Positions 1-64,000 of a DNA stretch of 64,000 nucleotides are shown piece after piece. Both the position numbers and the translations under genes were made by a program. The notes below the pieces were generated by a model. The model did no database searches. It saw nothing but the letters and a program-made list of their open reading frames with translations, and had not been told where the DNA came from. Numbering within the stretch: the stretch's first letter is position 1; each line of letters starts with the position of its first letter. This DNA is from Rhytidiadelphus loreus. Its lineage: Eukaryota; Streptophyta; Bryopsida; Hypnales; Hylocomiaceae. The stretch covers positions 34,846,935 through 34,910,934 of the forward strand of contig OX344764.1 of assembly GCA_947034895.1 (NCBI GenBank), written 5' to 3'.

Positions 1-419
1 TTATCTACATAGAAAGCTTAGATTCATTCCATTTGGATTTGTTATGCAAAAGTTATGAACAATCTCATTTTTTGGGCAATTAGAGCATCTTCTTGAATAA
101 ATAACTTGAAAAATTCATATCTGAATCCTAATTTCACAATTTTTCATATAAAAAGGTTTGCAAGGTTAAGATCTCTTACTATAACAATCTCAATATTGGG
201 ATTAGTGTATTTCATTTCCATCTTAGAACTATTAATAGTTTAGATTTTCCTTCAATCTTGAACCTACTTCTACTTTACAATTTTTTAATGAATGAAAACT
301 AGTTTTAAATTTTTTTAAATTTTTATTCTTAGGCTTTCAACTCAATTCTTCATCATATAAAATTATAAATTCAAAATTAGTGAAGTAAAATAATTTAAGT
401 CAAGAACATTGAAAGCCAT

Positions 420-1640
420 AAAAGGTAGTTGAGTAATGTGGAATTTTTTTTTCCACTGTAAATGCAAACATCTTATAATCTACACAGTCAAAGTTTCTAA
501 AATTTCCTCCACACACTCTTACACTAGTCTAGTACAAGATCATATGAATAGATATGCAAAAAAATTGAAATATCTTCAATTTTATTTTGCTCTTTCTTAA
601 GTAGTTTTTGATTGAAAAAATACCTTTGGACTTTAGAATTTCATGAGTGAGAGTTTAGTGTTTCTTTATTTTAATTTTATTTTGAAATTTTGAAATCAAT
701 TCTTTAACATAAAAAAATTGAAATAAAAAATCAGTACTAGACAAATTGGAAGTCCAAAAATTTAGTCAAGTACAGTACAAAATTTTTATTTTCTTTACTT
801 TAAATGCAAATATTTTGTAGTGTATCCAAGAATGTTTTCAAAATTTATTGCATGCATTTTTACAATATTGCAATTCCAGATTATATGATATAATATGAAA
901 AAAGACAATTGTTAAATCTTTTTTTCTCTTGCAATAGAAATGACATTTTTAGTAGGTTCTGATGGAAGAAAGGCTTGCAACTTCAAGGGGTAATTCCTAA
1001 AGTCCGAAAGTCCTTGTGGGGCATTCTAGAGATTTCAAATATGCTTGCATGACCTCAACTTATAACATTATTTTCTTAACCATTTTTTGAAGATAGAAAA
1101 TCAAATTATCTTTTTGATAATATGGAGTATATATAGACAGAGTCATCTTTACAAACTCATTTTCACAATTTCTCAGAAATAAATGTTAGACAAGGTTGAG
1201 TTTCCTTAGAGAACAATCACAATGTTGGGATTGTTGAGTTTTAATTCTATGTTGGAGCTACTAACAATTTAGGTTTTTCATTCTATCTCATACTTACTTC
1301 AATTTAACAAAAAATTTAAGAATAGAAATCAAATTTATTTTTAGGATTATTTCCTCCAACTCTAAACTCAATGCTCAAGCATAAAAGAGTAGAAAATCAT
1401 AATCAATAATGTAAGAATTCTAAGTCATGAAGATTGAAAAGAAAAAAACCTAGTAAAGCGAAGTCTTATACTCGGAGTAAAACTTTGTTTTTCACTTTAA
1501 ATGCAAATATTTTGCAATGTAAATAATCAAAGTTTTTGAAATCTCTTTGGCACCATTTCTTATATGAATTTTTTTAAACTTTGCTACTATTTGCAATAGA
1601 AATGACAAATTTAAAATTTTTACTTTTAGCAATAGAAATG
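420..1640. repeat. Diverged AT-rich dispersed repeat, about three copies
   Basis: Three diverged copies of one segment begin near 435, 780 and 1485. Each has a T-run, then 'ctttaaatgcaaatat' or a close variant, then a stretch like 'agtcaaagtttctaaaat', and ends near 'gcaatagaaatgaca'. A fourth copy lies at about 26715-26950 inside the CACTA element. No protein is recognisable. The rest of 1-2240 is AT-rich sequence in which I see nothing else. Confidence 0.5.
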
Positions 1641-2249
1641 ACAAGAAGTCCAATATCTTGAAAGGCAATTGTAAGAGAAGTTGTCTACTTACAATTGCAA
1701 GATAAATAGATATTTAAACTCAATAAGGTTCAAAAAAATTATGAAGTGTCTTCACATCTTTGTGTCTTGGTTTTAGAGCAAGAGATGACTCCTATTAATG
1801 TTTAAGACAAACTAGAAGTCCTATGATACAAGTGCAATTGAAAGATTTTTTATTGAATATAATAATGAAATGAACATAAAATTTCTAACCATAGATAAAA
1901 AATTCATTAAAGTAACACACTTTTAAAAATAAATTAGAAAACACTCCAATTTCAAACTTTAGAGTTTCTTAAAAATATTATGAAGGGACTCACCAATGAC
2001 TTGTAGACAACTGTTTTGTGAGCCAACTCACAATCTCATATGTGGCTACATCTAAACCCCTAAAGTGTCAAGGCCATTTTTCTACCCAAACCACTCAAAA
2101 GTACCACTTTTACTATGTTCACCTATCAAATAATTTTTTAAAATATTTTTTAGAATCTAACTATAGGATCTTGTTCTACACTTATCTTAGATCACGTGTT
2201 AAAATTTTTGTGATGTTGACCGTGTAGATTGAAAGATATTAGCATTCAA

Positions 2250-2640
2250 AGTAGAAGGAAAAAATTTCTTTCAAGAAGTTGCTATGATTGCTTGCAAAAC
2301 AAGAAGTTCTATAACTTTCACATCACTAATACAAATGGAATGAATCAAAGCTTTCCAATTAAAAGAAAATATAATCTACAAAAAAAAATATTAAAAATTT
2401 TATTTCAATTTTTTGTGAATTGTTTTTGCTCCCCGATCGCCCCCATTTTGAGGTTATTGTGGCATAACTTTTGGTCCCAGGCACTGAATGGAATAAAAAT
2501 TATATTCCTAGAAAACTCAGAAGTTTATCTATGTTATGAGAAAGTTTCAAAAAGTTTCAGTAAAAACTGAGATCATGCTTTGCCAGCCCAAAATCCATTT
2601 TGTCCCTCATAGGGACAATGGGACTTTAGGGGTTAAAGGT
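2250..2640. repeat. Dispersed repeat relic, related to 20360-20600
   Basis: The stretch 'gattgcttgcaaaacaaga', followed by text like 'aactttcacatcactaat' and 'aaagctttcc', recurs in diverged form at 20370-20450. Both are followed by a T-rich tract and 'ggcataactt'. The two copies lie on either side of element A. Short open frames here (2229-2570, 2536-2754) show no recognisable domain. Confidence 0.45.
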
Positions 2641-4620
2641 ACCCAATGTAAAGCTATAGTGGCAATGGTTATGTTAACAATGATATGTAGGGTCATTGTT
2701 GTACCTTCTCCAAAGTTTGTAATGTTGAATGTATATAGATGTCATGTAGCTTAATTATAATGAAGCATGGTGCAAAAGTAACTCCTAGAGATTCATGCCT
2801 AAAACATACACTTCTTGAACATCAAAGTGTACGGTTAATTTTAGAAACACATAAAAATTCTATGGTATACCTTAGAAATTCTTAATTTATTCATATATAG
2901 TCCGCAATACATAAAATTATATGAAGAGAGTTTTAAATCCCTACCAATAAGACCTAATTGAAACTAAGACAATCTATTATGGAGTACACAATAATAGAAA
3001 TTGTACTCAAATGTTGAAGTGGTCATTTTAAGGTGTATATATGTTAACTATTGTCCAATGAATCATTTTGGTTTCCTTGTTGGTAGTACAACGTGCACCC
3101 TAAAATACAAGCAAGTCTAAAAAATCATAAATTTTTCATTCATCCATCTCTTATGTAATTTCATCCATCATATATTGTAAAATTAACTAACCTCATTAAA
3201 ACTATGCATTATAAGTAAGATTTTAATGAGATTAGTTCATTATAGAAGATATCATAGATGGAAAAGATGAGTGAAAATATAACAAAAAAATTTGGATGAT
3301 TTCTTTTTAATGGTTAAGATTTTGACAAAAGAATTGACCTAACAATATTGCATTATTCCTAGCCAAATTTTGAGAGTAGTTTCCCTTCTTCTTCTTCTTC
3401 TTATATTTAGAATTTCTGTAACCCTTGAAGGATACTGAGCATCCAAATTGTCCAATGGGTGACTTCACTATTCAATGTAGAAACAAAGAATGCACCTAGT
3501 GGTTCAATAATTAGAGCATTCTATTGAGTATCTAAGTCATTGGGGGATGTGTCCTTCATGGGTGAAGCAAGGAACAACAATGTGAATTCAAAGTGTCCTA
3601 TTGATGACTTGGGAGTTTTTTTTGTAGCTAATGGAACTCCAAATTTTCACCCAAAACTTTTTTGGCCTTTTCTCTTGTGTCATTGCATTGGTAAAAAGGC
3701 TTTTTTCCACCCATTGAGTACAACCCTATTTGAATGTGGCACATGATTTTTTTTCAAAAAGTAGGAAAATTAGCTAAGCCATCCTCTTGTTTCGTTTTTT
3801 CTGAAACAAATGAAACGAAATTTCATTGTCAAACAAACCCAGGATGACCTTGAGAAACTGTGTACAGTTACGCTGTTACTATAGCTCAAAGATTGGGGGC
3901 ATGAGCCCAGCTACATTACCATGCCATAATTGCTTCAGGGAAAGTGCATGATGGCTGGTCCCACTACGGACTATTTCTGATTTAAAAAATATATATCCCC
4001 GCTCATCATCAGGGTGGAATTTCTTTACAATCAACTATGTTTTATTTCCCGGGCTCTTCCTCCACGTCATACAAGGAAGATAATTTTGGGACAATTTTTT
4101 ATGGCCAACAAGAAGATCATTATGGGACGGAGGGAGTATAATAAAATGTCTCAATTATACCAGGAATAAGGTAGTCTGCTCTTTAAAGCGACCTTTTAAG
4201 AGTCGATTGCGTTTGGGCGGAAGCTAAATTTCTTGGAACAATTTTCAGTAAATTTTTGTAGAAAGAGAAATGGAATTGGCATCTAGCCCAAGTCATTTCA
4301 TATTTTTTGGACCTTAGTGGAATTAGTTACAAATTTTTGAAGTTGAAGCACATACCACTTCTTGAAATGTACACTATTGGTACATTGAAGAAAGAAAAAT
4401 GTACCTTTGTATTAGTAGTCACTTTTGGAGCACCCTACCGTAAAACGCTTCTAATTGGAGCAACGTTAAGCATTGGATGGTTGGAACCCTAATAGAAAAT
4501 TGTAACCCTTACATAGTAGAATTGTTTGATCTATAGGGCTTGTGGGGATTATTGTGCCTAGCATAATTATTTGCACCTCACCCATTGCTTAATGCAACAA
4601 GAGCCCTCATCCCTCACACT
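2641..4620. other. Intergenic DNA; Stowaway-like MITE end at 4124-4138
   Basis: I see no gene here. At 4124-4138 the sequence 'gggacggagggagta' matches the well-known terminal motif of Stowaway (Tc1/mariner) MITEs. I could not find the opposite end, so it may be a solo end or chance. Confidence 0.3.
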
Positions 4621-4698
4621 ATCCATGATGTAAGGGCCCGAAGCCTTCAAACTCGGACTTTGCCCTCACCTACACGTCATGGCTCTTACATCATGGAT
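4621..4698. repeat. Foldback (inverted repeat) with 18-bp arms
   Basis: Arm 4621-4638 (ATCCATGATGTAAGGGCC) pairs with 4681-4698 at 17 of 18 positions, with a loop of about 42 bases. It is probably a small foldback or MITE relic. A second weak palindromic stretch around 'tagtact' follows at about 4860-4910. Nothing else is recognisable up to 5470. Confidence 0.5.
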
Positions 4699-5659
4699 GG
4701 CATTCAAGATGAGGCTTCCCACTATAGGATAGTTGCAAGAAACACCGAACGATTTAGGGAGTGTTCTGCCAAAACTGTGATTTTTTGCGCTCAGTACTAT
4801 GAGTACTACAATACTACAAAACGAAGCAATCTCAGCCATTGATCTAAAAAATCAACGGCCAATAGTACTTTTGAGTACTTAATAATACTGAAATAGTACT
4901 ATTTGAAAAAATGGCAGTTTGTCTCAAAAAGTAGATAAAATTAAGTATAAATTAATAATAATTAGAAAATCATGAATAAAAAAAACTAAAAATTGACCAT
5001 TTGTAAAGACTTGATAGTGATTACATTTCACCAAAAACTAGAAGTTGAAACCATCATGAATGTTTGGAGCACTATGCGCAAGGGACCCCTATTTGTATGC
5101 ATGTTGAGGACAAAGAATTGTGTTTTTTTTAATTCCCTTTGGTGGACACATGCTCATCTAGTGTGGGAATAGCCTACAAAAAATTCAAGTGAACATCATA
5201 ATTTTTGGATGCTCCACAGTACTAAACCCCCCTAAACCGCAAAGTGTGACAAATTAGCTAAACTACAATTTAATTAAAGAATTTTTTTCCAAAATTTCTC
5301 AAAAATAAGGAATCTGAGGACTTCCAGGTTATCCATCTCCAATAAAAATTCCAAGTACATGGACTTCATTTCCCAAAAGATATGGCGAATGGCAACTCCG
5401 TCATTCCAATTGTGACGCAAAATAGTATTGGTGTTTCTTGCATTCACCCTATACTAGAGGTCCCACAACTTGATTATTTTTGTTTTGTTTTGAGAGAAAA
5501 AGGCAAGTTCAATTCAAAATAAAAACTACAACTCATGAGAGAATGCCTCCCTAAATCAAGCGCAATGCCAGTGCCAACCCAAAGGCTAAGTGACAAAATA
5601 TTACTAATAACATGTTGTTTAACTCCATAATGTTGTTGTGAACACTCAATGTTTGATAG

Positions 5660-5850
5660 ATGATGGAAAATCCTTTTGTGTAAGACAAAAGTGTAAATGT
5701 TCATCCTTGGAATTATGTATGAAAAGGGAAGGTCTTGCACAATAGTTTGACCTCCAATGAGTGCTTTGGGTTTTCTTAAGTACATGATATACATGGTACC
5801 CTAAAAGATGATTTCCATGGTAATCAACTTGGTATTCCAAGGTTAAAGGA
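5660..5850 (-). repeat. Degenerate dispersed repeat with coding look, related to 31970-32150
   Basis: Read on the minus strand, this is clearly similar to 31970-32150 on the plus strand. Shared blocks include 'attggaggtcaaac'-like and 'aattccaaggatgaa'-like stretches followed by 'cacttttgtcttacac'. In one frame both read as peptides containing IPRMN/IPKMN followed by TFVLH. The parent family is not recognised. It is probably a retroelement or repetitive-gene relic. Confidence 0.45.
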
Positions 5851-6748
5851 CCAAGTAACATGTATGGTAGTTCAAGTACAAAAGAAATTATGGGAAGTCC
5901 ACATCCTATTACACTCATTGAAATGTGTATTTGCATGTCCTAGGTAATGCTTGACAAGCTCATGGGCTCATCTTCTTCCAAACCACCCTACTACCATCCA
6001 AAGTAGCAAAACCAAGCAATAGTCATGTCCATGATGGGAAGGTATTGTGCTTTGCTAAATGCTTGAGAATGAATTATCAATTAATTCAAGGATTGGAGAA
6101 GGCTGAGGTTCAAAAATGCAAAAAAGATCCTTGCTTCATTGATAAACAATGTTATGATCTTTAAAAATCCTTCAAAATAAGAGTTAGAAATTACACTATT
6201 CCATATGTTTTTGTTCCATAAGACCTTAGCTTCCACTACATTCTCTTTCTCCATCCAATGGTTTTGTGCTATGTTAAAGAAATGGTCCATTCTTCATAAA
6301 TTACATAGTATTGTATACAAGGCACTTGATCTCCCCTCCCTAGAATCTTGAGAGAAGGGATGATCATTTCTTTGATACCTTGAAAGGAGATTGGTTATAG
6401 ATTTAAAGAACTTGATTGGCTTTGTGCCTGACATCTTATGTGTGATGTGATTTTGAAGCATTGCCGGGCCCCTTTTCAAGAATGCAAAAGGGACTACATT
6501 GGGTTAACAATATTATGTAGTAAACAAGAGAATCAAATTAACTCCTAAAATTTCAACATAATGTTTTACCCCAAGCTACTTGAAAATTGCCGTTTCTAGT
6601 GCAAACATGGAATTGAAACATGTCAAACCTAACAAAGAGATTTGTGTAGCAACTAATCTATACCATGTAAATGTTATTGTTTTGAGAAATCATTAGAAGA
6701 GATTTCTATGTTTTAAGAGACTATGAGTTCCCGGACTGTGGGAACTCC
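5851..6748. other. Intergenic; short unrecognised open frames
   Basis: Minus-strand open frames of 61-69 codons (6081-6290, 6294-6479) show no domain and no conserved partner in this window. I see nothing else up to the direct repeat that borders element A. Confidence 0.3.
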
Positions 6749-6758
6749 GAGAACGTTG
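6749..6758. repeat. Left direct repeat of element A (probable target-site duplication)
   Basis: GAGAACGTTG is repeated exactly at 20093-20102, on the other side of element A. Each copy lies exactly 7 bases outside the GCT/AGC that starts the recognisable terminal repeat. Ten bases fits MULE target duplications (typically 9-11 bp). Similarity extends further (ccgagaacgttgNgggaa, 17 of 18), so the exact duplication length is uncertain. Confidence 0.7.
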
Positions 6759-6815
6759 GGGGAATGCTGGTACGCGAGCGTGGAGCGTGGAGCGAGGAAA
6801 AACAAGCGTGGAGCA
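6759..6815 (+). repeat. Left terminal inverted repeat of element A
   Basis: It starts with GGGGAATGCTGGTACGCGAG and continues as iterations of GAGCGTG-like heptamers (gcgtggagcgtggagcgagg, then aagcgtggagc). It pairs with 20036-20092. The same iterated GAGCG style marks the ends of elements B (32635) and C (47237). Confidence 0.7.
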
Positions 6816-7745
6816 AACATTTTTGGTAAAAAGAATGAAGCCTATAACCGTGGTTTTAGGTTGCCTAAAACCATGGATTTAATTTATGCCAACTTTAGAT
6901 CTTGAAATTTGGGTATCCCATATTGACCTATAACCGTGCAATTTCAAAGGATTTAGGGGTCGAAGTGGACAGGTGACATTGTCAGTTTACTAACATGTTG
7001 TAAGCATAACAATAGCAGAAGAGGACGTATAATTACTGATAGAATACTTGAACAAATTAGCTTACACATACTTTGGATATGAATGGTGTACTATACATTT
7101 CCAATTCAATGGATTCATAACAATGCCTATGACTCATGCATTGTATAGTTGTACATCAAAGCATATTCAAACAAGTGGAATATATTGAAGCCCTCATATT
7201 GCAAGAGTCCAAATGAATTCATAATCAAGATCAATTCGTGTACAAATGTTTGTGTACAGTTGCAAGACCTATAAGTTTAGGAATATCTGGAGAACCACAA
7301 ATTACGGAAGGAAATTTTAGGATGTGTCCCCAAGCTCACCATGTTCTTGACAATCACCATGCATTTCCTGCAACATATGACGTATTCACTCTACAGGGCA
7401 CTATTGAACTAATAGTCTCCCTGCCTTTTTCATCACAATGCCATTTTGTGATGACTATGACACAGTTTGGTAACAGGGTCATGAAAAGGGCAGGGAGTTC
7501 AAGAAACGAAAAGTGTCAATAGATGAATTAGTCACTGATTAAGAAAATGCATGATGATTATCAAGAACATGGTGTTCTTGGTTCATTGGGTTTCTCTTAG
7601 AAATATGTTGGAAGCACAATATAATTTAGAGACAATGGCATCCAAATGGTAATCGAAGACATCTGGTAGAAATGAACTACCAAATCACTGAATTCTACAC
7701 CACCATCATGCACTAAAAACTGCCAGAGTACAATATGTCACCACT
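6816..7745. other. Left subterminal region of element A
   Basis: Non-coding DNA between the terminal repeat and the 3' end of the methyltransferase-like gene. 'cctataaccgtg' occurs at about 6841 and 6929. Related 'cacggttatagg'-like motifs occur near the right end (about 19796 and 19918), giving subterminal inverted motifs. Open frame 7238-7522 has no recognisable domain. Confidence 0.5.
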
Positions 7746-10700
7746 TCAACTCGAGTGGGGTGAGGTCAAACTACCCTCACTATCTGATGTCTGCGAACTG
7801 GATTCTACAGCACAATCATCAACGAAATCAAGAATGCAGGGATTCACCAAATGGGCCCTAGAAGGTACTCTGGGATTCAAGGCAATAGAATCCTTGGAAA
7901 TTGCCTCAGCATAGATCGGAAGTTGATAGGATTTGGGTGGACTTGGAAAGAAGCCCGGTGTTGCAAAGAATGGTACATGTTTGCGGTTTAGAGTCACATC
8001 CTGGGCTTGCCTACACAGAGCAGGAAATACCATGTTAGAACCAAATACATGTACATGGTTATAAAGACACTAATTTGAGGACATTAAAGGGAAACTTACT
8101 TACTGAATTGGGAAGTCTTCACGATACGTTGGGGTAGTACCTTCTCGTCATTGAGATCAATGGAAGCAACATCCGAGGGAGATGGTTGTGCTTCAGTAAC
8201 CATCGCAGTGCGCATGACCGGAGCAATGAGAGCGTCGACCTTAGCCTTGTTCTCCTCAAATGCAAGAAAATGACGACGTGTAGCGCGGCAAGCTTGAATG
8301 TTGGAACCTGACAGAAAACGAAGAAGATGTTATCATGTGCCAAACAAACTAAATAAATGACGTACTTTTATGTGACAAACCCAGAAAGTGAGTAAAAACA
8401 AACCAGTCGTTGCGTTGCAGTCCATCACGACATCCCTTGGTGCAGAACACGCCTCGATGAGCATCTGCATGAAAGGCCGGGCCTTTTCACGAGAACCCCA
8501 CCACGGTTTAGCGCCATTCATAGCCACGTCATCTTTGCCACAAAAGTTTTGGAGGATGTCATCTTTATCAACATTTACTCCAACCGCATCATAAGAAGGA
8601 ACGGTTTGGAATGAAAATCGTGGCGCAGTGCTGTTTACCACAAGAGAGATGGCAAACCTCATAGTTTGCCAAACAATAAGAGGAAGAATGTCATTTGATT
8701 GACATAAAAGATGAGTGCACTAATATGTAAAACAAATGGAAGGTTAGTTACCGTCATATTTGGGTCTGCAGGTGATGTGAGGTGTAGACGATTCATGCCC
8801 AACCAAGACTGGACAACTTTATACCCATACTCCTCACAACATCCAAGAAGGTGGCTTTTGTGGGCTCGACTAGAAGGGTACATGATCAAAATACCACCAT
8901 GGTCATGTAGGTACTCAATCGCGAAGTCAAATACGGGCATCAAATATTCATCTCCAAACTCGTTCCACTCTGGAATAGGTCCCGAATGAGCAGAAATCTT
9001 AGGGACATGAAGACCTTCGGGGACGTCGACAATGATCAAGTCAATTGCAGATTGTGTACTGAGAACACCTTTAAAGTACCTGTCCTTGTCGCTAGAATGC
9101 TGCATGAAGAAATGAAAGCGTGAGGGAATGAGTAGGTGAAATGAAGAAATAGTGATTTATAAATCTAGCATCAATGAAAACAACAAATGTAACCACAAGA
9201 GAATAATTGAATCCGAATTTTTTTTATGTCACTTCGATTCATGAAAATACTTGGACGACCCATGTAGACAACAATATACAAAGCAAGCATTACCATGGCC
9301 AATAAATTGAGGACATCGTTGTAAGCCCTTGGAGTAGACTTACTCCCCGTATCGAGAAGACGTGACACAAATAAGTTGATAATGCACTCATCAATATCAG
9401 GTACAGGATCGAAGTTCTGAACCGTAGGTGTCGATCCATGCAACAAGTGCTCCTAAGTAAGAGAGAAACCGGATGAAGTGTCCTTCATGTCGGCCGCGCT
9501 TGTTGCAGCTTCCTGTATCAGTGTCTCTGCCTTCCTCTTTGTGCCCTTCTTCTTGGCGTTTTCATTCTCTTTCTAGGCTTTGGCGGCAAGCCTCTTTTTC
9601 TTGTTCTCCTCTGTCTTCTTCTTTGCCTCCTCCCATCAATCCACCTTCTTCTTGTCGGCTAAATCTCGCCCCATGATTGCTTTAGCTCTGGCATCCGCAT
9701 CCAATCCCGCGAACTCATCGAACTCTAGCTCCACTATTGCAGTTTCTTTCAAGGTCTGGAAGAGATGCTCTTCTTCCGATGGAGTGAATCCTTGGTTGCA
9801 TTCAAGGTACCAAGGACAAGCTTGGAGATGTGGAGTTGTCCAATTCTTGAGCTGCTTTGGAGAGAACATGCAATCTAGAGAGGAGCGATCCAACCAAGTA
9901 GTCAAAAAAGGCGGTAAATCTGCTTTCTCGATAGCTTTCTTGTTGTATAATTCAAACTTGAAATACCTGCACACCGAAATCGAGCTTCAGACATACATCA
10001 AAATATCATAATCAAACACTTAAAATCTCTGGAGTTGAAAAGGAAGATCATAGCATGAATGGATGAGTAACTGTAATTTCACAGGATCCTTGACCAATAT
10101 TGAGCATCTGAATTAATTTGTCAATTTGTACATGAAATTTCCCACTGTCATACTCTGAAAAGAAATACTGAAATAAAAATACATTTCCTCTAGGCACCCA
10201 TATCTCAAGTATAGAATTTGGATACCTAAAGATAGAGAACGAAGATGTTAAGATGAATTGCATGAAGGCATCCCCCAAGGAACCCTTCTCAGGACCCTGA
10301 GGGGTCTGACGGGGTCCCCCATTAAGGTACTTCTTATATTTATAATACGTTATCTAGTTCCTCCAGAACTCACAATAGGACAATTAATTGAAAACCCAAT
10401 GCCAGAGAAGGAAGGCATGTAAAAGAAATTGTATAATGTCAAACCAGTACAGAAACGTAATTAGAAACATACCTATATATCAAGCGCTTCACCGCAAGTA
10501 TGGATCCCCTGAAATCTTTGAACGAGTCAAACTTCTTGAAAGCGTCGTTTCCCTTGAAAACACCCGTGTAAGCATGATCCCAGAGCTTCATTCTCCACCC
10601 CTCCAAATAATCGAGTAGTGTTTGGGGTTCACTTGGTACTGAAAAGTCGATAGGAATATTATCGGAGCGGATAATGGAATCGAACATCTCCATAGCCGCA

Positions 10701-12317
10701 TCCTCCATCTAATCATCCAATGACACAGAGAAAAGGGTTACCATGTAACTAGTAAGCGTAGTAGGAATCATCTACATAGCTAAAAACTAGATCAACAGAC
10801 AAAAGGTCGTAATTGGCTTACCCTAGCATACCAAGAAGCCCTAGAAAGAAAGATAAGTAGTTTCTCCTCATTGACCAAGCGAGGAGGAAATCAACGTGCT
10901 TCTCGAGAGGGACTTGAAGCGTTAATCCATTTCAACCACTTCACCTTGTGATTTGGACTAACATTGGAAGTAGCAATCATTTGCAACTTTTCCAAGGTTA
11001 ACTCAGGCACTGCGTAGAGGCTCCAATGCCTCTCAATCTGCGTGAATTTGAGAACCAGAATGTTAGAAACAAATTTGAATAGCGTTTAAACCATCTAAAA
11101 GGTAATTTAATTTTAATTACCTCATCCAGCCATTCACGTCCGAGTGCTGAATTAGCCACAAAAACTATCTTCGACAGTTTCTTGTATAACTTGTCAGTGG
11201 AGTCTTTAATGGAACTCCTCATAGCCGCTGCTACTCCTTCTTTGGTGAACTCATCTGTTGGCGTATCCTCAGTATACTTCCAAACTGCAGCATCACTTGA
11301 TGCTGCAATTTCTTGCTAAACAGAAGAATGAAAGACGTGTCTACTTAGTATTGTGTGAAGTTCAGATCCGCTTATGATAGAAGGGGTGTTAGATAATAAA
11401 AATAACAGAAGAGTAAAGCATTAATCATACCTTGAAAATGAAGGAGGTGAAAACCTCAAGAGGAATAGAATACCAAGTTCGTTGTGTACTTTGTTGGCAA
11501 GTCTTCACTTCATTAGGAATTAGGAGCTCACTGAACTTATCAAGTTCCATGACTTCGTACTTTTGGACATGGTACAATGTATGCACTAAGTTTGTCTTGA
11601 CGTGAGAGTTCTCAGTATACCTATCAAAAAAAATTTCCACCAAATATCAATTGAGAACTAATTGAATTAAGTGTACAAAATATAAATTCAGTCGATCCTC
11701 AAACAAACTGACGCGCAAGAAAGCAAACTAATGTCTTACTTGTTAATGTCGTGCATAGCTTGCATTGCCACGCCAATCCGATTTCTAGTGTCCAAAACAA
11801 TGGAGTCCACGGATACATGCCACTCCCTATCTAGCTTATGTAGCCGCTTGATGTGATTCATCCATGCTATATGGCGGTGATTCCCATCACAAACGTAGAA
11901 CTTATGGTCTACCAAATGCTTCAGTGCTGGCATGGACCTTAGCTGTGCGTTGAAGGCGTCATTCACTGAGTTCCAAAGTGGTCCCCACTTCTCCTTTTCT
12001 TCATCAGTGAAAACACCAGTCAATCCTTGCTCATTTGAAATAGAAACGTAAAAGACACGGGCACCCTCTTCATAGCCATGAACAAATTGTTGTTCTAGTA
12101 ATGTCAAATTACAAGACAGAGTTGGTCGAACCATTGTCATGGGAACCAGTCTACAAAGCGGGATTTGCATCCTCGAAAGATCAGATGTTGTGAGTCTAAG
12201 ACTAGAAATTGTAGCCATAGTATCCATCCTATGCATCCTCCTAATGTCATCCTCCATGTAGTCTATGTCCTGCATTGTAGAGTCTGAGGACATGGCATGA
12301 GAAATGTCGGGCCCCAT
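7746..12317 (-). pseudogene. ParB-like / DNA-methyltransferase-like protein, element A copy (broken)
   Basis: The exon order matches the element C gene. Exon 1 (12317-11741) has IPLCRLVPMTMVRP and the ParB-like CDGNHRHIAW. Later exons lie near 11618-11434, 11313-11122, 11040-10830, 10708-10485, 9966-9300, 9105-8755, 8670-8406, 8309-8102 and 8012-7746. The methyltransferase-like part carries DLIIVDVPEGL where DPPY is expected, and VVMDCNATTG where motif I (DPFxGxG) is expected. In-frame stops lie at 10891-10893 (TGA at an Arg conserved in C), 9636-9638 (TGA) and 9573-9575 (TAG) in the Lys-rich linker. An intron at 9967-10485 holds the palindrome CTCAGGACCCTGAG at 10288. I judge it a pseudogene of an element-encoded gene, not a host gene. 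Confidence 0.75.
10288..10301. repeat. Palindrome in intron of the methyltransferase-like gene, element A
   Basis: CTCAGGACCCTGAG has 6-bp arms and an AC centre. It is a variant of the family palindrome, in the intron equivalent to the one in element C that holds 60913-60928. Confidence 0.55.
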
Positions 12318-12503
12318 CTCTTGGTCAACCTATAGGAGCAAAACGAAGTATTTGAATAGATGATAATGAAACATAATGTATTTCTCCATAACCAGAAAAC
12401 AATGTTCTTCTAAGAACTCTGTGAATATGATATGTTCCAATAGTCATATATAAAAAAAATATTCAAAGTCATACATAAGTAAACGGAAATTGAAGACTAG
12501 TCA

Positions 12504-12899
12504 TCAATCACCATAGAAAAGTTCCCACTGGCATGCCGCACTAATGGGTCTATACTGTTCCCAACAGAAGATAAGAATGTCATCATCTCCGTCTAAAATT
12601 GAGGTGACTTCTATATCATCATGGCCACATGTACAGATTTCAGTGGAGTCTTCTCTGATGGAGAGTTGGAGTACTCGTTCATTATCCCCAATAGAATTGC
12701 AACAAGAGTTGGGGGGGAACGTCAAATCCTCTCTATACAAGTCATCAAGAGGATCTCCTAGTTCCAACATAAATGCATCCAAGCTTACCCTAGGCACATG
12801 GATCAATAATGGCACATGATCCACAAGCACATGGGCCTCGACTATAGATCCACCAGTTGCATTCGCACCAATCCCTGGAAATATTTGGCATACAAAATC
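12504..12899 (-). CDS. Small Cys-containing frame conserved between elements A and C
   Basis: The open frame ends ...EICTCGHDDIEVTSILDGDD, then DILIFCWEQYRP and a stop. Element C has the same pattern at 58333-58818 (CTCDHAELEVTS, then DILIWCCGHYR). Shared core: CTC-x-H-x3-EVTS-x2-D-x-D-x-DILI-x-C-x3-YR. The frame stays open upstream to an AG at 12900-12901 that could be a splice acceptor. I see no nearby upstream ATG, so it is more likely an exon than a stand-alone gene. It could be a 5' exon of the adjacent methyltransferase-like gene or a third element gene. The Cys/His residues suggest metal binding, by inference. I do not recognise the family. Confidence 0.5.
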   Translation of the reverse strand, partial: DFVCQIFPGIGANATGGSIVEAHVLVDHVPLLIHVPRVSLDAFMLELGDPLDDLYREDLTFPPNSCCNSIGDNERVLQLSIREDSTEICTCGHDDIEVTSILDGDDDILIFCWEQYRPISAACQWELFYGD

Positions 12900-13050
12900 C
12901 TAGGGTAAGGCATGAGATAATCAAGGACCTGAATCCTATGGATTAAAACATCATACTGTCGGGTAGCTCTAACCAATATAAACAGAATTCAGAGATTAAA
13001 AACCCACTATGGAACACAAAATAAGAATAAATGATAGGCTCATAAACAAT

Positions 13051-14822
13051 CAAGAATCCCACGACTTGCACCCTCCAGAGACCCTTCTCGGGACCGAGAC
13101 GACACCGGCAAGGAGGAGGGGCGAGCGTCCCGAATTGACCTGGCTCTATGCAAAAGGCTGCTGGAGCGGCCAAGCAGCCGCAACAATATAGAATGTGAGC
13201 TCGGGGCTTCATCACCCGAGCCACACCGTAACTTGGACGACTGGGATCACGCCGTTAGAGCGCCTCCTACTCCTTGTCACCGGGAATGAAAATCCCACGA
13301 CCCGCACTCCCCAGGGACCCCTCTCCGGACCGAGATGACACTGATAGGGGGAGGGGTGAGCGTCCCAAACTCACCTGGCTCTATGCAAAAGGCTGCTGGA
13401 GCGGCCAAGCAGCCGCAACAATACAGAATGTGAGCTCGGGGCTTCATCACTTGAGCCACACCGTGACTTGGACAACTGGGATCACAACATTGGAGCGGCC
13501 TCTTGTTCCTGGTCACCGGGAACGAAAATCCCACGACCCGCATCTACTAGGGACTCCTCTCCGGACCGAGACGACACCGGCAGGAGGAGGGGTGAGCGTC
13601 CCAAACTCACCTAGCTCTATGCAAAAGGCTGTCAGAGCAGCCAAGCAGCCGCAACAATACAGAATGTGAGCTAGGGGCTTCATCATCCGAGCCACACCGT
13701 GACTTGGACGACTGGGATTACGCCGTTGGAGCGGCTTCTTGTTCCTCGTCACCGGGAATGAAAATCCCACGATCCGCACCCACTAGGGACCCCTCTCGGG
13801 ACCGAGACGACATTGGTAGGGGGGAGGGCTGAGCGTCCCGAATTCACCTTGCTCTATTTTAAAGGCTGCCGGAGCAGCCAAGTAGCTGCGACAATACAGA
13901 ATTTGAGCTCGGGGCTTCATCACTCGAGCCACACCGTGACTTGGATGATTGGGATCACGCCGTTGTAGCGGCCTCCTGTTCCTGGTCACCGGGAACGAAA
14001 ATCCCACGACCCGCACCCGCTAGGGACCCCTCTCCGGACCGAGATGACATCGGCAAGGGGAGGGGTGAGCGTCCCAAACTCACCTGGCTCTATGCAAAAG
14101 GCTACCGAAGCAACCAAGCAGCCATGACAATACAGAATGTGAGCTCGGGGCTTCATCACCTGAGCCACACCGTGACTTGGACGATTGGGATCACGCCGTT
14201 GGAGCGGCCTCCTGCTCCTCGTCACTAGGAACAAAAATCCCATGACCCGCACCCACTAGGGACCCTTCTCGGGACCGAGACGACACCGGTAGGGGGGAGG
14301 GGTGAGCGTCCCGAATTCACCTTGCTCTGTTTTAAAGGTTGTTGGAGCAGCCAAGCAGCCACAACAATACAGAATTTGAGCTCGGGGCTTCATCACCTGA
14401 GCCACACCGTGACTTAGATGATTGGGATTATGTCGTTGGAGCGGCCTTCTCCTCCTCGTCACCAGGAACGAAAATCCTACGACCCGCACCCGCTAGGACC
14501 CCTCTCCAGACCAAGATGACACCGACAGGGGTGAGGGGTGAGCGTCCCAAACTCACGTGGCTCTATACAAAAGGCTGCCGAAGCGGCCAAGCAGCTGTGA
14601 CAATACAGAATGTGAGCTTGGGGCTTCATCACCCGAGCCACACCGTGACTTGGACGACTGGGATTACGCCGTTGGAGCGGCCTCTTGTTCCTGGTCACCA
14701 GGAACGAAAATCCCACGACCTGCACCCGCTAGGGACCCCTCTCGGGATCGAGACGACACTGGCAAAGGGAGGGGTGAGCGTCCCAAACTCACCTGGCTGT
14801 ATGCAAAAGGCTGCCGGAGCGG
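13051..14822. repeat. 236-bp tandem array of element A (7 units plus a partial)
   Basis: Units start at 13081, 13317, 13553, 13789, 14026, 14262, 14498 and 14735 (period 236-237). Each begins with ACCC-T/C-TCTCGGGACCGAG or a one-base variant, which holds the palindrome CTCGG-GA-CCGAG. A second inverted pair, CTCGGGG...CCCGAG, sits near mid-unit, so the motif recurs about every 113-124 bases. The array is GC-rich in an AT-rich window. Open frames within it on both strands are repeat by-products. It lies between the two divergent genes. Confidence 0.9.
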
Positions 14823-15889
14823 ATGATGGTGGTGATTCTTACCTGGTGAGTAGGGTTTGGCGGAAAGGGATTCGGCGTGCCATCATCTCTATGTGGGACA
14901 CTTCCTTGTCCCACACTGTCAATTCCCTGAGCACGCCACGACCGTAAGTTCCTGTCCATACTAAAAATCTTTTGGACAACTCTGGAATGCGAGAGGATTC
15001 GGAAGAAAGAGATGAACTGCATACACAAAATGGAGATGTGAGGGTGAGGCTTTGGTTGATCTAGAGGGAAGTCGGCGATAAGCAACAACAAAGACAGACT
15101 ACGGTTCCTTCACTACCGAGCCTAGTAATGGCTCCGATCCGCACGAGAACATTGGTATGATCCCCGAAGGACTTGGTTCAAGAGCCCTGAAATTAAGGTC
15201 GGATCTTTTTCCTTCATCCGTAATCAATGAATATTTATCTTCCCATGAGATTCTAATTCATTAATTTGATTCATTAATTTTAATTCTATGGCAATGATTT
15301 CTCTGTATTATGAGCCTACACCGCCATATTATGGATAACGGTTACGAAAGATATTATGACAAGAATAATTGAGAATGAATTTGATCATAGTGGCGCTTGG
15401 TTATAAGTGAATACTTCCATATTCAAATGGATTCGGATTATTTTTTAGAGTAATTAAAGGCAGTTATTACTAATATAGATTGTCTAACTTGTAGGATTGG
15501 AGAGGACACTATGTACGTATTTCATGTCAGCATGGAAGATCCTGGATCTTCAGATCCTTCAAATTAGGTGTTCATATCCTCTTTGTATTTCCCTGCCTTT
15601 TAACTAAAATTTAATTACGATAATATTGGTAATTTATTGGTGACCATTTTCATACGACCATTTCCGTATTTTTCTGTGTCGTTTATTGCAGTAAAGTGAT
15701 TCATCTCTTCTAGTCTTGACAGCAACTAGTAATTGTGGTTTACGTTTTCTTCTCATTCAAATCCCTAGTATTTATGGTTTTGAAATTAGAATGATTGTTA
15801 TGCTAGGCGGGGTGTGTGCTCATCGTGAATTATGTTTCCACTTTCCATTACATTAGTTTTACATTGGTCTTTGTTTGTCGCGCTCTGTG
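14823..15889. other. Upstream region of element A transposase
   Basis: Non-coding DNA between the array and the transposase start, presumably its promoter and 5' leader. I see no clear TATA box or conserved block shared with B or C. A minus-strand frame (14789-15091) shows no domain. Confidence 0.3.
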
Positions 15890-18800
15890 ATGACTTCGAG
15901 AATGTCTTTTGAGTCAATGGTTGTTGTTAGGACACACGGGGAAGCGGTACCGATTTCGTTTCAAATTGATGAAGTGGGGTATGCGATCGTCAATGCCTTT
16001 CGTTTGAGTATTAGGTTCCTTTTATCTGAGAAGTCATTACATATAGATGAAAAGGTTTTTGATATTACAAGTGGAGTGTTGTCGCACACCCTGGGTCATG
16101 AACTTGTTTCTTTAAGCCCATGTCGGCAATGGCATCTTAAGCCAAGAAAATATTTAGCTTATGGTCTGTCTCAATCTAACTCAGAGACGTCATGGGGTGA
16201 TGGAACTCCGAGAGTATCATCTGGTTCTACTCCGAAAACTCCTTTGCTAGGAAAAGTCAAGATCAAACCTGCTATAGAGGTCATAGAAATTGAAAGCGAC
16301 GACTCACATGACTCATCACCTCCTCACAGAGTCCTAAAGAAAATTCGGATGCAATCAGATGCAACTATCTCACGCGGAGGCACCGCATAGCACTCATTAA
16401 CGAGACCGAATGGGATGGATGTTCTCCCATTCCATTTGAGGTTGGTTTGACCCCCCCTTCTGATTCATCAATTACATGTAAAATTTGCTTTGTAGTTCCT
16501 TCCTGTATTGCAAATTGCCCTGCCAAAATATACTACATAGTTGGAAAGAAGAACATGCGATGGGCATGTGTTCACTTCGGAATCCATGAGCACCCTGTGA
16601 AAGTTGGAGACTGCCGTGACTCCAAAGAGAGGACTCGGACATTAATTTCGGATCATGTGGAGACGAACCCTTCCGCAACAAATTTTTCTATTGTCTTAGA
16701 GGCAAGCAAGGAGTTTTTAGGAGAGATGCTGCTTCAACCAGAAGGAGCCCCTGCTGTTCCTATTGGTTTGGACGATCTCGTGCCAGTTCTGGAGAAGTGC
16801 AAATTCATGAGTTCCCCTAGCATTCGAAATGAAGTGGCAACCTTCAAGTATTTTTGACGATTTGGAGTCATGGATAGCATCACAAAGCTACGGGTTTGCA
16901 GCAATTGGGCTTATGTTCAAAAGAACAAGTTCCTCTGTCAAGGATCTGATTCAGACAAAGTGTTTGTCTTCAAGATGTCGGAGGTTGGTCCAGGGAGTGG
17001 CGTCGATTTAGTAACACGAATGCAACCTGGTGGTGATCTCTAAGGCGCTTGGATTATGTTTGATCATGTCAAGGGAGTGAAGCAGTGGACTACAATTGTG
17101 TGTCATGTTTATGACTCAAGTTACTGTAGAGTCATGACTATTGCTGTCTGTGACATGCAGTCTAAAGATTCGACTGCCCAAAGAAATTTCTGGACTAATT
17201 TGAACGCAGTGATGAACAAGCATGGTATTGCCTTGCCTTTTTTCAAGGAATTTATGGCGGATTGTGCACAGGCAAACTGGAATGCGGTCAGAATTGTTTA
17301 TGGAAGTGGTGACCCTCTACAGCCTATGGTAGATTGAGAACGGACATGTCTCTTCCACTAGACTCAATCTATAGAGAAACATACGATAGCAGACATTCGC
17401 GTAGACCTTCGAGATCAACATCGAAAGCTGTGCAAGCAGTATAAGGATGCACCATCGCCATCTGAGTCTGACATTAGATTTCATGCCATTCGTGCATGGT
17501 GGCACTCTTCGGGTGCAACAACAGAAAGATGGGCTTAAACGACTGGAGTTGTGGTTAGCGTTTTGGCACTTCCGATATAGACAGTGGGGAGGATTCATGC
17601 AAATTGTAAGAATATATATATCCTCATTTCCATTCCTTCTGTGAAATATTGATTATTGACTTCGCTTTCTGGAGTTGCTTGTAATTATTGCTTCTAGTCG
17701 ATATATGTTGCCTTCATTGATACATGAGGGGATCCTTTCGTTGATTTTCTTAAAAGGACCCTAAATCCATTTAAATGCAATACAACTTGTTTTCCCTATT
17801 TCTAACCTATGTTCACCGGTTTAGGATTTGCCTGTGAATGAACTTACAGAGATGCCTTCTTGCAACCTGGCCGAGACAGTCCACAACAAATGGCTGCAAC
17901 AATCCGGGAATAGAGGGAATGATTTGTATGTGGCAATTGTTGATGATTATGTTAGAGCATTCATGCAGATGGTTCGATACTACCAGTTTTTGAAAGGTGA
18001 GAGTTATGGAACCGGTCCAGGAAAAGAAGAACTTTGACTCCGAGTAGCATAACGGTATGCTCAGCGCACTGGAAATCCTACTAGACTTCATGATGCAATG
18101 GCAACGGTGCCGGGTACTAGAGAATATTGCACAAGAGATCCTCATTTTGAAGGTGAAGAAGTTTTTGGATCTCAACAACGAATGCCGAACTAACCCCCAG
18201 GTTCTCAGCATGATTCGCACCGCCTCGACAAAGTGAATTTATCCCGACCTTGTGTAGGAACAAGGTCCACCAGAGCAAATGCAGCTATAATTTCTCTAGG
18301 GACAATTTCTGAATAAACATTACTTCATGTACCCATAAAAGAGCTAGAGGTCCAGGTGTCAAATAACCATACGAATGCATCAACGGCATCGGTATACCCT
18401 CGAGTGACAAGTGTCGAAGAGAGCGCTTGCGATGAATCCCAATGGTATATTTCCCGATTGCCAAAGACATCGGCTAAAACATGTTTTGCTTTACGAGCCC
18501 TTACAGGGAAGAAGTGTGTCGCAAAGATTGTGCAAGGTAATAGAGGAACTGCCGCCCCAACTTATACAGGTGACATGGACAATTATAGAAAGAATAGGAT
18601 TGAGAGGATGCAATTCTTCTTCTGCAATGATGACATTGAGCGGTGTGTGAAAGGTTCGAAGAGGAAATGGGTCCTTTTCAAACCACAAGTGCCCCACATT
18701 TGGCCAGTGAAATTTGGAACTCATCTTATGCCTAAGGAGATATTAGATCTTCAGAATGCTGGGTTTTGTCTCCCTCAGTGTCTTCAAATCTCTCCCTGCA

Positions 18801-19293
18801 GACTATTTGGAACCAGAACCTACCACCTGATGTATCAAAATTTGAAGTTCCACCTTATCCTGCAGAGCACTTGGATACAAGGTCTGGCAAGAAAATTTGT
18901 AGGAATCCGAGCGCTCCCACAACTAGACAATCAAACAACTACGCTTCAGCACTTATGGTGAAGGCTCTTATTCGTCATGTTACATTGATACCACATCCTG
19001 GGTTCAGATGCATTGTCCACCTTGACTCGGGTTTAGCACCTAACGTATAGCAATACATGATTACTATAGATTCATTCCCGGAATGCACTTGTCCTAATTT
19101 CAAGGAAATGTCCACAAAGGCACTAGGGAAGAGAGGGCAATGGGCAAACTGCAAGCACTTATATTTTCTTTTTATTGTCACATATCACTTGGATGCACAA
19201 GTGGATGTTTTCATTCATGCTCCAAGCTTCAGCTTCAATGAAGTCAAGCGAATTCTTGAGTGTGGCATCTTAAAGTGCACCCAAAATGTGTAG
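15890..19293 (+). pseudogene. MULE transposase, element A copy (broken)
   Basis: The start (MTSRMSFESMVVVRTHGEAV) aligns with the N-termini of the B and C copies. Exon 1 runs to 17605 (AAATT|GTAAG). Exon 2 starts at 17825 after TTTAG, with a conserved block DLPVNELTEMPSCNLAETVH. MULE core pieces are visible: MFDHVKGVK near 17056, FMADCAQANWNAV near 17253, and ERTCLFH near 17338. A SWIM finger follows at 19086-19160 (CTCPNF ... NCKHLYF). Damage includes a deletion of roughly 130 codons near 16390 that removes the first Cys motif, stops near 16387, 16855, 17041 and 17335, and frame changes after 18040. It is non-functional. Confidence 0.85.
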
Positions 19294-20035
19294 GTCATCC
19301 TAATTAAATTGTGATTGTTTCAGCAAACGTAGTGAAGAGGTAGACATCAAAGAACTTCTTGTATTTCACTTTACTTACTACATGTAGTGAGACTAAAAGG
19401 GCCACTACTTCATTCTGATTCATTCATGCTACCTTTGGTTACACACTTCTGTACTTGAAACTTGAAGTGAACCTCTTCTTCCTTTTGGAGTGATTTCTTT
19501 AAAGATAGACTGGAATGTATGGCTGCCTTCATACGATCTGATGTATATACTCATCACGACAAAGATTCCGTCCACCCTATTAAATCCTAGGAATCCTATA
19601 CATTCTCTAGAATCTATAGATTGCCACAAACTTCAAGTCCTCAGTGTATGCTTTCAGGTTATGGATATTCATGGAAAAAAAATTTGTCATTTAGTTCTAA
19701 CAAACTAATTCCGTGTAGAATTCTACTATATAATAGAAGAGCAGAAGATTACTTCCGATTATATGTTCCCTTATTATCGATGACCTTCTAATGTATACGG
19801 TTATAGGTTCAGAAGTATAAATCCGAAACCCTATAGGTTACATAAAGGTGGTTTGAGGTTTCAGTCCAATATTTGGCATCCACAGATGTAGGTCTATGTC
19901 CACGGTTATAGGGTTCTAATGCTATAACCTTTAGGAATTCATTATAATTTCAAATATTTCACCAAAAATGTCAATTTTAAGAACATTAAAATAAATTTCC
20001 TACAAAATTCTATAAATTACACCCATCCACGCTCA
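19294..20035. other. Right subterminal region of element A
   Basis: Non-coding. It contains 'cggttatagg'-type motifs near 19797 and 19918 and 'ctataacc' near 19931, which echo the left subterminal region in inverted orientation. No gene is seen. Confidence 0.4.
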
Positions 20036-20092
20036 ATTTTCCCCGCTCTACGCTCCACACTCCCGCTCTATGCTCGTATACTAGCTTTGTCC
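20036..20092 (-). repeat. Right terminal inverted repeat of element A
   Basis: The reverse complement reads GGACAAAGCTAGTATACGAG, then cat-agagcggg and gtgtggagcgtagagcgggg, matching the left end at 6759-6815. The 10-bp direct repeat copy follows at 20093-20102. Confidence 0.7.
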
Positions 20093-20102
20093 GAGAACGT
20101 TG

Positions 20103-21088
20103 TGGGAACGATGATCTGATGTGGCCAAACGACTGCCACATCAGATATAAATTATCAATATAATTTTTATAAAATTATTAAAAATAATTATTAAAATTTT
20201 AATATATATTTTAAAATAAATAAATAAAATTTTAATATAATTATATTTTGACTATATAGGGTTGTCTCCCAGCAATGGGAACAACCCTGAAATAGTCTCC
20301 TGAGTACTTGAAATCTCCCCTAATGTGTGAAAATTGAATTCAAAAAAAAATCCTAGATGTTATTTTTTTAGGAAGATGCCTAGATTGCTTGCACAACAAG
20401 ACTCTTCCTAACTTTTACATCTCCAATCCAAATTATCTAAATAAAAGCTTCCATGTAGACATAAAATAAACTCTATGAGAGTTTTTTAGTTATTTTTTGA
20501 ATTTTTGAATTTTTTGGCTTTTGAGGCTTGAATAATTTGTATTTAGGAAGGCATAACTTTATTTCCTATAAATCAAATCAAATCTAATTTATTCTCTCGC
20601 CTTCAAAAAATATTAAAAAAAATTACATTAAAATTTGACATCTTGGGAATTGCCCAAAATCCTTTAATAAACCATTTTAGGACTTTCAACCTGTAGTTTA
20701 AGTGATATTACAATCGTCTCTTTTTGTTTACCACAATTACTAGCCTTTTGGTTGGAAGTTAAAGACCTAATTTGGTTTTGATACATCCTCGTTAAATTGT
20801 TGTTTGATTTTGAATTTGGTATTTTGGAGGCAAATGAAGAATTTTCATTACAAGAAAGAGAGTACACACCTATACCCAATGTAAGATTAGGACCCCAAGG
20901 ATCTAAACAACAATTCCAAGAGAGAAGAATTAAGAAAAAATGACTAACCAACTTAAAAGAAGAAGGGAGGAGGATTAAATTCCATTAGTTATCATCACAT
21001 TTTCATAAAAGCAAATACGCCAACAGTTTTTTCATTCAACAAGAATCCATCATACTAAACTTTTAAATCAGTGTTGTAATAAAAAGAT
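20103..21088. repeat. AT-rich intergenic DNA with dispersed repeat at about 20360-20600
   Basis: 20140-20240 is almost pure A/T. At 20360-20600 there is a diverged copy of the repeat at 2250-2640. The minus-strand frame 20664-20951 has no recognisable domain. Confidence 0.4.
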
Positions 21089-21094
21089 AGCAAA

Positions 21095-22981
21095 ATGACA
21101 ACAGTAGCCAACGATGGCATAGGCGTTGGTGAGAGCAAGAGCCGTGCAGAGCTGCCGCAAACCGGATCTTTGCTGAATCCTCATCAAGATACACCTAAGG
21201 ATACACCATCGTACAACCCTGTTTTGTGAATTAGCTTAGTTTACGTTCATGCTCAGCATGCGGCTGATAATCTAGCTTAAGGCGAGGTTATTCATACTTA
21301 GTTTCACAAAACCCTAGCTTACCCTAAACTAGCAGCCATGCTGGTGGCCAATTACACCGATGTACTGCGGTGTGACTCTCCTAGCAGAAGGTCATCGTCT
21401 ATCCTGCAGTTTGGTAGCGGTTGGGGAATCAGACGTTGCATCACCGCTGCGGATTTAACCGACTCTTACCCCGCCATTCTCCAAGAAGGTGGCTAGGGGC
21501 CCAAGGATGACGATTTGCCATTCGTCTTTTCAAGAAATCCTAACGGCTTCTTAGTTCGGGATTGTATCATAGTCCCGGTAGCGGATCTCAATATGGTGGC
21601 ATTGTGGTGGGAGGTCGCCTATCTGAAGCAACATGTCGTCATTGTGGGGTTTGCTACCGATCTTCTTCCTCATTTTCACCACAAACTCTGGATCAAGGAT
21701 CTTGAATCTCTAATCAACGCCAAGGTAGCGTTATACAGAGAAGTGGGAGGTGGTTTTCATTTCATCAAACTAGATTATGTAGATTAGGTGCCCTAGGTTT
21801 TGTCTTTGTCCTCGAGTCGGCTTCAAGCAGGTACATCAATATTCCAACAGTGGATCCCGGCATTCAACCCTAGCAACCCCATCGGCCTTGATGTGCCGTA
21901 TTGGACACAACTCAAGAATCTTCCTTTTGAGTTCCATCAACATGAAGCCAAACACCTTGCTAGCATGGTAGGCACAGTGCTGAAAGAAGATTGAAGTGCA
22001 TTGACCACTACAGATCCTAGATTTTACATCTTGATTGATCTTGCCAAGGAATATGTTTCTTCGCTTTCAGTAGCAAATGTAGCAGGATTGTTCTCCAAAA
22101 TCTCCATCAAATACAAAATTATCGACAACTCCTGTTGAAGGTGCCTAGACTCCTCCCACGACGACTTGAACTGCCCCAGCCAAGGAATTCTAGCCATGCC
22201 GACTATTCAAGTATGTCGTCAGTCAACCAACCAACTACGATTAGCCCAGTCTAATTTCCGCCATCCCAATAGAGTCGCCAGAATCAGCCATCATAATCAA
22301 GGAGGAGCCAGACGAGAGTCATCACCTCATCCGATCTCCACAGCAAACGAAGGTTTCACAACCATCATGCACAAAAACTACAAAAGTCGACAGAAGCATG
22401 CCAACCAACAGAATCAACCCTCCCATTCTCATACGGTAATCATACGGGACCCGAGCTGCTCCAGTCTAACAACAATGGACATGGAAGTCGACCTCCCCCA
22501 AATGTTGATTCCACATTCACAAGAGCAGCTACTGACTCCCCATGGCTTCATCGATAACCCATCTAGTCCCAATTCAACTCTCACAAGAATCTTTCCACCT
22601 ATCGACGGACCATCATGTGCAAAGAGGGTCCTCACTTCAAAGCAATGCGAAATGTCTTCCCTTTCCCCACCGTTAATACCATCAGACAACCCTGTTCATA
22701 TTTCCGATCTCATTGATACTCCAACTAAGGAGGATGTTGACATGGAATTGGAGACTGAAATCAAATACTACATGCTACACTTAGTCACGGAGCAAGACTC
22801 AATCCTTGCCATGCGTCTAGCATCCCAACATGCAGGATCTACAACCTCAATCTCTCCAATTTTGGATGTCGACCATACTAGAGGTTCGATCATAGGGCTT
22901 TGTCACCTCGAGCTTGCCCAAAATTCAAACAGTCAATCCAAAGCGTTGGAACCAGGCCAAAAGATATCGTTCGTGCTGTAG
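21095..22981 (+). pseudogene. LINE ORF1 (DUF4283-like nucleic-acid-binding protein)
   Basis: It begins with an ATG at 21095 (MTTVANDGIGVGES...) and meets stops near 21227, 21497, 21785 and 21992. The block around 21840-21990 (IFQQWIPAFNPSNP, then PYWTQLKNLPFEF) is typical of the DUF4283 domain of plant L1 ORF1 proteins. From 22166 to 22981 it is a long open, Ser/Pro-rich low-complexity tail with no motif. The role by family is an RNA-binding chaperone in the LINE ribonucleoprotein. Confidence 0.7.
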
Positions 22982-22999
22982 CCATCAACGGGAGAGTGA

Positions 23000-24002
23000 T
23001 ATCAAAACCAATACAACGGTCTAACCTCCGCCAATCTGTTCCAGACCGTCCCCACCACACCACCAAGCAACCCATTGAGTACCTCATCGACACTCACGAC
23101 TAGCTAGCTTGGGCCTCTGGCTTCTTCGGGCAGCACACCAATTGTCCTGCTCGGAAACCTAGTTGCCCCAAGAGTCAATCCGTTAAATTCGACATGTCAC
23201 AAGGCAACTTCGCCAAACATATTTCCTAACCCTAATCATACTGTGCAGACCCCAGTCATCTCATCAACATATGCGGTCCCCGTCGAATCAGCTAGCATTA
23301 CTTTGGAACTCCTTGGCATCAATACCAACCAGGGTAGGAGATTTGCATTATTTGAAGGCTTAGATGAAGGATTGCCAATTGATGAATTGTCAATAGAAGA
23401 GATGCTGCACGTAGGTCCCCCACCTATTTATTCTCTAGAAGATGATCAAGTGATTGATTCAAGTTCATCTCAACAAAAAAATGAGGCTTTTGAACACGTG
23501 CAATGTAAGCAGTTTTCTCCTCTACGACAAGGGAACAAGAGCCCCACGACTAACCCTACAGGGCATTTAGCTCCTAGGGCAATTTCTTTTGTTACATCCT
23601 CCCAATGTGGTCCCAACTAGTCGTAGGCAGGGGACCATTTGGCACATCGTTGATGTTTGCAGGTGAGCAAGGCCGAAGCACGAGACAATGAATGAGCATT
23701 TCTGGCCATCTAATGGCCAACTCTGAGGGCTAACCGTAGATAGGGTGCAGCTTAATCAAGTCTCTCAAGCTGCAATGGACTCATCTCCTTCGCCAATAGC
23801 AAGTCAACCCCTTCATGCTGCTGAATTAATTCAATCAGTTCGTAGTGAGAGAGCAGCTGCTCGAATCCTTGCTTCTTCTCCCAACACCCCACCTTCAATT
23901 CCATCCCCAAGTGGCTTTGATACTTGGGATTACATGATAGAAGCTGCAAAAACTTGTGTCGAGGATTCTACACCCAGAACCTCAATCTCCAAATCGCGCC
24001 AA
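23000..24002 (+). other. ORF1-ORF2 spacer / degraded ORF1 end of the LINE
   Basis: Open pieces 23243-23620 and 23745-24005 are Ser/Pro-rich and without motifs. They probably represent the frame-shifted end of ORF1 or the start of ORF2. Confidence 0.4.
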
Positions 24003-25514
24003 TGATTGTAAGACTATTATCATTCAATGTTCGAGGTCTAAACGACAAAGCCTCAATTCTTATGCTACGCAATTATTTTCACTCTATTTCTTATCCTGAC
24101 ATCATTATGCTCTAAGAACACAAGTTACAGAATTTTGACTCCAACACCTTGGGGAAAGCCTTATGGCCTCAAGCTTCTTCTTGGTCGGTTGATGCCAGTG
24201 TAGGCTACAACAATGATCCATTAGGGACCGGTGTTGACAAGGGTGGCCTCGTCACTTTGATTGGGCCCAAATATGCCCATATGGTGATTAATTCTAGGGC
24301 AATCTTAGGAAACCGAGCTCACTGGATTATTCTAGATGGCCTCCCTAGAGGTAAGGTGGGTATTGTCAATATTTATGCCTCTAATGATTCCTTTTCTCGT
24401 TGCCATTTATGGGATGCCTTGATACAGGAACTACCCACCGGTTGTAGATGGATACTAGGAGGAGACTTTAATATGGTTGAGGCAAGGAATAATAAGACCA
24501 ATCCTTGTGGCCGCATGGTTCCAGCTATAGAATGAACTCTCTTCACCAATCTCAAACAACACCTCAATGTGGACGATAACTTAAGATCTCTAGGGAGTCT
24601 TCAATATTCCTGGAACAATTTTTGGAATGACGGCAGCTGTATCATGGCAAGGTTAGACCGGTTTTATGTTTTCAAGAATGGCATTGGCTTGATAAATTGG
24701 AAGCTATTGGACTATGTTATTCATGGCAACAACGCATGGTCAGAGCACTTCCCGATATCAATTTCTATTGAGTTCCAAAACTCCCCTAATCGTCCCTCAC
24801 GGTGGAAGATGAATGGCCACTAGCTTGAGGCGGCAAAGCCACAGATCGAGAAAGCATATTATAGCACCTCTTCTTCATCCCACTTTTTCACTAAAATGAA
24901 GTCAATTTCTAGAGCATATCAGTTTTTATGTCGCCACAAGGCACATGACTCTAGAGTTGACGAGGACACCCCTAAGAAAACATTTTCCAAGGCCTCAAAG
25001 GAGTTACAAAGCAAACTTGATGATCCTGACTTTCAAGACCAACATGGTTTTGCAAGGATTCACCTCCAAGAAGTAGAATCCAAAAAGGTAGAAGGCCAAC
25101 GTATCCGTGCTCGTATCCAATGGAAGATCCATAGAGACCTAGTCTCATCTGAATTCTTCAAGTCAGTTCGTGAGAAACCAGCCTCCTTTGTTATCACAAG
25201 TATCCGTGATGCACATAATCAGCTCATAGAAGATCCAGCAGATGTCCGCAAAGTTTGTTTAAAGTTCTATAGGAATCTCTATTCTCTTGCCTCCCCCTCC
25301 ATTGAAAGACTAGAAGCGATGACCGAATTTCTCAGCTTATTGCTAGAGAGTGTTCCCCAAGAGTCTAAAGTCTCTCTTTTAAGTGTTCTCATGGAACATG
25401 AACTCAAAATGGCTCTTGATGAAATGGCTTTGAACAAAAGTCCAGGACCCGATGGCTTCACCACTGAGTTCTATCAAAAATATTGGTATTTGATTGGCCA
25501 AGATTTCACTACTA

Positions 25515-28500
25515 CACTACAAAAAATTGGGCTATTTTGCGACTGCAGAATAATGACTGCATGTCCAATGCGACTAAACAATGACTGCAGCTCCCTAATT
25601 CCACCGGATTTTCTGGCTCCACAACTTTCAAATCATTCAGGAGTCACGGATGTGACTGCGGGATGAGCGATTTCAAAGAGTCATACATTGTCACTGCGAA
25701 TCACTTGTTTGTGACTACATAGATGGTCAATTTCGTTAAAATGGCGGTATTCCATTAAAATGGCACAAAATGAAACCATAGAAAAAATGAAAACAATAGA
25801 AAGATTGTCCGAGGAGAGTGGAAATGCGTGAACTAGGAGTGATTTGAATGTGCTAGGCATAAAATTGGCACATGTATGACCCTATTGTGGCACACTTATT
25901 CTCCATTTGTAGAAGATATTCCATTAAAATGGCATGCGGAATACCGCCATTTTAATGAAATTGACCATATAGTCACTTCCCAATGACTTCAACATGATTT
26001 GACAACTTACTTGGGCATTTCCTTAAAGACGGGGTGCTTTATTTCTTTTAATGCACTCTTCTTTTACTGTGGTATGAGTTTCCTCTTCCATTTAAGACAA
26101 AAATTGTAGAAGTATTTTTGGAAATTCACGAATTCCTCTTGTAGTATTTGTTTTTTGACTTGGACTTCTATGTTTAGGTCTTATGTTACTTTTTATTCTT
26201 CCTTGAATTTGCATTGAGCACAAAATTTTACTTCATCTTTAGTTTAATTAGGTCTTTTAAATGACTAAAATGTAGAAGAAGAATGTATATCCCTCCAAAA
26301 CCCAAAAGCGTAATTCTTATCCCTATTTTTTATTCTCCGTCACTAGGTTTTTTCACTACATCTTTTCATTCATGAACCCTACTCTTTTCATTTTATATAT
26401 TTTAAATGAAGAGTTCTCCCTATATATTTTCTTCTTCTAAATTTTTTTCTTTTTTTTGTGTGATTAATATTCCTACTTGTACCGTCCTCTCAAGTTTGAA
26501 GAGTACCGCAAGTCATCTTCCTTTTATTACCCCTATCTCTTTTTCTCTTATTTTTTCCCATGCATGGATTTATTTTTTTCACGATCCCTATTTTTGGTTC
26601 CTCTTCTCTATTTTTTTTTTATTACCCATAATCTTCTCTATGGTATTATCCCTACTTTTTTGGAGTCCATATTATTTTCATTAACTCTTGTCTTTATCTA
26701 GTCCTGCAATGTGCTGAAAAACTTGTTTTTTCCACTTTAAATGCAAATATCTTCCAATCTATGCGGTCAAAAATTCTGAAATTTTTTCCACACTTTTTAA
26801 TACTAGTTGGGTGTAAGATCCTACGGTTAGATGTCAAAGAAAAACATTTTAAATTCTTTTTTACTCTTTGCTACAGAAATGACAGTTTTCAATGTTTCTT
26901 TGGTAGAAAAAAGGCCTTGCTCCTATAGGGGTTAAAATGATGCACTCTTGGAGACTTATTTTTCTTTTGATTTTTTTCTCTATTTACTAATGCTTTTTTC
27001 AAAACAAACTAAAAAAATAAAGTTAGATTGACAATGCAAAGGCCAAAAACTAAAATTTAGATGACATTTAGCACCTCTAAGAGATAGAAAAACAATTTTT
27101 GGTTCTAATTTTTATAGAACTAGGTTGATAACTTTTACAATGTCTATGTTTCATCCATTGGTTTTTGTTCACAACATTGTTAAACTTTCAATTTGGACTT
27201 AATCAATTCCATTGTGAAGGCCATAGTCAAAAGTGAGTAAATTGTGTGAGTGTATTTTGACTATGATTTACTCTAAGGTGACTACATAATGACTTCCGTG
27301 TCACTACTCTACTATTTTAATTGCAATTTACTTTAACACGACTACGTAATGACTTCCATGTCACTACTCTACTATTGCATCAACATTTTACAAATCCCAC
27401 ATGGTTTGTCTTGCCTTCTACCACCCCACTTGTATAAAGGCTTGTTATTTGAACTCTTTGTATTCACACACTAAATGGCTTGAAAATCCATTTGACACAT
27501 ATGCAAAATATAGTGTATCATGTATTTGTATATGGTATATGATGTATGAATCATGTATATGATGTATGAATTATGTATATGGTGTATGAATCATGTATAT
27601 GGTGTATGATGTATGAATCATGTATTTGTATATGATGTATGAATCATGTACTTGTATATGGTGTTTGGTATATGGTGTACTCATTTTGCACATTTTACCA
27701 CAACTTGAAAATAATCTTCAAATCTTTTAGATATTAGAAAATAATATTTACATTTCCTAGATTTTAGAATATAATCCTAGATTTCAAAAAATAATATTCA
27801 CATTTCCTAGATTTTAGAATACAATCTTAGATTTCAAAAAATAATATTCACATTTCCTAGATTTTAGAATACAATCCTAGATTTTAGAAGAAAAATATTC
27901 ACATTTCCTAGATTTCAGAATATAATCCTAGATTTCAAAAAATAATATTCACATTTCCTAGATTTTAGAATACAATCCTAGATTTCAAAAAATAATATTC
28001 ACATTTCCTAGATTTTAGAATACAATCCTAGATTTTTTTTTTAAATATTCACATTTCCTAGATTTTAGAATATAATTCTAGATTTCAAAAAATAATATTC
28101 ACATTTCCTAGATTTTAGAATACAATTCTAGATTTTAGAAGAAAAATATTTACATTTCCTAGATTTCAGAATATAATCCTAGATTTCCAAAAATAATATT
28201 CAAATTTCCTAAATTTCAAAATATAATCCTAGATTTCAGAAAAGGATTAAAAAAAGGGGTCATTTGTAACTACAAGATGACTTCAGAATGACTGGCCACG
28301 TGGCAACATAGGAGTCATTTCCTTAAACTTTTTTTTTACTTTACCACTTTGGAAGTCCCTAAAGCCTTCATCCATTTCTACATTCACTTTTTCGTTCGTT
28401 GGTGATAATAAAAATAGAAGTCATATATAAATGACTTGTCCACTATGACTCCAAGGCCCCCAAGTCATTCTATAGTCACATGTGTCCGGAATGACTGCGG

Positions 28501-28546
28501 GGCAGTCATATTTTGAAGTCATATTTGTGGCCACTTTCTTGTAGTG
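25515..28546. mobile_element. Non-autonomous CACTA (En/Spm) transposon, 3,032 bp
   Basis: It starts CACTACAAAAAATTGGGC and ends TTTCTTGTAGTG, whose reverse complement is CACTACAAGAAA. It is flanked by the 3-bp duplication CTA (25512-25514 and 28547-28549). All of this is diagnostic of CACTA elements. Subterminal GACTGC/AGTCAT-type repeats occur at both ends. No transposase ORF is present. The surrounding LINE reading frame resumes directly after it. Confidence 0.93.
27500..28240. repeat. Tandem repeats inside the CACTA element
   Basis: 27510-27680 is a 'tatgatgtatgaatcatgta' microsatellite-like run. 27725-28240 is a run of roughly 50-60-bp units reading 'attcacatttcctagatttt', then 'agaatacaatcctagatttc', in about nine copies. 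Confidence 0.85.
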
Positions 28547-31500
28547 CTATGATTCAACATTCCATAACCAACAGAGCGCTTCCCAACAGTATGAACCAGG
28601 GCAAGATAGTTCTTCTACACAAAGGTGGGCCAAAGGAAGTCATTGGCAATTGGCGTCCTATTAGTCTACTAAATGTCTCCTACAAGATCTTAGCCAAAGC
28701 TCTCCAACAAAGGCTGCAACCTATATTGACAGAGGTCATTAGCTCTGATCAATCAACTTTATAACCCACTAGATACATTTTAGACAATATCCTCTTACTA
28801 CACGAGACCATTTTTTGGACTAAAAAATCCAATTAGGAAGCAATCTTGTTGAAACTAGACTTTCAAATGGCCTATGACACAGTCCATCTTCCATTCCTAT
28901 TCAAGGTAATGGAAACCATGGGTATCCCACCAACATTTGTGAAAATGGTCAAAATACTCCTAGATAAGGCGGATGCAACAGTCTGCATTAACGGAGTGGA
29001 TTCACCTTCATTTCTAGTTCTCCATGGAGTAAGACAAAGGTGCCCATTGGCCCCTTACCTTTTCCTCTTTGTAGGCGAAGCTTTCAATGCAGCGGCTAAA
29101 CACTTATTGCACGAAGAAGAGCTCTCTAGTATATCCTTACCATCAGCCGTTACAGAATAGCTAATTAATCAATATGCCGATGATGTCAATTTCACAATCA
29201 AGGGAGAAAAGAGGTACTTCTGCCGTCTATCTCTCCTCCTCGAAAGATATGGATTAGCCTCAAGACTCATGATCAATTGGCCCAAGAATCTAGCTTATTG
29301 GCTCTCTCCTGATCTTGCACCACCGTAGCTTGTTCAAATCAATTGCCCTTGGGCCGCTGAGCATCAACTATCCAAGCTACTAGGCTCTCCATTTGGAATC
29401 AACCTAAATACAAATGATATAGATGAGTTCTTAGCTTCTAAAATACGGAAGAAGCTCGGGTATTGGACTAGTATCCACCTCTCATTAGCAGGCCGTGCAG
29501 TCATCATCAATGCCATCCTCCTCAATACTTTATGGTATTTCATAGCAATTTGGAGAGGATCCCTAGCTATTATCAGGAAGATTAGAGCCTCACTAAGGGA
29601 TTTCCTTTGGTCAGGCTCTGCCAATTGGAGCTGAACTAAAGTTAGTTGGTCAAATTGTTGCGCATCCAAGTAAGCTGGTGGTCTCAATTTGGTGGACCTT
29701 GAGGAAGTCCTTTATGCTTTGATGGCCAAATGGATCTTCAAGGCTATGCTCCTTGGCTCATCAAATCTGCAATATCTCCTTAGATACCATCTTCTCCAAT
29801 GTCACCCCCAATCGATAGGCTCTTGGCCCGTTATGCCTCAATGGACGTTATTGCGGAAGTTTCGGGCATGCAAAGGTTCTAGGGCGTGGGATAGGATTAT
29901 TCGTGCTTGGCGGCTCCTCAATCGACACATTATTTCTTCACCACCATCAAATCACGACGAAGTTCTAAACACCCCTCTCTGGTGGACTACTCACTACATT
30001 GGCAGTCACCATGGTTTTTCTACTAGTAGAGTTGCTTTATTAATGACAAGAGGAATGGGGCAAATTCAAAACATATGGGACAAGATTACTCACTCTTTCT
30101 TGTCATGGGACTCAGCTAAAGCTCTATTTGGGATGACTGATGTTGAAGCTCCCTCCTACTCCAAGATGGTCTCCTCGATTCCAGGCTCCTGGCTTTGGTT
30201 ACTCATTGACCATAAATTTGTCACACAACAACACGAGTACCTTGGTGTCTTCACCAATGAAAGAAAACATCTCCCGACATTCATCTATGGTACTACATCT
30301 CAATTCAAACCGAAATTGTCACAAGGTTGTCACTTGATTGAGCTTCCAGTTGGCCATCCCAGCTTTACTATTAGTCATATCTCATCTGCCCTCACGATCT
30401 ACACTGCCCCTACTCCATCAAACACCCAACTCTTATTAGGCTGGCATAAACGAGTTCGCATTCTTCAACAAAAATCTGGACTTCTTCTATATGAAGGGGT
30501 GGTTGAAGAACTATTTTTTGACCCAGGTAGATGGTCATGGGGAGATTTGGCCCCACTACATTCCTACACCACAAAAATTGGTCGATCCATGTTGACTAAT
30601 CGTGCAACTTTAGCTAAACCTATACATGAAAAATGGCATGGAGACTTGGTGGTGGAATACCGGCCTCGGTGGAGCGAAGTGTGGCACAAATCTCGACCCC
30701 AAAAAGATGTTGGATTCCTCTGGTTTGTTTATCATTGCGCGGTGGCCGTTCACAGTTGGCATAAAATTGCTAATCCAAATATTTTGACTACTTGCTTGAG
30801 TTGCCCAAATGTCATGGATGAGACGATCGTACATTGCTTTCATCATTGTAAGAAGACCCGGCATGCATGGAACTTCGCCCTTTTTGTTCTATACTTGGCC
30901 TTGGAGATTCCTCCCACCTTTGGGGTTTGGCCTGCTCTTATTTGGCAACAATGCATTTTTGGATCCAAGTTGCCCCGTAAACTGAGGAAAGGTTTCACTA
31001 TGTGGTCCCTTTTTAGAGGTTCCGTTATGTGGACGGCTTGGTTAGACCGTAATGCCATTTGCTTCAACAACATTGACTGGCTTGCCCAGAAGCTTGAATA
31101 TGTTTTATGGGAGGCCTTTACTAATCATTGCTGCTCCACCTAGTTTAAAACCACGAAGCTTTGCGCTTTATACCTTGATAAAGCTAGCATTTTCCTTAAG
31201 CGGTTTGACAACATTTGGCTCCAAACCGAATTCTTCAGTAGGAGATCCAATCTTCAGATGACTTGGAAACTTTGTCTTCTGAAGTTGGAGGTCTTTGATT
31301 AGAGCCTTTCTGGCACTTGGCTTTTGGGCTTTCTTGGGGGGATTCCAATTTGCTCTTCACTAGTTGCTCTTTGTGACTCTCAGTCCTTGTTGGCCGATTG
31401 TTTAGTTTTGGTCTTTCTTGCTTTGGTCAAAAAAGAAAAAAAAAACTCTATGGTAGAAAAAGAAAATATTGCCGCCAAGGAGTTTCTCCTTTGGTTCTGT

Positions 31501-31567
31501 GTATTGTTTCCCTTTATCAATGGAAATTGTCCATGTATTTCAAGAAAAAAAAAACCCCAGCAAAATG

Positions 31568-32634
31568 TCCAATAGAAAAGAAAAGCGTGTCCTTACATCT
31601 TGGAACGCTAAAAATAGGTTGAGAACCTAACATAGTTGCCTCTAAGCTTTTAACCTAGTTTTATTAGTTCACGCACTTAGGGCTTAGTTAACAACAGTTT
31701 GTATTATAAGCAGATTTTTATGACCCCTTGTTTATTGCAAATCATGATCTGTTTACAAAACGGTATAGTGTGTGCGGGAGTGTGTGTCATCATGATTGTT
31801 TTATTTTTTTTCAAAAATGATCAATGGCTACTAATTTTTTGGGGGAGGGGGGGAGGCAAATTAATTGAGCAGGAAGTATTCCTCTCTTTTCAGGGGATAG
31901 TGCCATGGGTTAGCATACAAATTTGAATTGTTTTGAGGAAGCACCAATTAATTGTTTTTCGAAAAACTTTAACCCTTGAATGCCGAAGGGGTGATGCTCA
32001 AAATCATCATTTTGTATTACCGTGTGAATCATTGGTCAAAGAAATAGCAAAAGCACCTATTGGAAGTCAAAGTACTTATAGGAGATCTTTCCTTTCCAAA
32101 TTCAATTCCAAAGATGAATAGTTGCACTTTCGTCCTACACTCAAAGATTCCTTGTCATCCATCGGACGTTTGGCGTCCGTGTCGACGTTCAAGGGTTAAA
32201 CTAAGTTACAGCGGGGAATCTAAAATTTGTTCACATGACCAAATCGTTGCTTAGCAATAAATTCACAATCAAATGAAAAGGTCCATTGTTTTGATACCTT
32301 AGGGCCACTTCACACTACGGCCGAAGGTCGAGAGGCCATGGGTTTCCACCAATCAAATTTCAAGAAACCCAAAGTTCGGCCTCTCAACCCTTCACACTAG
32401 AAGGCACAAGTCCAAAGGCGATCATCCTCCAACTACCTACATGGCAATAAATTGTCTACATGGCAACGGACTCTCAAAGGAAGTTTGGGTTGGCTAGAAA
32501 TGAATGCCCAAACTATGGCCAAGAGGTCATCAACTTATGACAAGATCTCAACCATTAGATTGGTAGGTGGGAGTTCATTACTAAGAGTTTGGAGTTTGGG
32601 CTTGGACTTTGGAGGCTTTACACTATGGCCCAGG
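31568..32634. repeat. Repeat relics between LINE and element B
   Basis: 31970-32150 is the plus-strand partner of the repeat at 5660-5850. 32300-32630 looks like a small MITE. Its left side is 'agggccacttcacacta' and its right side 'tacactatggccca', with an inner inverted pair, GGTCGAGAGGCC and GGCCTCTCAACC. No gene. Confidence 0.4.
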
Positions 32635-32705
32635 GTTGCTATTTTGTGAGCTTGTGAGCGTGAGCCTGTGAGCCTGAATATGTGAGCCTATGAGCCTGTG
32701 AGTTT
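32635..32705 (+). repeat. Left terminal repeat of element B
   Basis: GTTGCTATTTTGTGAGC, then about six GTGAGCC/TATGAGCC-like iterations. It matches the start of element C (GTTGCTAGCGCGTGAGC) in 12 of 17 bases, including the first seven and GTGAGC. It lies about 1.0 kb from the end of the methyltransferase-like gene, the same spacing as in element A. 32706-33630 is AT-rich subterminal DNA with nothing else recognisable. Confidence 0.6.
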
Positions 32706-33630
32706 AAATTTTTGGATGTTTAAAATTGATCAAGTACCTATGACCGTGGATTGAAGATTAATGACTTTGGTACAAAATGAAGGACGCGAAAAAAAATTAA
32801 TTAATTTTGGTTCTATGAAGGTGTTTTAGATCATTTCTTGATAAATTGATTGAAAAAACCTTTATTATAGTTTGGGTTAATTAAAAAATTTAAGACACTT
32901 GATCGATGAATCACCTTTTGCATCAGTAAAGGAGATTTACTGATGATATTAATTTCATTTGTTAGAATGTTGCCTTTTTAACGTTTGGCCAACTAATAAA
33001 ATGTAGCTTAGAAAATGCAACTTAGACCAGAATTCATAATTTAGAAGAGATTTTAAAGTTAAATACTGCCAAATTGACAATATACAAAGGTGACCCGATA
33101 GCCATTTCTAGTGGAGTGAATTTAGAGAATGATAAGTTAAGTTTGCTTCGTGATTACCATGAAAAGTGACAATAGAAATTTTTTTGTGGGAAGAGACCTC
33201 TAATTTTTGATATTTGATCCAAAAATTATTCATTTCGTTTGTTTACGAGGCATATTAATTTTAATTTCTACTATTAAAAAATTTAAAATATTACGATTTG
33301 TTGTAGGCAAATAATTTCATCTCCAATTAATGAACACTTTTTTTAATCATTTGGAGTTCTAAAATGGACACAAATAGGATTTCAGAATATAGGTTTACGG
33401 AATCACAGGTCATAGGTTCTTCCTAATCCATACAAAGATGAAATAAACTTCACATTTCAAGATGGATACAAGATTGTGAATACAAATTATCCACCGAGGA
33501 TAAAAAATAAGAAGAAGTACGAAACTAAACAATTTGAGGTATATAGAAAACTAATAATTCAAGTATAGAAAATAACGTATAACATACGATAAAATGAAAT
33601 CCACCAAGTGCAATACAACAAAAACAAGAA

Positions 33631-36600
33631 TCACTGAGAAGATGTAGACATCGACTGAGAGTGGCCACTACTATCAGCTGATGATGTATCCATGTCAGAT
33701 TCTAAGGCGTCCACATCTAGAAATTGCGAAACTGTAGGATCTATAGAACTAGACTTCTTCCGTTGAGGAAAATTTCCTTGAAATGCAAATGTTGAAGCTA
33801 AAGCCTCAGCATAAGACGGCAATACGTAGGATTTCTCGGGGCTTGGAAAAAAGGTTGGCAAAGTGAAAAATGGCCGATGAACTACCTCCTCAAACATCAC
33901 GCTGGAATAGAAAACAAATGATTAGAAAATTCCTCGCATGATGTAACTAATATACAATAGGAATTTAAACCGAATTCAAAGAACGGTGAAGAACTACACA
34001 TACAGATTTGAAACGTGGTTTGAAAAAAATGCAAAATGAGGGTAGACTTACTTACTGAAACGAGATTTCTTCACAACTGGGGCAACTTCGACTTCCAAAG
34101 CATCCTCATCGTCAAAGTGTAAGTGAACTGTTGCGGTTGAGGATGGAACACTTGGTACAACCCGAATCATTGGAGCCAGAATTGCATCAAAGATCGCTTT
34201 GTCTTCCTCAAGTGCAACTATGTGTCTGCTTAGAATCCTGCAAGCGTGGATGGAGGCCCCTAATACCACAAAGAATACATGAATCGAATTGTGAGAGAAA
34301 CACTTGGAAGGTTAAAAGAAAAAATTGAAATGAAAATTACAAGTACTGGATTCAGAAGGCATTTGCTTTTACCTGTTGCAGCAGTGCAGTCCACAACTAC
34401 ATCATTGGGAAGGGAGCACGCTTGAATCAACATTTGCATGAAGCGAGGATCCTTCTCTCGCGCCCCTCTCCAAGGCTTGGATTGGGGATCTGTAGTCAAG
34501 GTCTCCAACTTCGAGAAATTCTGAAGGACGTCATCGCGGGCAACATCCACCCCTAATTTCTTCAAGCTTGGACAAATTTGGAATTTGAACTTGGAAGGGC
34601 CAACGCCAGGCAAGTTCCTCACCAACAATGCAATTCCAAAGCGCTGTGTCTGTAAAAATGAAGAGATTTGAAGATGTTAAGTTTATATAAAATGTATAAT
34701 TACAAATAAAAACTAACTTAACAACCACCAGACACACCATTTCAGGGGTTTTGATTTGATTGCATGATGTAAATTCACAATCCATTCTAATAAAAATTGA
34801 AATAAAGAAGACTTTACCGTTCTTGATGGCGAAACAGGCGAGGCCAGGTGTAACCAATTCATTCCCCACCAATCCTTCATCTTTTCAAAAGAATAAGTAG
34901 TGCTATATGTCGTAATGGTCGCCTTCGTGACGGCCCGTAGAGGATAAAAAAGGATTAGTGCTCCATCGTCATGTAGATGACCATCTGCAAACTCAAATAC
35001 TGCCTCAAGCCACAGATTATTGTCTGCATTCCACTTTGAAATGCTAGATGCTGGCACAGACAAGTCAGGGACAGGCAATCCCTCTAGCATATCCGCAACG
35101 ATAAGGTCAATGCGGGGCTTAATACTCTTAACTCCTTTGAAGAAATGTTGTTTCTCCCCTTTGTGCTGCAAACGAATTTTAACGGTCAAAAAAATAATAG
35201 AGAAAGTTATATCCAGAAATGTACATGAACAAAAACGAAAACGCATACCTTATCAATGAAACTGATGATGTCATGGTACACTTGTGGTAGTGGATCAGCC
35301 AAGACATGTGCAAGTGAATAATTCAAAATGAACTCAGAGATAGAAATCTCTGAGTCATTTAGAAACTCTCCAGGAGGTGGACCATGGACCATGCCAGCAT
35401 CGCTAAGTAAAATGTACTCAGCATCACGCTTGGTCCCCCGTGAAGTACAACGTTGGTGCTGGGAACCTTCATCTTTAGTGGACGAGGGTGGAATTTCCTG
35501 ATTCGAGCTTTTTCCCTTTGTCTTTTTAGTTGCTGAAGCCTCAGCAGTCTCCCTGAGTTTCAAGGCCTTCTTCGTCATTTTCTCCTTGGCTTTCTCAACA
35601 GCCTCTAAGTTCTTCAATGCAATCTTCCTATCAACCTCCTCTTGCTTCTTCAGAGCTTTTGCCTTAGCATCGACATCCAAATTAGCGAATTCAGGGATGT
35701 CCTCCGAAAGTTTCTGTGAATCTACTGCGAGCTTAAGTGACACCTCAGGTGGCGGCGTGAAATCTGGAGTGCAATCCAAATACCAGGCGCCAGTCTTCAG
35801 ATGCAAGCTGGTCCACAACTTCAACTGCGTTGGTGTAAACATGTAGTGCTCTGAAGATACCTCCAACCACGATCCCAGAAAAGGAGGCAGATTACGCTTA
35901 GTAATGCCCTCCTTAGGTACCAGCTCATATATGAAATACCTGTATGACCAAAAAAATGGTAAGAAAAAGAAATTATATTATAAAACCACTGACTACCAAA
36001 GTCACCTACTCATGAAATAATATCACTAAGAAATGGAAACGCGTACCGATAAATCACACGTTTGACAACCAAATCGCTGCCCTTGCGCTTTTTGAAGTCG
36101 TCTGACTTCTTAAAGACATCTTGCCCTTTGAAATTACCCAAGAACGCCTTCTCCCAAACTCGGATTCTCCAATCCTCAATGTAGTCTTGGAAGGTCTGAG
36201 GCTCCTTAAGAGAATCCATTGTCAAGGGCAGTTGGTCCTTCTTGACAATGTCATCAAACATTTCAGACCCCGTGTCCTCAATCTGTCCAAGAAAAAAATG
36301 CAAAGCTTAGATGAAAACAAACTTGTTCAATTGATGATACACTGTAAGAACTTTAAAAAACAAATGACGTGCTAAAATTATAATATGTACGTCAAAATGA
36401 CTTACCCTTGTATACCAACAAGCCTTCGCCAAAAAAGACTTTAGGTCATTTTCACCAACCGGCTTCAAAGGAAACCTTCTTGACTCTCTTGTTTGGGTAG
36501 AAGAATTCCACCACTTGAGCCACCTCACCTTGTACTCACTGCTGACATTACAAGTTGCAATCATTTGCAACTTGTCCAATGTCATCTCCGGTGTGATATT

Positions 36601-39600
36601 CGAACTCCAATGGCGCTCAATCTATGTCATTCAAAACAGGTAATTAGAACAACTCAATAGCAAAATTTGAAGATTAAGAGAATACAGAGTGACTTGTAAT
36701 TGGTAATGAGGTCATACTTCCTTAAGCTAGTAACTCCCCAAATTGGGATTAGCAACCACGGTTAACTTGCCCAATTTCTGAATCAATTTAGATGTCTGAT
36801 CTTTAGTAGCCAATCTCATGGCAGTCAAGACCCCTTCCTGTGTCTGATCCTTCTCTTCCATGTCTTCTTTGTATTTTCGGACTGCACTGTCCGCCGCTGC
36901 CGCTATCTCAAACTATACAAAAATCCAAAAATAAGTAATGGTCTAGAAAAATCAAGAAGAATGAAATAAGTACATGCTTTGGATCTCGGAGAATAATTAC
37001 CCGAAATATAAATGAAGTAAACACTTCAACTGACATAGTATACCAACTCCTTCGTGTGTTTTGTTGGCACTGTGTCATCTTTGAAAGACTCAAGTGCTCT
37101 GCAAATTTATCCAGTGCAAGAACTCCGTACTTCTGGACACGATATAGCGTGTGCACCAGACTGGTTTTGATAAACGAATTCTCTGTATGCCTGAAACATG
37201 GAATGAAGATGTTAAATGTGATATTCCTAACAAAAAACAAATACAGAAGTTGAAGATATGATTCACTTACTTATTAATATCATGCATTGCATGCATGACT
37301 TGACTGATTTTCCCCTTAGTTACGAGAATTATAGAATCGACTGAATAGTGCCACATCTTGTCGAGGTTGTGGTGCTTGGATATGTATGATGACCATGCAA
37401 GCAGTCTGTGGTTGCCATCGCATACAAAGAATTTGGAGTCCTGAAAATGCTCCAAACCAGGCGTTGCACGAAGCTTAGCGTTGAAGGCGTCGTTCTCAGC
37501 TTGCCAAAGTGGTCCCCAGGCATCTCTCTCAGCGTCAGAAACTTTCTCTGTCTCTCCTTGCTCGTTAGTGGCTGAGACGTAGAACACAGAGAATCCATCT
37601 ATGTAACCATGTACAAACTCCTCTTACAGTCTAGTAATATCACATTGGAGCGCCAGGCGGACCATGGGCATCATAGTAAGCCGACATAAAGGAATCCTCA
37701 AACGTGAAATCGAATGAGGTTTCAATCTCAACGCGGAAATGGAGGATACCGAGTTCACTTTCTGGGATCTCCGAAAGGCGTCCTCAGAGGTGAACTCCAT
37801 ACCAATGTTCACTTCGTTTTCTTTCACGGTGCTGACCTCCTTGCCGCCATCACCACCTCCCTGATTGGGATCCACCGCTACAGGTTGCAGTGTGACTGAA
37901 TTAGCAACCACCTCCTGCATCGATAGATAGAAATTAGATCAAATGAAATGAACAGGTTACAAAAAATTATATTACGAGCACCGTCTAGTGAAATTAGTTG
38001 ACAACAAACAACCCATGAGCATAAGTGATATTCCAAACCATGAAGATGGAATTGATCAATTCGGATGATCAATAACCTCCCATCGGCGCCGAGGGCAGTC
38101 CTTCAACTCCCACTCATTACATATATAGTAGGGAAAATATTAGCATTATGTCTTACAAGACAGTCATCTCTAGAATGAATTGACTTAGACGTTGGTTAAT
38201 CACTAGTGACGATTTCATAGTAATAGGTCCACGATCCTCCCCTTGGCGCCGAGGGCAACTGTTGGAGTCCAACAGTAGTAAGGATACAACATGAGAAATT
38301 GAATATCAGACCAACCTTAGCAAAAATAAATGATTCTCTCAGCAATGAAGAATATGGGATGAAGTGTTACTCTAACGTTCATAATACTCCCCTCAGCGCC
38401 GAGGGCAGATTCTGGAGTCATTCGACTTTGATACATACTAGAAATAAAATATCAAGATTAGAATCCCAGACAATCCTATTAGATCACAACGACTAGACCT
38501 TTAATAAATTATAGGATACTATGCATTCAAGTTATATCGAGGATCCTTCCCATCGGTGTCGAGGAAAACTAATGTAAGGATCAGAACTCAAGGGCGGAAT
38601 CTTCCATCGGCGTCGATGGCAGAAACTCCCTGGATTTAATCTAATCAATATTGGATGTCGTCATGAATTTCGTTCGAAAATTTCTGACCTAAACATCAAA
38701 TGAAAGGTACATTTAGGAAGCGTCTAAATCATCTGAGCCTTTCAATCTTCCATCGGTGCCGAGGGTACCTATGAGGACAGTCCCATACAGTTACAGCATA
38801 TAAAATCATCGGATCATATCATATGTGACATCGAGGTTGGTTGTCAAAAATTGCAACAAGGTGAACCATACGATTCCTAATCACCGGATCTAACTTATGC
38901 AACTGCGAGTGACTTATGTAACTGCGAGTGAGCCTTGCCCTCGGCGCCGAGGGTAATTGACAGGATTGATGGATTCTAATCTCCATCAATATTACGGAAG
39001 CTCCATACTCTAATAATGCAGGACGGAGAACACAGATTTCTGGTCAGCTAGTGGATCGGAGCCCATGGATCAGAGACTAGACTTTGCCCTCGGCGCCGAG
39101 GGCAGTTGGCCGGATTGAGGGATTCATGTTTTCACTACTCTCGGTACTAGCTATCAAAGAACGAAGGTGAACACGGACTTTTGTAGAGCCACAGCTCATG
39201 CACCTCTCGTCCGTCATCATGGAAACCACCAGAATCATGAAGGATAATATGAGACTTCTCATCGTGGAATTTAGCACAATAATCCATCCTATATCGCAGG
39301 ATACTTCCAAACACTGTCGACCCACAGTACACATAACCGTAAGGAAATGTCTGAGGATTGAGGATACTACAATTCTAAAGACCCTAATAGTCTTCGAGCA
39401 CAACTATCCATTCCGGCTTCCTGTACTGGTCGACTAAACTGCGTTTTCGAATCAGGTAGCCACCCTCTCCATCTACCCGAAATCTTCAGCATGGAGGCAG
39501 GGAAATAGTTGGACCTCAGTTAGGGGTTAAGAACAGACTACACTAGTGTGGAAGGAATGAGACGAATCGCTCCACATTCTGGAGTGTGAATGGAGTCTTC

Positions 39601-40792
39601 GTTAAGACGGGTAGTCCTGTGTAAGACCGAGCCAACAAAGCCAAGACTATATGTCCGATATGTCGATCTTGTCCTCTCCGAAGCTTTTACCCAGCTTTTG
39701 GTACTTTCTGTTTGGCCGGTGTGGCGGCTTGTTGCTCTCTCTTACACTCTCACTGCAGTGAAGGTAATAAAGGTCTTCGTTATGCTTCAAAAACCACGAA
39801 CTACCTGGTGACGAAAAATTTATGATAAGGCAAAATTGTGTGCACGATATGCTTCACTGCGGACATGGAAATAATTTGCCGACCTGCCTATCGAACATCT
39901 CGGGCATCCTTTCAATACCCTCTCAAGTAAAACTGTTCCTGAATCAATCCCTGATAAAACATTCAAAACGCCAGGAAAGTAGCCAAGATATCTCGGGAGT
40001 GTCATCAGCAGGGACTCTGTCCAAGAACCATCGGCGCCAAGGGTACTTTCCAGGGCATTTTGTTGCTCCCCCGCGACTAAGGCAGTCACGCGGCTTGTAC
40101 CCCTACGAAGTTCAGAAATCGTGAATGATGTAACATTTCCTGGTCGAAATCAGTGATAGAAACTGAGCCAGACATCCATTGGCGCCAAGGGTACTCGCCG
40201 GGTACTCCATCTCGCGGCTCGGTGAAGCGGATTGTCGAGAGGGCAAGCCTCAAGAAATGTTCTCTATTCAGAAAGTTCGCAGTTGACGAAAGGAAACCAC
40301 CGGTGCGATAGTAGGATCTACTTCCGTTTTTTGAAATTCGATGCCCCTAATCCCTAGATAGACAGAGGACCGATTCAGATGCCGCGAGCTCCAAGACGTG
40401 CCGCTCAGCTCACCATTCTTCCCCTCGGTGCTGAGGGTACTTCATCGGAGCTGTATTGACCCTATACCCTAACTGAAGATCACGATTCGGCAAGTAACTT
40501 CGAGCTTACTATTGCACGATTCTGCTTTGACTTTGGCGCTATAGGCCTTCGCTACAGGCCGTCTGTGGAGAATATGACTCCTACGAACTGAATGCTCCGA
40601 GAATACAGATCATCAAGACCATTTCACATACGGGCTGAATGAATCATAGGAACAGAGGAGTGAGAGGATCTGGACATGAGAACTCACAAAGGATGTTGAT
40701 TTTGCGGCCTCGCCTCCAGCTTGAACGTCCACACCCGTCTCCTCGTTGATCTCAGTACTGTCAGATTCATTTTGTCTCGCTCCATGAGCCAT
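33631..40792 (-). pseudogene. ParB-like / DNA-methyltransferase-like protein, element B copy (broken)
   Basis: A 35-codon first exon (40792-40688, MAHGARQNESDSTEI..., donor GTGAGT) can be joined in phase to exon 2 at 37914 (acceptor ATGCAG). The 2.8-kb intron between them carries the palindrome cluster. Exon 2 has LRIPLCRL and FVCDGNHRLLAW. Later exons run to 33631. The methyltransferase-like part reads DLIVADMLEGL at motif IV, VVVDCTAATG at motif I and RHIVALEEDKAIF after it. Nonsense codons lie at 37624-37626 (TAA) and 36727-36729 (TAG where element C has Trp). The linker (35700-35480, minus strand) is Lys/Glu-rich. It is the most diverged of the three copies. Confidence 0.75.
38080..40440. 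repeat. Dispersed palindrome cluster CTCGGCGCCGAG, element B
   Basis: About eleven sites lie near 38083, 38243, 38393, 38553, 38606, 38753, 38938, 39086, 40031, 40179 and 40431. The best are perfect: GCCCTCGGCGCCGAGGGC at 39086-39103 and CCCTCGGCGCCGAGGG at 38938-38953. Others have one or two changes. Many are 145-190 bases apart. The surrounding sequence is not otherwise repeated. The core is the same as in the A and C arrays. Confidence 0.85.
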
Positions 40793-43465
40793 GCTACGGG
40801 TCGATGGTTTCCGCGGTATTTCACTTTCTCCCTACAAGATTGTCAAACAGAACAGAAACCCAAGATTGAATAAGCTCTTCCTCCAAATATTGAAGCCACA
40901 CTCATTGCAGGGTCATACAGTCAGAATTTCTTACTAAGTTCAGTCTTCTTGCCCAGTTTCACTGTGGAGCGGAAGTAATGGCGTAAGGCGAAAGAGGTGG
41001 ACATTAACTGAAACCCTAGACCCTAAGGTCTTGCGTAGACGGAGAACGGCGAGGAATGAACCCCTGGAGATGACGGAAGAGGTAAAGTGTTGACCCGTTG
41101 GATTTGGTCAACGTCCTCTCTAGCCCATTGACCGTGTGGATAACCGAATTACGAATAATTTCTTCAGTAATTCATGAATATCTTCTTGAAATTTGTTATA
41201 ACTCTTCTGGTATTTTTCCCATAGTCTATGAACATTACCAATTTATTTTAAAAACATCATTAAGTTATACTATTATCATTTAATTAACCAACAAATATCC
41301 CCTTGGTATTTTCCACCAACTCATTATACAACGTCATATTTTGTAGAAGGAAATATGCATGATGAAGCAAAGAGATTCGTAACAAAAGATTTGTTTTCTC
41401 GTATGTATAAGTAAGTCATTAAGAGGTTTGCATAATATTGATTTTGCTAATGTGCATATTGGACTTAATTTTTTCCATACTAAAGGTATGTTCACACTTG
41501 GTGTTAAAGGCATTGTTATCAAGGGTCTTAGGAATGAACTTAGACATACTTCTGAACCAAATTCATATTCCAAACAACACCTCTAACACCAAGTGTTACC
41601 AGACCCTAAGGACTGTAAATTTGATTTGGATTTGGAATTAAGGTTACCTTCTCTTAAAGCTCTCATGCTGTGAAAGTGGTCATGATACAGGAATACATTT
41701 TCGATCCCTCAAATGTACCAACACTAAACATTTCAGGTGGTGGACACTTTTCATTGCCTACATGTTTGAACTTGAAAAATTGGTAAATAATTCAACAATG
41801 GTCTATAAAATATGGAACATCTTGGGTTAGATGTCAATTCCTACTTTCTTCTTACAGAAATTAACTTTTAATCGTCTGAAGGATTTAAGCATTCCCTAAA
41901 AGGCAGTCAACTCTAAAATGGTCGCATTAAGAGCAACTTTCTGTACGCACACTTGCATCTCTCTAAATGGACTATGCCGATTTTGGAAGGGAACAGATAT
42001 TTTTTGTATGAACTACGAGTTACGAATCTTAACAAATAATAATGAGTTACAATTCATGTTCAAAAATCCTATAGTTCAATTTATTTTTAGACTAGAGTGA
42101 TTTTATACGTCGAATTTGACAATTATACACGTCTATTCCATGTTTTTCATTAGTATAATCCAATTCAAGTGATACCTATTTTACGAAATAAGGATATTGA
42201 AGTCAATCACAAGAAGAGTAACTTACGTATGAATGTGACGCTGCTATTACGGTGTTCAACTTCAGCGGATCGTCTTCCACGTTCGATACCGCATGGAAGA
42301 TTGCGGTCTTCTTCTCAACAACACCAGAATCTTCTTGGACACCAAAAGTACAAGTTCTCCTTAGAGGTGGCGTTTTTGTTCCTCGAACTGTTTTGTTTTG
42401 TCTCCTAGATCGCTTCAACTCCTTCACAGACGAATACAGTAGTTTGCCCCTCTTTCTCCTCTTCCTATAGGTATGCTGGGAACTACTTTCAGATATAACT
42501 TCTATAGCATGCATGAGACTAATAGAATATATGTCGATATGACTCTATAGGAAATGAATACTAGTCACAGTTACAAAGGAAGTGCATATTCAACTGTGCA
42601 CTTCACTGTAATGTCAAGCCTTCACATGAACTTCTGAATCCAGCTTTCACTGTGTTCAAATGAATTGCAGGACAGTGACTTCAAACGTAATGTTATAGTA
42701 TCAGTTGATGTAGGTGTTAACGGAATTTGATTTTCAAATAGTCTTTGCCAACCTTGGTAATTATATTGTTCAATATTTGACGGGTCATTATTCTCAAGTA
42801 TTTCTTTACGGCAAGGTACGGTACGTCAAAAATAAGCTAAAATATTCAAAAATCAAAATTAAATACTCTGCCTACTACTAGATATTTTGAATGACATGAC
42901 AACTTCACCTTAATTGGAGAAATGGTTAAATGCTCTACAATTCGTTTGGAGCATTATTGTACAATGCCAGTACATCTAACCATCTAAATATAGAATTCAA
43001 TATAGTTGGAGGTAGCCCCCCAAATCTCTAGTATGATACTGTTTATTGATACTTTCCAAAGACACTTCGATGGATGTCTAGGTACGGCTACTAGAATTTC
43101 AAAATACATTTATGGCTACAAAGAAAGAATTGGTACTTTCACCCAGACCTAGCATATTTGTTAAGCACAATTTAAATGCATCCCAAATCTTATTTATTAG
43201 TTTTGTACTAGACTCCAATGCTTTTAGAGAATCCAATTTGAATACACATTTTAGATTTGATTATAGATCTTCGAAATTGGAGGCCACTGACAATATTGCA
43301 TTCATTGTCACCAATTGGTGACTCAGCATTCAAACGATGATTCATACCCGTTTATTGCATCTACAGTGTTTATATAAGAGAAGCCAATTCAATCTCTTAG
43401 TCTTTTCAGAAATACAAGGTTTCAACTCAGTACTCCCATTCGTACGGTATCGAATTAGTCTATCA
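40793..43465. other. Region between the divergent genes of element B
   Basis: Non-coding, presumably holding both promoters. The minus frame 42203-42514 is rich in Lys/Arg but has no partner in A or C and no recognisable domain. The plus frame 43112-43321 also shows nothing. Confidence 0.3.
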
Positions 43466-46400
43466 ATGGCCTCCATTCGCGCGGATGGCCACGAGATTCC
43501 ACTTGTAGTCCCCCTTTCTGAAGATGGCTACGCTATAGTGTCTTTACATCTTCTCCATGTCCGATTTGGTTTTGTCCAATCTAGTATATATGTTGAAGAA
43601 GAGGTAATGTCCGATTTTGGCCACATGCAAGAGTATGTCCATATGCTGAAGTTAGAACACTTGGGCGGTCACGTCTGGCACCTTCGTCCAGGTCGCTATA
43701 GAGCTTATGGATTGTCATCTCTCATGTTGGGTGCATCCACAGAGGTCTTACCTAGGCAATCAGACCATTCTACCGTGGATATGCCTCCTGTTCGGCGTGA
43801 TATTAGGAATTCTATGGAACATCAGCCTATCGATGTTGCTAGTACTCCCATTCAACTTCTGCGTGTAAAGCAAGAAGTCCCTGACTCCGTCATAGATATA
43901 TCTAGTGAGTCAGAGGGAGAGTCCCCTAGTCAACCAAGTTTTCAAACAGCGCTTCCTACTAGAGTTCTAGACGATATCCTCAAGACAACATCCGGTGTGT
44001 ACCACACACCATCAGGTAGTCCTGCTTTGTCAACTCATTCCCATCCACCAACGTATCCAACTAGCATAGGGACGGTTAGTATCGTTGACTGTCTAAGGAA
44101 TTTGGCTTCCATTCGCGGCTCTAGGAACGAAATTGCTGCATTACACTACGATTCACTAATCCACCACAAAGTGCAGTATCTTCCTACGGACTTCGATGGA
44201 GATGTAGTATTTGAGTTGCCTTCACTTCGTGTCTCATCGTCCTCTTCTACTGGTGGAAATCTCCAAGGTATGGATAAACGATATGATGGTCATGCTTAGT
44301 GTCGGACAATGACATCCAATATCCACAACCAAGATGGCTTGAAGTTTAGGAAGTCTTCTTGTGCAGGTCATCTAGTATGTAATAACTTGGAGTGTGACTA
44401 CTTGAAGCGATCCTCGAAACGGAACGAGACAGAGTGGTGTGGTTATACTAGTGTTCCTTTCTATGTTGGCGCTAATCCTCTAAAGGATTCTACTATTCTT
44501 TGCAAGATATGCAAATGTCCGCCAGAGTATGTTGGTATTTGTGATGCTCGAATATATTATGTTTTTAGTGATACTACATTCATGACTCGAGCATGCATTC
44601 ATTTAGGTAACCATACGCATCCTGTGGCCTCTGGAACATGTAGAGAGTTTGTAAATACTATTTCAGGTCTTATTGCAACCCAAGTTGAGAAAACCCCTAC
44701 TGCCACTAACTCAGCTATCGCCCTCGCAGCTAGTAAGCAATTTCTAGACAACCATCTTATACACAACGGTGAAGGCCCTAAGGAGATGTTGCAAGGAAAG
44801 TCGTTAGAGGATGTTATGGATAGGTTCCAAAGACTCAGTTCTCCTAACATCCGTAACATTATTTCCTCCTTCCGTAGTACAGGCAAAGGTGGGGTCATAG
44901 ATAGCATCATGAATATGAAACGGAATTTGAAATTTGAATACATCCATGAGAGTGTGTTCCCTGGACAAGGAAAGGTGAAGGTATACTTGTTTAAAATGTT
45001 GGTAGAGGGGCCTGGTAGTGGAGTGGACTTAGTTCGGTGCATGCAACGAGGTGGAGATCTGGAGAATACATGGCTTATGTTTGACCATGTCAAACGCGTG
45101 AAGGATTGGACAACCATGGCATGCCATGTATATGACACAGGTTGCAGAAAGGTCATGACAATTGCCGTCTGCGACATGCAATCCGAAGACACCGAGATTC
45201 AAGCCATCATGTGGAAGTTATTAAATGATGTCATGAGACGCAATGGCGTGCAGAATACAAACTTCAAGGGTTTCATGGCCGATAGTGCACAAGCAAATTG
45301 GAATGCCGTTCGCATTGTTTATGGTAGTGGGGATTCCAAAATAGAGATGGTGAATCGAGAGCGAACATGTCTTCTGCATTGGAGTACCTCGTTGCATCGC
45401 CATACACAGAAGCTCATCAAACCCGACATGCAACACCAACATACTCGTCTGTGCAAGCAATATAAAGATTCCAAGACCATGGAGGAAGCTGAGACGCGGT
45501 ACTTAGCGATTCGTTCTTGGTGGCTATCATCCGGAGCAGCCTCAGAGGAGGCCCTACGTGAATTGGAGTTGTGGCTTGCGTTCTGGCACTTCTGATATCG
45601 CCAATGGGGCAGATTCATGCAAATGGTATTTTAATCTATGTCATTTCTCACCTTATGTCTTGCTTTTAGAACAACTTGCATTTGATAATATAAGCTGTAG
45701 AGAACCATTTGCATTTCTTGGTATCTATTCCAATAAGTCAACTCGTTCCGACAGACTGATTTTTGATCAATACAATCATTGGGTGAGTCTTCCCTCGGCA
45801 CCGAAGGGAGACTTTGCCTCCTACAAGCAGTGGGCGATTCTCCCCTTGGCGCCAAGGGGAGAATCTGCCTCCTACTGTAGTGATCAAGATTAAAATATAC
45901 TACGGTATTGAACATGTATTAAAAAAAATTTGTGACTCTAATTCAGACTTACGTACGCCTTTTTTTTCTTTCAGGAGTTATGTCTCGAAGAAATGGCAGA
46001 CATGCCTTCGTGCAACCTATCCGAAACAGTTCATAACAAATGGTTGCAGCAATCGGGTAATCGAGGTAATGATTTGTTTGCCGCCACTTGTGATGACTGC
46101 ATTCGAGCCTTTATGCAAATGACAAATTATCGTGCATTCTTGAGCGGGACAACATCAAGGTCAGGGCCCTCAAAAGAAGAGTTGAAGTTAAGAGGTGCTA
46201 GACGCAGTGGCGACCCCAAGAAGATTGCAGAGGCCTTAAATGACCTTCCTGGCTCAAATCATATTGGAACACATATTCCACATTTAGAAGGCGAGGAGGT
46301 GTTTGGTAGTAGTAAGCGTAAGCTTGACCTCCCAATTGGTTCAGATGGTGACTCTCATCGTCCGGATAAGGTCAACTTCTCTCAGCCACGAGTGCAGACC

Positions 46401-47236
46401 TGTTTTACTTGTACACCGACGGTGGCTTCCAAGTTCCAATGAACCAGAGGCGCTTGCAAACTCTGTACATGTGCCGCACATCACGACTGCAATGGAGAGT
46501 GATTGTGATACTTCACAGTGGCATATTGCAAGACTGTCCCATAAATCGAGTTGCAAATGTCATGCCCAACAGAGAGGATCGAACATCCGCTGTGTTGCCA
46601 AAATCGCAAAGGGATCTAAAGGCACTCCAACCCCGACGTACTGTGGTCGAAAGAAACAATATGGTGGAAACAAGGAGATCATGACCGACTTCTGGTTCTG
46701 TCCAGATGACATTGAACGATGTATGCGTGGTTCTAAACGCAATTGGGTAATTGACTGGCCCCAAGTACCAGACATGTGGCCTGTACTAACTAACACCAAT
46801 TTAACTCGCCAAGAAACTCTACTACTGCAAGAGGCTGGTTTTCAACTCCAAGAGCGACCACCTATGTCACCTCGACGTTTATTCACCATGTCAAATGTTT
46901 TTGAGGCTATCCTTTACGATCAGCCTAGTCCTATACATGCGGATTCATATCCAACAACTCGAAGGAGCAAGGGCATTCGACGTATTGCAAATGCTCCTAC
47001 TATAGAGCATCGTAATAAATGGGAGAGCGTTGGTAATGTCAAAGGAATGATCTTGGGAGTAACCATGCTCCCCTTGCCTGGACTTGGAGCTATAATCTCC
47101 CTTCAATCTGGAACCGAGCCCACGCAAAAGGTTTATCGAATTACACTTGGCATGTACTCCGAGTGCACTTGCCCTGATTTTGTTGACATGGCCGTCTCAG
47201 CAATTGGTGGCCGCCATCAATACGTCAGTTGCCAAC
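43466..47236 (+). pseudogene. MULE transposase, element B copy (broken and truncated)
   Basis: MASIRADGHEIPLVVPLSED aligns with the C and A N-termini, so I prefer the ATG at 43466 over the one at 43337. Exon 1 runs to 45625 and exon 2 starts at 45975 after TTTCAG. The first zinc region is complete (SSCAGHLVCNNLECDYL, then CKICKCPPEYVGIC, then HLGNHTHPV). The DDE core shows MFDHVKRVKDW, FMADSAQANWNAV and ERTCLLHW. Lesions are TAG at 44297 (Trp in C), TGA at 45593 (Arg in C), a frameshift near 46440, and truncation in the SWIM finger (CTCPDF ... VSC|) by element C at 47237. Confidence 0.9.
45791..45861. repeat. Two palindromes in the transposase intron, element B
   Basis: TCCCTCGGCACCGAAGGGA at 45791-45809 and TCCCCTTGGCGCCAAGGGGA at 45841-45860 are variants of the CTCGG-NN-CCGAG site. 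Both lie in the single intron of the transposase gene. Confidence 0.75.
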
Positions 47237-47310
47237 GTTGCTAGCGCGTGAGCGTAGAGCGGGGAGCGGGAAGCGGGGAGCGGGGAATGAAGAGCAGGGA
47301 GCGGGGATTT
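47237..47310 (+). repeat. Left terminal repeat of element C
   Basis: GTTGCTAGCGCGTGAGCGTA, then iterated AGCGGGG/AGCGGGA units ending near 47307. It is related to the ends of A and B. Confidence 0.7.
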
Positions 47311-48612
47311 AAGAAAGAATAGGAAATAATTAATGAAAAAAATGGGAAATAGGGGGAAATATGACATAGAATTTGAGTAAATTTTGTGAAATTTGGATGC
47401 AAGTTAGCGTAAATTAAAAATAAGTTCAATGATAAGATGGATGAAAATAAATAGAGGCAAAGAAAAAAATAATAGGAAAAATACCATGCCAAAAGTAGAT
47501 GGAAGTAGAGTAGGCAGGGATGAAAGCATATGATAGAAATGGATGAAAGTTGTTCACTATTGAGATGAAAGTAGATGAAAATTTAGGATGAAACTATTGG
47601 ATGAGAAATCGTGAAAGAGGTAGATGGATGAAAATTTTGGATGAAAATATTGAAATATTGAATTTGGATGAAAAACTTGGATGAAAATATTGAAATTATG
47701 GAGTTGGATGAAAAACTTGGATGACAAATATGAAACAGACAATTGGATGAAAAACTTGGATGAAAATATTGGAAATAAGAATTCGGATGGAAAAAATGGA
47801 CGAAAAATTAGGGTGAATATATTGGATGTACATTTTGGATGGAAGTAGTGCACAATGAAGATTAACGTAGATGATAAAAGTTAAAGGGTTTAGGAATCTA
47901 GGATCATGTTGAAAGTTGATTAATAAAATGGAAGACATTACCTCCTCGTTACGAAGACAGTACTTTGAAAAAGTTTAGGACTGAAGTACTTGTTCACGAT
48001 GGAACTAAATTACAGAATTGGATGAAAGTAGTTCCACAATAAATTTAGAATCCATCAAAGATTAGGGTGAATAATGGCCTACATTAAGTCAGTTTGCATA
48101 GCACGAAGGATTTAGAGTACCTTCATATCTCTACGACAATATATGAATATTTTGAACCCAATGGAGGAAGAAGGTACCGCTGCAAAAAGTCTACACTTGT
48201 AATGTATGATCTATAACTGCTTACAGTAAGTACCCTATAACTGTGGTGGCATGGCAGATTGCAGAGTGGCAGCTACAATTCAGGAAAACTGCAAAAGACT
48301 TATTTTCAATGTAATTCACCGAACTACTTGAGACATTGCCAGTGTGCTTGCACACTAACAATGAAGATCCCGTTTGAAGGTACACAGTCATTTCAGATAT
48401 CACTGAATTTATTAGAGAAATGGATGGATGTCAGAACATGTAGAAAATCAAAAGATGACTATGAACATGTATACATTAACAACATGCAAAAAGCAAATAG
48501 AATGCAAGCTCAATGTATCGAAGTAGTGGCCCTTGTAGTCTCACTACATTTTCATTCATATATGTGAAACAAAATCAACATATTGACAGTAGTATCCATG
48601 CTTCAAATAATC
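47311..48612. other. Subterminal region of element C
   Basis: Non-coding. 47500-47860 holds about ten irregular copies of TTGGATGAAAA(A/T), some followed by ATTG or CTTGGATG. Such clusters often serve as transposase binding sites in MULEs; that role here is inference. The rest shows nothing recognisable. Confidence 0.5.
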
Positions 48613-51600
48613 CTAATTTGATCTCAAATGTTTCAGGATTCCGCTAAGAAGCACTCGTTTGACCTCATTGAAACTAAATGTTGAAGCATGGATGAAGACA
48701 TCTGAGGAAGATTGAAGGTTGCAGATGACATTGAGAACAAAGTACAGATGCTTGCAATTTGACCAAGCTCCACGCTTCCCCAAACACTTCAGCTTCATTT
48801 CCTTAAAATAAGGGCAGGTGCAGTCCGGAAATGAGGAAATAGTAAGCATGTATTTCTCAATCCGGGGCTCTATTCCCGAGTCCATTGCTACTATGCATCC
48901 AAAACCAGGGTGAGGGACCATAGTTACGCTTACAATGCGGGCATTCAAAGTTAAGGCCGATGCATAGTTGTTTTGGTGTTTTGTTGTGGGAGCCTTTGGA
49001 TTTCGGCGAACGACCTTCCCAGTCCGAGTTGTAGGATGTTCATCAGCTGAATCTGGAATGTGATAATTATGTACAATTTCAATGCCTGCTTCTCCACCAA
49101 ACAACCTCCTTGGGGAAATGAGGTGGCGTTGTGGAAGTTGGAAACCGGCCGCTTCAAGAGCTAGAATTTCAGCCACCGTCAATTGGGTGCCTAATTTCAC
49201 CGGCCAAATAACAGGAACAGGTGGTACAGAGAGCACCCATTTCCGCCGTGATCCTTTGACACATCGTTCAATGTCGTCATTGCAAAAGAAAAATTGCATA
49301 CGATCATTACGATTTTGCTTGTAATTGACCATCATACCTGTGTATGTCGGAGCCGCTGTTGCAGTGTTGTTTTGCACTATTAGAGCTGTGCATTTTTTCT
49401 TTGTCATTGCCTGAAGAGCAAAGCACGCCTTTGCTGATGTTTTTGGTAGTCGTGAAATGTGCCACTGCATCTCGTCACACATGCTTTCTTGAACTGCTGA
49501 TACATGAGTCGAATTTGGAATTGCAGTCTGCCTCAAATTCACCTCCACTGAAAATGCATCTAGAACTTCAACATCTTCACTTGGAGTAATGTCCTCCACT
49601 ATTGTGTTCAAATTTTGAACACTTGAACTCGCTCTGAAGGATCTCGTTTGCCGACGAGGATGTGAGAAGTTCACTTTGTCCGGTCGGTGTGAGTCGTACT
49701 CGCATCCAAGTGGCATGTCTGCTTTCCTCTTCTGTGATCCAAAAACTTCTTGACCTTCGAGATGAGGCTCTCTGTTGATGAAAGCTTCAACACTTGGAAT
49801 AGACGACAGAGCTTCAGTTAGTGATTTCGGGTTACCAGTTCGCTCTGCGGAACGTTGGGCAACTCGTAACAATAACTCTTCCTTCCCCGGTCCTGTCCCT
49901 CCTTCATTTCCCTTTAGATATTGGTGATATTTGACCATTTGCATGAATGCTCTGACAAAGTCATCGACCGTAGCTACATATAAGTCGTTCCCACGCTTCC
50001 CAGATTGCTGAAGCCACTTATTGTGCACAGTTTCCGCAAGGTTGCAAGACGGCATTTCGGCTTTCTCGGATGCAGTTAGATCCTGAAATCACAGGGGTAT
50101 ATACATGTGTCAGTTCTACATGCGAGTCTTCCCAGGATGCCAAGTAAAAGCATAAATATATTTGTTAGAGACCACAGAAGACTGAAGACTATGACCACAG
50201 ATGAAATGGAGAAACGCGAGTTCTAATTAGTCAATGTGCAGAGCGTTGAGGTTACTAACCATCGTCTCGGGACCGAGACGTTTGTTATGGGGAACCTACG
50301 TCTGCACCACAACTAATCGAAGTGGAACATTTGACAATGTAACAACAGAACTAATTTGACAAAAGGAATAACAAACATTGTTACAAATGAAGGAGAAAAC
50401 AGTGAGGAAATTACAAGTTCCATGAAGCCTCCCCATTGGCGATAACGGAAATGCCAGAACGAAAGCCACAACTCTAGTTTGCGCAATCCTTCCACCGTGG
50501 TGGCACCTGATGACAACCACCACGCCCTAATGGCTAAGTACCGTTCCTCGGATTGTTGCGTTGAAGTGGCGTTCTTGTACTGCTTACATAGCACACGATG
50601 TTGATCCTGCAAGTCTCCTCGAATATCTGCCTTTGTATGCTTTTCCATGGATTGAGTCCAGTGAAAAAGACATGTCCTTTCACGGTTGAGCATTGGTACG
50701 GAAATATCCCCCGATCCATACACCGTCCTCACCGCATTCCAGTTTGCTTGCGCGCTGTCTGCCATGAAGCCCTTGAATTGCGTCCTAGCCACACCATGTC
50801 GTTCTACAACTGAATTGAGGTTTGTCCAAAAAAGAACCTGCGCTGCGCAATCCTCAGATTGCATGTCACAACAAGCGATTGTCATCACACGACAGAATCC
50901 GGAGTCATAAACGTGACACGCCATGGTCGTCCAATCTTTTACACGCTTAACGTGATCAAACATGATCCATGCTTCCTCAAGGTCTCCTCCAGATTGCATT
51001 CGCTTCACCAAATCGACTCCACTCCCTGGCCCCACTTCAGACATTTTGAAAAGGAATACCTTATCTATGTCGGTCCCTTGACCTGGGAATTTGCTCTCCT
51101 GCACAAAAGCCCATGTGCTTGACCCCCTCAACCTAGTAATGCTATCTAGCACTCCGAATTTACGCAAGAACTTGAAGGAAGTTACCTCATTCCTTATGCT
51201 CGGGGAGCTTAAGTATTTGCATTTCTCGAGTACGGGAACAAGGGAGGCAAGGTCCATACTCTTCGGTTGCATTCCGTCAGGACATAGAAGAAGACCTCCT
51301 AGGAGCTCCTTTGTTGCCTCTAGGACTATAGCGGAATTCGTGGCAGAAGGAGTCCGTTCCAATTGCTCCCCAATAAGAGTACGTGATATGGATTTCATAT
51401 CTCTGAGTTCACCATCCTTAACCGGATGCTCGTGATGACCAAGATGGACGTATGCCCTACTGAAAGTGCACTTGCCTGCAACGTAATACACGTGTACATT
51501 ACAACGCGCCACACAAGCAGGAGGCTCCTTACAAATTTTGCATACAAGCGTGGAACCAGGCGGATGTGGTTGTCCAACATCTAGTGGTAGCGGAGATAGT

Positions 51601-52520
51601 CCTTCCCACTCTAATTCATTTACATCTCTCATTCTGTGAACTCGATGAAGGAAGTCGCATTCAGTATTCACACAACGAAGATGTCCCACGCAAACGGATT
51701 TGCGGAACGACAAGCCCATTGGATTGACTATATTCGTGGTCACCGTCTTTGACCAGACGTGTCCATCGTAACGCTTGTCCATCCCCGACATTTGTTTCGC
51801 TGAAGAGACGGTACTACTGTTATCAAGAGCAGGCAATTCAAATATGACATCGCCATTAAACGATGGAGGCAATACAGTCACTTTATGAATTTGAATATTA
51901 CCGTAGTCTATTTTAGACAAAACGTTCCTACATCCTTTCAATGTACGCAGTCCCCTCAGGCAATTAACTACCGATGTTGCTGAATCATCCGATTGACCTA
52001 GGGTAGGCGACTCGATTGAATTCAATACGCGAGAAGGTGGCAATGACCTCGGCAATGACTCTACCGAAGATGAAGTCTTCATAGTAAATCGTGTTACTGG
52101 AGAAATCCCGTCGGAGTCAGAGCTGAGATTGGTGACCATGTCTGCAGAACTTTCTAGCTTGACATTGGTCAAAGGCGGAGTTTGAAATCTAGAAGCGGAG
52201 GACCCAGGAAAACTTCCCGTATCCGTAGGCTTGGACTCAATGGCAATAGGCACTCCGTAGGCTCGATAACTACCAGGTTTCAAGTTCCACAGAATATCCG
52301 AGGCCCCAACTTCCGGCATCTGCCCAACACTGTGACGAAGGTTACCAGACTCATTTTCAAAGACCTCTTCATCTACATGAATGGAATCAAGCCTAAAGTG
52401 AAATCTGAGGGACAATCTTAAAGCCGAAACAACGGCAAGCCCATCTGTTCCTACTGGGAAAATTACAGGCACACCTTCATCGTTAGCTCGGATGACCACC
52501 ATATGTATATACTCCTCCAT
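48613..52520 (-). CDS. MULE-type transposase with SWIM zinc finger, element C (intact)
   Basis: Two exons, 52520-50415 (702 codons) and 50082-48613, join in phase (donor GTAATT, acceptor TTTCAG) to give about 1191 aa without stops. Residues about 275-360 hold a Cys/His region (SVCVGHLRCVNTECDF, then CKICKEPPACVARC, then HLGHHEHPV), which resembles the WRKY-GCM1-type finger of MULE proteins. The MULE DDE core has FDHVKRVKDW (Asp near 521), FMADSAQANWNAV (Asp near 588) and RTCLFHW. The third acidic residue I cannot assign safely. The SWIM finger (CTCPYF ... NCKHLYF) lies near 1121-1150. By family it binds the terminal repeats and cuts and pastes the element in the nucleus. The start could also be the internal Met at 52502. 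Only this copy of the three is unbroken. Confidence 0.9.
50263..50280. repeat. 18-bp palindrome in the transposase intron, element C
   Basis: CGTCTCGGGACCGAGACG has 8-bp arms and a GA centre. It lies in the only intron of the transposase gene, as do the palindromes in element B. Confidence 0.85.
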
Positions 52521-54436
52521 GATGGATAAACTGAATTGAATTAGTGAACACCAGGAGTCTAAGGTACGTTTTGCAGTGAACTAAATCTGAAGTTTGAAGT
52601 CGAAGAAGAACTTCAATAGAAGAAAATAAACACCCCTCCAAATCAAGAGAAAGAAGAAGGAATTCGGCACCATTGATATATCTGGATCAATTCGAACTTT
52701 CTAACGGATATATGCAACCTGTGGATCATAACATAGTTAGTCTCCATATTTGTTGATGAGTAGAGGTCCTCATCAAATGGCGGCGACTAGCATTAATACT
52801 CATAACCGTATATTTGCTGTCCTCAATGAAACAGTACTCCTCATGTGTAAATGCAGTAAAGAGGCTTGTTTTAAATAACTAAATTTTACTGTCTGGGATC
52901 CATCCTACCTAGTTATATAATGTCGTTTATTTTATGCACGGAATCCCTGATTAATAATGTGACCGCCAATGACTTATCCCGCAAATGATATGATTTATAC
53001 CAATGGATACTACATATTTTAACTGGAAAAGCTATGTACAATTGAAATCACAAAACTAAGCATTGCGGAGAAGTGGCAACATAAAGATTCCTTAGACAAT
53101 AATCGTTATTAGATGCACATGGGAGATATGAAGGTAGAACTGTAGAAGGTCTATGGTGCTAAATGAATTAACTAAACGATGCCAACATGCATGGGATCCA
53201 CATGAAGGAATGTCATAGGGAACATGCTTAACCTACAAAGAGTCTCCTCGAAAAGAATTACATGATTTGGAAGCACTTCCAATTCCATCAATTTTTGGGA
53301 AGCCCTGACCACAGCATAAAATGACAGTGACTAGTATGGTTAAATACAGTAAGACACGTAGAGGGTTTCTAATAAAGAACATGTGACTATTGATAGAATA
53401 ATAGAGCTGAATCCAACATAGTTTACTTCATACAGATAATGGAATATAGTGAATTACCAAATATCATCCATTGTGGGGGGTTTAGGGTTTAGGGGGCATT
53501 GAAATGAAGCATGACTCAGAGTTACATTGTGCAGGATTCGATATACCACATATGCACATATCAGGAGGTTGTCCATTGGGTTGACAACAGATTACCACAT
53601 TTTCTAAACATTCAAATATATGCGTCGAATTCCACAGAGTTCCTATAATAATGAAAAGACTAGGGCTAGGTTATAATTCCACTCGTCATCGACGGAAAAT
53701 TTACTAAAAGAAATTTGACATGTTTTACCTCCCCAGAATTCATTTCCAGTGCCCAGATGCTCCTCATTTGGACCTCTTACCATATTTATGATTTACAGTT
53801 AAATAGCGGAAATACTTCAAGGCGTTGAAAAATCCAAATTTCATGAAGGTACCATGAGACCTCGATCCCCAAATATATTAGAAATACCCTCCTAACTACC
53901 ATCTTCAATGAAGTTCGGCTCCAGCAAAGTCTTAAGCAGTCTTGTAACGAAGAAGGAAGGAAGTATCTCATCCAGTTTGACTTGGGCTCCGTCCCCCATC
54001 GACATTGCCTCTTGCCGTCGTCTCTCAGGGTCGCCTTGCACCTTCTGTACCCTAAGGGACAGAATTTGCGCCGCCTTCTCCCCTTTGACTCACTTCGGTC
54101 ACTCTCCACGGCGAATCTGGAAGCTCTCAAAGTGTATGCTCAACTGGACAATCGCCGCTCTTGTATCAAGCTGTACAATCTGCGTTATGGCGGACCGGAA
54201 TTTGCGGTCGAAGAGGGGCCAACTTGGAATCACGGAAGCGGGACGTGATGCATCCAACTGGAATCGGGAGGTACGTTCTCGTTCTCTGAGGCTTGATTCA
54301 ATTTTCGTCGGTTTCGGAATCATCATCGCCGTGTTCTGAGTGAAGCTAGTTGGCCAGCTCCTTCCCCGCGGGTAAGAAATCCACGTTGTTGGCCTCAAAT
54401 CGGGGCCACCGATGATTGTGAGGCCGATTTGGTTAT
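52521..54436. other. Upstream region of element C transposase; telo-box at 53478-53494
   Basis: Non-coding region between the divergent genes. 53478-53494 reads gggtttagggtttaggg, two plant telomeric heptamers. On the transposase strand it is a telo-box (AAACCCTAA). Telo-boxes are known plant promoter elements; activity here is inference. Frames 53786-54130 and 53908-54339 show no domain. A possible donor, GAG|GTACGT, lies at 54268-54273. Confidence 0.4.
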
Positions 54437-57400
54437 CATTTGGTGGGGTACCGCCTGTAAGGCCAGCTCCCCAAGCTCACGGATCCCAGACAGTTGGTCT
54501 CGGTTGACCACCGATTATGGTGTTTTCGATTTGGTATTCATTTGGTGGGGTGCAGCACTCTAGGCCAGCTCCCCTTGGTCTCGGCCGCGATATCACCTTG
54601 ATGGTCTTGCCCGTAGAAACCCTTGCTTGTATATGCGGTTTGGTTTTCGTTTGGTGGGGTGCAGCACTAAAGGCCAGCTCCCCTACATCCCGGCCCCGAG
54701 GGCTTGAGGTTCAGTCTGTTGGGCTTGCCCGTGGCGACCCTTGCTTGTGTCTGCGGTTTGGTTTTCATTTGGTGGCGTGCAGCTTGTAAGGCCAGCTCCC
54801 CAAGGTCTCGGCCCCGAGGGCATGAAGTTCAACCTGTTGGGCTTGCCTGTGGGGACCCTTTGTTGTGTATGCGTTTTAGTTTTCATTTGGTGGGGTGCAT
54901 CACTGAAGGCTAGCTCCCCAAGGTCTCGGCCACGAGGGCATGAGGTTCAGCCTGTTGGGCTTGCCCGTGGGGACCCTTGCTTGTGTCTGCGGTTTGGTTT
55001 TCATTTGGTGGCGTGCAGCTTGTAAGGCCAGCTCCCCAAGGTCTCGGCCCCGAGGGCATGAAGTTCAACCTGTTGGGCTTGCCCGTGGGGACCCTTGCTT
55101 GTGTCTGCGGTTTGGTTTTCATTTGGTGGCGTGCAGCTTGTAAGGCCAGCTCCCCAAGGTCTCGGCCCCGAGGGCATGAAGTTCAACCTGTTGGGCTTGC
55201 CCGTGGGGACCCTTTGTTGTGTATGCGTTTTCGTTTTCATTTGGTGGCGTGCAGCTTGTAAGGCCAGCTCCCCAAGGTCTCGGCCCCGAGGGCATGATGT
55301 TCAACCTGTTGGACTTGCCCGTGGGGACCCTTTGTTGTGTATGCGTTTTAGTTTTCATTTGGTGGGGTGCAGCACTGAAGGCTAGCTCCCCAAGGTCTCG
55401 GCCCCGAGGGCATGAGGTTCAGCCTGTTGGACTTGCCCGTGGGGACCCTTGCTTGTGTTTGCGGTTTGGTTTTCATTTGGTGGCGTGCAGCTTGTAAGGC
55501 CAGCTCCCCAAGGTCTCGGCCCCGAGGGCATGAAGTTCAACCTGTTGGGCTTGCCCGTGGGGACCCTTTGTTGTGTATGCGTTTTAGTTTTCATTTGGTG
55601 GGGTGCAGCACTGAAGGCTAGCTCCACAAGGTCTCGGCCCCGAGGGCATGAGGTTCAGCCTGTTGGGCTTGCCCGTGGGGACCCTTGCTTGTGTCTGCGG
55701 TTTGGTTTTCATTTGGTGGCGTGCAGCTTGTAAGGCCAGCTCCCCAAGGTCTCGGCCCCGAGGGCATGAAGTTCAACCTGTTGGGCTTGCCCGTGGGGAC
55801 CCTTGCTTGTGTCTGCGGTTTGGTTTTCATTTGGTGGCGTGCAGCTTGTAAGGCCAGCTTCCCAAGGTCTCGGCCCCGAGGGCATGAAGTTCAACCTGTT
55901 GGGCTTGCCCGTGGGGACCCTTGCTTGTGTCTGCGGTTTGGTTTTCATTTGGTGGCGTGCAGCTTGTAAGGCCAGCTCCCCAAGGTCTCGGCCCCGAGGG
56001 CATGAAGTTCAACCTGTTGGGCTTGCCCGTGGGGACCCTTTGTTGTGTATGCGTTTTCGTTTTCATTTGGTGGCGTGCAGCTTGTAAGGCCAGCTCCCCA
56101 AGGTCTCGGCCCCGAGGGCATGATGTTCAACCTGTTGGACTTGCCCGTGGGGACCCTATGTTGTGTATGCGTTTTAGTTTTCATTTGGTGGGGTGCAGCA
56201 CTGAAGGCTAGCTCCCCAAGGTCTCGGCCCCGAGGGCATGAGGTTCAGCCTGTTGGACTTGCCCGTGGGGACCCTTGCTTGTGTTTGCGGTTTGGTTTTC
56301 ATTTGGTGGCGTGCAGCTTGTAAGGCCAGCTCCCCAAGGTCTCGGCCCCGAGGGCATGAAGTTCAACCTGTTGGGCTTGCCCGTGGGGACCCTTTGTTGT
56401 GTATGCGTTTTAGTTTTCATTTGGTGGGGTGCATCACTGAAGGCTAGCTCCCCAAGGTCTCGGCCCCGAGGGCATGAGGTTCAGCCTGTTGGGCTTGCCC
56501 GTGGGGACCCTTGCTTGTGTCTGCGGTTTGGTTTTCATTTGGTGGCGTGCAGCTTGTAAGGCCAGCTCCCCAAGGTCTCAGCCCCGAGGGCATGAAGTTC
56601 AACCTGTTGGGCTTGCCCGTGGGGACCCTTGCTTGTGTCTGCGGTTTGGTTTTCATTTGGTGGCGTGCAGCTTGTAAGGCCAGCTCCCCAAGGTCTCGGC
56701 CCCGAGGGCATGAAGTTCAACCTGTTGGGCTTGCCCGTGGGGACCCTTGCTTGTGTATGCGTTTTCGTTTTCATTTGGTGGCGTGCAGCTTGTAAGGCCA
56801 GCTCTCCAAGGTCTCGGCCCCGAGGGCATGAAGTTCAACCTGTTGGGCTTGCCCGTGGGGACCCTTGCTTGTGTCTGCGGTTTGGTTTTCATTTGGTGGC
56901 GTGCAGCTTGTAAGGCCAGCTCCCCAAGGTCTCGGCCCCGAGGGCATGATGTTCAACCTGTTGGGCTTGCCCGTGGGGACCCTTTGTTGTGTATGCGTTT
57001 TAGTTTTCATTTGGTGGGGTGCAGCACTGAAGGCTAGCTCCCCAAGGTCTCGGCCACGAGGGCATGAAGTTCAACCTGTTGGGCTTGCCCGTGGGGACCC
57101 TTGCTTGTGTCTGCGGTTTGGTTTTCATTTGGTGGCGTGCAGCTTGTAAGGCCAGCTCCCCAAGGTCTCGGCCCCGAGGGCATGAAGTTCAACCTGTTGG
57201 GCTTGCCCGTGGGGACCCTTGCTTGTGTCTGCGGTTTGGTTTTCATTTGGTGGCGTGCAGCTTGTAAGGCCAGCTCCCCAAGGTCTCGGCCCCGAGGGCA
57301 TGAAGTTCAACCTGTTGGGCTTGCCCGTGGGGACCCTTTGTTGTGTATGCGTTTTAGTTTTCATTTGGTGGGGTGCAGCTTGTAAGGCCAGCTCCCCAAG

Positions 57401-58120
57401 GTCTCGGCCCCGAGGGCATGAAGTTCAACCTGTTGGGCTTGCCCGTAGGGACCCTTTGTTGTGTATGCGTTTTAGTTTTCATTTGGTGGGGTGCAGCTTG
57501 TAAGGCCAGCTCCCCAAGGTCTCGGCCCCGAGGGCATGAAGTTCAACCTGTTGGGCTTGCCCGTGGGGACCCTTTGTTGTGTATGCGTTTTAGTTTTCAT
57601 TTGGTGGGGTGCAGCTTGTAAGGCCAGCTCCCCAAGGTCTCGGCCCCGAGGGCATGAAGTTCAACCTGTTGGGCTTGCCCGTGGGGACCCTTTGTTGTGT
57701 ATGCGTTTTAGTTTTCATTTGGTGGGGTGCATCATTGAAGGCTAGCTCCCCAAGGTCTCGGCCCCGAGGGCATGAGGTTCAGCCTGTTGGGCTTGCCCGT
57801 GGCGACCCTTGCTTGTGTCTGCGGTTTGGTTTTCATTTGGTGGCGTGCAGCTTGTAAGGCCAACTCCCCAAGGTCTCGGCCCCGAGGGCATGAAGTTCAG
57901 CCTGTTGGGCTTGCCATTGGGGACCCTTGCATGTATATGCGTTTTGGTATTCATTTGGTGGGGTGCAGCATTGAAGGCCAGCTCCCCATGGTCTCGGCCC
58001 CCCATGTCTTGAAGTTCAGGCTGTTGGGATTGCCCGTGGGCCAACGGGTTTGTGTATGCGGTTCGGTTTTCATTTGGTGGGGTGCAGCCTGTGTGGCCAC
58101 CGTCCATGAGGCACAGAGTC
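54437..58120. repeat. 118-bp tandem array of element C, about 30 units
   Basis: The unit is 118 bp. Starts (AAGGCCAGCTCCCC) fall exactly on 54788 + 118n up to 57974, with degenerate units on both flanks. Nearly every unit has GTCTCGGCCCCGAGGGC, so there are about two dozen CTCGG-CC-CCGAG palindromes. Variant bases recur at a shift of 826 bp (7 units). For example, the 'ttggacttgcccgtggggac' variant occurs at 55310 and 56136, showing block duplication. 118 is not a multiple of 3, so the many open frames are by-products. Each unit ends in a pyrimidine-rich stretch and GTGCAG. Confidence 0.95.
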
Positions 58121-58332
58121 CACGCTGTTGAGCTTTGCTTTGGCTACCGGAGTTTATGTATGCGGATAGGTATTCATTTGTTGGGGTGCGGAACTGTGAT
58201 GCTGCCTCAAGGGCCTGCTCAACGTCGTTTTGGTGTCCGCACTGTTGGACTCGCTCGGTGGCTTGTTCTTTTTCATTTGGCTTACGGTGAGGTTGATTTG
58301 GTGATGTGCAGGAACGGATTCTCTCGTCTGAG

Positions 58333-58818
58333 ATGGGACCAACTGTGGAGGTCCCCAAGCCCCCCCTTGTGGAAGAAGACTCTGAGGTTCAACCACCGGA
58401 GGTGGTGGACCGCGTCGAGACACTGGAGGTGGATGTCCAGCTGCAGCCACTGGCGGTGGGGAACCAGCCACTAGAGGTGGAGGTCGAGCTCCTTCGGAAC
58501 ACGTCGACGGAGATGGGTGACCAAGTCCAGATTCCATCGCAACCACTAGTAAGTTCTGCGAGGCAACATGGAATACGAATTCAGGGTGTTAGTAGAGGCT
58601 TAGGGAGGCGTGTGAGTGGAGACAGGTCCAAGAGTTCTTCTATTGGATCAACAAACGATAGTGATTCGAATTCTCTAACTCATGAGACTATTGAGTACTG
58701 CACTTGTGATCACGCAGAATTAGAGGTGACATCCGCAGTTGACACGGATGCCGACATCCTGATATGGTGTTGTGGGCATTATAGAACATTGAACGACAAA
58801 TGCGAATGTGGCATTTGA
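58333..58818 (+). CDS. Small Cys-containing protein or 5' exon, element C
   Basis: From the first in-frame ATG at 58333 it has 161 codons. The N-terminal half is rich in Val, Glu and Pro (MGPTVEVPKPPLVEEDSEV...). The C-terminal part (YCTCDHAELEVTS, then DADILIWCCGHYR, then CECGI) matches the element A frame at 12504-12899. An AG at 58307-58308 (GTGCAG) could be a splice acceptor, so the frame may start earlier. It sits between the tandem array and the ParB/methyltransferase-like gene and reads in the same direction. It may be that gene's 5' exon (with the stop spliced out) or a third gene. Family unrecognised; metal binding is a guess. Confidence 0.5.
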   Translation: MGPTVEVPKPPLVEEDSEVQPPEVVDRVETLEVDVQLQPLAVGNQPLEVEVELLRNTSTEMGDQVQIPSQPLVSSARQHGIRIQGVSRGLGRRVSGDRSKSSSIGSTNDSDSNSLTHETIEYCTCDHAELEVTSAVDTDADILIWCCGHYRTLNDKCECGI

Positions 58819-58963
58819 ATGGGATTCTCATTTCTATATTTATGTTTTATGAGACATATTTTAACAGCTTGATGTAGGAGTGTGGAATGACAACTATACA
58901 TATAGCTACTTGTTACATTATAATAATCGCGCATGATATCCTACCTTGTCGCAGACCAGCTTA

Positions 58964-61900
58964 ATGTCGAAGTCAATGGTGAAGCCCCCCACTATCACCG
59001 GTTCTGCGATGATGGAGGATCAGAGAAATCCCGAAATTATATCTGAATCAGACGAGGAAGATATGGATATTCCAGGAGTGGGGAAGGATGCAATGGAGGA
59101 TGACATCAGGAAGTCACAAAAATTGGACACTGTTTCAATTCTCCACGGTTTGAGGTTGACATCCACGGAGGCATCCCGCATGAAGATCCCATTGTGCAGG
59201 CTTGTGCCTATGCCAATAGTGAGACCAACTTTGGCCTGCGACTTGACATTGTTGGAGCATCAGTTCACGGGGGGGTACGAAGAAGGGGCTCGAGTGTTTT
59301 ATGTTTCTATCTCAAATGAAGATGGGGACGGTGAGGTATTCTCTGATGCAGAGAAGATTGAATGGGGATTATTGTGGAATTCCGTCAATGATGAATTCAA
59401 CAACTTCTTGAGGTCTGATCCTGTGCTCAAGCATTTGGTGGATCAAAAGTTTTTCATTTGTGATGGAAACCACAGGAGAATTGCGTGGATGAACCACATC
59501 AGTCGGCTACATGCCACGGACAGGAGTTGGCACATCAGTGTCGACTCTATCGTATTGGATACACGAGGACGTATTGGGGTTGCAATGCAAGCTATGCACG
59601 ACATCAACAAGTGAGCTTCCCGTTGTCAATTCATATGATTGTTATATTTAGATTTCCAACTCTAATACTTTTTATTCTGGTTCGATGATCCTAATTGTAA
59701 TGTCTTCTGAGATACAGGCATACAGAGAGCTATCATGTCAAAACCAATCTCGTACACACCCTCTTTCGAGTGCAGAAATACGGGACAATGGAACTAGACA
59801 AGTTCACTGAGTTACTCTCTGCCGAAGAGTTCAAGATCTGTCAGAACAATACTCGATCTAAATGGTATACGGTGCCATTAGAGGTCTTCACTTCGTTCAT
59901 CTTCAAGGTGAGCAACTGTCACTATTGGACTCATGTACAAGGTCTGTACATTTGATTCTCTTTCTCATTGTTCATGGGTGATATCCATTGTCTCAGCAAG
60001 AGATTTCGGCGGCGGCGGAGGTGGCTATTCGAAAATATAAAGAGGACATTTTGGCTGAGGATATGACGCCGGATGGAGTTGCCACGGCCATGAGGGTCTC
60101 CATCAAAGAATCGAACGAGAAGTACCAGAAAAAATTGTCCAAGATAGTGGCAGTCGCCAATCCCGCCCTAGGACCTGATTGGCTCTTGGAGGTATGTTGT
60201 AATCCGTACTTCATAGTTCACTTGTTGATTCTCTAAGATATAGATGGTGATTCATTACTTCTTCCCCAATTGATGCAGATCGAACGACACTGGAATCTAT
60301 TTTCAATTCCAGAGTTAACTCTAGAGAAGCTGCAAATGATGGCCACTGCAAATGCTACTGCGGAGTCAAAAGTGAAGTGGATGAATGCATCCGGCCCCAC
60401 TAGAGAGGCGCGTCGGTTTCCACCTCGTCCCGTGAACGAGGAAAAGTTGGCATTGTTTCTGGCTAGGGCATGTTGGTACTCGGGGGTATGCATTCTATGA
60501 ATCGTTTTTTATGCTGACTCACTATTGTTTTATTTCATTTCTCTCTGATATGGATTTCTGATTGTAAATCTAACATCCGTGATACTGTATGTGATAGTTG
60601 GAAGAGGCGGCTTCCGAGTTGTTAGACTCTATAATGCGGGCAGATAATGTTCCTGTGAACATGTCCGTTCCAACTGAACCAAAAACACTTAAGGAATATA
60701 TTGAGGGATGGAGAATGAAGGTGTGGGATATTGCCTACACGGGTATGTTTAGGGGGGGAGACGCTTACAAGAAGTCAGACAACTTCAAAGACTACAAGGG
60801 CGCAATGCTGGCGGTTCACCGTGTCATCTATAGGTATTTTTCACTCCTTCCTTCATGTACTTCCTTTACCGATTCTCCACGTTTGTACATGCTCAGGGTC
60901 CTTGGGATGGTAGTCTCGGTGCCGAGACCACTGAAATCAGTGCGTCACTCTTGCAACATGGGATGCTTGCTAAAACTTCCTTTCATTCATTTTACTCTAA
61001 TTTAAACCCTCTTTGGTGGTTCATTCAATTATGCTCTAGAGTACGTGCTTTGTATGCTTCACTAAGTTCGGTGAGATGTCATCATATTGGTGTGCTTAAT
61101 CCAAACAAGAATTTGTACGTTACATGTTCCATCATTGTCATCTTCCTTTTTATTTGCACAGGTATTTCAAGTTCGAGTTGTATGCCAAGAAGGCCATAGC
61201 CAAGGCTGACTTGCCACCATTCCTGACGGCTTGGTTGGATAGATCGAGGGATGACTACATGTTTTCAGCATGGCAGCTCCGAAACTGGACCACTCCACAT
61301 CTTCAAGCCTGCCCTTGGTACATTGAGTGCAACTTGGGATCCATTCCACCCGAGGAGGCACCTTTGTTCAAGACATTGAAGGAAACACCGGTTGTTGAGC
61401 CTGAATTCGATGAGTTTGCTGGACTTGATCCAGAAGCCCGATCGAAGGCCATTGCCAAACGGGATGCGTTTGACAAGAAGAAGGTGGAGAGGCTGGAGGA
61501 GGCAAAGAAGAAGACGGAGGATATAAAACTCAAGAGACTAGCAGCAAAGGCCGAGAAGGATCAAGAGAAGGCAAAAAAGAAGGGCAAGAAGAGGAAGGCC
61601 GAGACTCCCTTGCAGGAGCCAGCAACTAGCGCCGCAGACGTCAAGGACACATCGTCCAGCTTTTCGCTGACTCAGGATCGACTCGTTCATGGTCTTACGC
61701 CACCTATTCATCACTTGGATTCTGACCCAGCTATTGACGAATGCATTTTGAATATTTCGTTGCGGGGTCTAACCCGTGACAAGAAGGCCCTTGAAGCCGT
61801 CGAAGGCTTTTTATCCATGGTATTTCGGTTCTCTGGCTTATTTTCTATTGAATTCAATCCTTCACGGAACATGAATATGATATATGCCAATCTCATATTC

Positions 61901-63348
61901 TTTTTGTTCATCGCTTGTCTTATAATTTCAGTGTGTCTTCAAAACCGTTTTTGGAATTTTCCAAGTACTTAATCTCCTCTGAATGTTTTAATGCAGTATG
62001 CTGGCGATAAACAACGATACTTTGACGGAGTCCTGACTACAGAGTCCGCGGTCGACTTGATTCTTGTTGATGTTCCAGAAGGACTCCATGTGCCTACCGT
62101 ATCTGCTCCTCCTGCATCGATTCCGACGTGGAACCACTTCTCTGATGACTGGTTGATTCCAGTCTTTGACTTTGCAGCTGGTTATCTACACGACAATGGA
62201 GCACTTATTGTGATGTACCCATCCTCTTCAAAGTCGCACCGGAGCCAACTTCTTGGATGCTGCAAAGAATATGGATTCAAGATTCTCGTGGATTGGTGGG
62301 GTATGAACCACCTTCACTTGACATCAGCAATTGATCCCAAGAAGACGGTAATAACCATTTCATATTCATTTTCGTCTTATTCGGAAATTCACCTAAACGA
62401 TTGACTAATAAATGATTCTTTCTTGTTTCAGACCCAGCGGTTTTCAATCGCTCTTGTGGTCAAGAAATCTGGACCAAAAACGGAGGACGACTTCCCGTTC
62501 CAGCATGTTCCTTCACATGCGAAGGTCGGCGTCACCGTAGGCAAGGATGATTGCCTAAGGAACCTATGCTTCGCCGAGGAGGTCACCATGAATGGTGACA
62601 AACCATGGCGCGGTCCTAGAGAGAAGGCGTCGAGTTTCATGGTGATGCTTGTGGAAGGGTGCTGCGAACCTGGATCCATTGTCGTCGACTGCACGGCAGC
62701 TACAGGTACATTTCAATGAGTATTAAATACATTCTTCTGTCACCTTCATTTTCTATTATTTGGAATACATCTCATAAATGTGACGGATGCGCAAGGACTA
62801 GCATTCTGGCTTGCCGAGCCACTGGACGTCATGTTTTAGCCTTCGAGGAAGATGAGGCTATCTTTGAGGCCCTTATCAAACCAGTCATTCGTCAAGCTCC
62901 GTTTCTTCCTACCGCAGACACACGCGGCGTTGATGCTGCAGTTGATTTGGATGAGGAAGAAGTGCCAGCACAACAGATTGTGAAGACTTCATTCTTCAGT
63001 AAGTAAGTCACACCGGTTCAGCTTCCTCATTGATTAATTTATTTGGGTCTAATTTACCCTTCATCTAATATATGGTTTACTTGATTGTATAGGCAAGCGG
63101 CAAAAGTGAGACGCGGCTCACATATTCCATTCTTCGAAAACCCTTCATTTTTTCCAAGTCCACCAAAACCATTTCTACTTCCCGAATACGCGGAATCTCT
63201 TTCAAGGGATTATGTTGCCCTAAACCCTAGGCCTAGTTATAGGGCTACTCTTGTTGATCCTCGTGTTCTTCAGTTTATTGATGACTCCGCTGTTGAGTCG
63301 GATATGGAAACATCTGACAGTGAGGGCAGTTCCTTATCCTCTGACTAA
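58964..63348 (+). CDS. ParB-like / permuted DNA-methyltransferase-like protein, element C
   Basis: Ten exons: 58964-59610, 59718-59907, 59997-60191, 60279-60485, 60598-60833, 61162-61819, 61997-62347, 62432-62705, 62795/6-63002, 63093-63348 (about 1073 aa). Residues about 75-200 look ParB-like (IPLCRLVPMPIVRP ... FFICDGNHRRIAW, Asp near 167). A Lys/Glu-rich coiled linker spans about 594-645. From 712 a beta-class (permuted) N6-adenine/N4-cytosine methyltransferase-like fold follows: DLILVDVPEGL at motif IV (Asp near 736), GALIVMYPSS, then KASSFMVMLVEGC and VVDCTAATG at motif I (near 914), then GRHVLAFEEDEAIF. DPPY has become DVPE, so catalysis is doubtful. The exon 9 acceptor appears mutated (AAGG at 62793-62796 where AGGG would keep frame). 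A start upstream of 58964 is possible. Confidence 0.75.
60913..60928. repeat. Palindrome in intron 5 of the methyltransferase-like gene, element C
   Basis: GTCTCGGTGCCGAGAC has 7-bp arms and a TG centre. It lies in the intron between VIYR and YFKFEL. Element A has a related palindrome (CTCAGGACCCTGAG, 10288-10301) in the same intron. Confidence 0.8.
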
Positions 63349-64000
63349 TGTTGAAGTCATAACTTGACATTACCGTTTTCATTTTGGTGACGCATATTAC
63401 TTTTCTCATGTATTAAATTCGGATTATCTACAGGTTCACTTGAAGGGTACTCTGTAGTTGCATGATTGAATGGGCATTACATCTTTCTTGTTGAAGCTCT
63501 AATTATTATTAATCCGGTTATCCGCCTCACCTTACAGTCTATGACCTCTGTCTTGGTTTTCACTTATTATCCATAACTTGTTGTTCATTATGTTATGTAA
63601 CAAAGCAATTCAAGGACATACAACCCGAATTCAAAATTGAAACCGGGACTGTCACTTCTGCATTTTATTTTAATATCACTGGTGCATTCTTCTGTAATTT
63701 GACAAACTCTAGTTATCTCTCGCTTCTTTCATTCGCGGAATAGGGGGAATAATAGAAGATTATGTATTTCAGATTAAACTTTAGTCCCTCTCGGGGTTCT
63801 GAATTTCTCTACCACAGTCTACGGACCTTTCCTTCAATTTCTAGTTTTCTAATTTCTGTCCCCACCAATGAATCATTGATTGCACTGAGCAAGACGAATG
63901 CACCCTAAACACTGATCTCGGTCCCGAGAGCTGGTCCTTCCCTCAACACAGTCTGCCCCCCAGTATAAATTTCAGGCTTCTACTTGATTTTCTTCACTAA
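63349..64000. other. 3' flank of element C with one palindrome
   Basis: Non-coding subterminal region. TCTCGGTCCCGAGA at 63916-63929 is another copy of the shared palindrome (6-bp arms, TC centre). The terminal repeat is not reached. Confidence 0.6.

Follow-up and report, generated by a model that had tools for sequence, protein, structure and literature searches.

Three giant DNA transposons, A, B and C, lie in the window (the whole stretch of 64,000 nucleotides analysed; C4:34846935-34910934 in a 407-Mb genome), and each carries a transposase gene and a partner gene on opposite strands, pointing apart. It is proposed, with a probability of about one half, that these MULEs carry a self-recognition protein. 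The transposase would act on the inverted ends with their GAGCG/GTGAGC repeats. The partner, read as a ParB-like nucleotide-dependent DNA clamp fused to a methylase-type S-adenosylmethionine-binding domain, would bind the candidate site (T/C)CTCGG-NN-CCGAG(A/G), which recurs in introns, towards the 3' end and in the promoter region that the two divergent genes share. Loading at these palindromes, it would spread along the element and would keep element DNA distinct from host DNA, modifying or reading it. Its most likely role would be to prevent host silencing or undo it, the part that VANC plays for VANDAL MULEs.

The two-gene unit was recovered in three diverged copies by all-frame self-comparison of the window, and the single architecture that the first-pass annotation had described was confirmed. 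Palindrome arrays, the nesting of C in B and the missing methylase motif DPPY were no part of that annotation. Element A (6758..20092, + strand, 13,335 bp) has both ends present, with the partner on the left (-) and the transposase on the right (+). Its inverted ends (6773-6812 / 20065-20026) scored 45 against a shuffle maximum of 25, and an exact target duplication, GAGAACGTT (9/9), lies outside both ends. A 19-bp duplication for A (18/19 matching) was rejected, as matching of ends across elements gave the exact 9 bp plus chance flanking matches. The left part of element B (32631..47232, +) is followed by C, past which B resumes and ends at 67933 in the genome (whole span 32631-67933; 15,238 bp without C). 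The B inverted ends (32631-32690 / 67933-67866) scored 55 against a shuffle maximum of 27, and its 10-bp duplication is CACTATGGCC (10/10). Element C (47233..64000, +; 20,056 bp) extends past the window to 67288 and sits within exon 2 of the B transposase gene, at the SWIM motif. C was taken as nested in B because the B transposase reading resumes just past the end of C (67288); an arrangement of B and C as a head-to-head pair was rejected on the same ground. The left end of C (47233) was common to all 9 further copies fetched, with different flanking DNA in each. Its right end was reached in 1 of 7 loci fetched, and that one other copy (L043/L052) has the exact duplication CACGAGGGG (9/9). 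The target duplication of C itself, GTCAGTTGC/GTCGGTTGC, matches at 8 of 9 positions.

The inverted ends are short (~40-68 bp), score above all 200 shuffles in each element and carry GAGCG/GTGAGC repeats. Together with a SWIM zinc finger, terminal inverted repeats in each element and target duplications within 8-11 bp (A, 9/9; B, 10/10; C, 8/9; L043/L052, 9/9) support the earlier assignment of A, B and C to giant MULE-type elements. A second array of C (32-bp unit x 33; L040:352-1406, window-equivalent 64317-65371) separates its partner gene from its right end and has a palindrome of its own, with CTGCC arms and a 4-bp spacer. Open reading frames between A and B (24116-31143) resemble LINE-type retrotransposon remains; 29674-31143 matches zf-RVT (E 8.1e-6, just under the Pfam cut-off), which is typical of plant L1 elements, and this weak match suggests a plant host.

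The transposase gene of C (48613..52502, -) consists of two open exons (~52502-50412 and ~50088-48613; splice sites approximate) and encodes ~1188 aa with GCM-like, putative DDE and SWIM parts. That of A (15917..19290, +) is degenerate with a broken reading frame, and that of B (43460..47232, +) has a stop at 44297-44299 and is interrupted by C at the SWIM motif. SWIM zinc fingers have the form CxCx(n)CxH, and by reading, CTCP...CKH follows the putative DDE domain in exon 2 of both C and A. For the GCM-like DNA-binding region, 1odh was ranked first by Foldseek (E 0.019). A Pfam search with the spliced C transposase returned no family at E<=1, and 33 transposase relatives gave one weak Transposase_mut match (E 0.18). 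With a transposase exon as query, 157 relatives were retrieved from the protein database at E<=10; among the 120 listed, all had 1.2e-111 or better. A ubiquitin-like/DIX-like domain was predicted at the N-terminus (residues 23-111, within 50313-52580). One 4.1-kb contig of a Synechococcales cyanobacterium assembly (L009) encodes a 45% identical transposase relative and is probably eukaryotic contamination of that bin.

The partner gene of C (58964..63348, +) was aligned in ten exons (58964-59610, 59718-59907, 59997-60191, 60279-60485, 60598-60833, 61162-61819, 61997-62347, 62432-62705, ~62795-63002 and 63093-63348), and the acceptor of the ninth is lost. The partner gene of A (7746..12329, -; exons 2-11 by alignment) has four in-frame stops and has lost the acceptor before 8668; that of B (33631..37914, -) has two in-frame stops. 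All ten aligned exons are found in A, B and C, with nine introns placed alike wherever splice sites are readable, so that the reported conservation of exon structure, order and orientation holds. Counted from exon 2, the gene comprises ~1070 codons. Protein identity is 63% between C and A and 45% between C and B. Synonymous sites are saturated between copies (pS 0.79-0.83), whereas pN is 0.23-0.38 for the partner (885-900 codons, last two exons left out) and 0.36 for the transposase (B-C, 662 codons). Because pS is saturated and pN is not, both proteins, judged by their codons, have evolved under purifying selection.

Four partner genes (A, B, C and L057) were read through to the end, starting at exon 2, and not one is intact. 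In L057 a single base is missing from exon 2, and stops interrupt exons 6 and 7. The reading of L058 began inside exon 6 and met one stop, in exon 7. The acceptor lost in C is present in both L057 and L058. Exon 2 was free of stops in 28 of the 30 best-scoring partner copies. A conserved piece 5' of exon 2 (58636-58806 in C, 12698-12528 in A; 40% identical, CTC..DILI) ends in stops in both frames and has no consistent splice to exon 2; it may represent one more exon or a third, small gene.

When the protein database was searched with the full-length partner, none of 7988 candidates reached E<=0.001, probably because the relatives held there are exon-sized. A partner exon as query gave 299 relatives at E<=10, and among the 120 listed all had 2.4e-52 or better. 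No relatives were found in the viral contigs searched. In other assemblies, entries of 555,475 and 185,737 in size appear among both transposase and partner relatives, which suggests that the same contigs carry both.

Exon 2 of the C partner (58964..59610, +) encodes the ParB-like domain with CDGNHR. A ParB-like fold of this N-terminal domain, of the ParB/Srx kind, is supported by structure prediction, and KorB and Noc rank among the best fold matches of the partner in Foldseek. DGNH is invariant across 60 sequences, and the R after it nearly so. The ParB-like domain announced from the first reading is upheld by the predicted fold. Against it, no Foldseek match of this region reached E 0.001, a ParB model was absent from the 16 Pfam families matched at E<=1 by 60 exon-2 relatives, and a profile search of the PDB with exon 2 gave weak matches to unrelated proteins.

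The methylase-like domain (61997..62705, +) has DVPEG at the place of DPPY, followed by VVDCTAATG, which we take to be motif I of the methylase. The Pfam family N6_N4_Mtase (PF01555) matches the partner C-terminus in all three copies (best E 1.1e-4), so the methyltransferase-like part was recovered, although copy C (E 1.4e-4, 22.3 bits) stays under the Pfam cut-off of 26.7 and DPPY is missing. The match begins downstream of the DPPY place. N6/N4 methylases have the catalytic motif (D/N/S)PP(Y/F/W); here DVPEG is found in A and C and DMLEG in B, and because of this replacement catalysis is doubtful. The nearest solved sequences are DpnA and CcrM, both weak (E 0.013-0.47). N6/N4 methylase matches above the Pfam cut-off were also seen in the same assembly on small contigs (L001-L008; C295, C426, C309, C318, C174, C245 and C62), which are probably bacterial contamination.

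Pairing of the two genes was assessed genome-wide with 59 transposase copies and 150 scored copies of partner exon 2 (1388 candidates). A partner lies upstream of the transposase, on the other strand, for 38 of the 59 within 10 kb, for 43 within 20 kb and for 50 within 45 kb; random placement would give 0.245 at 20 kb and 0.53 at 45 kb. Other arrangements numbered 0 at 10 kb, 1 at 20 kb and 1 at 45 kb. Among the nine unpaired transposases, at least one (C4:41171094) retains the DNA of its partner, whose exon 2 has a broken frame. Partners with no scored transposase nearby may pair with unscored copies, and some may stand alone. The co-occurrence of both genes is therefore frequent in this genome. 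A single-copy host gene standing apart from any transposase, which would have counted against the first-pass annotation, is rejected for the partner, with at least 150 scored copies of exon 2 that are often paired with a transposase.

The candidate binding site is strongly enriched. At up to 2 mismatches, the window has 42 occurrences of TCTCGGNNCCGAGA, where 1.18 would be expected, all of them within the elements. In A, a tandem array between the genes (13055..14820; 236-bp unit x 7.5) contains 7 sites of TCTCGGNNCCGAGA, 3 exact and 4 with 1 mismatch. The corresponding array of C (54602..58099; 118-bp unit x 29.6) contains 28 sites of CTCGGNNCCGAG at up to 1 mismatch, of which 24 are exact. 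In the intergenic region of B (38080..40437) the palindrome CCCTCGGNNCCGAGGG is matched 11 times, with no more than 3 mismatches. Further sites lie outside the intergenic DNA: two palindromes in the B transposase intron (45792..45858), one with 1 mismatch and one with 2, and perfect ones in the C transposase intron (TCTCGGGACCGAGA, 50265..50278), in an intron of the C partner gene (TCTCGGTGCCGAGA, 60914..60927) and 3' of that gene (TCTCGGTCCCGAGA, 63916..63929). The palindrome was found neither in the A transposase intron nor in the inverted ends. In a motif-blind scan for GC-rich palindromes, CTCGG with a 2-bp spacer was, among the 15 most frequent arms, the only one present in all three elements.

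In diverged copies, the palindrome was present in the array of each of L059 (268-bp unit), L060 (118-bp) and L061 (170-bp), and in L060 and L061 in the partner intron as well. The remaining one of the four diverged copies fetched, L062, had no palindrome in the 8.8 kb read, a stretch without its partner. The array units themselves have been replaced. Units of A and C score like shuffled sequence, in agreement with the earlier statement that the DNA between the genes is not conserved, and their homology is not supported (z 1.4 after masking of the palindrome). With the palindrome masked, z was at most 2.1 in 12 of 15 unit pairs, and three pairs were weakly related (C-L060, z 6.3; C-L061, 4.9; A-L061, 4.4). 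In close copies the intron palindrome was exact in 24 of 30, and it was not clearly better kept than the surrounding intron.

In the whole genome, GTCTCGGNNCCGAGAC was counted 236 times against 1 for its reversed control, and CCCTCGGNNCCGAGGG 227 times against 2 for its control. The C-form sites listed numbered 50, all on C1, and for 35 of them a scored transposase or partner exon is found no more than 5 kb away (0.27 at random). On C1 the co-location was specific to the subfamily. Within 10 kb, 22 of 36 C-form clusters lie near a C-type partner and none near a B-type one (0.30 expected at random), the other 14 being without a scored partner of their own type in lists that are partial. Likewise, 7 of 31 B-form clusters have a B-type partner (at least 70% to B) nearby, none has a C-type one (0.13 expected), and 24 are without a scored own-type partner in these partial lists. 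At 15 kb, 23 C-form clusters are near a C-type and 1 near a B-type partner. Each element contains both the palindrome sites and the partner, so common descent is enough to account for co-location by itself. At C1:72403137-72404581, 14 B-form palindromes with ~95-bp spacing lie away from any partner exon in the scored lists.

The positions of the palindrome bear on which protein would use it and for what. Its sites are distant from the inverted ends, where the transposase would have repeats of its own, and on the simplest reading the protein of the palindrome is the partner. Intergenic, intronic and 3' sites, and replacement of the units with the motif kept, parallel the targets of VANC; for this reason self-recognition with anti-silencing is favoured, and on our analysis ranked ahead of pure autoregulation or active methylation. 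A bolder version is held tentatively: a eukaryotic transposon superfamily would have acquired a ParB module of prokaryote type along with its parS-like sites, the palindrome in the quickly rebuilt tandem arrays of each subfamily would co-evolve with the ParB-methylase of that subfamily, and the protein would load, spread over 13-20 kb and mark self, a portable anti-silencing system in a plant-like nucleus.

Among the alternatives, the one that survives best, though rather unlikely, makes the partner mainly an autoregulator, like KorB or Noc, that would set the transposase level from palindromes between the divergent promoters, its methylase-like domain being a non-catalytic S-adenosylmethionine sensor or scaffold. 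In A, C, L059, L060 and L061 the arrays do separate the two divergent genes, and the fold matches to KorB and Noc and the absent DPPY motif fit as well; a promoter switch alone, however, needs no single palindromes in the transposase and partner introns or 3' of the partner. Less probable still is an active N6-adenine or N4-cytosine methylase that would mark its own element, with the palindrome as targeting site. The authors of the Ectocarpus study, in its available text, propose such activity for their protein (PMC12477816). The N6_N4_Mtase match in all three copies, the recognisable motif I and the weak proximity to DpnA and CcrM are consistent with it, but (D/N/S)PP(Y/F/W) is kept in none of the three copies and the Pfam match starts past its place. 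It is equally improbable that the palindrome is bound by the GCM-like DNA-binding region of the transposase, or by a host factor, while the partner acts elsewhere; the transposase does have such a region, but the palindrome was not found in the inverted ends, which carry other repeats.

It has long been asked how transposons discriminate their own DNA from host DNA and how they evade silencing. VANC, which is not known to be related to the partner, is a worked example of such an escape, and the self-recognition reading would add a second MULE lineage with a different protein, by fold related to bacterial DNA clamps, and with a candidate binding site. Should this site prove correct, clamping of the ParB type would operate on eukaryotic chromosomes too, and the related proteins reported from algal transposons of other superfamilies may share this logic. 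In the ParB-parS, Noc-NBS and KorB-OB systems a ParB-fold protein is combined with a short palindromic site, clamping and spreading; here the palindrome has another sequence, the carrier is a eukaryotic transposon, and no ParA or plasmid setting was seen. In the available text of a study of such proteins, ParB-family members bind short palindromes and then spread as nucleotide-gated clamps, and phage and prophage proteins that fuse a ParB-CTPase with an N6_N4 methylase are linked to mobile elements (PMC12704722). These share with the partner two domains in one protein and the link to mobile elements, but belong to bacteria and phages, whereas the partner comes from a eukaryotic gene of several exons and has a long middle region and a diverged methylase motif IV.

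Among MULEs, VANDAL elements likewise carry an accessory protein whose target motifs accumulate in non-coding DNA, where the text available describes rapidly evolving tandem repeats between genes, within introns and at the termini; the VANC motif there, YAGTATTAY, is arrayed in one orientation and is no palindrome (PMC5735166). A MULE catalogue, as far as its text was available, gives 8-11 bp duplications, SWIM, short to long inverted ends and extra ORFs, some antisense, as in A, B and C; its extras are PMD, DUF, SET, OTU, FAR1, zinc-finger or unknown ORFs, with no ParB or DNA methylase there, which sets the present partner apart (PMC6446971). In the titles and opening abstract lines listed for open-licence papers, neither a MULE with a ParB or DNA-methylase partner nor the palindrome or its arrays were found. 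The claim that no such MULE had been described thus stands for that literature, but the type of partner is in print for one Sola-1 case. This is Sola1-1_Ec32 of Ectocarpus, a 21.5-kb DNA transposon with a 1104-aa ParB-like and N4/N6 methyltransferase protein antisense to the transposase, and similar accessory proteins are cited there for green and red algae (PMC12477816). By description alone it resembles the present elements as a giant element with a ParB and methylase partner opposite the transposase; it differs in belonging to the Sola-1 superfamily of a brown alga, and the available text mentions no palindrome arrays (PMC12477816). The partner is of a known kind, in what looks like a transposon superfamily not previously linked with it.
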